Virus record (IMG/VR): IMGVR_UViG_3300023108_001277
Location: 1-64,000 of that record
DNA: 64,000 nucleotides
Direction: 5' to 3' (one strand)
Source: a virus
Every line of letters starts with the position of its first letter. Positions within the stretch are counted from its first letter, which is position 1. The notes below the pieces were generated by a model that saw only the letters and a program-made list of their open reading frames with translations, did not search any database and was not told where the DNA came from. The translations under genes and the position numbers were made by a program. Shown piece after piece: positions 1 through 64,000 of this stretch.

Positions 1-1815
1 CAATATAATAAGAGTCAACTAGAAAGACTAATTAGTCAGTTCTGTACAAATCTTACAGCAAAAGCAAGAGCAGGTAAGATTGATCCTGTAATTGGTCGAG
101 GCAAAGAAATTGAAGAAACTGTACTAATCCTTGCACGTAGACAAAAAGCAAATGTAATGTTGGTTGGTGATCCTGGCGTAGGTAAAACTGCTATTGCTGA
201 AGGACTTGCGGTTGAAATCGTAAATGATAATGTACCAGAGTTTATTAAGGATAGTACTGTTTATGCTCTTGACATTGGTGCTCTAGTAGCAGGTAGCAAG
301 TACAGAGGTGACTTTGAAGAACGTCTTAAAATGGTCATTAATGCACTTGAAAAGAAAAAGAATTCAATTCTGTTTATTGACGAAGCACACATGATGAGTG
401 GTGCAGGTGCTGGTGGCCAAGGACAAGCAAATGATATGGCTAATATGCTAAAGCCTGCATTAAGTAAAGGAACAATTAAAGTTGTTGCTTCAACTACTTG
501 GGAAGAATTCCGTAAACACTTTGAAAAGGATCGTGCATTGATGCGTAGGTTCCAACGTGTCACAGTTGACGAGCCAGATGAAGAAACTTCAATTGATATT
601 CTTAAAGGTATTAAGAAATATTACGAAAAACATCACAATGTTAAGATTACACAAAAAGCAATTGAAAATGCTGTTAAGTATTCTGTAAAGTATATGGCTG
701 ATAAAAAGTTGCCAGACAAAGCAATTGATGTTATTGACCGTGCTGGTGCTAGATTTAAAATACTAGACAAAAAAGAAGGAACAGTTGATCACGACGAAAT
801 TGTATTTGAAATTTCTAAAATGACTGGATTACCTTTAGAACAAGTTGCGGCAAAAGACAGTGAAAATATGCGTGACCTTGAAGGTGGTATGAAAACGCAA
901 GTATTTGGACAAGACGAAGCAATTGATAGTTTGCTTGACAAAATTTATATTGCTCAAGCAGGTTTGAAATCGCTTAACAAGCCTGTCGGCTCGTTCTTGT
1001 TTGTAGGGCCAACTGGTTGTGGTAAAACAGAAACAGCAAAAGTTTTAGCCAAAGAAATGGGAACACAACTTGTACGTTTTGATATGAGTGAGTTTCAAGA
1101 AAAACATTCTGTTGCTAAGTTTATTGGTGCACCTCCAGGCTATGTAGGCTTTGAAGAAGACGCTGGTCAACTTATTACTAAATTGCAAGAACATCCTAAC
1201 TGTATTTTACTGTTAGATGAAATTGAAAAAGCACATAGAGATGTTTCTAATGTATTACTAGGACTTATGGACAATGGATTTGTCACAGGTTCAAATGGTA
1301 AAAAAGCAGATGCTCGTAATGCTGTTGTTATTATGACATCTAACTTAGGTGCTAGAGATATGGAAAAGAACGGCGTTGGTTTTGGTAGCCTCGAACGTGA
1401 AGGCGAAGATGATGATGCAGTAAATGATTTCTTTGCACCAGAGTTTCGTAATAGACTTGATGGCATTATTAAGTTTGGAAAACTTGATAAAAGAACTTCA
1501 GGACTTATTGTTGATAAGTTTATTAAAGAAACAAACGACCTTGTTAAAGACAAAGGAATTTATATTATTCTAACAGATGCGGCAAAAGATCATTTGATCA
1601 AAAAAGGATTTAATCGTAAAATGGGTGCAAGACCATTACAACGTGTTATTGATCAAAGTATTAAAAAGCCAATGTCTAAAGAAGTTTTATTTGGCGATCT
1701 TGTAAGTGGGGGTAAAGTCACAGTTGACTACGTTGATGGAGAAATTAAATTGAATGTAGAAAACTTCACACTTGAACACAAGGAACAAGACGTTGAAAGC
1801 ACAACACACGAATAA
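1..1815 (+). CDS. clpA: ClpA-type AAA+ unfoldase, 5' end outside the window
   Basis: Hsp100/Clp ATPase that unfolds substrates and feeds them to a peptidase. The reading frame is open from base 1, so the N-domain and the start lie upstream. The visible part has the D1 Walker A GDPGVGKT (visible residues 56-63) and Walker B ILFIDEAH, then D2 with GPTGCGKT (about 336-343) and ILLLDEIEKAH, and the Clp C-terminal subdomain (FRNRLD, MGARPLQRVI). There is no ClpB-type middle coiled coil between D1 and D2, which favours ClpA. Where ClpA carries its ClpP-docking IGL loop this protein has VGF, consistent with docking to the phage ClpP at 24075. The stop overlaps the next gene. The family is certain; the partner is inferred. 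Confidence 0.92.
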   Translation, partial: QYNKSQLERLISQFCTNLTAKARAGKIDPVIGRGKEIEETVLILARRQKANVMLVGDPGVGKTAIAEGLAVEIVNDNVPEFIKDSTVYALDIGALVAGSKYRGDFEERLKMVINALEKKKNSILFIDEAHMMSGAGAGGQGQANDMANMLKPALSKGTIKVVASTTWEEFRKHFEKDRALMRRFQRVTVDEPDEETSIDILKGIKKYYEKHHNVKITQKAIENAVKYSVKYMADKKLPDKAIDVIDRAGARFKILDKKEGTVDHDEIVFEISKMTGLPLEQVAAKDSENMRDLEGGMKTQVFGQDEAIDSLLDKIYIAQAGLKSLNKPVGSFLFVGPTGCGKTETAKVLAKEMGTQLVRFDMSEFQEKHSVAKFIGAPPGYVGFEEDAGQLITKLQEHPNCILLLDEIEKAHRDVSNVLLGLMDNGFVTGSNGKKADARNAVVIMTSNLGARDMEKNGVGFGSLEREGEDDDAVNDFFAPEFRNRLDGIIKFGKLDKRTSGLIVDKFIKETNDLVKDKGIYIILTDAAKDHLIKKGFNRKMGARPLQRVIDQSIKKPMSKEVLFGDLVSGGKVTVDYVDGEIKLNVENFTLEHKEQDVESTTHE

Positions 1816-2503
1816 ACTGTTCTTTAACAAATACCTTTACAAAGCAACTGTGTATTGCCCACGCATTGCTTTTATAAGATATCCCAAAGACAAAGTTTTT
1901 TCTGCATTAACTAAATCTGAAAATTTTAACGAGTTTTTAGCCAAAGGCGGAAATACTCTTAAAAATAGATGGGACCAAACCCGTCCTAAAGATATGTGGG
2001 AAAATAGATTTACAATATACAAGATTATGCAAATGCGTGAAAAACTGTATTCTCAAAATACAGAATTTACAATGCGTTTGGAAACAAGTCATTGCGGATT
2101 TTATCTAAATGATAAAGATTTGTTTGATGATATTTGTAAACAGTTTAAAGATATTGTAGTAGATATTTCATGGCCTACAGATGAAAAACACGGAACTTAC
2201 TTGTTGAATAATCCTACACATGAAATTGTTAACAATTATCCGCACGGCAAATATCGCTATCGTATTAATTTAAGAAATAAATTCTTAAGCAGTGATGTCA
2301 GACAAGGATTTAAAGATTGGATTAAAAATTATCCTGATTTGGAAATTACTGATATAACATTAAATTCAATCAAAAACGGTGGGTATGATTTAAATGGTAA
2401 ATTTTTATACTCGACAAATAAAGATATTATGTTATTATTACAAATGTATCTAAGCGATGCGGTTAAAAGCATCACAGAATTCAAACTAAGAAAGGAACTT
2501 TGA
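1793..2503 (+). CDS. conserved phage protein of unknown function
   Basis: A protein of about 236 residues, rich in aromatic and basic residues, with no motif I can assign. The start is not an ATG. Two in-frame TTG codons occur at 1772 and 1793, both inside the end of clpA. The TTG at 1793 is preceded by AAGGA with an 8-base spacer, so I prefer it; an ATG start would cut off much of the protein. Its stop overlaps the start of the next gene (TGATG), so it is probably co-translated with its neighbours. Function unknown. Confidence 0.7.
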   Translation: MKAQHTNKLFFNKYLYKATVYCPRIAFIRYPKDKVFSALTKSENFNEFLAKGGNTLKNRWDQTRPKDMWENRFTIYKIMQMREKLYSQNTEFTMRLETSHCGFYLNDKDLFDDICKQFKDIVVDISWPTDEKHGTYLLNNPTHEIVNNYPHGKYRYRINLRNKFLSSDVRQGFKDWIKNYPDLEITDITLNSIKNGGYDLNGKFLYSTNKDIMLLLQMYLSDAVKSITEFKLRKEL

Positions 2504-2784
2504 TGCAAAAAGAAAACATAGTACGAGAACTAATTAAACGAAACGTTATTACCGAAGGAACAAATGTTCATGCTGTTGTGACAGCAAGTGGATTAGGTGG
2601 TCAACCAATTAGAATCCAAAAGCAAGTTTTGATTGGAAACTTAGGTCATACATCTGCAAAAGGTTGGGATCGCTGTGATGCTGGTAAAGATCACTTATAT
2701 AAAGTAAATTACAGTGATATTAATCTAATTGAGGGCATGGAAATTGCTAGAATGGCCCAGGCATATAAAATCAAAATCAAATAA
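2503..2784 (+). CDS. small conserved protein, unknown function
   Basis: A protein of 93 residues starting at the ATG that overlaps the preceding TGA stop. A TTG three bases upstream is in frame but adds only one residue. It has an N-terminal amphipathic helix (VRELIKRNV) and a glycine-rich central part ending in a lysine-rich tail. There are no membrane segments or catalytic motifs. It sits in a run of overlapping genes downstream of clpA. Function unknown. Confidence 0.7.
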   Translation: MQKENIVRELIKRNVITEGTNVHAVVTASGLGGQPIRIQKQVLIGNLGHTSAKGWDRCDAGKDHLYKVNYSDINLIEGMEIARMAQAYKIKIK

Positions 2785-2795
2785 ATAAAAGTACT

Positions 2796-3188
2796 ATGCC
2801 AGAACAAAGTACAAATTTTCAGTTTACAATCAACAGTGCAGAAACTGCCCAAGTTGATCACCCAGGCGATAGCACGGTTGAAACATACACCAGTGCTAAA
2901 GTAAAAGGCGACGGCTACTACAAAGGCGGTGACGGAGTACATACATACGAAATCAAAGTTGACGGGTTTTACGGAACAGTTAAAATTGAAGCAACTTTAG
3001 CATCTGAACCTACCAGCGACGATTGGTTTGATGTATCAGGAACGGAACATACAGCCGATCCTAGCGATAGTACTGTAAACAGAACAGGCTCTTATATGTA
3101 CAATTTTACAGGTAATTTTGTTTGGCTAAGAGCAGTTATTTCTAATTTTACAGATGGAACAGTTAATCATATAAGGGTGAATTACTAA
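2796..3188 (+). CDS. beta-rich hypothetical protein
   Basis: A protein of 130 residues, rich in Thr, Ser, Gly, Asp and aromatic residues in alternating patterns typical of beta-sandwich proteins (for example VKIEATLASEP, FVWLRAVISNF). It has no signal peptide or cysteine. The composition resembles small phage decoration or fibre-domain proteins, but that is only an impression. The stop TAA is shared with the next start (TAATG). AATAAATA lies 8 bases before the start, which is too close to act as a normal promoter for this gene. Confidence 0.7.
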   Translation: MPEQSTNFQFTINSAETAQVDHPGDSTVETYTSAKVKGDGYYKGGDGVHTYEIKVDGFYGTVKIEATLASEPTSDDWFDVSGTEHTADPSDSTVNRTGSYMYNFTGNFVWLRAVISNFTDGTVNHIRVNY

Positions 3189-3484
3189 TGAGTGAACAAC
3201 ATTTTGTAAGGCTTATCTTTAACGAAGATCAAGGCGAAAACTTTATTAGAATATTCGCAGGTGCTATGTCACATACACTTGACGAGTGTTTGTTAGAATC
3301 TGCAGAAGACCAAAAAATCATTTTTGAATCTTATAAAACAACTGAAGGACATTACGTTTACGAAGTTGCTCTTTCACAAGAACTAAGCAACCAAAAAGCA
3401 GACGACATGGCTGACATTATTTCCAAAACTATTACTGGTGATTACGAAATTGAAGTTAGCGGAAACGGCTATAATCTCCAATAA
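3188..3484 (+). CDS. hypothetical protein
   Basis: An acidic protein of 98 residues that looks like a small alpha/beta fold. The start overlaps the preceding stop by one base, suggesting translational coupling. It is the last gene before a promoter-containing gap. No family recognised. Confidence 0.65.
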   Translation: MSEQHFVRLIFNEDQGENFIRIFAGAMSHTLDECLLESAEDQKIIFESYKTTEGHYVYEVALSQELSNQKADDMADIISKTITGDYEIEVSGNGYNLQ

Positions 3485-3518
3485 TAGTCATTTTGGTAAA
3501 ATTAACCAACAGTTGTAG

Positions 3519-3550
3519 TTGACTTTATACACATTCTTTGCTATTATAAT
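3519..3550 (+). promoter_or_regulatory. host-type promoter
   Basis: TTGACT at 3519-3524, then TATTAT at 3542-3547 with a 17 bp spacer, overlapping TATAAT at 3545-3550. It reads toward the small winged-helix-like gene at 3606. A perfect inverted repeat begins at the expected transcription start. Confidence 0.6.
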
Positions 3551-3556
3551 ATATGT

Positions 3557-3580
3557 AAAACACTTAATTGTGAGTGTTTT
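3557..3580 (+). other. hairpin with T-tract in the 5' leader
   Basis: AAAACACT (3557-3564) pairs perfectly with AGTGTTTT (3573-3580) across an 8-base loop, and the second arm runs into a T-rich stretch. It could be a terminator for the upstream genes, or a 5'-end structure protecting the transcript that starts at the promoter just upstream. Confidence 0.5.
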
Positions 3581-3605
3581 TTATTAAATGTCAATAGGAG
3601 AAAAC

Positions 3606-3875
3606 ATGACTAACAATTCAAAAACTATCCAGGCTAAAGTACTTGCTTCATTACAAAATGGTAATGAACTAACTGCGGCTCAAATCAAATCAAGATTTGG
3701 TGCAGGAAACCCAGGTGCAGTAATTCAAGCACTACGTTTCAACGGTTTCCCAGTATATCTTAACACTGTTAAAGATAGCAAAGGTAGAGTTTACAAGAAG
3801 TACCGTTTAGGTACGGCTAGCAGAGCGGTTATCGCGGCTGGTTATAAAGCAATGGCAAAAGGCCTAGTTGCTTAA
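3606..3875 (+). CDS. small basic protein, winged-helix-like
   Basis: A basic protein of 89 residues. The start is chosen at the ATG preceded by TAGGAG; an in-frame ATG 18 bases upstream lacks a good site. Residues about 20-65 (LTAAQIKSRFG, then AVIQALRFNGFPVY, then a KDSKGRVYKKYRLG hairpin) follow the helix-turn-helix plus wing order of winged-helix DNA-binding domains, and the tail is a short Ala/Lys helix. It is a single-gene unit, with its own promoter and leader hairpin upstream and a strong terminator downstream, so it is likely made in quantity. A DNA-binding or transcriptional role is inferred from the fold impression only. Confidence 0.75.
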   Translation: MTNNSKTIQAKVLASLQNGNELTAAQIKSRFGAGNPGAVIQALRFNGFPVYLNTVKDSKGRVYKKYRLGTASRAVIAAGYKAMAKGLVA

Positions 3876-3890
3876 TTAAACTTGAGGTAT

Positions 3891-3912
3891 AAGGCCCCTT
3901 CGGGGGCCTTTA
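3891..3912 (+). terminator. rho-independent terminator with UUCG loop
   Basis: AAGGCCCC and GGGGCCTT form an 8 bp GC-rich stem closed by TTCG, followed by a short T-rich run. It sits directly after the small basic gene ending at 3875. Confidence 0.85.
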
Positions 3913-3932
3913 CTGCTTTATAAAGGATCAAT

Positions 3933-4169
3933 ATGCAAAATAATCAACACCTACCTGAAAAAATAGAAGTTAATTGTACAGATAATGGTCAAACAGTACA
4001 AGCATACTTAGATCGCTATGTAGAGAAAATGTACATAGATGTTATTATAAACACCGTAAAAGTGCGTTTATCGTACAAAAATAAAGACCTATATGTAGGT
4101 CACATGGCTGGATTAGAATTCACAGCAAACACACCAGAAATCACAGAAATCAAACCCTTTCGAAGATAA
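3933..4169 (+). CDS. hypothetical protein
   Basis: A protein of 78 residues with alternating hydrophobic strands (VIINTVKVRLSY). The start is supported by AAAGGA a few bases upstream. It follows a terminator and has no clear promoter of its own, so it may depend on read-through. No family recognised. Confidence 0.6.
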   Translation: MQNNQHLPEKIEVNCTDNGQTVQAYLDRYVEKMYIDVIINTVKVRLSYKNKDLYVGHMAGLEFTANTPEITEIKPFRR

Positions 4170-4178
4170 GTCCTCTTG

Positions 4179-4186
4179 CATAAATA
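4179..4186 (+). promoter_or_regulatory. T4-late-like promoter element (CATAAATA)
   Basis: It matches the T4 late promoter TATAAATA at 7 of 8 positions and lies 21 bases before the start of the 842-residue gene, with an AGGAG site between. Similar octamers occur at 14276 and 30244. Use by a gp55-type sigma factor is inferred; no such gene is in the window. Confidence 0.5.
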
Positions 4187-4207
4187 CTTCAGTAGGAGTA
4201 TTATAAT

Positions 4208-6736
4208 ATGGACACTATGGACTTTAGAAAATTAATAAACAAAATTGATGGCGTTCAAACAGAAGCCAAAAAAGAAGTTAAACGCAAACAATATAAGACA
4301 GCATCAGAAGTAATTGCTGATTTGCAAGACGCTGTATTTGCTGAACCAAGCAAATCACAGATCAAATACAGCAGTGCTAATATTCAAAAATTTACAGATG
4401 CTAAAGCAGAAATTGCGTACAAACTATCAGAACTATCACAACTAATTAAAAATAACGACGACCTTTCGTTGTTTTTATCCAACGTTAGCAACATGATACA
4501 CAATGACAAGCAAATTGGTCCAGGCTTAGTTAAAGTTGTACAAGCGGCGATGGAAAGACATAAAGATATTCCATTAGAAAAAGATCCAGATTCAGAAGTT
4601 CCATATGATGACTCTGACGATGATGAATTTGAATCACAATCACACAGTAATATTGCTAAGGCAATTGAAGAACAAAATCTAGAAGAAGAATTTAAAATCC
4701 TTTGGGATGAAGAGCCAAAGAAACGTGGCGGCGGAATGTATCAAGCAATTGAATATGCAAATGGTACTAAAGGTTATGTTCCTATGGCTGTTGATGGTCG
4801 TCCTATTTGGACAGGTTCAGTCCGTGACAGATACATGGCTGACAGATTAAAAGACATGGGATTTGGTTTACCAGCATACTCATACGGAAAAGACTTTGAT
4901 GCTGACTTCCAAGGAAATCCAGCAAATTATGATCAAGGATCAGGCGAGTATGTAGGAACACACAGAAAAGTAGGTAGCCGTTGGGTAGCACTCGATCAAT
5001 ATAAACATTGGAGTAAGAGTGATGACGGAAACTTCTATACTGATAGAAGTGAAGCACTTAAAGATGTAAGTTTTGCTGAATGGAAACAAGCAGGCGACAT
5101 TAGAAATATCAATCATGAATTAAAAATGTTAGCATTACAGATTCAAGCAATTCCAATGCGTGACCAGAAAGAAGCATATGAAGCAATTCTAACTGTTAAC
5201 AGAGCATACCGTGGTGATGCTCAAGCATTTGAAGATATGACAAGAATGGTTAACTCAGGTGTAGACATTCAAGTTATGATTGCGGCGGCTGGCTTTAGAG
5301 GCAAGAGAGCATTACAAGATCTTGCTAACAACGATGAAATTGAAAAGGCATTACAAAGTAAAGCACACGCGGCTAAACTAGCAGATCTTGAAAAAGAAGA
5401 AGCAGAAGAAAAAGCAGTAAACATCATGGGCGGCAAAGCAGGTACATTTGGTAAAGATGGTATGACTGGCCAAACAAGATACAAAGGTGATATTGGTTTA
5501 GCAAAAGATGCTGAACAATCGCAATCATCTTCTTCAACACAATCAAGTAAACCAAAAGTGAATCAAATGCCTGATGTACAATTACAAGGTATGTATGAAA
5601 GTGAAAATCTAACAGAGTTTGACTTTCTAAAAAAGTTATTTGGAAAAAAGCCTGAACAAAAACCTGCAAATGGTAAACTTCCGTTTGGTGGTGAAAGACG
5701 TATTCAGTCAAATGGTGGCACTGTAAATTTTAACATTGATAAAAACAAGAACAAAACTCAATGGAGTTATCAAGGTAAAGAGTATACAATTTATGCTACT
5801 GATGAAGAATTAGATAAATTTGAAAACAGCCATCATAGCAATGGTTGGGAAATGATTTCAGGTACTAGAGAAAAAGTAGTTTCTAAAGATCCTAAGCCTG
5901 TAGAAATTAAACCTTACACACCTAGCGGTGACGATTCAGCAATGTTTAAACCAACTGATGCTTCTGCACCTAAATCAGGTGTTTATGCAAAAGATGCACA
6001 AGGCGGGGAAACACGTAAGGGTGATCCAGATATGGTTGCACAGGCTGAAAAACGTTTTAAATCAAAAAAACTTGATCCAAATAGTGATGAAGCAAAAAAA
6101 CTATTTAAAGATCTTGAATTAGAGAGTATTCAAAACGAAGGTGATAACATTTATCATCCTTGCACTAAATCATTTAAACATGATAAGTTTGGTGAAGGTG
6201 AAGTTATTCATGGCGAACACACATTAAGTGAAGACGGAACAGTCACACACTACGATGCTAAATTTGTACGTGAAGACGGATCACAATTTATTGTTAGAAA
6301 TATTCCAGTAGCGAATATGAAAGAGTGTGTTGTTGTAGAACACAGCCACCCAGCAAAGAAAAAGAAAAAAGTAAAAGAATCAATTGAACAAGTAGAAGAA
6401 GATATTTGGTTTAACGATTTAACAGATGTCACATTACACGGTGATGAATTTTATGAAGCGTTTGGTTGGATTGGCGAAAACGATGAAAACATTGAAGAAG
6501 CAGAATACCAAGGACGCACAGTTAAACTAAACAAACCAATGCGTGGCGATGTTAAGAAGTTTAAAGTATATGTTAAGAATCCAAAAGGTAATGTAGTTAA
6601 AGTTAACTTTGGTGATCCTAACATGAAGATTAAAAAATCAAACCCAGCAAGAAGGAAAAGTTTCCGTGCTAGACACAACTGCGATACTCCAGGTCCAAAG
6701 CATAAAGCACGTTATTGGTCATGTAGAAAATGGTGA
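4208..6736 (+). CDS. large multi-module lysine-rich protein, candidate internal or virion protein
   Basis: A protein of 842 residues. The N-terminus (MDFRKLINKI, after a 3-residue extension) resembles that of the gene at 10745 (MDFNKILNKF). Then come a charged helical region, a central part with MYQAIEYANGTKG and several aromatic repeats, a low-complexity Ser/Gln/Lys linker around residue 435-455, and a beta-rich segment with FGEGEVIHGEH. A basic C-terminal module (GDVKKFKVYVKNP, RKSFRARHNC, ARYWSCRKW) carries two cysteines. I know that last module only as a recurring C-terminal piece in proteins of marine T4-like phages. A late-type promoter precedes the gene. Lys/Glu-rich mosaics of this kind suit a head-internal or scaffold-associated protein, but no enzyme motif is visible. 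Confidence 0.75.
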   Translation: MDTMDFRKLINKIDGVQTEAKKEVKRKQYKTASEVIADLQDAVFAEPSKSQIKYSSANIQKFTDAKAEIAYKLSELSQLIKNNDDLSLFLSNVSNMIHNDKQIGPGLVKVVQAAMERHKDIPLEKDPDSEVPYDDSDDDEFESQSHSNIAKAIEEQNLEEEFKILWDEEPKKRGGGMYQAIEYANGTKGYVPMAVDGRPIWTGSVRDRYMADRLKDMGFGLPAYSYGKDFDADFQGNPANYDQGSGEYVGTHRKVGSRWVALDQYKHWSKSDDGNFYTDRSEALKDVSFAEWKQAGDIRNINHELKMLALQIQAIPMRDQKEAYEAILTVNRAYRGDAQAFEDMTRMVNSGVDIQVMIAAAGFRGKRALQDLANNDEIEKALQSKAHAAKLADLEKEEAEEKAVNIMGGKAGTFGKDGMTGQTRYKGDIGLAKDAEQSQSSSSTQSSKPKVNQMPDVQLQGMYESENLTEFDFLKKLFGKKPEQKPANGKLPFGGERRIQSNGGTVNFNIDKNKNKTQWSYQGKEYTIYATDEELDKFENSHHSNGWEMISGTREKVVSKDPKPVEIKPYTPSGDDSAMFKPTDASAPKSGVYAKDAQGGETRKGDPDMVAQAEKRFKSKKLDPNSDEAKKLFKDLELESIQNEGDNIYHPCTKSFKHDKFGEGEVIHGEHTLSEDGTVTHYDAKFVREDGSQFIVRNIPVANMKECVVVEHSHPAKKKKKVKESIEQVEEDIWFNDLTDVTLHGDEFYEAFGWIGENDENIEEAEYQGRTVKLNKPMRGDVKKFKVYVKNPKGNVVKVNFGDPNMKIKKSNPARRKSFRARHNCDTPGPKHKARYWSCRKW

Positions 6737-6742
6737 TGAACA

Positions 6743-7090
6743 ATGCTATTAAAGGAACTGTTTGACAATAATGTATCACAAGATACGCCAGATGTACTAG
6801 TAGACGATATTAAGTTTTATATCGAACACAACGACGACTTACACAAAAATTATTTTTTAAAAGTAGTAGACGGAATTAAAAAAGGTCCTGCTACAGACGC
6901 CAACGAATGTTATTCGTCGTTTATGGAAATGGTTGAAGAAGGTTGCAAAATGTATCAGGAAGAATACAAACTACCTGGTAATATAGAAGAAATTTATACC
7001 AAAGATCTAAAAGAAAAAATTTGTAGACAATTTGCGGAATCACAAATAGAATTAATCAACAACGGCGAATACGATCCCAAGGAGGAATAA
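6743..7090 (+). CDS. hypothetical protein with Alt-like N-terminal tag
   Basis: An acidic helical protein of 115 residues. Its first residues MLLKELFDNN resemble the N-terminal capsid-targeting tag of T4 Alt (MELITELFDE, from memory). The rest has two cysteines and no recognisable motif. It starts 6 bases after the preceding stop with no strong ribosome site, so coupling is likely. It opens a run of genes with related N-terminal tags. Confidence 0.65.
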   Translation: MLLKELFDNNVSQDTPDVLVDDIKFYIEHNDDLHKNYFLKVVDGIKKGPATDANECYSSFMEMVEEGCKMYQEEYKLPGNIEEIYTKDLKEKICRQFAESQIELINNGEYDPKEE

Positions 7091-7792
7091 ATGAGAATTG
7101 ACGAAGTTGTCAACAACAGGACAGCCGTTATTGCTTGGGGTAGAATGAATCCTCCTACCATTGGACATCAAAAAGTTGTTGATACTGTAAAATCAACAGC
7201 ACAAAAAGTAATGGGCGACCCCATTTTATTTTTAACTAAAACCCAAGACGCTAAAAAGAATCCATTAACATTTGCAGAAAAGTTTCATTTTGCAAGTGAA
7301 ATGTTTAATATTCCTATCAATAGAAATACTAGTGTAAAAACTATCATACAAGCATTACAACTATTACAAGGCGACGGATATCGCAATGTTGTTATTGTTG
7401 CAGGTAGTGATCGTGTACAACAATACCAAGACCTAGTTGACAAATACAATAACACTCCTGATAAGTCAGGTGAAATACCGTTTGCTTTTAATGCTGTTAA
7501 AGTTGTTAGCAGTGGAGAACGTGATCCTGATGCAGACGGCGTTGAAGGAATGAGTGCAAGTAAATTAAGACAACTTGCAGTTGAAGGAAACTTTGACGGA
7601 TTTAAACAAGGTGTTTCAGGTAATGAAACTCTTGCAAAACAAATGTACAATAGGGTTAGACAGGCAATGGGTATTCAAGACGAAACAAATGAAGAAGCCG
7701 CAGGAGTTGGTATTCTTACAAAACAAAACACAACTAAGGATGTTAAGAAAGGCACCCTTAAAAAAATGATGAAGGGGTTTAGATTAATATGA
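7091..7792 (+). CDS. NMN adenylyltransferase / cytidylyltransferase-like nucleotidyltransferase
   Basis: HIGH-superfamily nucleotidyltransferase of 233 residues. The ATP-binding motif is GRMNPPTIGH (residues about 17-26) and the second signature is MSASKLR (about 155-161, the ISxTxxR position). The family transfers AMP or CMP; NMN adenylyltransferase (NadM type) would make NAD, but the substrate cannot be read from sequence. A strong AAGGAGG site precedes the start. The first nine residues (MRIDEVVNN) match the tag seen on neighbouring genes, so the enzyme might be packaged in the head. A lysine-rich tail extends beyond the catalytic domain. The stop overlaps the next start (ATGA). Confidence 0.82.
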   Translation: MRIDEVVNNRTAVIAWGRMNPPTIGHQKVVDTVKSTAQKVMGDPILFLTKTQDAKKNPLTFAEKFHFASEMFNIPINRNTSVKTIIQALQLLQGDGYRNVVIVAGSDRVQQYQDLVDKYNNTPDKSGEIPFAFNAVKVVSSGERDPDADGVEGMSASKLRQLAVEGNFDGFKQGVSGNETLAKQMYNRVRQAMGIQDETNEEAAGVGILTKQNTTKDVKKGTLKKMMKGFRLI

Positions 7793-8325
7793 GAGCAAGA
7801 CAATTTATAAATGAAGGTAAACAAGAAATCATGCATATTGTTAATGCAATTAAAGATGTTGCTGGCAGAGTGCAAGAAGTAAGACAATACCTTGAAGGAT
7901 TAATAGGCAAACCATTAGATCAAATTAGTTCACAAGACATCTACAATAATGTTATTCAAAACGGTGTTGCTTATGCACGAGCAGGGGCTAGAATGGGTGC
8001 TCGAGAAATTCAACGTACAGGATACAGTGTAGGAATGTTGCGTATGTATTTGACATGGAATAAAGGCGACATTGCAAAACAAATAAATGCTTACTTGCCA
8101 AAGATTATGCAACTTACAGATTTAAATGAACCTACTGGTCCAAGTTTTGATGCTAAGAAACGTATTGCTGTAGAGATGGATATTTCTGTACAAGACATTG
8201 ATGCAATTATTCAAACATATGATCACCTAGCATCTAAATTTCCTGAAGCGGCAAGACTGTTTGAAAAAGGCGATTTAGAAGGTGCATTAGATCAAGTTAT
8301 TGCAAGAATGCTAAAAGGTCTATAA
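7789..8325 (+). CDS. hypothetical helical protein with capsid-targeting-like tag
   Basis: A mostly helical protein of 178 residues. The N-terminus MRARQFINE resembles the T4 internal protein targeting sequence (MKTYQEFIAE, from memory), including an I-x-E position like the cleavage sites of the T4 prohead protease. The remainder has no known motif. It overlaps its neighbours by 4 bases and 1 base, so it belongs to one translational unit. A packaged internal protein is a hypothesis. Confidence 0.65.
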   Translation: MRARQFINEGKQEIMHIVNAIKDVAGRVQEVRQYLEGLIGKPLDQISSQDIYNNVIQNGVAYARAGARMGAREIQRTGYSVGMLRMYLTWNKGDIAKQINAYLPKIMQLTDLNEPTGPSFDAKKRIAVEMDISVQDIDAIIQTYDHLASKFPEAARLFEKGDLEGALDQVIARMLKGL

Positions 8326-8546
8326 TGACAAAAGAAGAACTACAAAAACTTGCAGGGATTACAAACACATTTAAAGGATTATCAGAATATCAAATTGATG
8401 AAAATCCTAGTATTACTGCTTCTAAAATAAAAGCCAAAGAAAAGAAAATGGGTGTTAAACCTGGAGATAGTGAATGGTTTAAACTTTGGTTTAGCAGACC
8501 TTTTATGACAGGACATAATGGTTTTAGAGGGCGTAAGAAAAAATGA
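8325..8546 (+). CDS. small basic protein with WFxLWFSRPFMTG module
   Basis: A protein of 73 residues: an N-terminal MTKEELQKLAGI helix, a middle YQIDENPS link, and a C-terminal basic module with PGDSEWFKLWFSRPF and an RKKK end. Both ends look like interchangeable modules seen across marine T4-like phage proteins. It is translationally coupled on both sides. Function unknown. Confidence 0.65.
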   Translation: MTKEELQKLAGITNTFKGLSEYQIDENPSITASKIKAKEKKMGVKPGDSEWFKLWFSRPFMTGHNGFRGRKKK

Positions 8547-9277
8547 AGATTACTGAAGTATTAGTAGAACGTGATCAACCAGGCATTATTGCTGGTGAAA
8601 TCTATATTGATATGGATGGCGTTCTTGCTGACTTCTTTGGTGCTTGGGCAGACTTAATGAAAGTTGACAAGTGGTGGAACATTAACAAACATCATGACAT
8701 CGACGATGCACTACAAAAAATTAGAGACACAGATGACTTTTGGCTTAACATACCCTTAACATCAAATGCTAAAAATTTATTAGAACTTATTAAAAAAGTT
8801 AAAGGATCATATAACATTTGCTCAAGTCCTTTACCAGGCGATCCTAATTCAGAACCACACAAACGTGAGTGGATTAAAAAGAATCTTGCGTTTTTTCCAC
8901 CTAAGAACGTTTACATTACACATGAAAAAGCACAATTCGCAGTACAAAAAGACGGTACTCCAAACATCTTAATTGATGACTACGGTGTTAACATTCGCAA
9001 ATGGGAAGCCGCAGGCGGCAAAGGTTTTAAACATAAAGATCACAAGTTTGAAAGAACTGTAAAAAGAGTAATGCAAGGTGAAAGTATAGAAGAAAACTTT
9101 GCAGACGGTAAAAAAAAGGGTAAAAGTCGTCCAGGTCGTGTAAAAAAGTCTGGTGCTAGTTGTAATGGATCAGTCACTGATCTACGTGCTAAGGCTAAAA
9201 AATACAGTGGCGAAAAAGGCAAAATGTATCACTGGTGTGCCAACATGAAGAGTGGACGCCAAAAAAAGGGTAAATAA
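8543..9277 (+). CDS. 5'(3')-deoxyribonucleotidase-like HAD phosphatase with basic Cys-module tail
   Basis: HAD-superfamily phosphatase of 244 residues. Motif I is DMDGV (D23 nucleophile, D25 acid) and motif IV is ILIDDYGVN followed by WEAAGG, as in the NT5C nucleotidase family, which dephosphorylates deoxynucleoside monophosphates. The last 60 residues are a separate basic module (GKSRPGRVKKSGASC, then MYHWCANMKSG) with two cysteines. The N-terminus MKITEVLVE fits the local tag pattern and has an L-x-E position. It starts in ATGA overlap with the preceding gene. Removal of host dNMPs or a salvage role is plausible. Confidence 0.8.
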   Translation: MKITEVLVERDQPGIIAGEIYIDMDGVLADFFGAWADLMKVDKWWNINKHHDIDDALQKIRDTDDFWLNIPLTSNAKNLLELIKKVKGSYNICSSPLPGDPNSEPHKREWIKKNLAFFPPKNVYITHEKAQFAVQKDGTPNILIDDYGVNIRKWEAAGGKGFKHKDHKFERTVKRVMQGESIEENFADGKKKGKSRPGRVKKSGASCNGSVTDLRAKAKKYSGEKGKMYHWCANMKSGRQKKGK

Positions 9278-9281
9278 CAGT

Positions 9282-10037
9282 ATGAAACTAACAGATGTTG
9301 ATAGCACTATTAAATTAGAAGGCAAAGATAAGCCTATTAAACCACGTGATCCTAACGCACAAACAATGCAGGATATACGCCGTAGTGGTGCCGCTGGTGC
9401 TCACAAAGATAAGACTAAAGTTATTCCACGCAAAGAAAAGTATAAAAAAATGGACGAAGCAGATCCAGCAGAACTTGGTTCTATGAACGATAAAATGAAA
9501 GATGTGCTTGGTAAAGTATATCAAGACGATGAAGCAGAAAAACAAGCAGAAATTGATCGTGCTGAAAAAATTAGACAACAGCAGGTAAAAGATTTAGGTC
9601 CTGAAGCAATGGACGATTATATTGCTAAACTAAAATCACATGATTGGACATATCAATACAGTGATGACCATCGTGTGTGGAAAAAAGGACAAGAAGAATC
9701 ACAAGCAATTGGCAGTATGATGAAAATACTAGACCCTGATATGAAAATTTATAAAAAGTACAGTCCTTTCCACGATGAAGAGAAAAATGAAAACACAATT
9801 TTTAACGCACTTAATAAGTTAGACGAAATTGCATCACCTGGTGCTACAAGTGCAGGTAATATTGCAACAGTAGCAAGTCCACATCTTGCTATTGGAGACA
9901 AAAAAACACGTAAAAAATACGGCTCTTTAGTTGGTGCTGTACCTAACCCACCTAAAGCAAAAATGCAAAAACCAACAGATAACGCACTAGATATGAAAGG
10001 TACTTCAATATTTGGTGGTACATTAAAAAGGACATAA
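9282..10037 (+). CDS. lysine-rich hypothetical protein
   Basis: A protein of 251 residues with a high Lys, Asp, Glu and Gln content and no cysteine. I chose the ATG at 9282, just after the preceding stop and with AAGGG upstream; a longer form would overlap the nucleotidase gene. The N-terminus is MKLTDVDST. The C-terminal 70 residues (SPGATSAGNIATV, then KTRKKYGSLVGAVPNPPK) read as a separate module. Likely extended or partly disordered. Unknown function; candidate internal head protein by context. Confidence 0.65.
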   Translation: MKLTDVDSTIKLEGKDKPIKPRDPNAQTMQDIRRSGAAGAHKDKTKVIPRKEKYKKMDEADPAELGSMNDKMKDVLGKVYQDDEAEKQAEIDRAEKIRQQQVKDLGPEAMDDYIAKLKSHDWTYQYSDDHRVWKKGQEESQAIGSMMKILDPDMKIYKKYSPFHDEEKNENTIFNALNKLDEIASPGATSAGNIATVASPHLAIGDKKTRKKYGSLVGAVPNPPKAKMQKPTDNALDMKGTSIFGGTLKRT

Positions 10038-10039
10038 CA

Positions 10040-10588
10040 ATGAGCGACAAATACGACGAACCAGCATCAAATTACGAAGCAGAAATGCTAGATAATCAAA
10101 TTGCTTTTATTAAGTATGCCGCTGATGAAATTCGTGATCACGTACACAGAGGTGGCGTGTTTCCAGAGTGGTTTCAAAACAAATTAAGTGGCGTACATGA
10201 AAAGATCAAAACACTTCATGCATATATGGAAGGTGAACGTCAACAGGAAAAAGAACGTAAGGATATGGTTTCTATGAAAGACCAAGAAGATGATTACTTT
10301 GAAAGTCTTGGATTAAGATTAAAAGAAGCACTTACTCCTCAAGAAATTGATCAAGCACTTTCGCCATACGAAGCAAAACGTAAAGCACTACAAGACATTC
10401 AAGCAGATCCAAATACAGATAAAGATCCGGATCTAAAAAAAGAACTAGCACGTAGAGTAGCACAACTTAAAAAAGAATATCCAAATGAATCAAAAGACGA
10501 TCCATGTTGGAAAGGCTATGAAATGATTGGAATGAAAAAGAAAGGTAAAAAAGAAGTACCTAACTGCGTTCCAAAAAAGAAAAAGTAA
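10040..10588 (+). CDS. hypothetical protein with C-terminal paired-Cys module
   Basis: A protein of 182 residues. The N-terminal half is helical (IAFIKYAADEIRDHV, then GVFPEWFQNKLSG), a charged helix follows, and the last 35 residues form the module DPCWKGYEMIGMKKKGKKEVPNC with two cysteines and a poly-Lys end. The stop TAA overlaps the next ATG. No enzymatic motif. Confidence 0.7.
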   Translation: MSDKYDEPASNYEAEMLDNQIAFIKYAADEIRDHVHRGGVFPEWFQNKLSGVHEKIKTLHAYMEGERQQEKERKDMVSMKDQEDDYFESLGLRLKEALTPQEIDQALSPYEAKRKALQDIQADPNTDKDPDLKKELARRVAQLKKEYPNESKDDPCWKGYEMIGMKKKGKKEVPNCVPKKKK

Positions 10589-10743
10589 TGAGATATTATG
10601 AAATTTACAGTGAGGCCTGGAGTAAGAAATATAAAAAAGCAATCAACTGCAATAATCCAAAAGGGTTTTCTCAAAAGGCGCATTGTGCAGGACGTAAAGC
10701 AAGACAAGCAGGAAACAAAACAAAATCAAAATCGGTGAACTAA
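10588..10743 (+). CDS. 51-residue stand-alone paired-Cys basic module
   Basis: A short gene starting in TAATG overlap with the preceding stop and ending 1 base before the next ATG. The product is a tag-like start (MRYYEIYSEA) followed by CNNPKGFSQKAHCAGRKAR, a two-cysteine basic module that I recognise as recurring in marine phage proteins. Perfect packing between its neighbours supports it as real. It is the free-standing counterpart of the modules at the C-termini of nearby genes. Function unknown; nucleic-acid or metal binding is possible. Confidence 0.75.
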   Translation: MRYYEIYSEAWSKKYKKAINCNNPKGFSQKAHCAGRKARQAGNKTKSKSVN

Positions 10744-10744
10744 T

Positions 10745-11395
10745 ATGGACTTTAATAAAATACTAAACAAATTTAACGATCTTGGAATTGAAGCAAAACC
10801 TCTTGTTCCTGATGCACCTGATGCAGGTAAAGCAACAGAACAAACAACTGCTTCAGCAGATAACCCACAAGCACACGCTCGTATGATTGAGCAACAACTT
10901 AGAGGCAAACATATTCCAGGCGTTAGTGACGTAAGTTCAAACGATATTGCCGCACTTGCAGGTGTAAACAAATCTACACAAAGACCACAACCTGCTAATC
11001 CTAATCCAAATTCAATGTATACAAAACCGGTATCAGAACCCGTTGTACAACCTACACAATCTTATACTAGTGATATTGAAACAAGACTAGATAGTATTGA
11101 AAGAAAACTAGAAAGCATTTTTGAATCAATGCAAAAAGAAGGCGATTTAAAAATGAAAAGAGGATCGTCAGCAGAAATACTAGCACACGCGATGTATGAC
11201 CTTGTAATTCAATCACAGGATAATCCTAAGATTATTGATAAGATCCAACAAATTTATAAAATGGCAACTAACACAGATGTAATATACGATAAAAAAGGTG
11301 ATACATTTACATTTCGTAAAAATCAACAGCCAGAAAAGAAAGCAGAATCTTCGTTATTTAAAGAGTACTTAGATTTTGTTGAAAAGGATGTATAA
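10745..11395 (+). CDS. hypothetical protein with central coiled coil
   Basis: A protein of 216 residues. The N-terminus MDFNKILNKF matches that of the gene at 4208. A Pro/Thr/Asn-rich linker leads to a coiled-coil stretch (IETRLDSIERKLESIFESM), then a helical domain ending in SLFKEYLDFVE. It is in TAATG overlap with the next gene. Candidate structural or scaffold-type protein by composition; no known family. Confidence 0.65.
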   Translation: MDFNKILNKFNDLGIEAKPLVPDAPDAGKATEQTTASADNPQAHARMIEQQLRGKHIPGVSDVSSNDIAALAGVNKSTQRPQPANPNPNSMYTKPVSEPVVQPTQSYTSDIETRLDSIERKLESIFESMQKEGDLKMKRGSSAEILAHAMYDLVIQSQDNPKIIDKIQQIYKMATNTDVIYDKKGDTFTFRKNQQPEKKAESSLFKEYLDFVEKDV

Positions 11396-11874
11396 TGAGA
11401 TTTAAAGAGTTTGATCAAAAAAATTATGCTTGGGGTGATGTAAAAGGTTCATTAGATAAACAGTTTGGTCACAATAAAGATACTAAGACGCAAACAACAG
11501 GACAACAAACTTCACAAATTCTTGCAAGATTAAAAAAATGGATTGCTGGTGCAAAAGCCGCACTTACTTCTGAAAATGATCAAGCAACACAACAGCAAGT
11601 TGATCAGTTAAAACAAACACAAAAAGATTTTGAACAAGGTAAACTACCACCAGACCAAGCAATGGAAAAGTTTATAGGCATATTAGAAAAAATAGGTCCT
11701 GTAGATAAGTTAGGCAAAGCAATAGATATGTTCTTGCCAATGCTTAAAGGTATGCAGGGTATGTCACAAAAACCAACAGAAGAACGTGATTTACAAAACA
11801 CCATTGATGCACTAGAAAGATTCCGTCAGAAATTAATGCCCAACCCAAGTCAAACACCGGGTATAAACGTCTAG
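11395..11874 (+). CDS. Gln/Lys-rich helical protein
   Basis: A helical protein of 159 residues rich in Gln and Lys, starting MRFKEFDQK in keeping with the tag pattern of its neighbours. It has a long amphipathic helix (TQQQVDQLKQTQKDFEQG) and no cysteine. It is last in the tag-bearing run 4208-11874. Scaffold-like composition, function unknown. Confidence 0.65.
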   Translation: MRFKEFDQKNYAWGDVKGSLDKQFGHNKDTKTQTTGQQTSQILARLKKWIAGAKAALTSENDQATQQQVDQLKQTQKDFEQGKLPPDQAMEKFIGILEKIGPVDKLGKAIDMFLPMLKGMQGMSQKPTEERDLQNTIDALERFRQKLMPNPSQTPGINV

Positions 11875-11920
11875 TAGTAATACTAAATATTCAAAAGAAA
11901 CACAACCCTAAGAGGATTAT

Positions 11921-12595
11921 ATGGCCTTTTTAGTACATAACCTACCGCCTATCGAAGTATATGTAAAAAAAGAATACCTATACGATCATCAAAAAGGCCA
12001 CGGCGAACTAACTCCAGGTATATGGATTAGTATTAGAAGCATTGAAAGTAAAGCATTATACTTTGAAACACTACTAACAGAGTACGGTGCTCTTTATGAC
12101 AAACTACCTATAAGTGCATTTGTGTGGAAAGAAGATTATGACAAAGATAATCAACTACCATTAGATACTTTACAAATATGGGATTGTTTTGACTATGATA
12201 TTACAGTAATTAAAAAACCTATGTTATGTGACTGCGAATTTTTTGGAAAAGACAAACAGATGCATAAAGGCGAATATTTGTTTACCTTAGATACTTGCCA
12301 TCCAGACAACAATAGATTAAACGTTAATTTTTCAGAACACGACCCAGAACATAAAACGTTTAATGTCATTAAATTAGATAACGGACAATTTGCGGCACAG
12401 CCAAACAATAGAATTATTTGGACAGATCAAAGTTTGGTCACAAACGATAGATTAATACCAGACTTTAAAGTTTGTACACAAAATTACACAGTAGAGAACA
12501 CACCAAAGTGGAGTGTAGGACATACTGATGAATGGCAGTACAAAACGGACGAAGAAAAAGCCACAAACAACGATAATTCATTGACAAGTGAATAA
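11921..12595 (+). CDS. conserved phage protein, unknown function
   Basis: A protein of 224 residues with a good AGAGG site. It is rich in aromatic and acidic residues, with a CDCEFFGKD stretch near residue 100 and a polar tail. It looks like a compact beta-rich globular protein. Its last codons contain the -35 element of the next promoter. I do not recognise the family. Confidence 0.7.
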   Translation: MAFLVHNLPPIEVYVKKEYLYDHQKGHGELTPGIWISIRSIESKALYFETLLTEYGALYDKLPISAFVWKEDYDKDNQLPLDTLQIWDCFDYDITVIKKPMLCDCEFFGKDKQMHKGEYLFTLDTCHPDNNRLNVNFSEHDPEHKTFNVIKLDNGQFAAQPNNRIIWTDQSLVTNDRLIPDFKVCTQNYTVENTPKWSVGHTDEWQYKTDEEKATNNDNSLTSE

Positions 12596-12609
12596 ATTTC
12601 TTATATAAT
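12581..12609 (+). promoter_or_regulatory. consensus host-type promoter
   Basis: TTGACA at 12581-12586 and TATAAT at 12604-12609 with a 17 bp spacer: a perfect match. It overlaps the end of the preceding gene and drives the DsbA-like gene at 12635. Confidence 0.85.
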
Positions 12610-12634
12610 ATTAAAATTAACAAAGGAGGAACCT

Positions 12635-12895
12635 ATGAGTTCAAAAGTATTTGGCCCTGAAGAAAAGGCCAAACTAATGCAAGTCATTAACGACGGAGTC
12701 AATGTTAAACAAGAAGTTCAAGATCTTACTGAAGGTCTAAGAGATACTGTAAAAGCAGTAGCAGAAGAACTTGATGTTAAACCTGCATTAATTAACAAAG
12801 CAATTGGTATTGCACATAAAGCAAATTGGCAAGAAGTCTACAGCGACTTTGACGATCTAGAATCTATCATTACTATTACTGGCAGAGACAAGTAA
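12635..12895 (+). CDS. dsbA: DsbA-like double-stranded DNA-binding protein
   Basis: A helical protein of 86 residues. Its length, its charge pattern and the segment AEELDVKPALINKAIGIAHK resemble the small DsbA protein of T4-type phages, which binds double-stranded DNA at late promoters. A strong AAGGAGG site and a perfect host-type promoter precede it, so it is probably made early and abundantly. It is coupled by TAATG to a membrane protein gene. The assignment rests on pattern similarity. Confidence 0.6.
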   Translation: MSSKVFGPEEKAKLMQVINDGVNVKQEVQDLTEGLRDTVKAVAEELDVKPALINKAIGIAHKANWQEVYSDFDDLESIITITGRDK

Positions 12896-13176
12896 TGAAG
12901 CGAGTCAAAGATTTTTGGCTCGAAAGTTATCATAGTGATCGCATAGCATTCTACTTTGAACTTTTAAGTTTTATTTTTACCGTAGGAGCAAGCCTTACAC
13001 TTGCATTTACGGCAGACGCTCCGGATATGCGTTATGTGTATCCTGGGTTTTTTATAGGTTCTCTAACGGCAATCTATGCTTATTATAGACGTAGGATTGC
13101 ATGGCCAGTTTTACTGACATCTTACTTTGCTGTTGTTAATGTTTTTGGATTTGGAGTAGCAACAGGGTGGTGGTAA
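12895..13176 (+). CDS. three-helix membrane protein, copy 1
   Basis: A protein of 93 residues with hydrophobic segments near residues 21-42, 50-66 and 72-92. It starts with a polar FWLESYHSDRIAFYFE stretch and ends VFGFGVATGWW. It is clearly paralogous to the gene at 13360: same order, same TADAP loop, same FGFG-x3-GWW end. Inner-membrane location is predicted. The role is unknown. Confidence 0.75.
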   Translation: MKRVKDFWLESYHSDRIAFYFELLSFIFTVGASLTLAFTADAPDMRYVYPGFFIGSLTAIYAYYRRRIAWPVLLTSYFAVVNVFGFGVATGWW

Positions 13177-13177
13177 A

Positions 13178-13363
13178 ATGGTTTGGATGTTATTATATAT
13201 CATTATTGAATTAGATACAGTTAATGTAGGACAAATGGGAATGTTCAAAACAATGGCAGAATGTTTTGAAGCACGTGATGAACTAGTATTAGCAGTTGGC
13301 AAGGATGGATATTTTCCAACTAATCAACAAGCAATATGTATTAAAAGTGATAAAACAATATGA
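13178..13363 (+). CDS. small protein with N-terminal hydrophobic helix and two cysteines
   Basis: A protein of 61 residues: a short hydrophobic start (WMLLYIII), then a soluble part with Cys at about 29 and 54 (MAECFEARDEL, QAICIKS), a pattern typical of tiny exported proteins with one disulfide. It lies between the two paralogous membrane proteins and overlaps the second by ATGA. It may act with them in the envelope (inference). Confidence 0.65.
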   Translation: MVWMLLYIIIELDTVNVGQMGMFKTMAECFEARDELVLAVGKDGYFPTNQQAICIKSDKTI

Positions 13364-13650
13364 GTATATGGGAAAAAGTAAAGCAGTTTTGGATTAGAAG
13401 TTATACTTCTGATAAGACAGCATTTTATTACGAAACAATCGCAAGTATTTGCGTATTCACATCAATGACTTGGATCAGCGTCACAGCAGATGCTCCGCCA
13501 ATGCATTTGATTTATCCTGTAAGTTTTACAGGTGCAGTGTTTAGTATTGTTGCGTTTGTAAGACGACAAGTAGGCTGGCCGCTTGTAATGACAAGTTATT
13601 TTGCCTGCTTACACGTATTTGGTTTTGGTAGAGCAATGGGTTGGTGGTAA
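13360..13650 (+). CDS. three-helix membrane protein, copy 2
   Basis: A 96-residue paralogue of the gene at 12895, with the same opening (KQFWIRSYTSDKTAFYYE), three hydrophobic segments, TADAPPM loop and FGFGRAMGWW end. Divergence between the copies is large, so the duplication is old. The stop overlaps the next start (TAATG). Unknown function in the host membrane. Confidence 0.75.
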   Translation: MSIWEKVKQFWIRSYTSDKTAFYYETIASICVFTSMTWISVTADAPPMHLIYPVSFTGAVFSIVAFVRRQVGWPLVMTSYFACLHVFGFGRAMGWW

Positions 13651-13973
13651 TGATTTATTACGTTGATATTGACGGTACTATTTGCGATCAAGAACTAGGC
13701 AGACATTACAGTTTATCAAAACCTTATAAAGAAAGAATAGAACATTTTAATAAACTGTTTGATGAAGGACACGAAATTCATTATTGGACAGCAAGGGGAA
13801 TGGCAACTGGTGTTGATCATTCTGAACTTACTATCAAACAACTAAAAGATTGGGGTGCAAAGTACACAAGTGTTAATTTTAAGAAACCAGTGTATGATTT
13901 TTGGATTGATGATAAAGGCCAAAATGCAGAAATGTATTTTGAGCAAATAGAACTTGACAAAGAATGGAAGTAA
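13650..13973 (+). CDS. HAD-like phosphatase
   Basis: A protein of 107 residues starting at the ATG that overlaps the preceding TAA. The N-terminal DIDGT motif (D6 and D8) and the C-terminal FWIDDKGQNAE fit the HAD phosphatase core with little or no cap, as in polynucleotide-phosphatase-like and other minimal HAD proteins. HYWTARG matches motif II. The substrate is unknown. Its end carries the promoter for the next gene. Confidence 0.75.
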   Translation: MIYYVDIDGTICDQELGRHYSLSKPYKERIEHFNKLFDEGHEIHYWTARGMATGVDHSELTIKQLKDWGAKYTSVNFKKPVYDFWIDDKGQNAEMYFEQIELDKEWK

Positions 13974-13982
13974 TGTTATATT
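13954..13982 (+). promoter_or_regulatory. host-type promoter
   Basis: TTGACA at 13954-13959 and TATATT at 13977-13982, spacer 17 bp. The -35 element lies in the end of the HAD gene; the promoter points to the gene at 14003. Confidence 0.7.
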
Positions 13983-14002
13983 GTTATTAACTAAGGAGTT
14001 AT

Positions 14003-14272
14003 ATGGCAATAGACATTAGAAGGAACTACGAAGGTAAAGATGGCCCCTCTAAAGAAGAACAGCAAGAAAAATTAGATAAGTTAATGCAAGAATTTCTTGC
14101 TAAAGGCGGTAAAATACAAAAGTTAGAACCCGGTGCGGCACAAGGTGCTGGTGGATTAGATAGAAGACCACACTGGACTGATGCAGAGTTAAAAGAAAGA
14201 TATAGAAAAGAAAACGGAATACCTGATCCAGAAAAAAAGAAAAAAGGCAGAAAAAAACGCAAGGCAAAGTAG
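14003..14272 (+). CDS. small basic protein
   Basis: An 89-residue protein with a charged N-terminal helix, a glycine-rich middle (GAAQGAGG), an HWTDAELKERY helix and a strongly basic tail (KKKKGRKKRKAK). A consensus-like promoter and TAAGGAG site precede it. The tail suggests nucleic-acid binding; nothing more specific can be said. Confidence 0.65.
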   Translation: MAIDIRRNYEGKDGPSKEEQQEKLDKLMQEFLAKGGKIQKLEPGAAQGAGGLDRRPHWTDAELKERYRKENGIPDPEKKKKGRKKRKAK

Positions 14273-14275
14273 TAC

Positions 14276-14283
14276 GATAAATA
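14276..14283 (+). promoter_or_regulatory. T4-late-like promoter element (GATAAATA)
   Basis: Seven of 8 positions match TATAAATA. It lies in the 86-base leader before the DNA polymerase gene. The leader also contains scattered short repeats but no clear stable hairpin. Late expression of polymerase would be unusual, so this may be fortuitous. Confidence 0.35.
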
Positions 14284-14358
14284 CTACGATGAAGGTACAG
14301 TTGGCCATAAGCAACATAATTTGGTATTGTCAGCCGAAAGTGACAAACAGGAGAATAA

Positions 14359-17031
14359 ATGAGTTATGTAGATGCTCTGTGGGACAGAGACAAAGATATT
14401 ATCAAAGTCGTTGAACGTAATAAAAACGGCGAAAGAGATTTCCGAGAATATCCAGCAAGATATCAATTCTATTATAAAGATCCTCGTGGTAAGCACAAGT
14501 CTACTATGGGCGATACAGTTAGTAGAGTAGTATGTAAAAGTTGGAAAGACTTCCTTAAAGAACAAAAAATTAACAAACATCGCGGACTATTTGAAGCAGA
14601 TGTTAATCCTGTATATCGATTGCTTGAAGAAAATTATTTAGGTATCGATGCTCCAACACTACACGTTGCGTTTTTCGATATTGAGGTTGACTTTGATCCT
14701 GAACGTGGTTATAGTTCACCTGAAGATCCATTTACAGCCATTACAGCAATTACAGTACACTTACAATGGTTGAATAGTCTTATTACATTAGCACTTCCTC
14801 CAAAAGGTATGAGCATGGAAGATGCTAAATTTGCTGTAAAAGATTTTGATAATACACACTTGTTTGAAAGTGAAGCAGAAATGCTTGACACGTTCTTAGA
14901 CTTAATACAAGACGCAGATATCTTAAGTGGTTGGAACAGTGAAGGTTATGATATTCCTTACACAGTTAACCGTATTACTCGTGTACTTTCAAAAGAAGAT
15001 ACAAAGCGATTTTGCTTGTGGGATCAATATCCAAAGAAAAGAACTTATGAAAAGTTTGGCCGTGAGCAAGAAACATACGACCTTGTAGGAAGACAACACT
15101 TAGATAGTTTAGAATTATATCGTAAGTACACATACGAAGAACGCCACACATATCGACTAGATGCTATTGGTGAAATGGAAGTAGGCGAACGTAAAACTGT
15201 TTACGAAGGCACACTTGATCAGTTATACAACAATGACTTTAAAACATTCATCGAATATAACAGGCAAGACGTTGCACTACTTGATAAACTTGACAAAAAG
15301 TTAAAGTTTATTGATCTTGCAAACGAACTTGCACACGCAAACACTGTATTGTTGCCAACAACAATGGGTGCTGTTGCTGTGACAGAACAAGCAATTATTA
15401 ACGAAGCACACCATAGAGGTTTTGTTGTTCCTAATAGAGTACACAGAGAGCCAGGTTCAGAGCCTGCGGCTGGTGCGTATGTTGCATATCCTAAAAAAGG
15501 ATTGCACGATTGGATCGGCTCAATGGACTTGAACTCACTGTATCCATCTGTTATTAGATCACTTAATATGGATCCAGCAACTGTTGTAGGACAACTGAAG
15601 CCAGAATATACTGAAGAAATGGTACGTAATGAAATGACTCTTAAGAAAAAGTCATTTGCGTCAGCGTGGGAAGGTCGCTTTGGAAGTCTTGAATATGAGT
15701 TTGTCATGGAAGAACGTAAAGACAAACAAATTACTGTTGTATGGGAAAACGGTGAAGAAGATGTAATGAGTGCGGCAGAAGTTTATAGATTAATATTTGA
15801 AAGTAATCAGCCGTGGATGTTAAGTGCTAACGGTACTATCTTTACTACAGAATATGATGGTATTATTCCAGGACTGTTAAAGCGTTGGTATGCAGAACGT
15901 AAAGAAATGCAGGCAAAGAAACGCCAAGCACAAGAAGCAGGAAATAAAGTTGAAGAAGCATTTTGGGATAAACGACAATTGGTTAAGAAGATTAATCTTA
16001 ACTCTCTTTATGGTGCTATTCTTAATCCTGGTTGTCGCTTTTTTGATCCACGTATTGGGCAGAGTACTACACTAACAGGTAGAGCCATTGTTAAACATAT
16101 GTCATCAAGAGTTAATGAAATTATTACAGGTGATTACGATCACGTAGGCAAAGCAATTATTTACGGTGATACTGACTCTTGTTATTTTAGTGCTTACACA
16201 AGTTTACGTCCTGAAATTGAAAAAGGCGATATTCCGTGGGATAAAGATAGTATCATTGCACTATATGATCAAATTTGTGACGAAGCAAACAAATCGTTTC
16301 CACAGTTTATGAGTGATGCGTTTCATTGTCCTAAACCAAGAAGCACAGGTGTTATTGCCGCTGGTAGAGAAGTTGTTGGTGAAAAAGGATTATTCATCAC
16401 AAAGAAACGTTATGCAATTCTTATCTATGATAATGAAGGTGCAAGAATGGACGTTGACGGTAAACCAGGTAAAGTAAAAGCAATGGGTCTTGATCTTAAA
16501 CGTAGTGATACTCCTGTGTTTATGCAGGACTTTTTAAGTGAGATATTATTGGCTGTGCTAACTGGTGCCCAAGAACCAGAAATTCTTGATAAAATTACAG
16601 ACTTCCGCACACAATTTAAAGCAAGACCTGGTTGGGAAAAGGGTTCTCCAAAACGTGCAAACAACATCACAGACTATCTTGCTAAAGAAAGAAAATTTGG
16701 TAAAGTTAATATGCCTGGTCACGTAAGAGCAAGTATTAACTGGAACAAACTAAAGGAGATGAACGGTGACAACTATTCAATGAATATCGTTGATGGTATG
16801 AAAGTTATCGTTTGTAAACTAAAGAACAATCCAATGGGATATACCTCGGTTGCATATCCTACAGACGAACTAAGAATACCACCCTGGTTTCAAGAACTTC
16901 CGTTTAACGATGACGAAATGGAATCAGTTATTATTGATAACAAACTAGGCAACTTGTTAGGCGTTTTGGATTGGGATATTAAATCAACCGAACAGAAGAA
17001 TACATTCAACAATTTATTTGACTTTGAATGA
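14359..17031 (+). CDS. 43: family B DNA polymerase (T4 gp43 type)
   Basis: Replicative DNA polymerase of 890 residues, close to T4 gp43 (898). The exonuclease motif I is FFDIEVDF (about residue 103). The exonuclease domain also holds GWNSEGYDIPY (Exo II region) and FIEYNRQDVALLDKL (Exo III). Polymerase motifs follow: DLNSLYPSVI (motif A, about 391), KKINLNSLYG (motif B, about 543) and YGDTDS (motif C, about 602). It is a single uninterrupted gene with no intein or split. A GGAG site precedes it. Its 3' end carries the promoter of the clamp gene. Confidence 0.97.
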   Translation: MSYVDALWDRDKDIIKVVERNKNGERDFREYPARYQFYYKDPRGKHKSTMGDTVSRVVCKSWKDFLKEQKINKHRGLFEADVNPVYRLLEENYLGIDAPTLHVAFFDIEVDFDPERGYSSPEDPFTAITAITVHLQWLNSLITLALPPKGMSMEDAKFAVKDFDNTHLFESEAEMLDTFLDLIQDADILSGWNSEGYDIPYTVNRITRVLSKEDTKRFCLWDQYPKKRTYEKFGREQETYDLVGRQHLDSLELYRKYTYEERHTYRLDAIGEMEVGERKTVYEGTLDQLYNNDFKTFIEYNRQDVALLDKLDKKLKFIDLANELAHANTVLLPTTMGAVAVTEQAIINEAHHRGFVVPNRVHREPGSEPAAGAYVAYPKKGLHDWIGSMDLNSLYPSVIRSLNMDPATVVGQLKPEYTEEMVRNEMTLKKKSFASAWEGRFGSLEYEFVMEERKDKQITVVWENGEEDVMSAAEVYRLIFESNQPWMLSANGTIFTTEYDGIIPGLLKRWYAERKEMQAKKRQAQEAGNKVEEAFWDKRQLVKKINLNSLYGAILNPGCRFFDPRIGQSTTLTGRAIVKHMSSRVNEIITGDYDHVGKAIIYGDTDSCYFSAYTSLRPEIEKGDIPWDKDSIIALYDQICDEANKSFPQFMSDAFHCPKPRSTGVIAAGREVVGEKGLFITKKRYAILIYDNEGARMDVDGKPGKVKAMGLDLKRSDTPVFMQDFLSEILLAVLTGAQEPEILDKITDFRTQFKARPGWEKGSPKRANNITDYLAKERKFGKVNMPGHVRASINWNKLKEMNGDNYSMNIVDGMKVIVCKLKNNPMGYTSVAYPTDELRIPPWFQELPFNDDEMESVIIDNKLGNLLGVLDWDIKSTEQKNTFNNLFDFE

Positions 17032-17046
17032 TTTTTTAAGTATAAT
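17018..17046 (+). promoter_or_regulatory. host-type promoter
   Basis: TTGACT at 17018-17023 and TATAAT at 17041-17046, spacer 17 bp. It overlaps the end of the polymerase gene and reads into the sliding clamp gene. Confidence 0.75.
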
Positions 17047-17069
17047 ATGTATAAGGAACGGAGAAAAAC

Positions 17070-17801
17070 ATGAAAGACATATTGCAAGACATTGTAGCAC
17101 ATACACACGCACTAGGTTTTCTTAACATTGTTAAGGTAAACGGCGATGATGTACAAACAGGCATCGACAGCATGGCAGAGGATCGCTCTGTAATCATGCA
17201 GGCAAATACTAAAAATGCTCAAGTAGAAATGAAGGGTACATTTGGTATGCCTAACCTAAATAAACTAGATGTGCATTTAAAATGTCCAGAGTATAAAGAC
17301 GGTGCAACTATTGATGTTGTACAAGCAGACAGAAATGGTCAAACTATTCCAGTAGGTATTCACTTTGAAAATGCCGCTGGTGATTTTAAAAACGATTATC
17401 GTTTTATGAACGCAGAAATTATTAACGAAAAACTTAAGACTGTTAAGTTTAAAGGTGCTCAGTGGGACGTTGAAGTACAACCTACAATGGCTAGTATCCA
17501 ACGTTTTAAATTACAGGCAACTGCAAACGCAGAAGAAACTGTGTTTACTGTAATTACAGATGGTACTGACCTTAAGTTTAAGTTTGGTGATGCAAGTACA
17601 CACGCCGGCGAATTTGTATTCCAGCCAGGTATTACAGGTTCACTTAAAAATGAATGGGCATGGCCAGTAGCACAAACTATGGCTATTTTAAATCTTGATG
17701 GTGATAAGACAATGCGTATTTCAGATCAAGGTGCAATGCAAATTGCTGTTGATAGCGGTTTAGCAAGTTATGAATACATTTTGCCTGCACAAAGTAAGTA
17801 G
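17070..17801 (+). CDS. 45: DNA polymerase sliding clamp (gp45 type)
   Basis: A 243-residue protein of the PCNA/gp45 fold size class, placed directly after the polymerase. It has the repeated beta-alpha-beta composition of a two-domain clamp subunit, acidic overall, with a C-terminal ASYEYILPA strand. The clamp encircles DNA and tethers gp43; in T4 it also activates late transcription. The assignment relies on size, composition and position as well as resemblance to marine gp45 proteins. A separate early promoter allows expression above that of the polymerase. Confidence 0.8.
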   Translation: MKDILQDIVAHTHALGFLNIVKVNGDDVQTGIDSMAEDRSVIMQANTKNAQVEMKGTFGMPNLNKLDVHLKCPEYKDGATIDVVQADRNGQTIPVGIHFENAAGDFKNDYRFMNAEIINEKLKTVKFKGAQWDVEVQPTMASIQRFKLQATANAEETVFTVITDGTDLKFKFGDASTHAGEFVFQPGITGSLKNEWAWPVAQTMAILNLDGDKTMRISDQGAMQIAVDSGLASYEYILPAQSK

Positions 17802-17811
17802 GAGATAAATT

Positions 17812-19269
17812 TTGAGAACTGACTTAACAGCAGAACAAAAGGACTACGCAATATATCTTCCGGCACTTAGTGGCTTCTATGCTACGTTTATTGGTAAGCA
17901 ACGTCGCGAAGAATATGTAGATAAGTCACGTATTCCTTTTCCTAATAACGATATGGAAGGTCTTAATTGGCTTAATCGTCAAAAAGGTATCTTTCAATAT
18001 CATTGGACATTATATTCGGCAGGACACGCAGAACTTGATATAAACAAGGACGCACCTAAAGAACTTATGGTGCGTGAACGTGATCGTGAGAATAGTTGGC
18101 TGTTAGGTGATTCAGGTGGTTTCCAGATTGGTAAAGGCGTATGGGAAGGTGATTGGAAAGATCCTAACTGTCCTAAAGCACAAAAGAAACGTGAGCAAGT
18201 TCTTGCGTGGATGGATGCTTATATGGACTATGGTATGATCCTTGATATTCCTGCTTGGGTATCTAGATCTGAAGCAGGTCAAAAAGCAACAGGCATTACA
18301 ACTTATCAAGAAGCAGTAAATGCCACACGCATTAACAACGACTACTTTATGAAGAATCGTACAGGTGCTTGTAAATTCTTAAACGTACTACAAGGTGAAA
18401 ATCATGCTGATGCAGAAGATTGGTATCAGCAGATGAAGGACTACTGTGATCCTAAGAAATATCCAGACACACACTTTAATGGATGGTCGATGGGTGGACA
18501 AAATATGTGTGACGTACACCTTGTTCTTAAAAGATTAGTAGCATTACGTTTTGATGGATTGCTTGAAAAAGGAATACATGACTTTATGCACTTCTTAGGC
18601 ACAAGTAAACTAGAGTGGGCAACGCTCTTAACTGATATTCAAAGAGCAGTTCGCAAGTATCACAATGAAAACTTTACGATTACATTTGACTGTGCTAGTC
18701 CGTTCCTAGCAACAGCAAATGGTCAAATCTATTGTGAACTTGAAACACAAGACAGAAGTAAATGGGTATACAGAATGGTACCCAGCATTGACGACAAGGC
18801 TTTAGCAACTGATACAACACCATTTGGTCAAGCATTTGTACGTGAAGGCAAACACACTAGTTTTAAAGATTCGCCAATTACACAAGGACTAAGTGCAAAA
18901 GATATTTGTATCTATGCGCCAGGCGACCTAAATAAAATAGGCAAAGAAGGAAAAACATCATGGGATAGTTTTTCTTATGCGATCCAAATGGGTCATAACG
19001 TATGGAGTCACATTAATGCAGTACAAGAAGCCAACAGAGAATATGACGCAGGTAGAATTCCAGCGATGCTTGTCGAAGAACGTTTTGACAGGTTATTTTT
19101 TAAAGATGTTGTGGAAGCGATATTTGCAACTGACAACAGAGACGAAGCGAATGCGATCATAGAAGAGTTTAGTAGATTCTGGATGTCAATTATCGGCACT
19201 AGGGGAGCAACGGGTAAAAAAACTGTAAACGCAAGTACGCAATATGCGAACTTATTTGAGGAGGCATAA
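17812..19269 (+). CDS. dpdA: DpdA-like DNA guanine transglycosylase
   Basis: A 485-residue protein of the tRNA-guanine transglycosylase superfamily. DSGGFQ (about residues 99-104) is the nucleophile-side signature. ILDIPAW follows (about 143-149), and VLQGENHADAEDWY and GWSMGGQ correspond to TGT substrate-binding loops. Phage members of this size (DpdA) exchange guanine in DNA for a 7-deazaguanine precursor, and FolE and QueE in the same window support that role over tRNA modification. The start is TTG, with GGAGA 7 bases upstream; no ATG fits the N-terminus. I cannot assign the DpdA subtype. Confidence 0.82.
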   Translation: MRTDLTAEQKDYAIYLPALSGFYATFIGKQRREEYVDKSRIPFPNNDMEGLNWLNRQKGIFQYHWTLYSAGHAELDINKDAPKELMVRERDRENSWLLGDSGGFQIGKGVWEGDWKDPNCPKAQKKREQVLAWMDAYMDYGMILDIPAWVSRSEAGQKATGITTYQEAVNATRINNDYFMKNRTGACKFLNVLQGENHADAEDWYQQMKDYCDPKKYPDTHFNGWSMGGQNMCDVHLVLKRLVALRFDGLLEKGIHDFMHFLGTSKLEWATLLTDIQRAVRKYHNENFTITFDCASPFLATANGQIYCELETQDRSKWVYRMVPSIDDKALATDTTPFGQAFVREGKHTSFKDSPITQGLSAKDICIYAPGDLNKIGKEGKTSWDSFSYAIQMGHNVWSHINAVQEANREYDAGRIPAMLVEERFDRLFFKDVVEAIFATDNRDEANAIIEEFSRFWMSIIGTRGATGKKTVNASTQYANLFEEA

Positions 19270-19454
19270 TGTCAAAAATAAAAAACAAAACTGTAAAAAA
19301 GTTAACCAAAGAACACGAATACTATTCAAAAAAGGTTGACGAGTTAGAAAAAGAGCGTAGTATATATAGAGACTTTGGTCATAAGTCACTTTTATTAAAA
19401 TTAAAGAAAACAAAACTTTATATTAAAGATCAAATTGATAGGCTAACAAAATGA
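19269..19454 (+). CDS. DUF465-like small coiled-coil protein
   Basis: A lysine-rich two-helix protein of 61 residues. The pattern LTKEHEYYSKKVDELEKER followed by KLKKTKLYIKDQIDRL matches the YdcH/DUF465 family, whose function is unknown. It starts in TAATG overlap with dpdA and overlaps the next gene by ATGA. Confidence 0.7.
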   Translation: MSKIKNKTVKKLTKEHEYYSKKVDELEKERSIYRDFGHKSLLLKLKKTKLYIKDQIDRLTK

Positions 19455-19954
19455 AACGTGATTATGCAGATGGTGTAAAAGATGATGTAATGTACTTTAC
19501 AGGGTACGAAGTTGAAAAAACACCAGCATACGATATGGACACACTGTTTGTGGTAGGATGTCGTCCACTAGAAGAAGTGCTAGATAAAGCAAAAGAGAAT
19601 CACGTTGACCACATTTATCTAGGTGCTAATCATAGTTTTGTTCCAAAAGAAGATTGGGAAGGACTGGTATACGGTTTACTTGATAAAAACTATTGGGTGA
19701 CTTTAGACTATGATGTTAAGTATCACGAATGGATATTAGAAAACGGATTTAATGAACGCAATAAATTTATTAGTTTAATGTCCGTAAAACTTCCTTATGT
19801 AAATCAATTAAACTACAATGCTTGTATGAAAATTGACGATGCTGATTTTAATCATTCCAATCCGGGTGTTTGGATTCAACCTGTACACAATTTACTAGAA
19901 CGTGATAAGTTCACAGATTGGAGCAAATATGGCGACGATGAACCTAAAGATTAA
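19451..19954 (+). CDS. conserved phage protein, unknown function
   Basis: An alpha/beta protein of 167 residues (DTLFVVGCRPLEEVLDKA, HIYLGANHSF), acidic. It resembles proteins found beside polymerase and deazaguanine genes in cyanophage-like genomes, but I cannot name a family. It is coupled to the small coiled-coil gene upstream. A perfect promoter follows its stop within 2 bases. Confidence 0.7.
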   Translation: MKRDYADGVKDDVMYFTGYEVEKTPAYDMDTLFVVGCRPLEEVLDKAKENHVDHIYLGANHSFVPKEDWEGLVYGLLDKNYWVTLDYDVKYHEWILENGFNERNKFISLMSVKLPYVNQLNYNACMKIDDADFNHSNPGVWIQPVHNLLERDKFTDWSKYGDDEPKD

Positions 19955-19955
19955 C

Positions 19956-19984
19956 TTGACAACAGCACTGAAAGGCACTATAAT
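19956..19984 (+). promoter_or_regulatory. consensus host-type promoter
   Basis: TTGACA at 19956-19961 and TATAAT at 19979-19984 with a 17 bp spacer. The -10 box abuts an in-frame ATG at 19985, so transcripts from here start downstream of that codon. Confidence 0.8.
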
Positions 19985-20017
19985 ATGAGTATAACTGATA
20001 ACATGATGAAGGAAGCA

Positions 20018-20428
20018 ATGGCTCAAGAAACACACGAAAAAATCATGCGAACTGCAAAACGTATGATTTGGGTGACTTTCCGTAAGGAAGGTATCCACAA
20101 GTATCCTGCGGCACTAGATGATCCTAGTCTTGCAACAGGTGATGAATATGATGTTTCATTTTTGGGATATCCCCACAGACACATATTCCATTTCAAAGTC
20201 GGTATTACTGTGACACACAACGATCGTGATATCGAATTTATTCAATTTAAACGTTGGTTAGAAAAACTTTACGAGGAGAAGACCCTTGAACTAGATTATA
20301 AGAGTTGTGAAATGATTTGCGATGATCTATACAACCAGATTATTGCTAAACACCCGGGCAGAGAAGTTCACATCGACGTTAGTGAAGATGGAGAAAACGG
20401 TGCCCACATCGAGTACGCAAAATATTAA
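20018..20428 (+). CDS. QueD-like T-fold candidate
   Basis: A 136-residue protein from the chosen start. The ATG at 19985 lies before the expected start of its own transcript and lacks a ribosome site. The ATG at 20018 has AAGGA 4 bases upstream. PHRHIFHF (H53, H55) followed by alternating beta strands, DIEFIQFKRWL, then SCEMICDDL and EVHIDVSEDGENGA resembles the HxH zinc site and strand order of 6-carboxytetrahydropterin synthase (QueD). The cysteine that normally precedes HxH in QueD is missing, so activity is doubtful. It sits between dpdA and folE, where queD would be expected. Confidence 0.55.
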   Translation: MAQETHEKIMRTAKRMIWVTFRKEGIHKYPAALDDPSLATGDEYDVSFLGYPHRHIFHFKVGITVTHNDRDIEFIQFKRWLEKLYEEKTLELDYKSCEMICDDLYNQIIAKHPGREVHIDVSEDGENGAHIEYAKY

Positions 20429-20439
20429 AGGAGATGATA

Positions 20440-20664
20440 GTGTCATATTTTGCAGACCATCCGGAGATCGTAAAGATCTTTAAAGACCTTGAATCATACA
20501 AGGATTGGTGCGTGAACAGTTGGGTTCGCGGAGATCGACAGAGTTATGTCTTTAACGAGGCAGACCTCTATAACAATCAAAGCCATGTATGGCAACAGTA
20601 TAATCGATTTAAAAATCGAATTAGAAAACGCTATGCTCATGGAAAGAATAGGCAGAGGAACTAA
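20440..20664 (+). CDS. small conserved protein
   Basis: A 74-residue protein rich in aromatic and basic residues, ending in a strongly basic tail. The AAAGGAG site directly touches the ATG at 20434, leaving no spacer. The GTG two codons later has a 6-base spacer and is the better start. Function unknown. It is followed immediately by the glycosyltransferase gene. Confidence 0.65.
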   Translation: MSYFADHPEIVKIFKDLESYKDWCVNSWVRGDRQSYVFNEADLYNNQSHVWQQYNRFKNRIRKRYAHGKNRQRN

Positions 20665-21783
20665 ATGAGTAAGATTTGGTTAGTAGATTTAGAAAGCGTT
20701 GAAACTAGATACACAAGTGAATGGAAAGTTCACGTACCTAAAATTCTTTCTAAAGGATCATTGTTTAATCCAATTGAAGTTGAAGTTGTAGAAGGTAGTG
20801 ACGATATTCCAGATGCAACTACACCAGGTGCGTTTTTAAACTTTGGTGGTACTAACATTTACAAATCAACTCAGATAGAGAAAATTGCAAAAGCCTTTAC
20901 TAAAGGCAAAATTAAATCTGGGGATCATATACTGTTTACAGATGCGTGGCATCCTGGCATACTTAATGTAAAGTATATGGCAGAACTGTTAGGCATTGAT
21001 GTCATAACACACGGATTATGGCACGCCGGCAGTTATGATCCTGCAGATTTCTTAGGAAGATTAGTTGGAGATAAACCATGGGTAAGACACGCAGAAAAAA
21101 GTTTTTTCCATGCTTTTGATCATAACTATTTTGCTAGTGACTTTCATATTAAGATGTTTTGTGAAACGTTGTTAGGTGTTGATATGAATTGTGCTAACGA
21201 TTCTTACATTAAAGATAAAAAAATTGTAAGATCAGGTTGGCCTATGGAATATCTTAAGAACACACTATATCCTTATAAAGGAATGAAAAAGAAAAACTTA
21301 ATTCTTTTCCCTCATAGAGTTGCTCCTGAAAAACAACCAGAAATTTTTAGAGATTTAAAAGAAGAACTACAAAGTGATTATGAATTTGTAGTTTGTCAAG
21401 ATCAAAGACTAAGCAAAGTTGAATATCATAATTTGTTAGGTGAAGCAAAAATGGTCTTTAGTGCTAACCTACAAGAAACTTTAGGTATCAGTGCATACGA
21501 AGGTGCTATTGTAAATGCGTTTCCACTTATACCTGATAGATTAAGTTATACAGAAATGTATGATGACTATTTCAAATACCCTAGTGAATGGACTGAATCA
21601 TGGGATAGTTATATTGCAAACAAAGATAAGATAATTGAAAAAATTCATTGGGTAATGAATGACTTTAAAAAACATGAAGTTGCATTAGATAGACTAGTTA
21701 ATTTTCTAAATGATGATTATTTTAGTTGCAATAATATTAAAAAGACTGTAAACTTATATAATGAAAAGACATCCACGTCTTAA
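20665..21783 (+). CDS. GT-B fold glycosyltransferase-like protein
   Basis: A 372-residue protein with two Rossmann-like halves. The C-terminal half has FPHRVAPEKQPEIFRDL, FVVCQDQRLS and NLQETLGISAYEGAIVNAFPLIPD, matching the nucleotide-sugar-binding half of GT4-like enzymes (the E-x7-E region is QETLGISAYEG). The N-terminal half (ILFTDAWHPG, ITHGLWHAGSYDP) would bind the acceptor. Its place among DNA-modification genes suggests the acceptor may be a modified base, but glycan or protein targets are possible. Confidence 0.7.
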   Translation: MSKIWLVDLESVETRYTSEWKVHVPKILSKGSLFNPIEVEVVEGSDDIPDATTPGAFLNFGGTNIYKSTQIEKIAKAFTKGKIKSGDHILFTDAWHPGILNVKYMAELLGIDVITHGLWHAGSYDPADFLGRLVGDKPWVRHAEKSFFHAFDHNYFASDFHIKMFCETLLGVDMNCANDSYIKDKKIVRSGWPMEYLKNTLYPYKGMKKKNLILFPHRVAPEKQPEIFRDLKEELQSDYEFVVCQDQRLSKVEYHNLLGEAKMVFSANLQETLGISAYEGAIVNAFPLIPDRLSYTEMYDDYFKYPSEWTESWDSYIANKDKIIEKIHWVMNDFKKHEVALDRLVNFLNDDYFSCNNIKKTVNLYNEKTSTS

Positions 21784-21797
21784 ACTCGGAGAAAAAA

Positions 21798-22484
21798 ATG
21801 AAAAAATATGCTGAAATAACGCAAAGATTAAAAGAAGCAAACAAACGATATTGGGCAGGCGACAATATTTCTGCTTTTATCCAAGATGGTGAAAAAGAAG
21901 AATTAATTAATGAAGCCGCTGAAAAGTTTGAAGGTGTACTAGATGCACTAATTATTGATCGTCATAACGATCCTAACTCACAAGGTACAGCACGACGACT
22001 TGCTAAAATGTATTACAATGAACTTATGCAAGGTCGTTATGATACTATTCCGCCAGCAACTGCATTTCCAAACGACGGCGAAGATGCATATAAAGGTATG
22101 CTTGTAGTTCGTTCTGAACTTAAAAGTGTTTGTTCACATCACCACCAACCAGTGACTGGTGTAGCATACATTGGTGTTATTCCTAATGGTAAAGTTATTG
22201 GAGTTTCTAAATATACACGCATTGCACAATGGTGTGCTAGACGTGGTACACTACAAGAAGAACTTGCAAATGATATTGCACGTGAAATTGAAAAGGCTAC
22301 AGATGCAAAACACTTAGGTGTTTACATTCAAGCAACACACGGTTGTTGTGAGAACCGTGGCATTATGGCACATAGTTCACTTACACAAACAACTGTACTA
22401 AAAGGTAGTTTTAAAGATGATCCAGGAACTAAAAAAGAGTTTATGGATAATATTAAATTACAACAGGAATTTGCTCCGAGGTAA
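21798..22484 (+). CDS. folE: GTP cyclohydrolase I
   Basis: A 228-residue GTP cyclohydrolase I that opens GTP to dihydroneopterin triphosphate, the first step to 7-deazaguanines. Zinc and active-site motifs are SVCSHHHQP (about residues 110-118), KYTRIAQWCARR and THGCCENRG (about 179-187). Length and motif order are canonical. A GGAG site precedes the ATG. It works with QueD, QueE and QueC in preQ0 synthesis; QueC is not in the window. Confidence 0.95.
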   Translation: MKKYAEITQRLKEANKRYWAGDNISAFIQDGEKEELINEAAEKFEGVLDALIIDRHNDPNSQGTARRLAKMYYNELMQGRYDTIPPATAFPNDGEDAYKGMLVVRSELKSVCSHHHQPVTGVAYIGVIPNGKVIGVSKYTRIAQWCARRGTLQEELANDIAREIEKATDAKHLGVYIQATHGCCENRGIMAHSSLTQTTVLKGSFKDDPGTKKEFMDNIKLQQEFAPR

Positions 22485-22486
22485 TT

Positions 22487-22810
22487 ATGGGCGATGATGA
22501 TAAACAATACACTATTACATTAGGCGAAGCAACAGACGAGTATCCAAGCGGAACTGTATCTTTTCCAAATCCGTCATACACAGTTTCAGTTGGTACTGAT
22601 TACCCTAATGACGATTATGTTTCAGATGGAACATTTACTATCAATGCTAACAACGATTGGAGTTGGAATGGTGGTACATATATTGATGAAGATCTAGTTA
22701 AGTCTAATCCTACTTGTCAAACACTTTGGGATCAATTCATGTCTGTTTATAACATGGTTAAAGCAGATAAAGACAACGAAACAGGAGGATCAGATGACAT
22801 TCCGTTTTAA
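22487..22810 (+). CDS. acidic beta-rich protein with SSB-like C-terminal tip
   Basis: A 107-residue acidic protein, beta-rich in the first two thirds (repeated S/T/Y-rich strands), ending in an acidic tail that closes with DDIPF. That is the same tip by which bacterial SSB binds its repair and replication partners. The last 17 bases overlap the start of the next gene, which constrains this end. No OB-fold motif is evident, so this is not SSB itself. Confidence 0.65.
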   Translation: MGDDDKQYTITLGEATDEYPSGTVSFPNPSYTVSVGTDYPNDDYVSDGTFTINANNDWSWNGGTYIDEDLVKSNPTCQTLWDQFMSVYNMVKADKDNETGGSDDIPF

Positions 22811-23264
22811 ATTCTTTTCATGGATTGCTGGTTTTGATTTTTTAGACTGGTTAGAATTAATTGGTCGAAAACGTGTTATTATGGATCGTTATGAAAACGA
22901 ACCTTACCTAACTCGCTACTACCTATTTTTAAAGGATCGTAAATGGTTTCCATTTAATGTATTCTTACACAAGTTTCACAAAGGAGATTTAGATGATTTA
23001 CACGACCATCCTTGGCCCTATTTTACACTTATTCTTCGCGGCGGTTATTGGGAGCATACTGTATCGGGAAAGCATTGGCGTTCGCCGGGGCACTTTCGAA
23101 TCAGCACTCCTAGGAGTCTCCACCGTATTGAGTTGGCTCCTAATACTGATGTATGGACACTTTTTATACCAGGCCCTAAACTAAGAGAGTGGGGCTTTAT
23201 TAGAGACGGCAAATGGGTCGATAACAAAACTTACTTGAGAGAAAAATATGAACTCGAACATTAA
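22794..23264 (+). CDS. cupin-like metal-binding protein
   Basis: A 156-residue protein with the cupin order: HKFHKGDLDDLHDHPWPYFTLI (metal-binding His and Asp, about residues 60-81), the turn at LRGGYWEH, and the second half HRIELAPNTDVWTLFIPGP. Related small cupins with HDHPW occur in marine T4-like phages; the substrate is unknown. GGAGG precedes the ATG, inside the preceding gene. Bases 22990-23180 have a GC content and codon choice unlike the neighbours. Confidence 0.75.
   Translation: MTFRFKFFSWIAGFDFLDWLELIGRKRVIMDRYENEPYLTRYYLFLKDRKWFPFNVFLHKFHKGDLDDLHDHPWPYFTLILRGGYWEHTVSGKHWRSPGHFRISTPRSLHRIELAPNTDVWTLFIPGPKLREWGFIRDGKWVDNKTYLREKYELEH
22993..23184 (+). CDS. candidate overlapping gene: two-helix membrane peptide inside the cupin gene
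   Basis: A 63-residue reading frame wholly inside the cupin gene in another frame, with AAGGAG 6 bases before its ATG. The product would have two hydrophobic segments (about residues 3-23 and 40-60) separated by a basic loop with RRG, a holin-like layout. The host stretch has unusual codons. It could be a chance shadow frame; a functional call needs conservation data. Confidence 0.3.
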   Translation: MIYTTILGPILHLFFAAVIGSILYRESIGVRRGTFESALLGVSTVLSWLLILMYGHFLYQALN

Positions 23265-23550
23265 TATTGAAAAGTTTAATGAACAACAAACACGTGATTG
23301 GCTAAAGAACTTGTTGCACTCAGGCAATGTAGTTGTTAAGTTTAATAAACTAAACGGCGATGAACGCATTATGACTTGTACACTTAAAGAAGGTGTCATT
23401 CCTGAAGCAACAAAAGAAGATCCTGCTTCACAAAAGAAAGTACGTAAGATTAGTGAAGATGTTTGTGTAGTATGGGACGTTAACGCAAATGGTTGGCGTA
23501 GTTTTAGATGGGACAAGATTACGGGGGTAGAATTCAGTGTCGCAAATTAA
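23248..23550 (+). CDS. SH3-barrel (WYL_2/DUF2693-like) protein
   Basis: A 100-residue protein with VVVKFNKLNGDERIMTCTL, an IPEA linker, then VVWDVNANGWRSFRWDKI. This is the pattern of the Sm-like SH3 beta-barrel proteins (DUF2693) common in T4-type phages, of unknown role. It starts before the cupin stop, overlapping it slightly. Confidence 0.7.
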   Translation: MNSNINIEKFNEQQTRDWLKNLLHSGNVVVKFNKLNGDERIMTCTLKEGVIPEATKEDPASQKKVRKISEDVCVVWDVNANGWRSFRWDKITGVEFSVAN

Positions 23551-24082
23551 AAAGAAATTTTATACTTGGCAAGATGTAGAAACAATGTGTGTTAGCATTG
23601 TTAATCAAATGTATAAAGATGGCTGGAAGCCTGATTACATTGTAGGTATTACACGAGGTGGTAATGTACCTGCTACTATTATTTCAAACATGACCGGCAT
23701 TCGTTGTGAAGCACTTAAGGTAGCATTACGTGACGGTGAAAGCCATCAAGAAACTAACTGTTGGATGAGCGAAGATGCATACGGTTATAATGACGGTAAA
23801 GTTGCTACAGGCGGACCAACCGCTAAAAACATTCTTGTTGTAGACGATATTAACGATACTGGTGCTACATTTAATTGGATTAAAGAAGACTGGCAAGCAA
23901 GTTGCTTACCAAACGATTCTAAGTGGGATAAGGTATGGGGCGGTAATGTTCGTTTCGCAGTATTAACGGAAAACCTAAGCAGTGAGTTTGACGGTGTGTC
24001 ATACTCTTGTGATGAAGTAAACAAAGCAGAAGAGGATGTATGGCTAGTATATCCGTGGGAAAATGTAGGAACATATGGCTAA
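23537..24082 (+). CDS. purine phosphoribosyltransferase-like protein
   Basis: A 181-residue type I phosphoribosyltransferase. The PRPP loop is ILVVDDINDTGAT (about residues 95-107), and the N-terminal YIVGITRGGNVPA carries the pyrophosphate loop. Members salvage hypoxanthine, guanine or xanthine; the base specificity is not readable. The start is GTG, inside the preceding gene, after a G-rich site. It may recycle bases released by transglycosylation or from host DNA, which is speculative. Confidence 0.82.
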   Translation: MSQIKKKFYTWQDVETMCVSIVNQMYKDGWKPDYIVGITRGGNVPATIISNMTGIRCEALKVALRDGESHQETNCWMSEDAYGYNDGKVATGGPTAKNILVVDDINDTGATFNWIKEDWQASCLPNDSKWDKVWGGNVRFAVLTENLSSEFDGVSYSCDEVNKAEEDVWLVYPWENVGTYG

Positions 24083-24632
24083 AAAAGAACAACAACAACA
24101 AATACAAAACATAGAATCAAACGGTGTTTACCTTTTGATGGATCAAATAACATCTGCTTCTTGCAAGGAAGCAATTAAGTGGGTAATGAATCATAACCTT
24201 GCTGATAATCCACTACCACAACTAACACTTGTAATCAATTCACCAGGCGGAGATGTACATTCTGCATTTGCTCTAATTGATGTAATGAAATCAAGTTCAA
24301 TACCTATTAAAACAGTAGGACTAGGACTTATTGCAAGTTGTGGATTTTTAATTTTTATTGCAGGACAAAAAGGACAACGTATCCTTACTCCTAATACAAG
24401 CATACTATCGCATCAGTACAGTTGGGGTAGTAGAGGCAAAGAACACGAACTGTATGCTCGTGTAAGAGAATTTGAACTTAGTACAGAACGTATGATTAAG
24501 CACTATAAAAAATGTTTAGGTATGACTGAGGCTAAAATCAAAGAAGTTCTTCTTCCGCCACAAGACGTTTGGTTAAGTGCAGAAGAAGCAAAGAAGTTAA
24601 AAATTTGTGATAAAATTGAGGAGTTGTATTAA
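24075..24632 (+). CDS. clpP: ClpP-like serine peptidase
   Basis: A 185-residue ClpP-fold protein with a complete catalytic triad: Ser88 (ASCG), His113 (LSHQ) and Asp164 (QDVWLS), spaced as in bacterial ClpP. The substrate strand is INSPGGDV (about residues 55-62). It is slightly shorter than bacterial ClpP and starts with a polar Gln-rich stretch rather than a processed propeptide. With the ClpA-type unfoldase at the window start it could form a phage-encoded Clp protease. It overlaps the preceding gene. Confidence 0.9.
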   Translation: MAKKEQQQQIQNIESNGVYLLMDQITSASCKEAIKWVMNHNLADNPLPQLTLVINSPGGDVHSAFALIDVMKSSSIPIKTVGLGLIASCGFLIFIAGQKGQRILTPNTSILSHQYSWGSRGKEHELYARVREFELSTERMIKHYKKCLGMTEAKIKEVLLPPQDVWLSAEEAKKLKICDKIEELY

Positions 24633-24742
24633 TGCATGATTATATCGCAGTAATTTTAGCAAGGTTTTTTATTATTACAGTTTTTGCTATGGGAATGATT
24701 AGTTTAAGTATTGATCTTTATACAGGAAAATTACCACTATGA
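24632..24742 (+). CDS. 36-residue membrane peptide
   Basis: A short gene in TAATG overlap with clpP and ATGA overlap with the next gene. The product is one hydrophobic helix (about residues 5-27: ILARFFIITVFAMGMISLS) with a short polar C-terminal end (DLYTGKLPL). Perfect packing between two genes supports it. Function unknown. Confidence 0.65.
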   Translation: MHDYIAVILARFFIITVFAMGMISLSIDLYTGKLPL

Positions 24743-25128
24743 GAGACGACCTAATGGTACAACAGCAGGTTGAAGACAGTTGGCAACACATGGTCGGTGT
24801 TATCTGTCTTAACCAAGTTGATAGACGGCAAACAAAACCTGTACTCACTAAGTTTTTCGAACGTTGGCCTACTGCTGGTATTCTTTTATATTCAACAGTA
24901 GATGAGATTGCTGAAGTATTACAACCATTAGGTATGCAAAATGTTCGTGCTAAACGTATTTGGAAAATGAGTCAGCAATGGCTAGACTGGGACGGCAATG
25001 ACGCAACAGAATTATGTGGCATTGGCAAGTATGGTAGTGATTCTTATAGAATCTTTTATAAAAACGATATACCAAATGATGTAGAAGATAAAGAACTCAA
25101 AAGGTATATTACAGAGGAATTAGTATAA
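24739..25128 (+). CDS. MBD4-like HhH DNA glycosylase
   Basis: A 129-residue protein of the helix-hairpin-helix glycosylase superfamily. LCGIGKYGSDSYRIF (residues 92-106) is nearly the same as the hairpin of vertebrate MBD4, and VED-KELKRY (D117) lines up with its catalytic Asp segment. The N-terminal part (WQHMVGVICLNQ, LQPLGMQNVRAKRI) also follows MBD4. That enzyme removes T or U opposite G. There is no iron-sulfur cluster, unlike endonuclease III. It could repair deaminated bases or act on modified DNA. Confidence 0.8.
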   Translation: MRDDLMVQQQVEDSWQHMVGVICLNQVDRRQTKPVLTKFFERWPTAGILLYSTVDEIAEVLQPLGMQNVRAKRIWKMSQQWLDWDGNDATELCGIGKYGSDSYRIFYKNDIPNDVEDKELKRYITEELV

Positions 25129-25910
25129 TGGCAACACTTAAAGAAAAAGAACAAACAATCGAACGTATTAAAGGCCCACACTTTTATCGTATTATGTTAA
25201 GCGGTTATGGATCCGAATGCTCATATATGCGTATTTCAAAAGAAGCATTTGATTTTTGGAGTAAGACTGTAGAAGAACACGGCGATGCTGATGCAATTCA
25301 TTATATTTTAAATGCGTCAGATCAAACACGTGAAAACGTAGGTGAAGATGGTGAATACGAATACATTAGCGGCGGTGATATTCCTCGTGAAGCAATGTTT
25401 ATGCACGATGACGATGAAGAAAGTGTTGGTGCAACTTGGTATGAACCAATTGACGAGTTTGAACATACGTGGGGACTAACATACGATGCGGCACGTTTAT
25501 ATATTGATAAAGTAGACAGTGCAGAGTATAGTGCTAAACATCTTAAAGAAGTTGTTGACGGTGAAGAACTTGGTGAGTGGATTAACGAAACAAGTGAAAA
25601 ACATTCTGATCCTGATAACAATGTTTGGTGTGAGCCTACTGAAGTTGATCACGAGTATGGAAACAAGTATCCCGAAAAGGGAGAATATATTTGTCAAATG
25701 GTAAGTTCAGAAAAAGGCACGTTCTTTGAAACTGTAATCGAAAGTGATATAGAGTTTGACGAAACTAAGTTGCAATTTGCAGTTGCTGAAGCACCTAATG
25801 GTGAAGACCTTATATACGGAGTCTACTACAACGGCGAAGAAATTTACAACGACGGCGGTGATACAAACGGTAAAGGCTACTATGTTTACTTTTACAAGCA
25901 GGAGTATTAA
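25128..25910 (+). CDS. very acidic protein of unknown function
   Basis: A 260-residue protein with a strikingly high Asp/Glu content through most of its length, including HDDDEES and VVDGEELGEWINE stretches, and many aromatic residues. It has only three cysteines and no membrane segment. Composition of this kind is seen in DNA-mimic and calcium-binding proteins. No EF-hand loop is obvious. It starts in TAATG overlap with the glycosylase gene. Confidence 0.7.
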   Translation: MATLKEKEQTIERIKGPHFYRIMLSGYGSECSYMRISKEAFDFWSKTVEEHGDADAIHYILNASDQTRENVGEDGEYEYISGGDIPREAMFMHDDDEESVGATWYEPIDEFEHTWGLTYDAARLYIDKVDSAEYSAKHLKEVVDGEELGEWINETSEKHSDPDNNVWCEPTEVDHEYGNKYPEKGEYICQMVSSEKGTFFETVIESDIEFDETKLQFAVAEAPNGEDLIYGVYYNGEEIYNDGGDTNGKGYYVYFYKQEY

Positions 25911-25912
25911 TT

Positions 25913-26113
25913 GTGAGTAAACTTGTTTGGAAAATTAAATTTGCACACAGTACAGCAAAGATATTTTCCAAGCCTAAGGGTGCTTTTAAGGGCAACTACT
26001 TTACACACTTTAGATTAGGTTGGAAGGTTGCTACTAAAAAGTACGAAGAATATAAAGACATAAAACCATGGGATGCCGCATTGGAAGAAATATCCGATTG
26101 GTATAGTTTATAA
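25913..26113 (+). CDS. small basic protein
   Basis: A 66-residue basic protein with aromatic residues, followed by an acidic C-terminal helix. The start is GTG with GGAG upstream. It lies between the acidic protein and the HIT gene. Function unknown. Confidence 0.6.
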   Translation: MSKLVWKIKFAHSTAKIFSKPKGAFKGNYFTHFRLGWKVATKKYEEYKDIKPWDAALEEISDWYSL

Positions 26114-26122
26114 GGAAAACAA

Positions 26123-26545
26123 ATGACTGATACACTAGAAAAAGCAAAACAAGAAGGTCGAGCACCTTGGACCAATGTTATGTTTGATACAAAGGAATAC
26201 GTTGTATATGAGGACATTTATCCTGTCACTCTTGGACATACCCTTGTTGTTCCAAAAGAAAACACACAAGAAAACATTTTAAAGTGTTTTAAGTTTGCTA
26301 TGGATATGGGTCAAATGAATGTTGATGCTGAAACTAATCCAATTACAGGGTTCAATATAGGTATTAATATGGGCAAAAGTGCGGGACAAACAGTTATGTA
26401 TCCACACGTTCATTTAATTTTCCGCCGAGACGGTGATATGGAAGATCCTGCAGGCGGTGTTCGCGGTGTCATTCCAAATAAACAAAAGTACTCCAAAAAA
26501 GATATTACACAAATGGAAATGTTTGAAGAAAGTACTGGCTGTTAA
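26123..26545 (+). CDS. HIT-family nucleotide hydrolase/transferase
   Basis: A 140-residue HIT domain. The signature segment is GQTVMYPHVHLIFR: the middle (nucleophile) and last His of the HxHxH triad are kept, and the first is replaced by Tyr. The strand pair VYEDIYPVTLGHTLVVPKE is typical of the HINT/Fhit fold. HIT proteins hydrolyse nucleotide phosphoramidates or dinucleotide polyphosphates. A strong early promoter follows. Confidence 0.85.
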   Translation: MTDTLEKAKQEGRAPWTNVMFDTKEYVVYEDIYPVTLGHTLVVPKENTQENILKCFKFAMDMGQMNVDAETNPITGFNIGINMGKSAGQTVMYPHVHLIFRRDGDMEDPAGGVRGVIPNKQKYSKKDITQMEMFEESTGC

Positions 26546-26548
26546 TGG

Positions 26549-26577
26549 TTGACAAAAACCTAAATAAACACTATAAT
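26549..26577 (+). promoter_or_regulatory. consensus host-type promoter
   Basis: TTGACA at 26549-26554 and TATAAT at 26572-26577, spacer 17 bp. It drives queE at 26596, with TAGGAG before the ATG. Confidence 0.85.
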
Positions 26578-26595
26578 ATATAATAGGAGTTGTAA

Positions 26596-27489
26596 ATGAA
26601 ATTAAGATATAGTGAAGCATTTTATAGTGTGCAAGGAGAAGGTCGCTTTGTAGGTGTACCTTCCGTCTTTTTACGTACCTTTGGTTGTAATTTTCGTTGT
26701 ATGAACTTTGGTTTAGACAAGCATCCTAACAGAGCAGAGAAGTTAGAACAAGGTATTAAATATAATCCAGAAGTTAAAGCATTGCTAGATGACGGTATTT
26801 TAGACAAGATAAATAAGTTCGAGGATTTGCCTATTGTTCACACAGGCTGTGATACGTATGCAAGTATATATCCTGAATTTAAAAAATATATGAAAGACCA
26901 TACAGTTGACGAAGTAGTTGATTATGTATTAGGTCTTACTCCACAAGGTAAGTGGACAATGGATAATGGACAAGATGTTCATTTTATTTTAACTGGTGGT
27001 GAACCTTTGCTAGGGTGGCAGAGGTTATACATGGATCTATTTAAACACCCTCGTATGGAGGACTTAAAAAATGTCACGTTTGAAACAAACACAACACAAA
27101 CTCTTAGAGATGATTTCAGAGAGTGGCTCGACAACGAAAGATCATTTCATATCACTTGGTCGTGCAGTCCAAAACTTTCCGTTAGCGGAGAGCCTTGGGA
27201 TACTGCTATCAAGCCTGATATTGCTAGGCAGTACTACGATGTACCTAATAGTAGTATGTATTTCAAGTTTGTTGTGGCTACCAAAGAAGATGTGGATGAA
27301 GTTTCCAAAGCCGTTGAAGCGTACCGTAGCGAAGGAATCGATGTTCCAGTCTATGTTATGCCGCTTGGGGGTAGGTCGGAAGAATACCAACTCAACACTA
27401 GAGGAGTCGCAACATTGGCAATGGAGCGAGGTTGGCGCTATACACCCAGACTACACGTCGACATCTTCGGCAACGCCTGGGGCACCTGA
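26596..27489 (+). CDS. queE: QueE-like radical SAM enzyme with displaced third cluster cysteine
   Basis: 7-carboxy-7-deazaguanine synthase-like protein of 297 residues. FYSVQGEGRFVGVPSVFLR, ILTGGEPLL, the Lys/Ser-containing SCSPKLS and the C-terminal LHVDIFGNAWG are QueE hallmarks. The cluster motif is unusual: C31 and C35 (CNFRC) are followed by Phe where the third Cys should be. The expected Cys-Asp-Thr appears at C85 (GCDTYAS) after about 50 inserted residues. If the cluster forms, the motif is C-x3-C-x49-C. The region after about 27080 also shows more C-ending codons than neighbours. Confidence 0.85.
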   Translation: MKLRYSEAFYSVQGEGRFVGVPSVFLRTFGCNFRCMNFGLDKHPNRAEKLEQGIKYNPEVKALLDDGILDKINKFEDLPIVHTGCDTYASIYPEFKKYMKDHTVDEVVDYVLGLTPQGKWTMDNGQDVHFILTGGEPLLGWQRLYMDLFKHPRMEDLKNVTFETNTTQTLRDDFREWLDNERSFHITWSCSPKLSVSGEPWDTAIKPDIARQYYDVPNSSMYFKFVVATKEDVDEVSKAVEAYRSEGIDVPVYVMPLGGRSEEYQLNTRGVATLAMERGWRYTPRLHVDIFGNAWGT

Positions 27490-27528
27490 TGAAACACTCG
27501 ACGAAAAAGCAAGAAAGGCAGGACTATA

Positions 27529-27900
27529 ATGTTAGATAAACTTAAAAAAATGTTTGATAAAAATCACGTACCTGCTTCTGTATCAAAAGAAAAAGGAACT
27601 GATGCAAAAGCAGAGGCAACTAAAAAGAAAGAGCCATATGTAGCAGTTCTTAATGTTGAAATGAAGAAAGATAATCCACGCAACGGATTTTTTGAACTTG
27701 ACTGGAATGAATACTTTGTTCGTGACTTAAGACTAAATGGCTATCAAGGTGATAGCGAAGAAGAAATTGTTGACGCTTGGTTTAAAGAACTTTGCGGAAA
27801 TATTGCACGTGATGAAGGTGTTGCATCTGTGGAGGCAAAGATGGGTGCAGGATACATCAATACAAAAGATTTAGGTGACGGTAAATCGGAGATTAGTTAA
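27529..27900 (+). CDS. conserved phage protein, unknown function
   Basis: A 123-residue protein with a basic Lys/Ala-rich N-terminal 35 residues, then an alpha/beta domain (PYVAVLNVEM, FELDWNEYFVRDLRLNGY) and an acidic end. The ATG is 40 bases after the queE stop and overlaps the TAA of another frame. It is coupled by TAATG to the next gene. No known motif. Confidence 0.7.
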   Translation: MLDKLKKMFDKNHVPASVSKEKGTDAKAEATKKKEPYVAVLNVEMKKDNPRNGFFELDWNEYFVRDLRLNGYQGDSEEEIVDAWFKELCGNIARDEGVASVEAKMGAGYINTKDLGDGKSEIS

Positions 27901-28568
27901 TGCTACAAGTTTGGAAAAGCATACACCCTATTAACGAATATGCTCCTACATGGAATATTCCATTTTGGAATGCTGTATATCCTAATTCAGAAGATATTGA
28001 TTTTATCAGAAATTGGTTAATCGATAACGAAGAAAAACTTATTAAAACTTTAAAGAAAAACAGTGACGGTGGCGATGGCGGTACTGGTTTGGGGGAAAAT
28101 AGTTTAACTGCACAATACAGTGCATATAATTTATTTCAAATTACACAAAACATTCCACAGTTTATGAACCTGTTGCATTGGATTAAAGAACAATACATAC
28201 AATATATGCATACTAATAGTACCACAGTTAGAAACTTATATATGTTTAGTTGGGCAAATGTTGTTCATAAGGGACAACCTATTACTAAACACGGTCATGG
28301 TGCTCAAAACTTTTCTTATCTAAGTGGAAATATTCATCTTGACAACTATGATACTCAGACTATATACTATTGTCCTGTAGATGAGCACGTTAAAGTTGGT
28401 TTTGAAAATGTTAAAGGTGGACTTACATTGTTTTCAAGTTATGTATTGCATAGTGTACCAGAACATCAACAAAACAACAAACGAGTTAGTATAGCATTTG
28501 ATTTGTTTGATCATGGATTTGCTCCGCTAGAAGATTTAGACAAAGCAGTTCAACTTAAAACAGTATAG
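27900..28568 (+). CDS. putative 2OG-Fe(II) oxygenase
   Basis: A 222-residue protein with the layout of the putative 2OG-Fe(II) oxygenase family found in marine phages. KHGHGAQNFSYLSGNIHLD supplies the first metal His pair, and TLFSSYVLHSVPEHQQNNKRVSIAFD holds the distal His and the oxoglutarate-binding Arg. The N-terminal part is helical. The substrate is unknown. It is the first of three oxygenase-like genes in the window. Confidence 0.75.
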   Translation: MLQVWKSIHPINEYAPTWNIPFWNAVYPNSEDIDFIRNWLIDNEEKLIKTLKKNSDGGDGGTGLGENSLTAQYSAYNLFQITQNIPQFMNLLHWIKEQYIQYMHTNSTTVRNLYMFSWANVVHKGQPITKHGHGAQNFSYLSGNIHLDNYDTQTIYYCPVDEHVKVGFENVKGGLTLFSSYVLHSVPEHQQNNKRVSIAFDLFDHGFAPLEDLDKAVQLKTV

Positions 28569-28577
28569 GAATAGAAT

Positions 28578-29591
28578 ATGAATTATATACTTGTAGACAC
28601 AGCAAACACATTTTTCCGTGCTAGGCACGCCGTAAGAGGTGATGCTGAAATTAAAATTGGTATGGCATTGCATACAACTCTACAAAGTATTCGCAAGGCA
28701 TGGAAAGACTTTGACGGCAATCACGTAGTATTTTGTCTAGAAGGTCGTAGTTGGCGCAAGGACTTTTACGAGCCATATAAACGTAATCGTCAAGAATCAC
28801 GTGACGCTTTAACACCTTCGCAACAAGAAGAAGAAACTATATTCTGGGAAACATTTGACGAGTTTAAAGACTTTTTACAAAATAAAACAAATGCAACAGT
28901 ATTACAACACCCGCAACTAGAAGCAGATGATTTGATTGCAGGCTGGATACAGAGTCATCCTGAAGACAACCATATTATTATTAGTACAGACGGTGACTTT
29001 GCACAACTTATTGCACCTAATGTTAAACAGTATAATGGTGTTATGAAGACAACCATTACAAACGAAGGCTATTTTGATGAAAAAGGCAAAGAAATAATAG
29101 ATAAAAAAACTAAAGAACCTAAGGGTGCACCTAATCCCGAATGGTTGCTATTTGAAAAATGTATGAGAGGTGATACAAGTGATAACGTATTCTCAGCCTA
29201 CCCAGGCGTTCGCAAGAAAGGTACAAAGAACAAAGTTGGATTACTTGAAGCGTTCGAGGATAAGACAGCAAAAGGTTATAATTGGAACAATCTTATGCTA
29301 CAACGTTGGGTTGATCATAATGGCGATGAACATAGGGTATTAGACGACTACGAAAGAAATGTCACACTCTGTGATTTGTCTGCACAACCTACAGAAATTA
29401 AAGAGATTATTGCTTCAACTATTGCTGAAACAATACAGCAAAAAGAAGCAGTACAACAAGTTGGTATTAGACTAGTTAAGTTTGCTGGCTCTTACGATCT
29501 TGTTAAAATAACAGAACAGGCTCAATCGTTTGCTGAGCCATTAAATGCACGATATGGAGGGAAATATGTTAGCAAAACAGTTAGTGCCTAA
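28578..29591 (+). CDS. rnh: RNase H / 5'-3' exonuclease (T4 rnh type)
   Basis: A 337-residue FEN-family nuclease that removes RNA primers. Metal-binding and helical-arch motifs: LVDTANTFFRARH (residues 5-17), LEADDLIAGW, IISTDGDFAQL and MRGDTSDNVFSAYPGVRKKG. Size and motif order match T4 RNase H. It acts with polymerase and clamp on Okazaki fragments. Its last 26 bases overlap the next gene. Confidence 0.92.
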   Translation: MNYILVDTANTFFRARHAVRGDAEIKIGMALHTTLQSIRKAWKDFDGNHVVFCLEGRSWRKDFYEPYKRNRQESRDALTPSQQEEETIFWETFDEFKDFLQNKTNATVLQHPQLEADDLIAGWIQSHPEDNHIIISTDGDFAQLIAPNVKQYNGVMKTTITNEGYFDEKGKEIIDKKTKEPKGAPNPEWLLFEKCMRGDTSDNVFSAYPGVRKKGTKNKVGLLEAFEDKTAKGYNWNNLMLQRWVDHNGDEHRVLDDYERNVTLCDLSAQPTEIKEIIASTIAETIQQKEAVQQVGIRLVKFAGSYDLVKITEQAQSFAEPLNARYGGKYVSKTVSA

Positions 29592-30036
29592 TAAATTTTG
29601 GATTGTACAAGATAGAGGACGTAAAGTTGGAACTCTACAAAAAGATACAAATTGTTATTACTTTATTCGAGGTTTAGAAAAAGTTCGTTTTGAAAATATT
29701 GAAGAAGTACATAAAACTTTTGGCGACAACTTCTTTGAACAAGCATTTAAAAAGATTGAACAAAAAGAACAAAAACACGAAGTATATAACTATCCAACAA
29801 GCACTAAACCTTACAACCCTCTATATGATGTTAAAAAAGGTTTACCACTGTTTAGCAAAAGTAGAAAATCTAAAAGCCTTTATTGTGCAGGTTATTACTG
29901 TATTAGATTTGACAAAGGATGGGTTAAAAGTTTTTGTCCTAAACTTATTACATTACAGCGATACAACTTTGAAGGTCCGTTTACAACTGACTTAGAAATG
30001 AAGGAAACATTGGCCCGTGTCTCGAAGCAATCTTAA
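29566..30036 (+). CDS. conserved phage protein, unknown function
   Basis: A 156-residue basic protein. I chose the ATG with GGAGG 5 bases upstream, inside the end of rnh. It has a beta-rich start (FWIVQDRGRKVGTLQK) and several aromatic Lys-rich segments with four cysteines. No recognised family. It overlaps the next gene by 20 bases. Confidence 0.7.
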   Translation: MLAKQLVPNKFWIVQDRGRKVGTLQKDTNCYYFIRGLEKVRFENIEEVHKTFGDNFFEQAFKKIEQKEQKHEVYNYPTSTKPYNPLYDVKKGLPLFSKSRKSKSLYCAGYYCIRFDKGWVKSFCPKLITLQRYNFEGPFTTDLEMKETLARVSKQS

Positions 30037-30238
30037 TACACTAGCAATAGAAAACTTCTTACAGGCTGTACGTATAGCACAAAGAACATCTGCAAAAGAC
30101 ATTAAACTAGATGCCAAACAATATCGCGACCTAGCAGACAGTGTTAGCATGGTAATGGCACGTTTAGTTGAATTACAGGATAATCAACAGCCTGTAGAAC
30201 CTGAGATTACAGTACAAATGGATGGCGGAAAACTCTAA
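30017..30238 (+). CDS. small helical protein
   Basis: A 73-residue helical protein with a GTG start and AAGGA 11 bases upstream. The core is an amphipathic helix pair (IENFLQAVRIAQRT, YRDLADSVSMVMARLVELQ) with an acidic end. Function unknown. Confidence 0.65.
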   Translation: MSRSNLNTLAIENFLQAVRIAQRTSAKDIKLDAKQYRDLADSVSMVMARLVELQDNQQPVEPEITVQMDGGKL

Positions 30239-30243
30239 TTTTT

Positions 30244-30251
30244 GATAAATA
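30244..30251 (+). promoter_or_regulatory. T4-late-like promoter element (GATAAATA)
   Basis: Seven of 8 positions match TATAAATA, in the 43-base gap before the gene at 30282, which has its own AAAGGA site. The spacing is suitable for a short leader. Confidence 0.5.
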
Positions 30252-30281
30252 TATACGTAGTTAATAAAGGAAATTGCGTAT

Positions 30282-30563
30282 ATGAGTAGACCTAAACCAA
30301 CAGTACTATTAAAGTACACTGATAAGAATACATTTAGAAGCGAAGAAGTTCTTGCCGCTGATGCTATATGGGCAGTATTCTATCAAGGCAAACCTTTTAA
30401 TTTGAAAAGTTCAAATTCAGTTTCGCCAACTCCAGGTCCAAAATATAAAAAGGTTTCTTTTTCAAATCCAGGACACGCTCATAATCTAGCAAAAAAATTA
30501 AACAAACTGTTTAATACAGACGAGTTTAAAGTTATAGAATTAACCAACGGTAAAGTTCTTTAA
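30282..30563 (+). CDS. small basic protein, unknown function
   Basis: A 93-residue basic protein with a PGPKYKKVSFSNPGHAHNLAKKLN segment that ends in an alpha-helix. It looks like a small strand-helix fold. A late-type promoter precedes it, so a virion or late role is possible. It is coupled to the next gene by TAATG. Confidence 0.65.
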   Translation: MSRPKPTVLLKYTDKNTFRSEEVLAADAIWAVFYQGKPFNLKSSNSVSPTPGPKYKKVSFSNPGHAHNLAKKLNKLFNTDEFKVIELTNGKVL

Positions 30564-30946
30564 TGGATAAAAAGACAGCATACACTAAAACATTTCTCTT
30601 CGCCGCAGATAAAGAAACAGACGAAGAAAGCATTAAAAAACATCATATGCTTTGGTGGCAAAATATCAGAGCAAAAGGTGATAGCGGTTTACGTTTAACA
30701 AAAGAAGGCTTTGACTTTGTAGTAAGCGAGGCAGATATACAAACACACGAAATACATTTTCCTAACGATATACAATTTACACCTCAAGTATTTCTTTACT
30801 TAGATGAATTTATTGATTGTCCGTATTACGTGACTAAAAAACGCATTTATGTTCTTAGCGAAAAAATGGCATTAAATCTAATGATGTTTGCCGGAGATAT
30901 TAAACAGTACGGTCTTGCCCGTGCTATGGCTAAAGAATTAGATTAA
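30563..30946 (+). CDS. conserved phage protein, unknown function
   Basis: A 127-residue protein with a helical start (ESIKKHHMLWWQNIRAKG) and alternating strands in the second half (CPYYVTKKRIYVLSEKMA). No known family. It ends just before a 112-base gap with an extended inverted repeat and an early promoter. Confidence 0.65.
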   Translation: MDKKTAYTKTFLFAADKETDEESIKKHHMLWWQNIRAKGDSGLRLTKEGFDFVVSEADIQTHEIHFPNDIQFTPQVFLYLDEFIDCPYYVTKKRIYVLSEKMALNLMMFAGDIKQYGLARAMAKELD

Positions 30947-30950
30947 TCTG

Positions 30951-30992
30951 TTCATTTTGGACAGGTTTTTTCCAAAATATCCTAAAAAACAG
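30951..30992 (+). other. imperfect inverted repeat upstream of moxR promoter
   Basis: CTGTT and TTGGA on the left pair with TCCAA and AACAG on the right around a T-rich loop, directly before the -35 element at 30993. It could terminate the upstream unit or bind a regulator. Confidence 0.4.
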
Positions 30993-31020
30993 TTGACAAT
31001 TCCTCTAATGAGTGTATTAT
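30993..31020 (+). promoter_or_regulatory. host-type promoter
   Basis: TTGACA at 30993-30998 and TATTAT at 31015-31020, spacer 16 bp, before the MoxR gene at 31059. Confidence 0.75.
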
Positions 31021-31058
31021 ATACTTATAGTTAGGAATTAAACAAAGAGGTAAAACTT

Positions 31059-32153
31059 ATGTCAACACAAGCAACAGAAGCACGTACAGTCACTCCAAAC
31101 GAAGCGAAAGTGGCACTTAAACACGCAATGGCTAAAGGCCGTCCAGTATTTTTATGGGGTCCTCCAGGCATTGGTAAATCAGATATTGTTAGTCAAATTA
31201 CTAACAGTTTTGAAGATTCACATCTAATTGATATTCGACTTTCATTGTGGGATCCAACAGATATCAAAGGTATGCCTTATTACGCGGCCAATGATAATAC
31301 AATGAAATGGGCACCGCCAGTAGAACTTCCAGACGAAGAAATGGCAAAACAGTTTAAACATATCGTTCTGTTTATGGACGAAATGAACTCTGCATCGCCG
31401 GCAGTACAAGCGGCGGCATACCAACTAGTTCTTAATCGTAGAGTTGGTACTTATAAACTTCCAGACAACGTAATGATTGTAGCGGCAGGTAATCGTGAAA
31501 CTGATAAAGGTGTCACTTATCGTATGCCGGCTCCGTTGGCTAACCGTTTCTTGCATTTAGAAATGCGAGTAGACTTTGAAGATTGGTTGCAGTGGGCAAC
31601 TGAAAACAAAATTCACGCAGATGTAGTTGGTTATTGCTCTTTTGCAAAACAGGATCTATATGACTTTGATCCTAAGAGCAGTTCACGTGCATTTGCTACT
31701 CCACGTTCGTGGAGTTTCGTGAGCGAACTTCTCGACGATGACCTGTCAGAAAACACGTTGACAGACCTCGTGGCAGGCGCCGTTGGTGAAGGCTTGGCAG
31801 TAAAGTTTGCGGCACACCGTAAGGTTGCTTCAAAACTGCCAAATCCTACGGACATCTTGTCCGGTAAAGTGAAAAGCATGGAGACTACAGATATCAGTGC
31901 TATGTACTCGTTAACTGTTTCAATGTGCTATGAACTTCAAGAAGCGTTCAAACGTAAAGAAAAAGGGTGGAATGCTATGGCAGATAACTTCTTTGGATTT
32001 ATGATGGATAACTTTGAAACTGAACTTGTTGTGATGGGTGTAAGGGTAGCAATTACAACTTACAAACTTCCATTCAGTCCAAAGGATCTTAAAAACTTTG
32101 ATCGTTTTCATGACAAATACGGCAAGTATGTTCAAGCCGCAATGGCATCCTAA
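31059..32153 (+). CDS. MoxR-type AAA+ ATPase
   Basis: A 364-residue AAA+ ATPase of the MoxR/dynein-related class. Walker A is GPPGIGKS (about residues 34-41), Walker B IVLFMDEMNSA (about 103-113), sensor 1 IVAAGNRET, and arginine-finger region MPAPLANRF. MoxR ATPases usually pair with a VWA-domain partner as a chaperone for metal insertion or complex assembly; that partner is the gene at 33703. Bases about 31690-31900 use many C- and G-ending codons. A terminator follows the stop. Confidence 0.88.
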   Translation: MSTQATEARTVTPNEAKVALKHAMAKGRPVFLWGPPGIGKSDIVSQITNSFEDSHLIDIRLSLWDPTDIKGMPYYAANDNTMKWAPPVELPDEEMAKQFKHIVLFMDEMNSASPAVQAAAYQLVLNRRVGTYKLPDNVMIVAAGNRETDKGVTYRMPAPLANRFLHLEMRVDFEDWLQWATENKIHADVVGYCSFAKQDLYDFDPKSSSRAFATPRSWSFVSELLDDDLSENTLTDLVAGAVGEGLAVKFAAHRKVASKLPNPTDILSGKVKSMETTDISAMYSLTVSMCYELQEAFKRKEKGWNAMADNFFGFMMDNFETELVVMGVRVAITTYKLPFSPKDLKNFDRFHDKYGKYVQAAMAS

Positions 32154-32159
32154 CTACTA

Positions 32160-32179
32160 GGGGGATCTTCGGATCCCCC
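32160..32179 (+). terminator. rho-independent terminator with UUCG loop
   Basis: GGGGGATC and GATCCCCC form a perfect 8 bp stem around TTCG, followed by a T-rich stretch. It lies 7 bases after the MoxR stop. Confidence 0.85.
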
Positions 32180-32199
32180 ATTCTATTTTACCAAAAGAC

Positions 32200-32228
32200 T
32201 TGACATCTACATTATAATTTGCTAAAAT
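32200..32228 (+). promoter_or_regulatory. host-type promoter
   Basis: TTGACA at 32200-32205 and TAAAAT at 32223-32228, spacer 17 bp. It opens the two-gene cassette at 32256. Confidence 0.75.
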
Positions 32229-32255
32229 ATACTATAAATTAAGAAATGGGGAATT

Positions 32256-33074
32256 ATGGTGTCAAAACAAATCATAATCGAAAATACAAACGGTGCTCAC
32301 AATATTATTAAAAGTCGTGAAGCAACTAATCAATCTAACCTAATAGAAGATAAATCAATTTGGGAAATAATTGCTGGAAATGAACTAGCAGTTGAAAAGA
32401 CCCGTAATTCTAAAAACGAAATTAAATGGAAGTGTCGAGATAAAACAATTGATACTCCAACAAGACGCAATGTCACTAATGTTATGAACACTATCTTTTC
32501 ACGTATTTCAAAGAACTGTTCTTACAGAGGTATTAGTGACGAAGATAAAATTACGTTTACAGACATCAAAAAAATGTCACAAATATATTTAGACTCTCAC
32601 CCGTGGATTCAAATTGACTACTGTCGAGACGCAACAAGACAATCAATTGACGAAGATGTACAGTTAGAAATGCTTCGTAAGTATACAGGTATTGCTGTTG
32701 ATAAACCAGTTAACGGTGAATACACTGTTGCTAACGGTGAGATACAAAATAAAAAAGATGTTGAAAACAAAAAGTTTGCAAGAAGTGTAGACGCATATAT
32801 TCCTAGTTTAGATGCTTATGGGTTTTTAAAATACAGTGGTCCAGAAGGATCTGTGACTTCTGTACATCAAGTAGGTGAATCAAAATCTTTTATTCAAGAG
32901 TCAAAAAAATACTGTGATAAACACAATGATAAAAAATTGTTCTTTGTACAAGTAGACGGTGAAGCAGGAGAAAATCATCTAGATGAAATGAATGCTTTGA
33001 TTGCCGAACACTCAGATAGAATTTTCGCAGGGAACAGCGAACAAGTAATTAAATGGATTAATTCTAAAAAATGA
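32256..33074 (+). CDS. unknown protein, possible nuclease-related
   Basis: A 272-residue protein with no close family I recognise. The C-terminal third (VTSVHQVGESKSF, KLFFVQVDGEAG, then DRIFAGNSEQVIKWIN) follows the strand-helix order that ends many type II restriction-like proteins, but no complete PD-(D/E)XK triad can be fixed. Its own promoter and a terminator upstream make it the head of a separate two-gene unit. It overlaps the next gene by 4 bases. Confidence 0.6.
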   Translation: MVSKQIIIENTNGAHNIIKSREATNQSNLIEDKSIWEIIAGNELAVEKTRNSKNEIKWKCRDKTIDTPTRRNVTNVMNTIFSRISKNCSYRGISDEDKITFTDIKKMSQIYLDSHPWIQIDYCRDATRQSIDEDVQLEMLRKYTGIAVDKPVNGEYTVANGEIQNKKDVENKKFARSVDAYIPSLDAYGFLKYSGPEGSVTSVHQVGESKSFIQESKKYCDKHNDKKLFFVQVDGEAGENHLDEMNALIAEHSDRIFAGNSEQVIKWINSKK

Positions 33075-33646
33075 ATACAAAAGAACTAGCACATTGGCTA
33101 AGATGGAACGTAGATTGGAATAAGTTTGTGACACTTGTAGACCAAGTGGGTGACGAACTAAATGAACGTAAACTTCGTTTTGATAAAAGTGATTTATTTG
33201 AAAAAGCACTAGAACTTTTTAGTAATCAAGATTTACGATATGTAAATGAAGAAGGTGTTGATCACATTGGACCTAACGGTATTACAATCGAAATGAAATA
33301 CACTGATGGTAGTCTTTTTACTTCTAAAAAGAAACAACCAAGAAAACACGTTGCAGAACTACAACTTATGAACTCGCGTGGCAGTAGTGAAGGACGAACA
33401 CTTCCGGAATCATATGCAGAGTTTCTTTTAATTTGCGATAAAGATGCAGTAGCAATTATATCCAAAACAGACTTACTTCCGTATGTAATTGATGCTGGAG
33501 ATGGTCTTAAAACTTCAAAACTTCCAAGTTCAGCAGTAGAATATGTGTTTAAGCCAGGGGAATATTCTCCACTCGAATTGGAAGAATCTTACTCGTATTT
33601 GCAAGCCAAAATGGATATGCAAAACCAATTTTTAGCCAAATTCTAG
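33071..33646 (+). CDS. candidate PD-(D/E)XK nuclease
   Basis: A 191-residue protein. VDHIGPNGITIEMKY (about residues 56-70) has the D-x(n)-E-x-K spacing and strand pattern of the PD-(D/E)XK nuclease core; a helix (VAELQLMNSRG) follows at the expected place. The N-terminal 50 residues are helical and the C-terminal part is extended. Together with the preceding gene it forms a cassette between the MoxR and VWA genes. It could be a DNA-cleaving effector against host or competing phage; no target is readable. Confidence 0.6.
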   Translation: MNTKELAHWLRWNVDWNKFVTLVDQVGDELNERKLRFDKSDLFEKALELFSNQDLRYVNEEGVDHIGPNGITIEMKYTDGSLFTSKKKQPRKHVAELQLMNSRGSSEGRTLPESYAEFLLICDKDAVAIISKTDLLPYVIDAGDGLKTSKLPSSAVEYVFKPGEYSPLELEESYSYLQAKMDMQNQFLAKF

Positions 33647-33647
33647 G

Positions 33648-33675
33648 TTGACAAAACCGTGTATGATGCTATACT
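33648..33675 (+). promoter_or_regulatory. host-type promoter
   Basis: TTGACA at 33648-33653 and TATACT at 33670-33675, spacer 16 bp. It serves the metallopeptidase/VWA gene at 33703; TTAGGAG precedes its ATG. Confidence 0.75.
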
Positions 33676-33702
33676 ATAAGTATAGTTAGTTAGGAGTAAG
33701 AT

Positions 33703-34983
33703 ATGTCACAAGAAACAACCGCAGTAGAACAAACAATGATAGATGGTAAGATCTATGAAAAAGATCCTTCTATCAATAGTGCAAAAGTATTAGAAAAATT
33801 AACAACTGCTCGTATTGCTCTACTTATTCGTCAACCATTTTTTGGTAATCTTGCTACACGTCTTAAAATTATTGATGCAACTGATTGGTGTGCAACTGCG
33901 GCAACTGATGGTCGTAATTTTTACTACAACGAAAACTTTGTAGAAACACTTTCACAAAAACAAACTGAGTTCTTATTTGGTCACGAAATCCTACACTGTG
34001 TATATGATCACTTTACACGTCGTGATGATCGTGAACCACAAATTTATAACATCGCCGCCGACTATTGTGTTAACGGTGATTTAGTACGTCATAAGATTGG
34101 TGAAGTAATTACACAAGTTAAACCATTCCATGATCCTAAATATTATGGTTGGGCATCAGAGGCTGTGTATGATGACATCTACCAAAAGTACGATCAAGAA
34201 CAACTTGATCAACTAGGTAAACTTCTTGATGAACATATTGATTGGGAAAAAGGTAAAGGCCAAGGTCCTAACGGTAAAACTAAAAAGAAAAAAGGTAAAG
34301 GCGGACAACCTACATACTCAAAAGAAGAACTACGTAAAATCCGTGATGAAATGAAAGAAGCAATGATTTCATCTGCACAGGCGGCTGGTGTTGGTAATAT
34401 TCCTAAAGGTGTACAACGTATTATTAAGGAACTTACCGAGCCTAAAATGAACTGGCGAGAAATCCTTAATCAGCAGATTCAATCTACTATTAAGAGCAAC
34501 TATTCATTCATGCGTCCTTCACGTAAAGGTTGGCATACTTCCGCAGTATTGCCTGGTATGGACTTTGATGATACTATTGACTTGTGTATTGCACTTGATA
34601 TGTCAGGCTCAATTGGTTCACGTGAAGCACAAGACTTTTTAAGTGAAGTAAAAGGCATTTGTGATCAATACGACGATTATAAAATTAAAGTATGGTGTTT
34701 TGATACAGAAGTGTATAATGTACAAGACTTTACTCCAGACAGCGGCGAAAGCATTGAGGAGTATGAATTACACGGCGGTGGTGGTACAGACTTTGATGCT
34801 AACTGGCGTTTTATGAAGGACGAAGGTATTACTCCTAGAAAACTCCTAGTGTTCACAGATGGCTATTCGTGGAACTGGGGTGATGAAAACTATTGTGAAA
34901 CTGTATGGATTATTCATTCAGATACATCAATTGAAGCACCACACGGTATTACTTGTCACTATGATTTAAAAGAGGCGGCATGA
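33703..34983 (+). CDS. zinc metallopeptidase-like / VWA-domain protein (MoxR partner)
   Basis: A 426-residue protein of the DUF2201/VWA-like class. The N-terminal domain has FLFGHEILHCVYDH (HEILH at 94-98, third His at 102), a zincin-type motif. A Lys/Gly linker (about 180-205) leads to a C-terminal VWA domain with the MIDAS core DMSGS (about 299-303), followed by GGGGTDF and LVFTDG. These proteins occur with MoxR ATPases and are thought to assemble or activate complexes. The stop overlaps the next gene by ATGA. Confidence 0.85.
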   Translation: MSQETTAVEQTMIDGKIYEKDPSINSAKVLEKLTTARIALLIRQPFFGNLATRLKIIDATDWCATAATDGRNFYYNENFVETLSQKQTEFLFGHEILHCVYDHFTRRDDREPQIYNIAADYCVNGDLVRHKIGEVITQVKPFHDPKYYGWASEAVYDDIYQKYDQEQLDQLGKLLDEHIDWEKGKGQGPNGKTKKKKGKGGQPTYSKEELRKIRDEMKEAMISSAQAAGVGNIPKGVQRIIKELTEPKMNWREILNQQIQSTIKSNYSFMRPSRKGWHTSAVLPGMDFDDTIDLCIALDMSGSIGSREAQDFLSEVKGICDQYDDYKIKVWCFDTEVYNVQDFTPDSGESIEEYELHGGGGTDFDANWRFMKDEGITPRKLLVFTDGYSWNWGDENYCETVWIIHSDTSIEAPHGITCHYDLKEAA

Positions 34984-35288
34984 GGTTATTAGTTCAGGAT
35001 CCTAATCCTTTAAATGTTTTAGACATTAGAGAATTAGATACTATGCCTATTCATTTTGAAAAGTTAAGTCTCAAAATTGAATCATGGAATTACACTAACA
35101 CTATTGATAATATTAGAGATTGGATATATAATAACCTAAATGGAAGGTTTGCTATTATTCAAGATCTGTATTTGGTAGACAATAAAATGGAAAATGTTTA
35201 CCAAATTGGGTTTGAAGATGCTTCAGAAGTGTCTTATTTTAGTTTGGCTTGTTCAGTTCTTGCAACCGACCAAGTTAAAATTGTATAA
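34980..35288 (+). CDS. hypothetical protein
   Basis: A 102-residue acidic alpha/beta protein translationally coupled (ATGA) to the VWA gene, so it may belong to the MoxR/VWA system. It has no recognised motif. The end holds a predicted hydrophobic strand (YFSLACSVLATD). Confidence 0.65.
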   Translation: MRLLVQDPNPLNVLDIRELDTMPIHFEKLSLKIESWNYTNTIDNIRDWIYNNLNGRFAIIQDLYLVDNKMENVYQIGFEDASEVSYFSLACSVLATDQVKIV

Positions 35289-35313
35289 TTAATTGTACGA
35301 AGGAGATTCATAT

Positions 35314-35607
35314 ATGAATGAAGAAACAAAAACACAAGAAGCGCCGAAGGTAGAAACGGCTGAACAGGTTAAACCTGATCCAAACAATCCTGCCAATCCT
35401 GCTAATCCAGCGGCTCCAGACTTAACTGTGACCGACTTGCAGGCTTTAAAAACAATCATTGATGTTGCTAGTTCACGTGGAACATTCAAAGCGGCGGAAA
35501 TGTCAGTTGTTGGTAATACATACAACAGATTGACACAGTTCCTTGACGCAGTAGCACCAAAGGAAAAAGAAGGTACTGAAGCACCCGCTGAAGCACCTAA
35601 ATCTTAA
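35314..35607 (+). CDS. small protein with Pro/Asn/Ala-rich linker
   Basis: A 97-residue protein. The ATG at 35314 has AGGAG 8 bases upstream; a longer TTG-started form is less likely. The N-terminal 40 residues are low-complexity (NPANPANPAAP), then a helical domain (LQALKTIIDVASSRGTF, NRLTQFLDAVAP) and another Pro/Glu-rich end. Similar small helical proteins with disordered ends occur in cyanophages; function unknown. Confidence 0.65.
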   Translation: MNEETKTQEAPKVETAEQVKPDPNNPANPANPAAPDLTVTDLQALKTIIDVASSRGTFKAAEMSVVGNTYNRLTQFLDAVAPKEKEGTEAPAEAPKS

Positions 35608-35619
35608 GGAGAAAAATTT

Positions 35620-36174
35620 ATGGCAACAGCAATCAAACACGTAGGTAATTATAATGGTAAGAAAGTTGTAATTGCTTATAAAACATTGCCGGGAGATCCT
35701 TACAGTGCATTAGTAATTCCAGTTGAAAGATTAAACCCTTCATATCATGATGATGTGTTTAAGGTAGTTGAATCTAACAACGGTCAAGAAGCATTTGAAA
35801 TTGCTACTGTACTTGCTGTAAGACAATTTTCAGACGGCTCTAACATTTTAGCAACTTTAAGTAGATCAGGTAATCTTGTTAAAGTTCCAACAGCGGACAT
35901 TACAATGACTCCAACTCCACAAAAGGAAACTTGGATTACACTTGATAAACTTAACGAAGAAATTGCTAATCAAAAAGGTGTGGCTGTATCTGAGTTAGCA
36001 ATTAAACCTGAAGAAACAGATACTTCAGAAACATCTAAAAAAACTATTGCTAAAAATTACAGAGCAAGAGCAGATGCACTTTATAAAGAGGTTGTAGATC
36101 TTAGACGTAGAGCAGATGAAATTGACCCTGCAGAAAAGAAAACAACTTCTACTAGGAAAAAAGTTGATGCATAA
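35620..36174 (+). CDS. conserved phage protein, unknown function
   Basis: A 184-residue protein with a beta-rich N-terminal half (KKVVIAYKTLPGDPYSALVIPVERL) and a helical, Lys/Glu-rich C-terminal half (RARADALYKEVVDLRRRADEI). No known family. It is preceded by AAGGAG and coupled to the next gene by TAATG. Confidence 0.65.
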   Translation: MATAIKHVGNYNGKKVVIAYKTLPGDPYSALVIPVERLNPSYHDDVFKVVESNNGQEAFEIATVLAVRQFSDGSNILATLSRSGNLVKVPTADITMTPTPQKETWITLDKLNEEIANQKGVAVSELAIKPEETDTSETSKKTIAKNYRARADALYKEVVDLRRRADEIDPAEKKTTSTRKKVDA

Positions 36175-36542
36175 TGGACAAGAGTCCACAAAGCGGAAAA
36201 CTTTTTGTAGATGAATCAAACTTCGACGCCAATTGGGAAGACGTTCTAAACACAATTAATATAGAAAGTCTTCCCATTCGGTTTGTTAAACATCTACTTT
36301 TAAATCTCAAAAATAAAGACAAGTTTATTATAGACGTACAAGAAATAGTGAAACAATCTCATTCGCTAGATGTCGCTACGAAAAGAGTAAACGCTATAAT
36401 CACACAACACAAAAATAATATAGAAACAATTGATTTTTCAATTAAACTAGATGACCTTGTAGATAATATTAATAAATCTCGAGATGCATTTACAAAAAAA
36501 GTTAACTTTAAAATAAAAAGACAAGGTAAAAAGAAAAAATGA
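36174..36542 (+). CDS. lysine-rich helical protein
   Basis: A 122-residue helical protein, very lysine-rich at the C-terminus (KIKRQGKKKK). No recognised motif. It overlaps the next gene by ATGA. Confidence 0.65.
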   Translation: MDKSPQSGKLFVDESNFDANWEDVLNTINIESLPIRFVKHLLLNLKNKDKFIIDVQEIVKQSHSLDVATKRVNAIITQHKNNIETIDFSIKLDDLVDNINKSRDAFTKKVNFKIKRQGKKKK

Positions 36543-37072
36543 TTGAGGTTCATGAGTTTCCTGGCTTTGTTATTTTTAAAAGTAAAGTACTAAATCACTC
36601 TGATATTAAAACAGATTTACTAAGTGCTATTCAAAGTATGGGCGGTTTTAAACTAGAAACTGTTAATCAAAGTTTACTTGATACTGATTGGTATATGCCT
36701 AGAGAAATGCCTAGACCTTATTTTGATATAATTGGTCCAATATTAGAAAACTACAATAGAAACTTATTTCAAAAACTTAATATTCAAGATCAACAAAACT
36801 TACATCTTACACAAATTTGGTTTCAAAGATATGCAAAAGGCGATTATCATGGTTTACATACTCACGGTAATTGTACATTTTCTAATGTTTATTTTATTGA
36901 TCTACCTAAAGGAACTCCTATAACCAGTTTTAGTTTTTTAAATAAAGAATATGAGATAAGTATCGATGAAGGAGATATTATTACGTTTCCAGGTCATATT
37001 CATCATCAATCAAAACCAAATAATCAAGATGAGATAAAAACATCAATAGCATTTAATACAACGTTAGGATAA
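36539..37072 (+). CDS. putative 2OG-Fe(II) oxygenase
   Basis: A 177-residue protein with GLHTHGNCTFSNVYFID (first metal His and strand), then GDIITFPGHIHHQSKPN (distal His) and EIKTSIAFNT, the layout of putative 2OG-Fe(II) oxygenases with an HxH rather than HxD start. The substrate is unknown. It lies just upstream of thyX. Confidence 0.75.
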   Translation: MIEVHEFPGFVIFKSKVLNHSDIKTDLLSAIQSMGGFKLETVNQSLLDTDWYMPREMPRPYFDIIGPILENYNRNLFQKLNIQDQQNLHLTQIWFQRYAKGDYHGLHTHGNCTFSNVYFIDLPKGTPITSFSFLNKEYEISIDEGDIITFPGHIHHQSKPNNQDEIKTSIAFNTTLG

Positions 37073-37075
37073 AAA

Positions 37076-37753
37076 ATGAGTGTAAAATTAGTATCGTACA
37101 GTAAACCAACAGAAGATTTTGAAAAAGAAGGATTAGAAAACGCACAAGACTTAATTGCTTTTTGTGCAAGAGTTTCAAACCCTACTAACCAATATAATAA
37201 AGAAACAGCAGAAAAACTAATTGGTTATCTAATTAAATGGGGACATTGGTCACCACTTGAAATGGTTAATGCTTGTTTAGAAATTAATACTACACGTGAT
37301 ATTGCACACCAAATTGTGCGCCATCGTTCGTTTAGTTTCCAAGAGTTTAGTCAGCGTTATGCTAATCCAAATGAATTTGGTGATATGTTCGTATTTCGTG
37401 ACGCACGATTACAAGATCAAAAGAACAGACAAAACAGTGTTGCACTAGGTACTACACAAGAAGAAATGAATCTAATCAATGACTGGGAATCACAGCAACA
37501 CAAAGTTATTGAAGCGGCAAAAGAAGCATACAACTGGGCCATTGAAAATGGTATTGCAAAAGAACAAGCAAGAGCAGTTCTACCAGAAGGACTTACTAAA
37601 ACGCGACTTTATATGAACGGTACATTGCGTTCATGGGTACACTATATTCAATTACGCGGCGGCAATGGCACACAAAAAGAACATATGGAAATTGCTCATG
37701 CTTGTGCAGAAGTCATTGCTAAGATCTTTCCTATGGCTAAGGATTTTACTTGA
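37076..37753 (+). CDS. thyX: flavin-dependent thymidylate synthase
   Basis: A 225-residue ThyX that methylates dUMP to dTMP using folate and FAD. The signature RHRSFSFQEFSQRYA (about residues 82-96) is complete, the FAD/dUMP region has LPEGLTKTRLYMNG, and the C-terminal end is typical. It works with dCMP deaminase next door, which supplies dUMP. The stop overlaps the start of the next gene. Confidence 0.95.
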   Translation: MSVKLVSYSKPTEDFEKEGLENAQDLIAFCARVSNPTNQYNKETAEKLIGYLIKWGHWSPLEMVNACLEINTTRDIAHQIVRHRSFSFQEFSQRYANPNEFGDMFVFRDARLQDQKNRQNSVALGTTQEEMNLINDWESQQHKVIEAAKEAYNWAIENGIAKEQARAVLPEGLTKTRLYMNGTLRSWVHYIQLRGGNGTQKEHMEIAHACAEVIAKIFPMAKDFT

Positions 37754-38172
37754 AACAAAAATTTATAGAAGCATATATGGACGTTGCAAAACGTTTTGCA
37801 CAATTATCACACGCAGAAAGACTTCAAGTTGGTGCTATTGTTGTAAAGGACGATCGTATAATTGCATATGGATATAACGGAATGCCAAGTGGATGGGATA
37901 ATTGCTGTGAAGAAGATGGAAAAACAAAACCAGAAGTATTACACGCGGAATCAAATGCTATTGCAAAATTGGCCCGTAGCAATGAGAGTGGGTTGGGTGC
38001 TGACCTGTTTATTACTCATAGTCCTTGTATTGAATGTGCCAAATTGATTTACCAAAGTGGAATAAAAACTGTTTATTTTGGAGAGCATTACCGCAGTAAT
38101 GACGGAATAGACTTCTTACAAGCGTCTAAAATAGGCGTTATGCACGTTGATACATCAAGTACTAGCGAATAG
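37750..38172 (+). CDS. cd: dCMP deaminase
   Basis: A 140-residue zinc deaminase that converts dCMP to dUMP. The metal motifs are HAESNAI (about residue 64-70) and PCIECA (about 91-96). The start is TTG overlapping the thyX stop (TTGA). Last rightward gene before the convergent junction. Confidence 0.92.
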   Translation: MKQKFIEAYMDVAKRFAQLSHAERLQVGAIVVKDDRIIAYGYNGMPSGWDNCCEEDGKTKPEVLHAESNAIAKLARSNESGLGADLFITHSPCIECAKLIYQSGIKTVYFGEHYRSNDGIDFLQASKIGVMHVDTSSTSE

Positions 38173-38215
38173 CATAAACGCCGCTGTATGACGCTTAAAA
38201 TGCGTTTAAAACGCC
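38173..38215. other. convergent-operon junction with repeated AACGC units
   Basis: A 43-base gap between the rightward and leftward halves. It contains AAACGCC twice, flanking ACGC and GCGT arms that can form a small hairpin over TTAAAAT. A bidirectional terminator is expected here, but the stem is weak. Confidence 0.4.
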
Positions 38216-39988
38216 TTATACAACTACTTCTACTAGTTTAACTTCTGAGTTTTGATTAGATTCAATTGACTTTCCAATTACATATACTGCATTTGGAACT
38301 GCACTATCTTCTGTAAGTGCTGTTGCTATACCAGCCATTGTACTAGTAATTAAAATATCACCTTTACGTACAGGACCTGCAACTTTAACTTGTACTCTAC
38401 CTCTTAGTGCTACTGGAACAACAAACTCGCCTTCTAACTCGCTGTTCATTAGGTGTGCTGGTTTATCTGATACAACTCCAACAACTCTTGAATCCATTTG
38501 TCCTCTGCTTTCGGTGACTTCATATTCACCACCTAAGATTAGTACAGTACCTACATCATATGCTTTATCTGCTAGATAATTCTCAGCCAAGTCAGCAAAT
38601 TGTGCCGCTGTTGCTGTACCTAAGAACTTACGTGCTGTAATATCACCTTGTGAATCACGTTTAGCAATAGTATTTGCTGTTGCTAAAATATCTGCTGGGA
38701 CACTATCTAAAGCACTTGAGTTTGTTGCTGTACCGTTAAACACTGTGGCTGTAATTTCGCCGTTAGAGTCACGTGCAGGAATTGATGTTTTATCAGCACC
38801 CGATGGTACTGCTGTTGTTGATGCATACCCACTTCCACCGTCAACAACTAGTTTTGTTGCTGTTGTTGATGTACCTGTTAGATCTGCTGTAAGTGTTCCG
38901 CTTACTGTGACGTCATTAAATGTGCTTACACCAATAGTAGATTGAACATTACCGTTATGTGTTCCTGTTGTATTACCTGTGACGTTTCCTGTGACATTAC
39001 CTACAACATTACCGTTTAATGCTCCGTTTGTATCTAGTGTTATATCATAAAAGAATCCAGTTGCCCATTTAGTATTTGCATTACCAATACTTCCTGTATT
39101 ATCTGATCCAGGTAAAAAGTTAGTACTCGTAAATTGGCCTACTTTAACTGCTCCTGCGCCAATTGTGTTAACATTAAAATTGATTGTATTACCAACTTGG
39201 TTAGTAATATTAACCTGGTCGCCACCAGTAATGTGTAATTTTAAATCACTACCAGCACCTAGTGTAATACCGTTATCATTTAAGAAACTAACAACATCAC
39301 TAAACTGTTGCAAACCGCTATTTAAAATATATTGAGAAGCAGGAATACCGCCTAAATTATCTGCATCTTCTGCTGTACCCCAATAACGCATACCAGGGAA
39401 TGTAGTTTTACTTGCAAGGTTTAAACCTTTCTTAATAGCACTAAAACCTGTAATTGGGTTTACGCTATTATCAATAGTAAACTCGTCTTTTGAAACAATA
39501 TTAATAACTTGGTCTTGTACTGTGACTTTAAGAATTGTTCTATCATTTGCTAGTGTATCTTTAATTGTTGCAACACTAACCTGTGAAACTCCTTCACCGC
39601 CTGTTGTCACCGGACCAACTAGAATAAAATCTTCACCATTAAAAACATATAACTGTTCACCATCTTCTTCCCACCAAAAGTCTCCTTTTGCTAATCCTGA
39701 TGGTTGTGAAATACCTACTTCGGCGCCGCCTGCAATACGCATTTGGTTGCCGTCATAAAATTTAAGAACTTTGTTTGCGGAATCATACCAAATCTGTCCT
39801 GCAACCGGTCTTGGTGGAGGAGTAGTTCCTGCAAAGTTCTCCATGAGGTTAACCATATTCTCATTAAGAATTTCACCAAAGCCAGCATAGTTTCTACCAA
39901 TAAGTTTAATATCAGTAGTTTGATCAATAGTACCGTCATTTACTATTGCAATTTGCTGTCCGTTATATGTGTTTACTATGTATGGCAT
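38216..39988 (-). CDS. tail-fibre-like protein, paralogue 4
   Basis: A 590-residue virion protein. The first 85 residues share the family domain of its neighbours (LIGRNYAGFGEILNEN, then GQIWYDS). The middle has Gly-Asn-Val repeats (GNVTGNVTGNTTG, about residues 325-345), and the C-terminal 120 residues (ENYLADKAYDVGTVLILGG, then VRKGDILITS) form a distinct domain. It probably attaches at the baseplate by the shared N-terminal domain and binds the host surface by the rest. A 33-base DNA repeat is shared with the gene at 40968. Confidence 0.8.
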   Translation of the reverse strand: MPYIVNTYNGQQIAIVNDGTIDQTTDIKLIGRNYAGFGEILNENMVNLMENFAGTTPPPRPVAGQIWYDSANKVLKFYDGNQMRIAGGAEVGISQPSGLAKGDFWWEEDGEQLYVFNGEDFILVGPVTTGGEGVSQVSVATIKDTLANDRTILKVTVQDQVINIVSKDEFTIDNSVNPITGFSAIKKGLNLASKTTFPGMRYWGTAEDADNLGGIPASQYILNSGLQQFSDVVSFLNDNGITLGAGSDLKLHITGGDQVNITNQVGNTINFNVNTIGAGAVKVGQFTSTNFLPGSDNTGSIGNANTKWATGFFYDITLDTNGALNGNVVGNVTGNVTGNTTGTHNGNVQSTIGVSTFNDVTVSGTLTADLTGTSTTATKLVVDGGSGYASTTAVPSGADKTSIPARDSNGEITATVFNGTATNSSALDSVPADILATANTIAKRDSQGDITARKFLGTATAAQFADLAENYLADKAYDVGTVLILGGEYEVTESRGQMDSRVVGVVSDKPAHLMNSELEGEFVVPVALRGRVQVKVAGPVRKGDILITSTMAGIATALTEDSAVPNAVYVIGKSIESNQNSEVKLVEVVV

Positions 39989-40001
39989 AAGTGTATTTAC
40001 C

Positions 40002-40475
40002 TTAATCTAAATCTAGTCGTTTATTGACTTCTTGTTGTGCTTCTTCTTTTGAAGTATAGTTGTACGGTGAACTTGCATCTTTATAAACTTCTTTTCTAGC
40101 CTTATTCTTAGCACGTTCGTCTTCAATGAATTGCATCATCTTTAGGAATTCTTTTGTTTTAACAATGTCACCATTGTTATGTAAAACATCCATAATAATA
40201 TTAAGTTGTGTATATAATGGATATTCTAAAATAATATTTTCTTGAACATTTTGATCTAAAAGTTCTTCGTCAATTGTTGAATTGCCATCGTCTACAATTG
40301 GTTGTAGTCCGCCAGTTGCATAATCACCTACATATGCATGAGTGTCAGGATCATAAGATAATGTTTTATATCTAACTCCTTCTAAAAATTGTGAAGGCGT
40401 TTGATCCGTTTCAAATCCTCCAATCATTACACCGTTGGATTTATTAAACATTAATGTCATACTTTTGTTTGCCAT
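40002..40475 (-). CDS. unknown protein, possible fibre-associated helper
   Basis: A 157-residue acidic protein lying between fibre genes. It has a beta start (SMTLMFNKSNGVMIGGFE) and a helical second half with a charged Lys/Glu tail. Small genes at this place in T4-like phages are often fibre assembly helpers, but I see no diagnostic motif. Confidence 0.6.
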   Translation of the reverse strand: MANKSMTLMFNKSNGVMIGGFETDQTPSQFLEGVRYKTLSYDPDTHAYVGDYATGGLQPIVDDGNSTIDEELLDQNVQENIILEYPLYTQLNIIMDVLHNNGDIVKTKEFLKMMQFIEDERAKNKARKEVYKDASSPYNYTSKEEAQQEVNKRLDLD

Positions 40476-40479
40476 ATCT

Positions 40480-40968
40480 TTATTCCCATATCAGGCAAAG
40501 ACTATATTTTGGATCTTCACCTTTTTCTATTTTTGTCACTTCATGCCAAGTATCAATCGGCATATCAAACATTGCTCCTTTTTTCTCTTGAACTAGATGT
40601 TCGTTTCCATCTTGGTCCCAGTATTTAAAGTGCGGCAAGCCTTGTGTTAGATAAACTAACTTAAACTTCCAATATCCTCCTGCACTATCTTGGTGTTTGA
40701 TTAGCCAATCACCAGGTTGATATTTGTTTACTACTACCTGCGAACACCATTTACGTTCATTTGGTATGGTCTTCCAAATAGTTTCAACTAATTCTTCGTT
40801 CATATCCTTTTGAAATAATGAACTAAAATTACTTGTACCGTACTTTGTTTCGTGCCTTTCTTTTGCGCCTTTGCCTCTTCTAGTAAATTTGCCGTCTTGT
40901 TCATGCACCTTTACTAGCATCATAATTTCGTCTACATTTGTAATAAAGTCTTCGTTAACTTCATACAT
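40480..40968 (-). CDS. 2OG-Fe(II) oxygenase, prolyl-hydroxylase-like
   Basis: A 162-residue protein. I chose the ATG overlapping the TAA of the upstream gene. KHQDSAGGY carries the HxD iron ligands, TWHEVTK the distal His, and SLCLIWE ends the double-stranded beta-helix. The layout is that of prolyl-4-hydroxylase-like oxygenases. Its position inside the tail-fibre operon suggests it may modify a virion protein, perhaps a fibre (inference). Confidence 0.75.
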   Translation of the reverse strand: MYEVNEDFITNVDEIMMLVKVHEQDGKFTRRGKGAKERHETKYGTSNFSSLFQKDMNEELVETIWKTIPNERKWCSQVVVNKYQPGDWLIKHQDSAGGYWKFKLVYLTQGLPHFKYWDQDGNEHLVQEKKGAMFDMPIDTWHEVTKIEKGEDPKYSLCLIWE

Positions 40969-43310
40969 TAAAAATATCCTACAAATTCCCAACTACCACT
41001 TAAAATAGTTTTAGTTATATCATAACTGTATGTACTAAACTGTGTGTTAGGATCTCCACTAAAAATTCCTCCTAGTTGGAACCATTCAACTACATAGTCA
41101 TTTCCAGTATAAGTTTGGCGACCTAGTAAAGTATCTGATTTAATACCGTCTAATAAAACAGCCGATGGGTCAAATCCGTATCCTACTATAACACCATCCT
41201 GAATAACAAGAACCCTTGCACCAACACCTTGTGGAAGACCAATATAGTCTGCTTGATTTTGTGTTAGTCCTCTGTCAGTTGTAATCCAATAAGAATCCGC
41301 AAAATCATCTAAGAACGGATCTGCGGTGACATTACTAAGTTGTGTTGTTGGAACACCAATTCCTTTTTTAACAAATTCATATCCTGTAATTGCACTTTTA
41401 GCATTAATTAAATCTGTGACATTTGCTTTTACACCTACATAACTGTATGCTCGACCGCCAATAAAACCAATACCATACCTTATACCACTGAATACTCCAA
41501 ATCTACGATAGAACTGTCCTGAAGGTAAACTTGAAAAGTAATGTGATCCTAAGATTCTTGCTTTAGTACCTGCAGAATATTGTGTTGCAGGAGCAAGTCT
41601 TTCAAGTTGTGCTTTAACTGCATCTAGATTCATATCTCTAGTATCTAAATGGAATGTTAAATCTTTTGGAATAGCGCCAACTTTTTCATCTACATACTGT
41701 TTAATTGCTAATTGAGTGACAACAGTATCGTTATCAGCACTGTTAAACGTTCCGTCATCTGAAATAAATTTAAAAGACTTGTTATTTGCATCAGTAAATT
41801 TAGTAGATTTTACATTTGAAAGAATACCTACTGTACCTAACGCACTGTTTTCAATTCTTGAACCATCATCAATCACAACCCTAACTAAGTTAGTATCTTC
41901 AATATTTGAATTATCAACTTTTACATATTGTAAAAGTGTTGTATTTCCATTGCTACCAATAGTACCTTCGGTAATATTAACGTTGTCTGCACTTAACGTA
42001 TGGTTTACATTAACTGCCGCATTAAAAACTTGTGTTGCTGTAAATGTTTTAGTACCGCTAATTGTTTGGTTGTTTGATCTATACATACCGTCAAGTACAT
42101 ATCTTGATGTTCCATCTAAGAAACCTTCGTATGTTCCAGATACACCGTCTTGTCCTGCATCTACTAAAGCAATAACTCTATCATTATCTAATACAATCTT
42201 GCCGCCAGTTGCATTTACAGTACCTGTTGTATTACCTGTGACGTTTCCTGTGACGTTTCCGCTTACATTACCGTTAACACTACCTGTAAGTGTACCACTA
42301 AAATTACCTAAAGCATCACCAACTACGTTTGAAAATATAGCATCTGCGTAGATGTTTCTATATTTCATTGTAGGTGCACCTAAGTTTACTTCATTGTCTG
42401 CATAAGGTTTTACATCTTTACCTTCAATATAAAAAACTGTCTTGTCTGCACCACTGCCTGTATAGTTTACACCAAATGATAATACATCATTTGTTTCGTT
42501 ATTGATTCCTGCATTACCACTTACACTATCAACATTAATTTTTAGTTCATCATTAGGACCAACATTAATACCATTATTGTTTTGGAAACTGTAAACACCT
42601 GCAATAGTTTCATTTTCTAATCTATTAGCATAAGTGTCGCCGGCTTTGCCTACTAATCTGTCTGCATCAGTAGCAGTACCGTGATGTTTTGTGTCTGTGC
42701 TTACACCGTTTGAATTAGTTCCTTTTAATGTTGTGCCTCTATAACATTTTGTAAAGTTAGGTACTGGTGTGACTGCTTGATCAATAGTAAATTCTGTATC
42801 TGCAACAATCGCATATATTACGTTATGAATATATCCTGCCATTACAGGATGTTTTGTTCCTTGATCATCAGTTAAAAGAATACTACGCCATTGCGTAAAT
42901 TCATAACCTTTTAAATCTTGTGGTCCAACTAGAATATGTTCATTGCCGTCTGCTGTCCAAGCATATAATTGATTGTTATCTGAGTCCCACCAAAGGTCAC
43001 CTTCTTTTCTATTGCTTGGTTCTAGATCAGAAACTTCTAATAATCCAACCTGTCTCCACTCTACACCATCAAAAACAGCAGGACGAAGTGTGTTTACAGT
43101 TTTATCAAACCATACTTGACCTACTTGCGCCTTAGGTGGTTTAGTAGTTGAAGCAAAATTTTCTAATAATTTAACAAAATTCTCATTTTGTATTTCACCG
43201 TATCCAGCAACATTACGACCAACTAGTTGTAGGTCCGTAGTTGTATCAACTACACCATCTGCTAGTGTGACTAACGTTGTTCCGTCTGTTCTGTTAATAG
43301 TATATGGCAT
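40968..43310 (-). CDS. tail-fibre-like protein, paralogue 3
   Basis: A 780-residue member of the fibre family with the shared N-terminal domain (LVGRNVAGYGEIQNENF, GQVWFDK), a long region of Gly-Asn-Val repeats (GNVSGNVTGNVTGNTTG), and a unique C-terminal domain of about 220 residues (ATQYSAGTKARILGS, then YVVEWFQLGGIF). The C-terminal domain is likely the receptor-binding part. The stop overlaps the oxygenase start (TAATG). Confidence 0.8.
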   Translation of the reverse strand: MPYTINRTDGTTLVTLADGVVDTTTDLQLVGRNVAGYGEIQNENFVKLLENFASTTKPPKAQVGQVWFDKTVNTLRPAVFDGVEWRQVGLLEVSDLEPSNRKEGDLWWDSDNNQLYAWTADGNEHILVGPQDLKGYEFTQWRSILLTDDQGTKHPVMAGYIHNVIYAIVADTEFTIDQAVTPVPNFTKCYRGTTLKGTNSNGVSTDTKHHGTATDADRLVGKAGDTYANRLENETIAGVYSFQNNNGINVGPNDELKINVDSVSGNAGINNETNDVLSFGVNYTGSGADKTVFYIEGKDVKPYADNEVNLGAPTMKYRNIYADAIFSNVVGDALGNFSGTLTGSVNGNVSGNVTGNVTGNTTGTVNATGGKIVLDNDRVIALVDAGQDGVSGTYEGFLDGTSRYVLDGMYRSNNQTISGTKTFTATQVFNAAVNVNHTLSADNVNITEGTIGSNGNTTLLQYVKVDNSNIEDTNLVRVVIDDGSRIENSALGTVGILSNVKSTKFTDANNKSFKFISDDGTFNSADNDTVVTQLAIKQYVDEKVGAIPKDLTFHLDTRDMNLDAVKAQLERLAPATQYSAGTKARILGSHYFSSLPSGQFYRRFGVFSGIRYGIGFIGGRAYSYVGVKANVTDLINAKSAITGYEFVKKGIGVPTTQLSNVTADPFLDDFADSYWITTDRGLTQNQADYIGLPQGVGARVLVIQDGVIVGYGFDPSAVLLDGIKSDTLLGRQTYTGNDYVVEWFQLGGIFSGDPNTQFSTYSYDITKTILSGSWEFVGYF

Positions 43311-43319
43311 ATCTTATCC

Positions 43320-45155
43320 TTATAACGCTTGGGTGTAAGTCCAAGCCCCTCCGCTCACTGTTAATAAATGGTATGATCTTACCACACCTAATGCACTACC
43401 TGACAGTGTAATACCATCTGGAAATGCTACACTTGATAAAACACTTTCACTGTTCAGCACTCCATTTTGATCAACTGTTGTTTGACCAATTAATAATGTG
43501 TTTGTTGTTCCTGTAGGAATAGACGTCACGTTAATATTAGTTTGTGCGCCAGCGAGTGTTAAATCTTCTGCTAAAATTCTTGCAGTTGCACCGTTGTCAA
43601 AATTGCTTGCCGGAGCAAGTGTGTTCATAATAAACGGTAAACCGTCTACTGCTGATGTTTTATCTGCAATACCAGTTGTGTTAATTGTCATAAACAGTGT
43701 TCTTGTTCTAATTTCACTGTCAATATAATTTTTTGTACCAACGTCTTGTGCGTCAGTTGGATCTTGAACACCTTTAATTTGAGTTTCTACTGTATTTCTT
43801 GGGTTAAGTACAATATTTCCTGTACCCCAAATATCAAAGTTTAAATCTCCGTCGGTGTTTCTTGTACCAATAGTTGTACCATTAATATCGATGTCGTCAA
43901 CTTGCAATTCTGTAAGAACGCCAACATTTTGTAAATTAGAATTTACAACACTAGGACCAATAGTTGTTGTGTTAATAATATTGTTTTCAGCAATTCTAAA
44001 CTCTTTACCAGCGGCGATACTAATCGATTCTGAACTTTCCCATGCTTCGTCTGTTCTACTCCACGCAAACGTGTGATCAGTATCACCTCTAAGTGTTAAT
44101 CCACCACCGTCAGCAAGTACATCTGATTCAGATCCACTAGCATAAGCAAGTTCAATATTTTTATCTGCTACTCTTAAATTTTGCGAATCAACAAACGTTG
44201 TTGTTCCGTTTACAGTTAGATTCTGTTGTACAACTAAACTACCACCTAATTCAACTTCACTTGAAGTTTTATCTTTAAAAATGTTAACTTTCATTAGACT
44301 AGAATCAATTTCTAGTGCGTCAATAATACCGCCATTACCTTGCGAGTTAACTTGAATTTTAAAATCTTTGTTTTGTAGGTTATTTTTAAATGTTGTGACA
44401 TCACCTACAATTTCAATATTAAGATCTTGTTCACCACCAATAACTAGACCAGCATCATTTTGAATACTTAACTGTGATTGCGATGTTGAAGCAATATCTG
44501 CACGTAGGAAATTACCAGGATCAATACCTGCAATAGTATCTGCCGACCCTGCTGTACCATGAAACTTTAATCCGTCAACTGTTGAACTAAAGTTTAATCC
44601 TACTTTAATACTTGCAAACCCTGTAATTGCTACTTTAGGAGTAAACGCATATCTACTTAAAATACCCACAAGCAAATCATTAACAAAAAGTTTTGTAATT
44701 GAGCGACCGTTATCGTTTGAATCAACAACAGTTTCAACAATCCAACCGTGTTTACCTTGTGCTGAAGTATAAATTGGACCTGCAAGTCCTAAGTCAACAC
44801 CGTCGTAAAAGTATAATTGATTGTTAAGTGAATCCATCCAAAGGTCGCCTTTAACTAACCCTTGCGGTTGAGTTTCCTCAACTAGCGGTCCACCAGTTGG
44901 TTTAAATGTAGTTCCTGTATAAACTTTTAAACGTCCTTCAAGTTTATCGTACCAAATTTGTCCTTCTAAAGGATTATCAGGTGCTGTTGTATTAGCAAAA
45001 CTTTCAAGAATTTTAATTAAATTTTCGTTTAAAACTTCGCCGTAATTACTAAACCTTCTACCAACTAAAGCAATATCTGCAGAAGTTGTATCAACTGTTC
45101 CGTCTACAACAGTTGTTAATAATGTTCCGTCTGTTTTATTAACGTTATATGCCAT
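43320..45155 (-). CDS. tail-fibre-like protein, paralogue 2
   Basis: A 611-residue fibre-family protein. It has the shared start (VGRRFSNYGEVLNEN, GQIWYDK) and then beta-rich repeats with ATARILAEDL late in the chain, a segment resembling that of paralogue 3, which suggests recombination between copies. The C-terminal 150 residues are unique. The first codon overlaps the preceding stop. Confidence 0.8.
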   Translation of the reverse strand: MAYNVNKTDGTLLTTVVDGTVDTTSADIALVGRRFSNYGEVLNENLIKILESFANTTAPDNPLEGQIWYDKLEGRLKVYTGTTFKPTGGPLVEETQPQGLVKGDLWMDSLNNQLYFYDGVDLGLAGPIYTSAQGKHGWIVETVVDSNDNGRSITKLFVNDLLVGILSRYAFTPKVAITGFASIKVGLNFSSTVDGLKFHGTAGSADTIAGIDPGNFLRADIASTSQSQLSIQNDAGLVIGGEQDLNIEIVGDVTTFKNNLQNKDFKIQVNSQGNGGIIDALEIDSSLMKVNIFKDKTSSEVELGGSLVVQQNLTVNGTTTFVDSQNLRVADKNIELAYASGSESDVLADGGGLTLRGDTDHTFAWSRTDEAWESSESISIAAGKEFRIAENNIINTTTIGPSVVNSNLQNVGVLTELQVDDIDINGTTIGTRNTDGDLNFDIWGTGNIVLNPRNTVETQIKGVQDPTDAQDVGTKNYIDSEIRTRTLFMTINTTGIADKTSAVDGLPFIMNTLAPASNFDNGATARILAEDLTLAGAQTNINVTSIPTGTTNTLLIGQTTVDQNGVLNSESVLSSVAFPDGITLSGSALGVVRSYHLLTVSGGAWTYTQAL

Positions 45156-47143
45156 TAGTCTTCTGCCCTTATGATATAATTCAATGTTAAGAATGGATTC
45201 ATTACGTTAATATCACTATAAACACCAGTACCAGTATTTTGTGTATATTGTGTACCTTGTCCAATTGCATTGTCTGTAATGTTTTTAAGTTCACTACCAC
45301 CTGTACCAGCAAGTGATTCTGCCGCAGTATCTGTGACTCTACCAACACTGCCACCACCTGCATCAACAGCGTTGTTATCTGTATCCTGTACAGTTAACCC
45401 GTTGTCCATATTATCTTTACCTAGTGGGAATCTACCACGTAGGTCTGGAAGTTTAAATGTGTTTGGATTAATACCTGTTCCGTATGTAGTACCAATTGCT
45501 TGGAATAATGCTTGATAACTTGCAATAGGTACTTCAGAACCATCACATAACAAATATCCTATTGGTGCAGTTTGTCCTGCATACGGCATAATTCCTCCTA
45601 CTGGAACAGTTGGTGCTCCAGCAAAGAAGTTTTTATACTGTACTTTTCTTAGTCCAACATTATCTCTTGAAACTAAAACATAGTCTTCTGTAGTTTGTGT
45701 TTCTGTTGTTTCTGTCTGCTCATCAATAGCATCTTGTGTTAGTGTGACATCAAATGTTTTTTCTGTTCCACCTGTTTGTCCATCATAACTGAATCCTGTT
45801 GCATCAGCCATGTGTCCAGTAATTTTAAATGTTGTACTAGCAACTAGTCTATCTGCTGTACCATTAACATTACCTGTGACATCACCAACCATTGTTCCAA
45901 CTAGTCTACCTGTAAATATTTCTGAGTGTACGTTTTTAAATCTTAAACTAGGTGTACCAATAGTAAGTTTGTCGTCAACACTTGGTGCAATACCTGTAGC
46001 ATTATCTGATGGATCATTTTCACCTACTCTAAAGTGTCCGTAGGTTGTTAAGTTTCCGCCAACAAATAATTGTTTAGCAACACCAATGCCGCCACCGGTT
46101 GTAATACTACCTGTTGTAGTACTTGTTGCTTCTTCGTCTGAACTACAAGTTAAACGTTCAGTGAAGTGACCAGTACCATGAACATCTAATGTTGTGACCG
46201 GACTTAGTGTGTTAATACCTAAACGTTTATTGGCTCCATCAAAACGAGCCATTGTTTCAATTGTTCCTGTATCATTTGGAAATACTGAAATGTCAATACT
46301 ACCATCTACTGAATTGTTTTTAATAACAGCATTATTATCTGCAATTTCTAAATTAAAGATTTGGTTTGAACCAATTGTGACACCACCGTCATTACGTACA
46401 TATAACTGTCCGTTCATTGTATCAGTAATATCACTTCTTAAAAAGTTATTTGCATTTACAATTTCTACTGCTGGTTGTGTGACACTTAATGCATCTGCCT
46501 TAGTTGCACTAGCATGAAGTTTGTTAAGAACAATTCCATTACCATCAAAATCTTTTGCTGAAATATTAATACCAGGAAATAGTTCTGTAAATCCTTCAAT
46601 TACTTGTTTAGGAATAAACTGATCTTTTGAAATAATAGTGACTACTTTGTCGTCAACATAATTTTTTACAATAGTGTGTGTTTCACCTTTAGTATCAACT
46701 ACCTGTTCTGCTTGAGCACCTGATTTAAGTCCTCCACTAAAGTTTGGACCAACTAATTGAAACTGACTTGCTGTAAACAAATATAGTTGTGAGTTTGTTG
46801 TGTCAACCCAAACATCACCTTGTAATGGATTTTGTGGTTCGGTTGCACTTACATGAACACCACCTGCTGGTCGCCAATTAGCGGCGCCTGCGGTTGAGTC
46901 ATTAATCTGTAATCTGTTTGTTGCACTGTCATACCACAACTGACCTTCAATTGGATTATTAGGTGCTGTTGGATTTGCAAAATTTTCTAATACGTGAACA
47001 AAGTTTTCTGCAATGCTTTGTCCATAACTAGGTTCGTTTCTACCAATAAGTGTTAATGACGTATCAGAAGTGTTCCTACTGTTGTCATCTACAGTAATTG
47101 GTGTCTTTTGAACTGCGTTTGTAAAATTTACTGTGTACGCCAT
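45155..47143 (-). CDS. tail-fibre-like protein with phage tail collar domain, paralogue 1
   Basis: A 662-residue fibre-family protein with the shared N-terminal domain (LIGRNEPSYGQSIAENF, GQLWYDS). Near residues 515-580 it has a tail collar domain: PYAGQTAPIGYLLCDGSE, TYGTG, then KLPDLRGRFPLG, as in T4 gp12-type short fibres. It ends FLTLNYIIRAED. It is the only one of the four with a collar domain and may be the short-fibre equivalent. Confidence 0.85.
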   Translation of the reverse strand: MAYTVNFTNAVQKTPITVDDNSRNTSDTSLTLIGRNEPSYGQSIAENFVHVLENFANPTAPNNPIEGQLWYDSATNRLQINDSTAGAANWRPAGGVHVSATEPQNPLQGDVWVDTTNSQLYLFTASQFQLVGPNFSGGLKSGAQAEQVVDTKGETHTIVKNYVDDKVVTIISKDQFIPKQVIEGFTELFPGINISAKDFDGNGIVLNKLHASATKADALSVTQPAVEIVNANNFLRSDITDTMNGQLYVRNDGGVTIGSNQIFNLEIADNNAVIKNNSVDGSIDISVFPNDTGTIETMARFDGANKRLGINTLSPVTTLDVHGTGHFTERLTCSSDEEATSTTTGSITTGGGIGVAKQLFVGGNLTTYGHFRVGENDPSDNATGIAPSVDDKLTIGTPSLRFKNVHSEIFTGRLVGTMVGDVTGNVNGTADRLVASTTFKITGHMADATGFSYDGQTGGTEKTFDVTLTQDAIDEQTETTETQTTEDYVLVSRDNVGLRKVQYKNFFAGAPTVPVGGIMPYAGQTAPIGYLLCDGSEVPIASYQALFQAIGTTYGTGINPNTFKLPDLRGRFPLGKDNMDNGLTVQDTDNNAVDAGGGSVGRVTDTAAESLAGTGGSELKNITDNAIGQGTQYTQNTGTGVYSDINVMNPFLTLNYIIRAED

Positions 47144-47146
47144 CTA

Positions 47147-47806
47147 TTAATTCTCGCTCAAGTTAGTTAAACTCTGTATTCTAACTGTGTAATCAATCTG
47201 TATAAGTCTGTTTAGTGACTTTTGTACAGGGTGGAAAATTACGTGTGTTAGAAGTCTGCCTTCATTAGCACCTTCGGTGCTGTATGCTCTTAAACCTAGT
47301 TCGTCAAAAACAAAATTACCATCTAAGTTTGTGCTGTTATCAAATGCCTGTTGTCCTGTTGGTTCACCGTAGTCTAATAAACAACTTACTAAAATGTCTG
47401 TATATGTTGTACCTAAGGTATGACGTGTTTCGATGAAGTTTCTTGCAGGATCTGTGTTGTTAACATTGTTATCATCAACTGTTTTATAGTATGTTTGATT
47501 GTACAATGAAGCATTAACGCCTGTATTATTTGGAGTCAAATAAGTGATAATTCCTGTTGGATCTACTGTTGTTCCACCATTGCCAAATGCCATTTCAACG
47601 ATGTTTCCACGCCCTTCATTTCCAAGTGATTCTGCTAGTGAAATACTCATGTTTTCGTAATGAATAGCATTACGCTTATTCACTAGTATTTCTCCACTTT
47701 TTGGATCAAAGATCTTAATGTGGCCTTCCATTAATACACCTGTATTTTCATTTGGTTTTTTGTTTTCTTTTGGCATTTGTTCCAACTTTTTATCCTCGTT
47801 TGACAT
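47147..47806 (-). CDS. virion structural protein, unknown function
   Basis: A 219-residue protein with a charged Lys/Glu-rich start and a beta-rich body (VLMEGHIKIFDPKSGEILVNKRNAIHYENM). Proteins of this kind accompany fibre genes in marine T4-like phages; a baseplate or fibre-attachment role is inferred from context. AAGGA precedes the start. Confidence 0.7.
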   Translation of the reverse strand: MSNEDKKLEQMPKENKKPNENTGVLMEGHIKIFDPKSGEILVNKRNAIHYENMSISLAESLGNEGRGNIVEMAFGNGGTTVDPTGIITYLTPNNTGVNASLYNQTYYKTVDDNNVNNTDPARNFIETRHTLGTTYTDILVSCLLDYGEPTGQQAFDNSTNLDGNFVFDELGLRAYSTEGANEGRLLTHVIFHPVQKSLNRLIQIDYTVRIQSLTNLSEN

Positions 47807-47809
47807 TGT

Positions 47810-50800
47810 CTATTCCTTAATATTTATTATAGGTAAACCAGAGGACCTCTCTAGCAAGAAATTAGCCTGCGGAGATTCTGCTCTTTGTAGTGTGACACCG
47901 TTAGATGCAGTGCTAACACCTGCTGTATACCATACATGACCCTGCTTTTGCACCACTTTAATCTCGGTTCCGTTCTCTGGTTCGTCCCTTAATATTAGTT
48001 TATAATAGCCTTTTGCTGTACTATCTTCAACTGGTTCAATAGTAAATTCTGGTAGTTGAACTACATCACTAGCAACACCTAGGCTGTTTGTTTCTTCACT
48101 ATCATAAGCGATAGATGGATCGTGTTTTGTAATTGGATTAGCAGAAACTGTTGGTTTTTGTAGTTTTCTGCCCCCTACATAAACTTCTACTTGATCGTGT
48201 GCATTAACACTTCCTGAGAAGTTAATTGTTTCCAAAACGTGTACTGATTTACCGTTTGGTAATCCATCACGTACAATTATTTCATATACGCTTAATGATT
48301 CTTTATATGGTACAGTTTGTGTTGGTCCTGCATCAAACACCTGTGTTCCAACTGGATGTTCAGCAATTCCTGTACCAAGTGTACCTCTTGTTATCTGTGA
48401 TAACTTATTACCGTTAATTTTGTAAAATTCTATTCTTTCTTTACCAACAAATATTACGCCAGGAACACGTTTTTCTGGACTTGGCGTATCAAAGAAACTT
48501 GCGTCTTGTACAGAAATTTCTGTATCACCTAACAATAATTTTGTAGTTAACACAGTAGTATCTTGTTTACTAATTCTCTTAAAGTGATGTCTGTTAAGCA
48601 TATCTTCAAAAATAGTAAATCCAATACCGTCGTGTGTTCTATCTTCACTAAACGAAGTTATTACTACTCTATCAGTTGATTTTTGTGAAAACTTGTTGTC
48701 AATATAAACGGTATATCCATCATCTAAAATTTTGTAATCTGCATCTGCTACAAGAGGAATATTATTCAACTCTACCCAAACATATGCAACATCAATTGCT
48801 TTTCTGCTTAACTTATAATTTCCGCCTGTATTTCCTGCAAATACTTCTTTACGCATTAGGTTAGCATCGTGATTTGTGAAACTTGTAATTTTAAGAATTG
48901 TTCCTTCACCAACTCCGGTACTATCTTCTGCACTGTTGTTAATAATTTTGATATATCCTGCATTTGAACTATCGTCATCATCGTGTTTTCTAATTTCATA
49001 ATCATGACCACGTAATACTGTGATTGCAATTACATCGCCTGCTTGTAATCTACCTTGATAGAAAGTGACAAGGTTTGTTGCAGTATTAAACTGATAATCT
49101 GAAATTGGTTCAAGTCTAACACCGTTCTGATGAACTTCTAATTCACCAAGTGCCAAACTAAATGCTGGATACTCTGGATCTTGACTTGCTAGATAATCTA
49201 GAGTCACTCCGTTAGCAACATAATAAATTGTGTCTGGTGCTCTCAATCTTCTACCATTTGCTTCAACTACTACCATTGCATGGAACGGTTCAATATTTCC
49301 AGGTACCTGAGATAAGTCATATGTAAGACCGTCGTTGCTTTGTACTTCGTGTACGTCTGTGACTACTTCACTGTATGTTTTTTCTAATCCGCTTAATGCA
49401 GTAATCTGTGTCACGGCATCTGTCATATCGTTTGGAGGATTTGTTAAAACAATTTTTGCACTACCACTATCAGTATCTTCATAGATAGCATAGTCTTGTT
49501 TTACACCATTAACTGTGACAAACGCACTTTTAACATCTTCGTACTTACTTGTTAAAACAAACTCAATAGTACTATCACCTGAGTCAACATAATCTTCTTT
49601 TTCAAGTATCTCGCTACCGCCAACATTTAAAGTTGTAATTGTGACTAACTGTCCATCAGTTGGTGCTGATGTAAGTGTAATTTTTTTATTAGCATAGTCA
49701 ACAGTGTAGTCAGTTCCTAAAACTTTATAAGAACTTGATCTTGTTGCAGTATCTGTTGGTGTAGGATTACTAGGCCCTACTGTGACTATAATACTGTCTG
49801 TTGTTCCGGGATATTTGTTAAACGTAAACTCAGTTTCACTTCCATCTCCCCAATGTCTTGTAATGTCAATAATTGGAGAACCATCTGCTGGAGCATTATA
49901 AACTTTCATAGCCAGCGAATCAAATATTTGACCTGGTACAACTTCTTCAGGTGCGTGTGACGTATCTGGTGTGACAAACCCGTCGCCTTGTAAACTAATT
50001 TCTTCTGGTGTTTGTCCAGTTGCAGTACTATAAGATAAATTACCACCTTGTATAATTGTGTCTAAGTTGTTTACATCTGTTGGAACAACACTACCATCTG
50101 AATCTTCTGGACGGAATACTACCAACACACCATCTGCTGGTGTTGCATTTAAAGTAAATGCTGTTGTGTTCCCGTCGCCAACAATAGTTGGAGTGTTATT
50201 TGGATCTTGCCTTACACCATCAAAATAAACGTTAATCTTTTCATCCTGTTTAGGTGCATAAGGTAATGTAAACGATGTTGCAACTCCGTCTGCACGGAAA
50301 GCATAATCTGTGTTGCCTCCTGAGAACGTATCCCAACCATGACTAAACCATGGAAGGCCGTCCCACCCAACACTAACACCAAAGTCTAAACCTTGTACTT
50401 TAACGCCCGGATATTCGATACCATACATTAATTGTGCCGGATCTTTACCAGGCATACCTGCTGTTGGTTCATAGAAATAATTAATTCTATCAATAGCGTT
50501 CATTAGTTTTACATTTTTCTTATATGTAATTGTGACTGTTGAACGCTCTTTTGGCAATGTTTTTAATACAACATGGCCAACTTGTTTTTTATAAGTTTTA
50601 TCAGTTAATGTTTCAATGCTTACATCAAAGTTTTCAACAAAAATTGCTTCATTATTCACACTGATAACAAAATCTCTTTTATCTAACGTAGGCAAGTATG
50701 TTAGTTTATAAACAACTTGTCCTGACTTAGCGGTATATGTATCAACGTATTCTTCATCAGCAATAATACCTGTTGAGCCAATTCTATCAAATTTAAGTTC

Positions 50801-53800
50801 AGTTTTATTTGTTCTAACTTTATTGTTTTCAAGAATTGCAACTGCTTTTGCTGTTGATGTTGTATTACCTCCACCAGTAATTGTGACTGTTGGAGCACTT
50901 ACATAACCAGCGCCTGGATTTTCAACAACAATTTTGTTTACTTTGTTTCTACTGATATATGCTGTTGCTGTTGCATTAATGTTTCCGCTTTGTGGCATTT
51001 TACCGTTGCCATTAGGCAACAACGGATTACCGTGATAATGAGGTCCAACAATGTATGGGAACGCTGGTTCAAACGTGCCGTCATCTTGCTCGTCAACTGT
51101 AATAAAGTAAGCGTATGTTCCTTGTGGATATTCTGGTGTTTGAATAAACCTACCGTTGTTTTCGTCTAGGTCTCCGTGTCCTTGTACAAACTCATAATCC
51201 TCGTTGTATCTTCCAGTTGGCATACTACCATCTGCACGAGGTGTTGTTCTAAGTTTATAACTTGATTTAATTAATTTAACTGTTTTATCATTTGTAGCAA
51301 TAAAACCGTACGGTCCATAAATTGGGAAACCGTCAAAGGCGTATCCTAATATTGGACTGTGATTCTCTGGATCCTTAGTGTACATAAAGGTAGGATCGCT
51401 ATGGTAATGGTAAATTCCATCTTCTTGCGGATGACCTGAACCGTCATCAATACCTAATTCTTCATGACTGAATACTGCATTTACAGTATATGTTGTACCA
51501 TTAAGTAATTCTGTGACTGCAGAACTAGGATTAAAAATACTTACTCCGTTAACTGCTACACCAATAGCACCTAGTGGTGTTGGAACTTTAACTTCAGGAA
51601 CACTTGGGAATCTTGGAATCTGATAAACAAGATTTTGTGAAACTACATTTGTTGTATTAAAGAAGTGATCCGGAACACTTGTAGTATTAACGTACACATA
51701 CAAGTTGTCATAGTCTGTAGTAGTAAGAACCCTAAACGGTGTTGTTTGTACAATAGCAGGTTTATCTTCTCTTCCGCCGCTAATTACAACAATCGGTCTT
51801 TGTGTATACCCGTCTCCTGCTTCAGCAATTTCAATGCTGTCAACATTAAATTTATAATTTTCAAACCATTGATTAAATGGCTCAGTTGTTATATCTTCGC
51901 TTGTTTCGTTTAATACTTCAAACTCTTCTTTGGTTTCGTTATAACGGCTTGGCAAATCAAAGTCAGTAGTAAAAATACTGCTAGGCTCACGATTATTATA
52001 ACTTGTAATCATGTCTTTAATTGTGACACTATATGGTTTAATTTCTTCAACGTAAGATTGTATATTTCCAGGATCGTCAAGATTATAATTAATCTTTTTA
52101 GTAAAGCCGCCTAAATTATTCTTAACACTGATTAAACTTGTTTTAAATGCCCAGTCAGTAAATGTTTGCTCACTGATTGCATAACGTATTGCTGTAAACA
52201 AAAATTCATTCCAAGCATATTTTAAGTCATCAACAAAAATGTTTGAATACAGTTGTTCTAAAATAACTCGTGTTTCTTGTGTTGGCTGTTCATCATATAA
52301 GTTAATATCAAAGTTTTCTGCGCCAGCAAAGCCAAAGTTTAGTCCTGTGTAATCATAGATAGACGAATCAAATTCAATTGTGCTATTTGCTTTGAACAAA
52401 ATATCATAATTATTATTCCAAGTACCATTTGCTTCAACTTTTCTAAGAACAATTTTGTTTCCATCGCCAACATTTGCTACCTCAACTAGTTGTCCTGTTG
52501 CAGGAGTAATTGTTTTTAATAGATAAGGCTCTGCAACTTTAAAGTCTATAATGCTGTCAACATCAAATCCTTCAACAACATAATCTTTATATTTCCAAAA
52601 TCTATTAACATCATATGTTTGTGTGTTTGTTCTAATCCATTCTTCAGATGCAATATTCCATTCATACATTGTCCAATAGTTGTTTGCTGTACTATCAGCA
52701 TCAACAAGAACTTTGAATGGTCTAATTCTAATAGCACCGTTTGTATAATCTCGTCCTTCTTTTAACACTTCAATTGATGTGACTCTTCCTTGAGCATCAA
52801 TAGTTGATTGGAATTTTGCTCCCCAACCTTCTGTTGTAATTTCAATGTTTGGCGGATTAACATAACCAAACCCAGGATTTGTAATTTCTACAGATTTAAC
52901 TCTACCGTTAACAATAGTTGCAGTAGCAGTTGCTTGTTCTAAATCCTGTGTTTTAATATTATCTAAATCATTAAACTCATCAACCTTAACATCATAACGC
53001 CCACTAATTAGTGTTGGCTGAGGGTCTGATTCAAATAAACCACTTAGATCTTTTTCATCAACGATTCTACTTTTTGCAAGTAAGTTATTTGTGTATGTAA
53101 ACAGTGTTTCTAATGCACCCAGTCTATTAACAAACATACTTTGTCTTGGTCTAATTTGTAAACCATATTTTTTCTGTACAGGAAGTTGTGAGTCTGGTAC
53201 TGTATTACCTGCATCATCAAAACCTACTAAACTGTCATAAAGTTTTTTAATTAACAATGGATTGTCAATTTTGTCTCTTTGTTGTTCATCTAATAATAAC
53301 CAACTATTATGATTTGGAATATTAGTTTTTACTTTCTTATATTGTACATTTAAACTTACGTCAGTATCACTTAAACTTGTTTTAATATTGGTAAGACTAA
53401 AACTGTTAGTGTCTAAAAGTTGCAACGATTTGATACCATATCCTTTAGGATCTGCAATTACGTTTGCGATTTCGTTTGCAGGCAAACGACGTGTATCAAC
53501 TGCAATCTTTTCACTTAGACCAACAGCAATTTGTGTACTAACACGTTGTGGTAAAAGTACATTATTTTTAACCCAATAATAATATCTATTAACAAAGTTA
53601 TTTGTTGCTGTGTCATAGACACGCTTTAATACAAAAGTATTGTTATCGTATTTTGATTGTCCACTAAATCCTGCCGCAATACCTTCTGTTGTATCTGAAA
53701 TATTATTCCATTCTTCTGGACTTAGATCGCTTTCTACCCATTCGTAAATATCAATAGTTGACCCTGGGAACAATCCACCCCAGTTATTTTTTCTAAATTC

Positions 53801-56800
53801 AACATCGCCTTGCTCGTACCAAACATATCTTACAGTACTTAGATCCCACCAAATTTGTCCTACGTGTGTTGCACCCCAGTTTGTATCTGGATCAACATTA
53901 AGGCCACGATCACTTGTTGTGTAAATTGCAGGATCTTTTGCACTCTTATAAGATATTTCTGTTTCTGCAATGTAAGGTATTTTTCCTTTTATAGGATCAA
54001 TAGTCTCTAAGAAATCAACAACAGTTTGTGAATCTGTACGATACGTCATTACCTTCTCAACACTAAACGGATCAGTTAAACTGTCTTGTTGTCTTAGAGT
54101 ATTCCAGCCTGCTGACGCTTCTTTCTGATACACAAATAGCATACCAGTGTCGTTGCCATTGTATGTAAAGTATGGTGCACCTACATATAAACTTGTTGTA
54201 CTAAAATCGAGACCTGTACCAAATGCATCATTTGATTGTAAATCGTTGCTTGAAAGTTTTTGTCCAAATACATATGTTGTGCCTAACTTTGTAAATGTAT
54301 AAACACTACCAGTACCTGTTTCTGTATCTACAAACGATGTTGATTTAGCATCAAAAGAAGTTTCGTTATTATCAAACAAAGTAATAGCACTATTCGATCC
54401 GCCTTTACCTGCAACTGCAAAACTTAAACCGTCTGGGTTAACTGAAACATTGCTACCAAACTGCTCGCCACTTAGGTTAGTTGGACTTGTAAGTTTTTGT
54501 TTATATGTATAACCAACCGTTGAGTCACCTTGTGTCTGTCTTTCAAATACATAAACAGCACCTTGGTTAATACTGTCATCATCATTTAATGGTGCACCAA
54601 TAACAAGCACATCGCCATTTCTACTTAACGACAACGAAGATCCAAATAAATCTGATTTGCTAAGAGTGTCAACTGTTGTTGCATCAATAGTTTGAATTAA
54701 ATTATAACCTGTACCGTCCCAATAGTAAATGTAAACAGCACCGGTATCCACTGTTGTACTATCAGACTCAAGTTCTTTGTTCCTTGCAGAAACTGCAAGT
54801 ATACTCATGTCGATTGAGGCTGTAAGTTTTTCACCAAATCTATCATTAGGATGATCAGATGGAGCAGTTAATTCCCATTCTGCATTTAGATCCCAACCGT
54901 TTGTTCCTTTTGTATAAACATATACTCCGCCAGCGTTATTTGCTCTGCCAGGAGCACCAACTACCATTCTTGTATCACTTACAGCAACACTTGAACCAAA
55001 TTCTTCGTTGTTTGCAGGTCTTGGACTTGCAATAATATGTGTTGGATCATAAATGTTTGTTAAAGAATTATATGTTGACAGTTTAACAACGCCTTGCTTT
55101 GTATAACTGCTAGCCGTACCTGTTAAGCCAACAGTATTAAATCTTGGCTTTTCAGGATCTGTAATTGTTTTTACAAAAGAAGCATACGGAGCACCAGCAA
55201 CTAATGTATTAGTTGTTTGCGATAAACTAAGACTTGAACCTAGACCGGCCGGTACTGATGGTGAAACTAATTGGTCTACAAGGCTTTCACTAATATTAAA
55301 ACCAGAACTTCCTTCTAGTGTGCTAATGTCCGTATTAAATTTACGTCTAAGAATTAAAACAGCACCTTCAACAGTTTGTCCTGGATTACCAACAACAATA
55401 GTTCTTCCTTGGTCACCGTATTTTACAGTTGAAGCATAAGTTTTTGCATCACTAGCAATAAGTTGAACTTGATTTTCAGCATATGCTTTTGTTTTCTCAA
55501 AAACTCTCCAAGTACCGTCACTAACATCGTCGGCCCATATCTTTGTTCCTTCAGCAAATTCTGCTACGTCTTTAATATCATTAATCTTGTCAGGACTACT
55601 TACACGAACAGGTAATAGTTCTAGTATTGTACCTGAAGCACTATCTTCTGCAAGTGTAATAGTTAATAATTCTGTTGTAATAGTAAAAGAAGTTAATCCT
55701 AAAACACTATTAACTAAATGTGTTCCGTTAATTTGATTATCAAATTGTTTGATAACAATAGTATCGCCTTCTTTTAATCCATGAGGTATATTTGTATGTA
55801 AAGTTATGGTACCATTATCAACCGACACTTGGTTATCTTCTGTTTGTACTAGTCTTGCACGATTAGCAGTTAAACGATAAATGTTCCATGTATCACTTTT
55901 ATCACGTGCTACCCATACAGATGCTCCCTCATTTAAAGTAGGAAGTGTAGTATCTGTTAACAAGTCTTCACTGTTAAACACTGTGTGATCAACATCATCT
56001 AACCTAGCAAAACCCGCTGTTGGTATTTTTTGTATTGAATTAAGACTTACACCGTCTTGTGTTGTATCAAAGTTTTTCCAAACATCAACACTAAAGTTAT
56101 CTGGTTTTAATGTTAAATCGCTTGACAATAATTCTATAGTATTTGTATCTGAATTTGAAGTTTTTGCAGTCACAAATTCGTATGCTTGTGGATTCTCAAC
56201 ATTATCTTTTTCACTTAAAACTACTTCAAGTTCTTTTGTTGTAGATCCACTACCTAAAGATCCAATCTTAATTGCCCAGTTATCTGTAATGCTTAGATCA
56301 GTTGACGTTCCGTCAATAGTTAAACGATTTAATTTTTCTAAAGAGTTTCTTGTACCTTTTTCTTTAATAAATCCTGAATAAAACTTATACTGAGCAATAT
56401 CATCTCTAACCATATTATCAAGATATAATCTCTTTTGATAACCTGTTAAGTGTTGGCTCAGTTTAGTAGTTTCACTGTCAAAGTTTTCACTTTCTAAACT
56501 ATAAAAATCTTCGTATGAACTTGCTTTATAGTCCAAGTTAGGCAATAACTCAGCAACAGGTTTATCTCCTATAAACACCCATTCACTAAAATTAAATGCT
56601 TTTGTGGCTGGTAAAAACTTCTTAGCACTGTAAAACTTACTCTTGTGTCTTACAACATCACCAAGATTATAATCTTTACCATCAATGTAATCTGCTACTA
56701 CCGCTTCGTCAAACACAAAACCCGGACTTACATAATCACCATCCCATTCACTTGTTTTGAATCCAACTAATTTAATACGTTTTTGTCTGTATCCTGCTTC

Positions 56801-59800
56801 TTGATCATATATCACATCGCCAAATTGACTCTTATCATCAAAGACTACAATGTGTTCCCATTGTACAAGATTTAACACAGCAAAGAAAATACCTCGTTGT
56901 GTATTCTTTGTTGTTATATTAAACTTGCCTGAACCTCTAACAATACTAATATTGTCTTTTGGTAGTGGAGTTCCGTTAGCACTTAAGATACTGTATTCAT
57001 AAAAACTGTTTAAAACATTGTCAACAGTAGCATACTTGTATTCAAAACTTAAACTATCTGCAAAAGGACTTAGTGAAATAACACTGCCTTCTGCCCAATT
57101 CTGTGTTGTCCAATACAAAAACTCTCTACCAGATAAATCCCAGTCTTGAATTGTTGCTGTTTCACGTTGGAATATATCAAATACAAAACCTTGTTCTTTT
57201 AGGTATTCTTGATATCCTAAAATAACGTCATATACCTCTTGTGCTCTAGGATATACTGTTCCATAAGACACTTCAGTTATTTTAGATTCAAATGCTTTTG
57301 CTTTTGCAACTTCTGTTCCGCCAGTGACCGGCAACTCTCCAAGTTTTGTAAACTTGCTATTATCAAAAGTTTCAGTTGATGTATGGTTAATTGAAACTCT
57401 ATAATATTCTCCACCAAATTCTACAATCTGTCCTTTTCCATAAAACTTCTCTGAATCCCAAATAACAAATTTTGCTTGTTTGCCACCTACATTTACAGCA
57501 ATATCATTCTTTCCATGCTTAGGCTTATAAATGCTAAACCAAGGTTTAATATTATCATAACCTCTAACTAAAAATCCTTTTGCTGTTTTTTCAACAATAA
57601 TACCTGAAACTCTTACATTTCTTATAGGATTACTTTTTCTTAATGTAAGTTGGTAGTTTTCACTTGGTAAGAAAATACTATTATCTGCTGTATTAGGATT
57701 TGAACTTTCTGCTAATACACGCAATCTATTTTTGTTTGCAAATCCACCTAACTTGTATGTTAAGTTGCTTGATGTATTTGTAAGATAATCGTAAAATGTT
57801 TCTTTTACATCTTTATCAAAACTTTTAATGTATTCTACAATAGGAACATGATAACCTAAACCTAAGAAACGTTCATTGTTAAATCTTAAGTCTTTAATTT
57901 TTGCTTCTTTAAGACTAAAGATTTTTCCATTATCTGCATAAACAACGTTTCCACTTGGTGTAATTTCGTTTTGGTTAACATCGAATAAACTACCAAAGTA
58001 TTGTGCTGGTTTTGTTAAGCCTACTGCTACTTGTAATGCAAACGGAAACCAACTTGACTTTCTCCAAGCAGTTTCTGCTGGGCCTTCGTCACCAAATTTC
58101 CAAGCATTTTTAATTTCTGTAATAAAAATTGCTTTTACAATATTGATTTTGCTAGGATCAATCAACTCACCGTATTCGTCAACAGGTAAATTTTTAGACA
58201 AATTAGGTCTTGCATATGCAGGATAAATTTTTGTTCCGTTAGGATCTCTAACTAAACCGCGTTCAATGTCGTTCCATAACAAGTTATTACCACTAGTATA
58301 TGGTGCTTCACCATACTGTTCGTCCCACCATGTAGGTTTAAGAGTAATACCTAACATTTCCCATGGATGTGTGTGAGGGCGATCTGTATCAAAATAATCT
58401 TTATAAATTGCTCTCCAGTTTCCTGGAAGTTTTTGATCTTGTAAATTGATCATTGTGTTGAAGTTATATGTAAATGCGTCACCGCTCTGAGAAACATTGT
58501 TAGTTTCAAAATCTACATCAAATAAACTCTTCCAATAACCAAAATCAGTCCTTAAAACTTTATTAAATTCGTCTCTGGTATAAGCATCTGGTCTATAATG
58601 TCCAGGTTGTTCCTTAAGAATATCAAAAACATCACGATTGTATTTTACTTTAAGGTTATTATAAATTCTTTTTTCTAATTCAAGAATTAATTCATCTCTT
58701 TCGTCGTTATATGCTTTTGTTATTGATCCGTCGTGTCCTTGGATTACCTTTGTAGGATTAATATAACTGCTATCTACAAAAATTTCTGGAACATATGCTG
58801 GATATAAACCTAATTTAGTAGGAGAATGAGGAATAACATTACCTGTTGTATCATAATCGTTAACCTTAACTTTGTCTCCAACTGATAATTCTTTTTTAAT
58901 TGTGACAGTATTGTCTACTGCATCAAACTCATAGTCTGCATCTAAATAAAGTTGTACATCATTTAGGTAAACATAAACTGCACGATCACTTACTTTTGTT
59001 GTATCAAATGCATTATTAATTGCAAAAACATTTTGAGTTCCGTTTTTAACTTCAAATTCTAAACGTTCAACTTTTCTACCAAAGCCAGCCATGTCAGAAT
59101 AGAAGTACGGAGACGTTGTAATCTTATTTGAACCTAATTCGTATAAAATTTTATCAACATCATTTGCAACACTAGTTGTTCTTTCAATTTCTCCAGCCTT
59201 TTCAATAAACTGATCTTTAAAGAAGTTGTAATCATTTGCGTTTTTACGCATTGAATTAACAAAGTTTAAATTTTCTTGAACTAAAAACATAATTGCAGGT
59301 AAAACACTGCCTTTGTGTTTTACATATCTGCTACCATCTAAATGAATCTCGCTAATATCACGAGAGTTATTAGGACCTACAGAATTACCTGTAATAAAAC
59401 TATTGTTTTGGAATATAGTTTTAAAGTGATCACTAACACTACCTAATGTAAATGTTTTAAGATCATTGTTTTCACTATTATTAGTTAAGTTAATAGGCGG
59501 TTCATAAAACCCATTTTCGTTTGGTTTTTGATTTGTTTTAATTTTTAAAGTAATTCGTGTTCCTTGAGGAATTATAGAATTAAATTTAAGTTCATAAATT
59601 TGTCTTTCTCTATCAATAACCTTTTCAAAATCTGTTGTTTCTTTATATGTCTTACCATTATATTCAACTACAATGTCTAGATCATACTTATGAGGTTGAT
59701 TAATTGCGTTAACTGCAACAGTGTCAGTGTCAATTACAGTATCGACTACTTGTAAAATACGTTGAACAGTTTGTTTTCCTTTAACAAGTTCCCATCCACT

Positions 59801-61735
59801 AATAAACTTATCTTTAGCATAATCTTTTACTAGTCCACTTGCAGTATCAACTGTCTTTTGTGTTGTTCCTTCTTGGTAAGTAAACAACCCGTCGTCCCAA
59901 TTAAACTCAAATGTAATATCACCAACATTATTAATGTTTTGATATGCAATAGGAAATCCTAAAACAGGGTCATCTGATCCTGTTCCAATCTTATAACTTG
60001 CAAGTTTATTCCCATTAAATGTAGATGAAAAGTAATAATCTGTATCAGCAAAACTATTACCTGCACTATCATAAAGATCAAACAAAGGACTTTGATTTAA
60101 TATTGTCTTTTGTTGACCATTAATCCAACTAGTACCGTCAAAGTGCCAACTTGACCCTTGGTGTGTTTCGCCCGATGTTGCAACAACACTGTCATTAACT
60201 AACGGTTCATATACTTCTTCAAGATGTACTCTTTTAACACCGTTATGTTCAACAAAGTCAACTTCGTATACTTTACCTTTTACTGTAATGTCAGGATCTG
60301 CATTAAAAATAACACGCATACCTTTACGTAAAAGAACTTCGTCTACGTGGTATCCAAATGACCCTTCAACATCACTCATAGCATCTTTAGTATCAGTGTC
60401 AATTAAGTCAATATTACCAATACCATTAGTACCAAAGTTTACAAGTTTTAAGTTAGGTTTAAATTCAATAATAGGTCTTACTGCTCTATAATTTTCATCA
60501 AGCACAGGAGAAGTATTATTATACTCTGCACTTAATTCAATTACATCTTTATGTACCCATCTATTATACCGTGACCAAGGATTTTTATCCTTACTTGATC
60601 TATTAATTGTAATATATTCTGCTGTTAAAGGACTATTTTCTGTATCATCATAAGGAGTATCGTCAAACGGATCAACATCAAACTCATATTCTTCATTTTT
60701 AGCATAAAGTTCAGGAGTATCAAGTTCTGTTTCGTCAATTAAAACAATACTTTCGCCTACACCTTCAACATACCAATTTTTATTTCTGTATTTTGTTGGT
60801 AAAACATCTCCAACAAAATTAACTTTCATACCATTTGTTAACTGTACACCGTTTGCACTTTTAAATGTTGCCTTACTAATAATATCTTCTTCAACATCAA
60901 TACTTAAATCATCAGAGGTATTTCTAATTTCAAGTACACCTTGCATACTTTGATGATATTGACAAGCATAATAAAGCAAGTCTGGAGCATCAACTGGAAC
61001 TGTAAATGTAATTGTTCCTTGTTCAGCACCATTGTTTTCAACACCGTTGTTGTATTGGTCACCAATGCCTACTGTGTTGGCTGTTTTAATAAAGAAAGGA
61101 TGCCCTTGAGCATTTACTTTAAACTTATATGTGCCGCCTCTGTATAAAATTACTGTTGGGTTTTCACTAAACCCGTTTGGAGTAAACACAAATGAGTTTT
61201 CTCCGCTATTAGAAACTGAGTATTCGCTTTGTGTGTTTCCAGGATCGCCACTAATTGATACAGGATCTGGTCCTTGTGGCAACCAATAATACTGTCTGTA
61301 GTTGGCAAATTTATCAAAATCAAACAATGGATTCCATGCAAAGTAGTCTGCTTCAAACAATCTGTTATGATTGTCAGTTATTCCACCAAAGAAATCAATT
61401 TGATTAATTAAATCGTCGTATGTTCCTGTCCACTTATTTGAATTGTCAATAGGATTTTTTGTGACTGCTGACGGTAAGAAGTTATATTGACGTCTGTTTG
61501 CTGTTGGTTCTTGAATGTAAACATCAGTTGGTTTTGCATTTTCTGTATTTCTTGCGCCAACAAAACCATTTAGACGATCTAAGTTTCCTTTACTAATTAA
61601 CGCATCAACAGTTGCACCAAGAAACTTTCTATTAGTTTCTGTGCGAAAATACATAGGTAAAAGATCAGCACTATTACGCAACTTATCTTTGTTTTCTATG
61701 TTTACAGGCGTACCTTGTCTATCACTAAAAGCCAT
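47810..61735 (-). CDS. giant mosaic virion protein (4641 residues), downstream of gp6
   Basis: A single 13.9 kb frame. The start is AFSDRQGTPVNIENKDKL, then LPMYFRTETNRKFL as in large baseplate-region proteins of marine T4-like phages. Residues about 185-270 form a cupredoxin-like domain with possible type 1 copper ligands H212, C258, H261 and M264. About 2165-2540 hold repeated FG-GAP-like blades (GSSVAVSDTRMVVGAPG and similar). Many beta-sandwich repeats follow. About 3380-3560 is a YHYH domain (IYHYHSDPT, GYAFDGFPIYGPYG). It occupies the position of T4 gene 7, so a baseplate wedge or fibre role is likely. The late C-terminal part has further fibronectin-like repeats. Confidence 0.85.
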   Translation of the reverse strand: MAFSDRQGTPVNIENKDKLRNSADLLPMYFRTETNRKFLGATVDALISKGNLDRLNGFVGARNTENAKPTDVYIQEPTANRRQYNFLPSAVTKNPIDNSNKWTGTYDDLINQIDFFGGITDNHNRLFEADYFAWNPLFDFDKFANYRQYYWLPQGPDPVSISGDPGNTQSEYSVSNSGENSFVFTPNGFSENPTVILYRGGTYKFKVNAQGHPFFIKTANTVGIGDQYNNGVENNGAEQGTITFTVPVDAPDLLYYACQYHQSMQGVLEIRNTSDDLSIDVEEDIISKATFKSANGVQLTNGMKVNFVGDVLPTKYRNKNWYVEGVGESIVLIDETELDTPELYAKNEEYEFDVDPFDDTPYDDTENSPLTAEYITINRSSKDKNPWSRYNRWVHKDVIELSAEYNNTSPVLDENYRAVRPIIEFKPNLKLVNFGTNGIGNIDLIDTDTKDAMSDVEGSFGYHVDEVLLRKGMRVIFNADPDITVKGKVYEVDFVEHNGVKRVHLEEVYEPLVNDSVVATSGETHQGSSWHFDGTSWINGQQKTILNQSPLFDLYDSAGNSFADTDYYFSSTFNGNKLASYKIGTGSDDPVLGFPIAYQNINNVGDITFEFNWDDGLFTYQEGTTQKTVDTASGLVKDYAKDKFISGWELVKGKQTVQRILQVVDTVIDTDTVAVNAINQPHKYDLDIVVEYNGKTYKETTDFEKVIDRERQIYELKFNSIIPQGTRITLKIKTNQKPNENGFYEPPINLTNNSENNDLKTFTLGSVSDHFKTIFQNNSFITGNSVGPNNSRDISEIHLDGSRYVKHKGSVLPAIMFLVQENLNFVNSMRKNANDYNFFKDQFIEKAGEIERTTSVANDVDKILYELGSNKITTSPYFYSDMAGFGRKVERLEFEVKNGTQNVFAINNAFDTTKVSDRAVYVYLNDVQLYLDADYEFDAVDNTVTIKKELSVGDKVKVNDYDTTGNVIPHSPTKLGLYPAYVPEIFVDSSYINPTKVIQGHDGSITKAYNDERDELILELEKRIYNNLKVKYNRDVFDILKEQPGHYRPDAYTRDEFNKVLRTDFGYWKSLFDVDFETNNVSQSGDAFTYNFNTMINLQDQKLPGNWRAIYKDYFDTDRPHTHPWEMLGITLKPTWWDEQYGEAPYTSGNNLLWNDIERGLVRDPNGTKIYPAYARPNLSKNLPVDEYGELIDPSKINIVKAIFITEIKNAWKFGDEGPAETAWRKSSWFPFALQVAVGLTKPAQYFGSLFDVNQNEITPSGNVVYADNGKIFSLKEAKIKDLRFNNERFLGLGYHVPIVEYIKSFDKDVKETFYDYLTNTSSNLTYKLGGFANKNRLRVLAESSNPNTADNSIFLPSENYQLTLRKSNPIRNVRVSGIIVEKTAKGFLVRGYDNIKPWFSIYKPKHGKNDIAVNVGGKQAKFVIWDSEKFYGKGQIVEFGGEYYRVSINHTSTETFDNSKFTKLGELPVTGGTEVAKAKAFESKITEVSYGTVYPRAQEVYDVILGYQEYLKEQGFVFDIFQRETATIQDWDLSGREFLYWTTQNWAEGSVISLSPFADSLSFEYKYATVDNVLNSFYEYSILSANGTPLPKDNISIVRGSGKFNITTKNTQRGIFFAVLNLVQWEHIVVFDDKSQFGDVIYDQEAGYRQKRIKLVGFKTSEWDGDYVSPGFVFDEAVVADYIDGKDYNLGDVVRHKSKFYSAKKFLPATKAFNFSEWVFIGDKPVAELLPNLDYKASSYEDFYSLESENFDSETTKLSQHLTGYQKRLYLDNMVRDDIAQYKFYSGFIKEKGTRNSLEKLNRLTIDGTSTDLSITDNWAIKIGSLGSGSTTKELEVVLSEKDNVENPQAYEFVTAKTSNSDTNTIELLSSDLTLKPDNFSVDVWKNFDTTQDGVSLNSIQKIPTAGFARLDDVDHTVFNSEDLLTDTTLPTLNEGASVWVARDKSDTWNIYRLTANRARLVQTEDNQVSVDNGTITLHTNIPHGLKEGDTIVIKQFDNQINGTHLVNSVLGLTSFTITTELLTITLAEDSASGTILELLPVRVSSPDKINDIKDVAEFAEGTKIWADDVSDGTWRVFEKTKAYAENQVQLIASDAKTYASTVKYGDQGRTIVVGNPGQTVEGAVLILRRKFNTDISTLEGSSGFNISESLVDQLVSPSVPAGLGSSLSLSQTTNTLVAGAPYASFVKTITDPEKPRFNTVGLTGTASSYTKQGVVKLSTYNSLTNIYDPTHIIASPRPANNEEFGSSVAVSDTRMVVGAPGRANNAGGVYVYTKGTNGWDLNAEWELTAPSDHPNDRFGEKLTASIDMSILAVSARNKELESDSTTVDTGAVYIYYWDGTGYNLIQTIDATTVDTLSKSDLFGSSLSLSRNGDVLVIGAPLNDDDSINQGAVYVFERQTQGDSTVGYTYKQKLTSPTNLSGEQFGSNVSVNPDGLSFAVAGKGGSNSAITLFDNNETSFDAKSTSFVDTETGTGSVYTFTKLGTTYVFGQKLSSNDLQSNDAFGTGLDFSTTSLYVGAPYFTYNGNDTGMLFVYQKEASAGWNTLRQQDSLTDPFSVEKVMTYRTDSQTVVDFLETIDPIKGKIPYIAETEISYKSAKDPAIYTTSDRGLNVDPDTNWGATHVGQIWWDLSTVRYVWYEQGDVEFRKNNWGGLFPGSTIDIYEWVESDLSPEEWNNISDTTEGIAAGFSGQSKYDNNTFVLKRVYDTATNNFVNRYYYWVKNNVLLPQRVSTQIAVGLSEKIAVDTRRLPANEIANVIADPKGYGIKSLQLLDTNSFSLTNIKTSLSDTDVSLNVQYKKVKTNIPNHNSWLLLDEQQRDKIDNPLLIKKLYDSLVGFDDAGNTVPDSQLPVQKKYGLQIRPRQSMFVNRLGALETLFTYTNNLLAKSRIVDEKDLSGLFESDPQPTLISGRYDVKVDEFNDLDNIKTQDLEQATATATIVNGRVKSVEITNPGFGYVNPPNIEITTEGWGAKFQSTIDAQGRVTSIEVLKEGRDYTNGAIRIRPFKVLVDADSTANNYWTMYEWNIASEEWIRTNTQTYDVNRFWKYKDYVVEGFDVDSIIDFKVAEPYLLKTITPATGQLVEVANVGDGNKIVLRKVEANGTWNNNYDILFKANSTIEFDSSIYDYTGLNFGFAGAENFDINLYDEQPTQETRVILEQLYSNIFVDDLKYAWNEFLFTAIRYAISEQTFTDWAFKTSLISVKNNLGGFTKKINYNLDDPGNIQSYVEEIKPYSVTIKDMITSYNNREPSSIFTTDFDLPSRYNETKEEFEVLNETSEDITTEPFNQWFENYKFNVDSIEIAEAGDGYTQRPIVVISGGREDKPAIVQTTPFRVLTTTDYDNLYVYVNTTSVPDHFFNTTNVVSQNLVYQIPRFPSVPEVKVPTPLGAIGVAVNGVSIFNPSSAVTELLNGTTYTVNAVFSHEELGIDDGSGHPQEDGIYHYHSDPTFMYTKDPENHSPILGYAFDGFPIYGPYGFIATNDKTVKLIKSSYKLRTTPRADGSMPTGRYNEDYEFVQGHGDLDENNGRFIQTPEYPQGTYAYFITVDEQDDGTFEPAFPYIVGPHYHGNPLLPNGNGKMPQSGNINATATAYISRNKVNKIVVENPGAGYVSAPTVTITGGGNTTSTAKAVAILENNKVRTNKTELKFDRIGSTGIIADEEYVDTYTAKSGQVVYKLTYLPTLDKRDFVISVNNEAIFVENFDVSIETLTDKTYKKQVGHVVLKTLPKERSTVTITYKKNVKLMNAIDRINYFYEPTAGMPGKDPAQLMYGIEYPGVKVQGLDFGVSVGWDGLPWFSHGWDTFSGGNTDYAFRADGVATSFTLPYAPKQDEKINVYFDGVRQDPNNTPTIVGDGNTTAFTLNATPADGVLVVFRPEDSDGSVVPTDVNNLDTIIQGGNLSYSTATGQTPEEISLQGDGFVTPDTSHAPEEVVPGQIFDSLAMKVYNAPADGSPIIDITRHWGDGSETEFTFNKYPGTTDSIIVTVGPSNPTPTDTATRSSSYKVLGTDYTVDYANKKITLTSAPTDGQLVTITTLNVGGSEILEKEDYVDSGDSTIEFVLTSKYEDVKSAFVTVNGVKQDYAIYEDTDSGSAKIVLTNPPNDMTDAVTQITALSGLEKTYSEVVTDVHEVQSNDGLTYDLSQVPGNIEPFHAMVVVEANGRRLRAPDTIYYVANGVTLDYLASQDPEYPAFSLALGELEVHQNGVRLEPISDYQFNTATNLVTFYQGRLQAGDVIAITVLRGHDYEIRKHDDDDSSNAGYIKIINNSAEDSTGVGEGTILKITSFTNHDANLMRKEVFAGNTGGNYKLSRKAIDVAYVWVELNNIPLVADADYKILDDGYTVYIDNKFSQKSTDRVVITSFSEDRTHDGIGFTIFEDMLNRHHFKRISKQDTTVLTTKLLLGDTEISVQDASFFDTPSPEKRVPGVIFVGKERIEFYKINGNKLSQITRGTLGTGIAEHPVGTQVFDAGPTQTVPYKESLSVYEIIVRDGLPNGKSVHVLETINFSGSVNAHDQVEVYVGGRKLQKPTVSANPITKHDPSIAYDSEETNSLGVASDVVQLPEFTIEPVEDSTAKGYYKLILRDEPENGTEIKVVQKQGHVWYTAGVSTASNGVTLQRAESPQANFLLERSSGLPIINIKE
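47821..47828 (-). promoter_or_regulatory. possible T4-late-like element (AATAAATA)
   Basis: On the minus strand, 14 bases before the 219-residue gene. It is closer than usual, so a transcript would have a very short leader. Low confidence. Confidence 0.25.
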
Positions 61736-61744
61736 TTATCTACC

Positions 61745-64000
61745 TTAATAACTGCTTGTTGTAGTACTACTACTTGTCGATACAGAAACTGAACCAGTAC
61801 TGTCAACTGATGTCACAACATTTCCATCTGCTTTCAAATTATTTGCTGTAATTTGATCAATAATTTCAATGTTGTCTACGCTGGCTGTACTAATAAAAAT
61901 TTCATCTGCACGACATTTAATTTGATATAAACTTCCAAATACTTGTGATCCACTTCTTGGAACAATTACAAAGTTTGCAACATCTGGTGCTGTTTGTTGT
62001 TGCACATAAGTTGCTAACTCTGTAAAATAAAAAGTTTCACCAAAGTCCCAATTATCAATAGCAAAGAAATCATTTATTGCACTAATAACTTTACTTTTAA
62101 TTTCATTATCACTAATTGTGCTATTATCGCTTTTAACAATCTTAAATGTTGCTTGTAATGAAGCATCAGCATTTACACCAAATAGTGGTCTATAATTAAC
62201 AGCATGATATATAATCTCGTCGCTAATAGATTTTACTCCATCTAGCACACCTGCTAATTCAAGTCTTAAATTTGCACTTGTTGGTTTGACAGGCTCGATA
62301 CCACCGTTGTTAACAAATATTCTATAATCTTCATCATATGCTCTTGTTAAAACATACAAGTCAATAATATTTGTTTTTCCAGGATCAAGACGTCTATCGT
62401 TTTGTGCATTATGATTGTATTGGAATTTTAACTCGTCTCTTCCAAATCGAGCAAAGTATGAAGTATCTAATTGTAATGTACCTGATGTAGCATCATATGA
62501 TTTAACAACATCTTCTCTACTGTCATAAAAATAAAATAGTTGGCCGTTTTCAATTCCTGTAAATGACGATACACTTGCTTCTTTATCAAAAATTAAAAAT
62601 TGCGAAGCAGGAATTTTAGTTGTTGTTGATATTCCGTCATTTGTTGTTTTTTGAAAAAATACAAACTTGTCATTGTACCCTCTTGTATCTAAAGAATCAG
62701 GTGCAACGATTTGCTCAAAACTATCAGGATCATCAATCATTCCGTCATCGTCTGAATCGTAAAAATTAATTCTAATTTTATTTGTTTCTTCAAAACCGTC
62801 GTCATTTAAAATGCTACCAACAATCTCCCACTGGTAGTCTTTTTCTAAAATAGTATCTAACAGTGGATCTTCGTTAATTTTTAAAACTTTAATTTGGTCT
62901 TTAATAACTTTTCCTGTTTCACTATCATATTTTTTAATACCTTTATCAACAAAGAACTGGATTAGTTGTTCGCTTTCGAATCTATAATCCATTCCTCTAT
63001 AGGTAATAGTATAAGTTTCACCGTCTGTTTCAAATAACACAAACCAACTTTTATCTAGTTTAGATCCTGTTATATCGCCTTGGCGTTCTAAACTGAAATC
63101 ATCTTTTGTGTTTAGATTAGCGTTTACAATAATTTTCCATTCTTTGTTGTTTTGATCATATCTTAAACCAAACGTTTTGTAGTTGAAAATTAAATCAACT
63201 AATTGTAATTCTAAATCTGTTGGAAAGTTTGTCACAATACTTGGAACTACTAAACTAGGAACAGCAAGTGAAGGAATGTTTTCGCTAAACACAATTGGAC
63301 CAGTACCGTCGTCAAGTTCACCTTGACCGCCGTTAGATCCGTCGCCACTTACTTGAACTACTTTTGCCCAAATATAGTTTAAAGAATTTTTTGTTTTAGT
63401 CGTTGTTAGTGTTCCATCACTTAAGAAGTACTTGCCTTCTGGTGGAACAAACTTAACAAGTGTATCTGGTGTAATAAATTTAAAGTTATTTGTTGTAAAT
63501 GTACCTACAGTAATTGGAGATCCATTAATTATATTTCTAAAATAACCTGTACTGTCAGTTCCTGATTCTGTAGATCTTACCCAATCAATATTAATATCAC
63601 TAGTAATAATTCTAGGGAATTTATCATAATAAAATGCCTTAGTTGGTAAACTATCAACAATAGGCTCAATAGTATTTCTAATAACACCTAAGATATCATT
63701 ACGTGTTTGAAATGTAAAATTAAAATCACTATCGTAAGGATTTTTGTAAATGATACCATCATCTGCCATTAAATTAACAGCACTATATTTTCCTGTTGGA
63801 TCTTGGATTTCAAACTGTCTAGAAATACCCGAACTAACTCTGTTTACTGCTTTTACTTTAATAACAGTATTACTTGCTGTAAGAGGATATGAATTATAAT
63901 CCTCTCCAGTAATCATTCTATTTTGTGTGTAATAACTTTGCGGTGCATTAGTTCTAATATCTTCAGTAGTTTCTGTTGCACTTGCATTTGTTAAACTTGC
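61745..64000 (-). CDS. 6: baseplate wedge protein gp6, 5' end outside the window
   Basis: 751 residues are visible; the frame stays open to the window edge, so the N-terminus lies beyond 64000. An internal Met at 63916 is not the start: the preceding residues (TTEDIRTNAPQSYYTQNR) continue the gp6 pattern, and ITGEDYNSYPL follows, as in T4-like gp6. The part seen is already longer than T4 gp6 (660 residues). It builds the ring of baseplate wedges. A serine/threonine-rich tail ends the protein. Confidence 0.88.
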   Translation of the reverse strand, partial: ASLTNASATETTEDIRTNAPQSYYTQNRMITGEDYNSYPLTASNTVIKVKAVNRVSSGISRQFEIQDPTGKYSAVNLMADDGIIYKNPYDSDFNFTFQTRNDILGVIRNTIEPIVDSLPTKAFYYDKFPRIITSDINIDWVRSTESGTDSTGYFRNIINGSPITVGTFTTNNFKFITPDTLVKFVPPEGKYFLSDGTLTTTKTKNSLNYIWAKVVQVSGDGSNGGQGELDDGTGPIVFSENIPSLAVPSLVVPSIVTNFPTDLELQLVDLIFNYKTFGLRYDQNNKEWKIIVNANLNTKDDFSLERQGDITGSKLDKSWFVLFETDGETYTITYRGMDYRFESEQLIQFFVDKGIKKYDSETGKVIKDQIKVLKINEDPLLDTILEKDYQWEIVGSILNDDGFEETNKIRINFYDSDDDGMIDDPDSFEQIVAPDSLDTRGYNDKFVFFQKTTNDGISTTTKIPASQFLIFDKEASVSSFTGIENGQLFYFYDSREDVVKSYDATSGTLQLDTSYFARFGRDELKFQYNHNAQNDRRLDPGKTNIIDLYVLTRAYDEDYRIFVNNGGIEPVKPTSANLRLELAGVLDGVKSISDEIIYHAVNYRPLFGVNADASLQATFKIVKSDNSTISDNEIKSKVISAINDFFAIDNWDFGETFYFTELATYVQQQTAPDVANFVIVPRSGSQVFGSLYQIKCRADEIFISTASVDNIEIIDQITANNLKADGNVVTSVDSTGSVSVSTSSSTTTSSY

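Follow-up and report, generated by a model that had tools for sequence, protein, structure and literature searches.

The phage genome studied here has lost several short palindromes down to the last copy, and one rule covers most of them: they are ordinary type II restriction sites from which every version carrying a G followed by a purine (GR) has been set apart and kept. This pattern suggests that the phage has erased only those cutting sites that its own DNA marking cannot shield. The preferred reading, to which we give a probability of about 0.78, is that host restriction purges the sites and that a context-limited guanine modification of the phage, likely 7-deazaguanine, spares the rest. 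Restriction-site avoidance and deazaguanine modification are each known; no paper describing a partition between them by context was encountered in the literature searched.

Words Missing from the Genome

The window, which is the whole 64,000-nucleotide stretch analysed, covers positions 1-64,000 of a 103.5-kb IMG/VR record. A phage contig of 181,867 bp (G001) is 99.99% identical to this record.

1..64000, no strand: region without GTWAC, AGCT and GCWGC, with RCATGY missing from the full record (word counts; codon null on the near-identical G001)

GTTAC and GTAAC both occur 0 times in the window, as stated in the original prediction; dozens had been anticipated from the composition, and 121.8 copies of the pair are expected from the tetramers and the trimer. 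TTAC is found 353 times and GTAA 379 times, and none of them extends to GTTAC or GTAAC. GTGAC (72 copies) and GTCAC (44 copies) are present, as had also been described. The absence extends beyond the window to the 39.5 kb left in the record, where 71.5 copies would be expected, and to all of G001, where Markov models predict 473 (order-2) or 336 (order-3) copies. A signal reserved for use elsewhere, one of the functions proposed, finds no support, the word being nowhere in the 182 kb of G001. The two words were taken for a non-palindromic 5-mer; they are in fact reverse complements and form a single degenerate palindrome, GTWAC, as expected of a type II site.

The loss acts at the level of the DNA and not of the codons, in agreement with the earlier claim. 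Synonymous-codon shuffling of 143 G001 genes yields 358 GTWAC (sd 12; minimum 331 in 40 shuffles) against 0 observed, and the observed/expected values are 0/500 for AGCT, 0/161 for GCWGC and 0/101 for RCATGY, which rules out a codon-level cause. In a relative, G014, GTWAC occupies codon frames 0, 1 and 2 in 174, 133 and 22 cases, and in G001 it occupies none. The codon choices noticed for Val-Thr, Gly-Tyr, Arg-Tyr and Ser-Asn pairs were confirmed as well: in window frames of at least 100 aa, valine before ACN is encoded by GTC (48) or GTG (15) and never by GTT or GTA, even though these make up 1123 of the 1286 Val codons, while GGT-TAC, CGT-TAC, AGT-TAC and AGT-AAC all count 0 in the window and 23, 6, 15 and 10 in G014.

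Other losses, unremarked until now, are equally complete. AGCT (140.1 expected) and GCWGC (61.2 expected) are missing from the window and across the 103.5-kb record, and RCATGY is at 0 in the record, with 41.6 expected. Bipartite targets of type I systems were also considered, scanning G001 for motifs of the form 3+N4-9+4 and 3+N1-9+3 and the pool for 3+N4-8+4, and were rejected: the most depleted motifs among those listed all still occur.

Purged and Spared Sites

GTWAC is GTNAC without GTGAC and GTCAC; in the same way, GCWGC derives from GCNGC, RCATGY from CATG and RCTWAGY from CTNAG, and RCGCGY is the GR-free part of CGCG. AGCT, which can never hold a GR, is purged whole. Among the enzymes that cut sites of this kind are NlaIII (CATG), DdeI (CTNAG), Fnu4HI (GCNGC), TseI (GCWGC), PstI (CTGCAG) and AflII (CTTAAG). 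From the presence of GTGAC and GTCAC it had been concluded that the avoided word is not GTNAC. The two words are indeed spared, but the conclusion may mislead: since both contain GA, where the phage appears self-protected, the likely enzyme is specific for GTNAC (MaeIII-like).

Relatives were found with a DNA polymerase marker, and the survey was based on contigs carrying a second gene of the window:

14359..17031, plus strand: family B DNA polymerase, marker for finding relatives (phrog_262, E 5.3e-196; 72 loci)

17812..19269, plus strand: tRNA-guanine-transglycosylase (TGT)-fold protein, candidate DpdA-like DNA-guanine transglycosylase, 485 aa, TTG start (structure model)

The candidates, 13 large contigs together with new loci above 9 kb, made up 123 stretches; 49 were removed for overlap, leaving 74 de-duplicated contigs. 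Judging by their IMG sample numbers, the contigs may come from sea and estuary water. All of them have the TGT-fold gene, so that the clade offers no gene-free control group. Among palindromes of 4-5 bases, those with GR inside are purged in 0 of 1354 contig tests and those without GR in 83 of 1715, tests that are not independent, as the contigs are mutually related.

Shielding was also sought at the base next to the site, with the other strand unshielded. At CATG, in five lineages picked for their CATG purge, the observed/expected counts are 295/275 when the next base is A, 223/291 for G, 3/170 for C and 1/282 for T; the flank is flat in four unpurged lineages. At CTWAG (three lineages), they are 60/58, 22/29, 0/26 and 0/57 for A, G, C and T. 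Over 13 lineages, the unshielded, one-strand and both-strand classes stand at 0/40, 3/107 and 73/59 for CTGCAG, at 1/109, 187/271 and 109/89 for CAATTG, and at 0/98, 80/212 and 133/91 for CGCG. Shielding is hence graded: one strand fails to save CTGCAG and partly saves CGCG. GGR is a poor shield at four six-base sites (23/72). A context limited to GA and GGC was rejected as too narrow, since GGT also shields.

A second set is formed by 64 contigs gathered after the rule had been fixed, with no sequence in common with the discovery records. Here, 15 contigs purge only the unshielded class of CATG (one strand 365/460, both strands 131/201) and 13 contigs only that of CTWAG (151/184 and 95/105); GR-containing palindromes are purged in 0 of 1127 tests and GR-free ones in 59 of 1475. 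In both the 74- and the 64-contig surveys, the zero of the unshielded class follows by construction, because purged status was called from that class; what informs is how far the other classes survive and how often palindromes with GR inside are purged. Some exceptions to the rule exist. One contig, G015, purges CATG in all contexts, and CTAG is purged in all contexts in 5 contigs among those with testable contexts. GCGC, pooled over 10 lineages, is kept only next to a G outside the site.

According to the preferred reading, host type II restriction enzymes would select against sites in the genome of this probably T4-like phage, which would itself carry a guanine modification, most likely 7-deazaguanine, introduced by the DpdA-like transglycosylase encoded at 17812-19269. 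The modified base would be a G before A or G, with GA and GGY as the best contexts; GA and GGY would account for about 38% of the dG, and GR for about 45%. Sites containing such a G would be shielded and stay, whereas point mutations would in time remove every copy of the others; this would leave, as unshielded parts, GTWAC of GTNAC, GCWGC of GCNGC, RCATGY of CATG, RCTWAGY of CTNAG and RCGCGY of CGCG. The purges, their dependence on lineage, the flank rule, the genes and the fold are observed; host restriction as the agent, a G instead of its partner C as the modified base, the chemistry and the writing enzyme are inferred. That an enzyme of a little-known DpdA-like family modifies GA/GGY (GR) across a large uncultured phage clade, with selection deleting exactly the unshielded type II sites, is also probable, if slightly less so.

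Alternatively, the hosts may natively cut GTWAC, GCWGC, RCATGY, RCTWAGY, RCGCGY and the like, the modification of the phage being irrelevant. GCWGC as such is the site of TseI, which speaks for this plain avoidance, and for GTWAC taken alone the two readings are indistinguishable. Plain avoidance requires, however, that one odd R/Y flank (R before, Y after) recur at CATG, CTWAG, CGCG, CAATTG, CTTAAG and CTGCAG, and that palindromes containing GR be left alone in every one of the 1354 tests, though many restriction enzymes target GATC- and GGCC-type sites. According to PMC5567051, NspI recognises RCATGY, and avoidance by itself is widely documented in what PMC6286503 reports, two points in favour of plain avoidance; in the literature searched, no methyltransferase paper naming GTWAC was found. 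On balance, plain avoidance is unlikely.

Variation Among Relatives

The purge status of AGCT, GCWGC, RCATGY and RCTWAGY differs between lineages of the 74 contigs. On a FastTree gene tree, at least 7 changes of state are needed for AGCT, at least 10 for GCWGC, at least 10 for RCATGY and at least 8 for RCTWAGY. GTWAC is purged in a single contig of the 74, that of the window's species, and kept in the other 73; the same gap is not found in these relatives. Its species-specific purge would reflect exposure to a GTNAC (MaeIII-like) enzyme, and the relatives that keep the word would be unexposed lineages. In 41-kb stretches of outgroup phages, GTWAC is at or above expectation (observed/expected 82/63 in Phosso, 82/83 in PA5oct and 87/82 in Vibrio 2.275.O). 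When the relative G004 is aligned with G001, it presents 54 GTWAC sites; that none is kept follows from G001 having none at all, and the informative part is given by the controls, GATC and GTAC, of which about half are retained in G001 (65/118 and 53/111). A search for the host with the polymerase among GTDB contigs gave no match.

Of the explanations offered at the outset, avoidance of a host defence is the best supported, given the absence in all frames, the restriction to 1/74 contigs and the company of other type II-like palindromes, with the correction that the word is a palindrome and the target likely GTNAC. Phage-encoded nucleases that cut host DNA at the purged words, the phage losing these words to spare itself, are very improbable: AGCT and GCWGC are missing from 72/72 of the initially found loci, as a phage-borne agent predicts, and a small protein encoded by G001 has a weak HNH match, but gene-bearing relatives are unpurged for AGCT (47/74) and GCWGC (21/74), GTWAC is purged in one species, the palindromic set with its turnover resembles host type II systems, and, a weak point, no restriction-enzyme gene was recognised among the part of the proteins compared with families.

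Candidate Modification Genes

A model of the 17812-19269 protein built from 15 close sequences had a pLDDT of 40; 40 sequences were needed to reach a pLDDT of 74.6 (pTM 0.77). With VIA-align, the best match of this model has a Z of 18.1 (rmsd 4.7, 308 aligned), and 50/50 matches listed are TGTs. The best Foldseek match is also a TGT (E 1.3e-6), at a TM-score over the query of just 0.39, and protein R9TGF0 of phage nt-1 is a fold match (E 6.1e-8). DSGGFQ is unchanged in 18/18 homologues and FDC..P aligns with E. coli Tgt, in a weak hhalign match (prob 14, E 0.0019); we take both to be TGT catalytic motifs. No match was obtained in Pfam (TGT family included), PADLOC or NCBIfam; the DpdA of phage CAjan is also without match to any Pfam family, and hhalign between the two proteins was negative (prob 0.4). 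Against PDB sequences, phmmer returned no TGT and four unrelated chains (E 0.0037 to 2). Sequence relatives (E 1e-5) occur in 13 of 50,697 phage records, all annotated as hypothetical protein, and no contig came out of two scans that used the homologues from PA5oct and Vibrio. The homologue in Vibrio phage 2.275.O has genes for QueF, Vut_1, QueC and FolE within ~5 kb.

Two further genes of the window putatively belong to the same pathway:

21798..22484, plus strand: GTP cyclohydrolase I (FolE), the entry enzyme to preQ0 and also to folate synthesis (PF01227, E 4.9e-40)

26596..27489, plus strand: QueE-like radical SAM protein, 7-carboxy-7-deazaguanine synthase-like (phrog_2076, E 1.3e-52)

FolE is present in 13/14 records searched. 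Five NCBIfam QueE models match the QueE-like protein (E 2.5e-9 to 2.6e-7), all under their own cut-offs. Neither QueC nor QueD was found in the 14 records, hence preQ0 would need host supply or uptake. G001 encodes a protein of the Vut_1 family (PF02592, E 5.5e-24), which includes the preQ0 transporter YhhQ; the gene is found in 4/14 records, many of which are fragments, and was not found in the window's own record. A phage methyltransferase as the shield was rejected, with PF01555 in 0/16 records and PF00145 (C5-methylase) in 0/14.

Every GR reads YC on the opposite strand, so that the sequence is unable to separate a modified guanine from a modified cytosine in YC context. Cytosine modification is frequent in T4-like phages. 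A cytosine carboxymethylase of GC context is known in cyanophage S-B43, according to PMC12783734. Nevertheless, PF00145 and PF00303 (thymidylate-synthase/hydroxymethylase) are at 0/14 records, while the TGT-fold, FolE and QueE-like genes are present, and a cytosine shield is hardly to be expected.

Comparison with Known Systems

The TGT fold is shared with the DpdA/DpdA2 systems of CAjan, 9g and Vibrio phage nt-1, and so are the FolE, QueE-like and Vut_1 genes (Hutinet et al. 2019, PMC6884629). One group of DpdA phages encodes the full preQ0 pathway (FolE, QueD, QueE and QueC), whereas here FolE and the QueE-like protein come with QueC and QueD in 0/14 records, and this phage is therefore not classed with that group. 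CAjan DpdA modifies GA and GGC (PMC8306585), a precedent for the context read here from sequence, which would include GGY and, weakly, GGR, beyond GGC.

The digests presented in PMC5567051 offer another precedent: BamHI and EcoRI are resisted by the deaza-G DNA of phage 9g, which is fully or partly cut by RsaI, HhaI, BstUI, MfeI and NspI. Against the preferred reading, it is fully digested by TaqI (TCGA), and no base bias around resistant sites appears in those data; HindIII (AAGCTT) is resisted, yet 9g is said to contain no HindIII site (PMC5567051). Moreover, dADG DNA is cleaved at GA/GGC sites in the assays given in PMC8306585.

In the figures given by Rusinov et al. 2018 (PMC6286503), some tenth of the viral genomes show (near-)complete site elimination. 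The non-temperate phages of that study resemble this one in having fully lost orthodox type II palindromes at the DNA level. Five coliphages with a DNA hydroxymethylase avoid 2.4% of host sites and four relatives without it 55.8% (PMC6286503). In that comparison, phages with modified DNA barely avoid sites, as if the two were alternatives and modification replaced avoidance; here, in contrast, both would split the sites of one genome by context and look complementary, with a two- or three-base context as boundary. If true, a genome sequence would by itself report the modification context and the restriction repertoire of unseen, uncultured hosts, GTNAC included, with no need for native reads, and the partition of sites could be a route to more DNA-modifying transglycosylases. 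No counterpart of the MaeIII system (GTNAC), as given in PMC10113651, was found here; removing the GA-bearing GTGAC and GTCAC from its site leaves exactly the absent GTWAC.

Phage Identity

The source record of the window measures 103,536 bp, and the window itself matches a stretch of a 181,867-bp phage contig (G001) at 99.988% identity. Judged from its polymerase, capsid and terminase sequences, the phage is classified as T4-like. Among named phages, the top-ranked relatives are large ones from Sinorhizobium, Agrobacterium, Vibrio and Pseudomonas (protein identity 43-70%). A single open frame of 4641 aa extends over positions 47810-61735 of the minus strand.

Absent Words

GTTAC and GTAAC, originally noticed as apparently absent, number 0 in the 64,000 bases of the window versus 121.8 expected. 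They were described as a non-palindromic 5-mer; the two are in fact mutual reverse complements and form a degenerate palindrome, GTWAC (W = A/T), like GCWGC. GTWAC is equally absent from the other 39.5 kb of the record, and in G001 it occurs 0 times versus 358 (sd 12) in 40 synonymous-codon shuffles of 143 genes. In the window, the only other pentamer pair comparably depleted is GCAGC/GCTGC (0 vs. 61.2 expected) and the only tetramer AGCT (0 vs. 140.1); both are also missing from the other 39.5 kb, and RCATGY from the whole record (41.6 expected). The same shuffles of G001 give 0 vs. 500 for AGCT, 0 vs. 161 for GCWGC and 0 vs. 101 for RCATGY. GTSAC (S = G/C) is in excess in G001 (317 vs. 179 in codon shuffles), with no excess in the large relatives G014, G012 and G009, while GCSGC exceeds the shuffles in all four.

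AGCT and GCWGC are missing from all 72 loci collected by a polymerase search for relatives. The gap in GTWAC is narrower, being found only in the five of these loci with 100% polymerase identity. None of the 54 GTWAC sites of the relative G004 that align to G001 is kept, as G001 holds no such word, versus 65/118 GATC and 53/111 GTAC control sites; among one-step changes, the most frequent turn the initial G into A or the central A/T into G/C. In outgroup phages, such words are near or above expectation. Among the large relatives, GCGC is missing in G014 and G013, CATG in all contexts in G015, and RCTWAGY in G009, G006 and G015. The purge states of AGCT, GCWGC, RCATGY and RCTWAGY each require at least 7-10 changes on the gene tree, which favours changing hosts over a fixed phage trait.

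A Guanine-Purine Context Spares Sites

In a pooled analysis, the odd purged words have a common form. ACTGCAGT is found 0 times for 10 expected, versus 11/11 for TCTGCAGA and 22/18 for CCTGCAGG; ACAATTGT (0/31) and GCAATTGC (1/24) contrast with TCAATTGA (44/29) and CCAATTGG (16/14), and ACTTAAGT (0/12) with TCTTAAGA (15/12). The rule is that a site is spared when one of its Gs is followed by a purine (GR); GTWAC, GCWGC, RCATGY, RCTWAGY and RCGCGY are then what remains of GTNAC, GCNGC, CATG, CTNAG and CGCG once the spared sites are taken away. The rule was tested in 13 lineages against a codon null, with unpurged lineages as the control for flank tables. When the opposite strand is unshielded, four six-base sites survive (observed/expected) at 251/281 with GA, 74/86 with GGY, 23/72 with GGR and 18/380 with GC or GT. 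CTAG, a core unpurged in the same lineages, displays no such split.

With the rule written down beforehand, the TGT-fold (tRNA-guanine transglycosylase) gene at 17812-19269 was used to collect further contigs in two scans (at least 80 loci each). Removal of overlaps on both strands left 74 contigs (1.59 Mb), 64 of them new and without overlap with the records from which the rule was derived. In these 64, CATG is purged only when unshielded (no GR on either strand) in 15 and unpurged in 49; for CTWAG, the numbers are 13 and 45, with six contigs too small for the test. Among palindromes of 4-5 bases (24 containing GR, 24 GR-free), the former are purged in 0/1354 contig tests and the latter in 83/1715, over all 74 contigs. 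GATC (74 tests), GGCC (74) and CCGG (48) are never purged. As an exception to the rule, CTAG is purged in six contigs (L143, L148, L160, L161, L162 and L164) and, unlike CATG and CTWAG, in every flank context in all five that are testable, perhaps by an enzyme that tolerates the mark presumed to sit on the last G.

The TGT-Fold Gene and Its Neighbours

For the 17812-19269 protein, Pfam, PADLOC and NCBIfam gave no match, and PHROG a single one at chance level. The protein's model (pLDDT 74.6, pTM 0.77) matches a tRNA-guanine transglycosylase in Foldseek (E 1.3e-6); structure alignment gives Z 18.1 over 308 residues, and all 50 rows listed are TGTs. Among viral models, matching proteins come from Vibrio phage nt-1 and Achromobacter phage Motura, and DSGGFQ is invariant out to the remotest homologues aligned. 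FolE and QueE-like genes lie within 9 kb, and G001 carries a Vut_1 transporter gene elsewhere; neither QueC nor QueD was found in the 14 records searched. In Vibrio phage 2.275.O, the TGT-like homologue, annotated only "hypothetical", has QueF, Vut_1, QueC and FolE genes within ~5 kb (L135:33952-41146), a possible 7-deazaguanine DNA-modification cluster by gene content.

Proposed Mechanism

From the observed purges, lineage pattern, flank rule, genes and fold, we infer that type II restriction by hosts would be the selecting force and that a modification of G, or of the C paired with it, would be the shield, with the TGT-fold protein as its predicted writer. An enzyme natively recognising GTWAC may account for that word alone. 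We favour a GTNAC specificity, that of MaeIII (PMC10113651), since the rule also accounts for seven further sites: GCNGC, CATG, CTNAG, CGCG, CAATTG, CTTAAG and CTGCAG.

The context read here is close to the GA and GGC reported to be modified by CAjan DpdA (PMC8306585). Phage 9g DNA, reported to carry deoxyarchaeosine, is cut fully by RsaI and Hpy166II, partly by HhaI, BstUI, MfeI and NspI, and not by BamHI or EcoRI (PMC5567051). Restriction-site avoidance (PMC6286503) and 7-deazaguanine protection (PMC6884629) are both well known, and modified coliphages scarcely avoid sites in a published comparison (PMC6286503). What would be new is that sequence context divides the sites between modification and avoidance, an idea not apparent from any title or abstract listed from a limited open-licence literature.

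Other Depleted Words

CTGCAG seems to require the shield on both strands (one strand 3/107, both 73/59; 13 lineages). Pooled over 10 large relatives including G001, GCGC is kept only beside a G (GGCGC/GCGCC), with AGCGCA at 0/116 and TGCGCA at 0/42, and GGGCGC is scarce (4/27); a mark immediately outside the site may block the GCGC enzyme. TGCA is almost gone from two of the loci tabulated, L167 (3 vs. 43 expected) and L168 (4 vs. 47), and GTAC is purged in L188 alone among the contigs tested. The non-palindromic AGCCC/GGGCT is depleted clade-wide (46 vs. 263 expected in a 995-kb clade pool).
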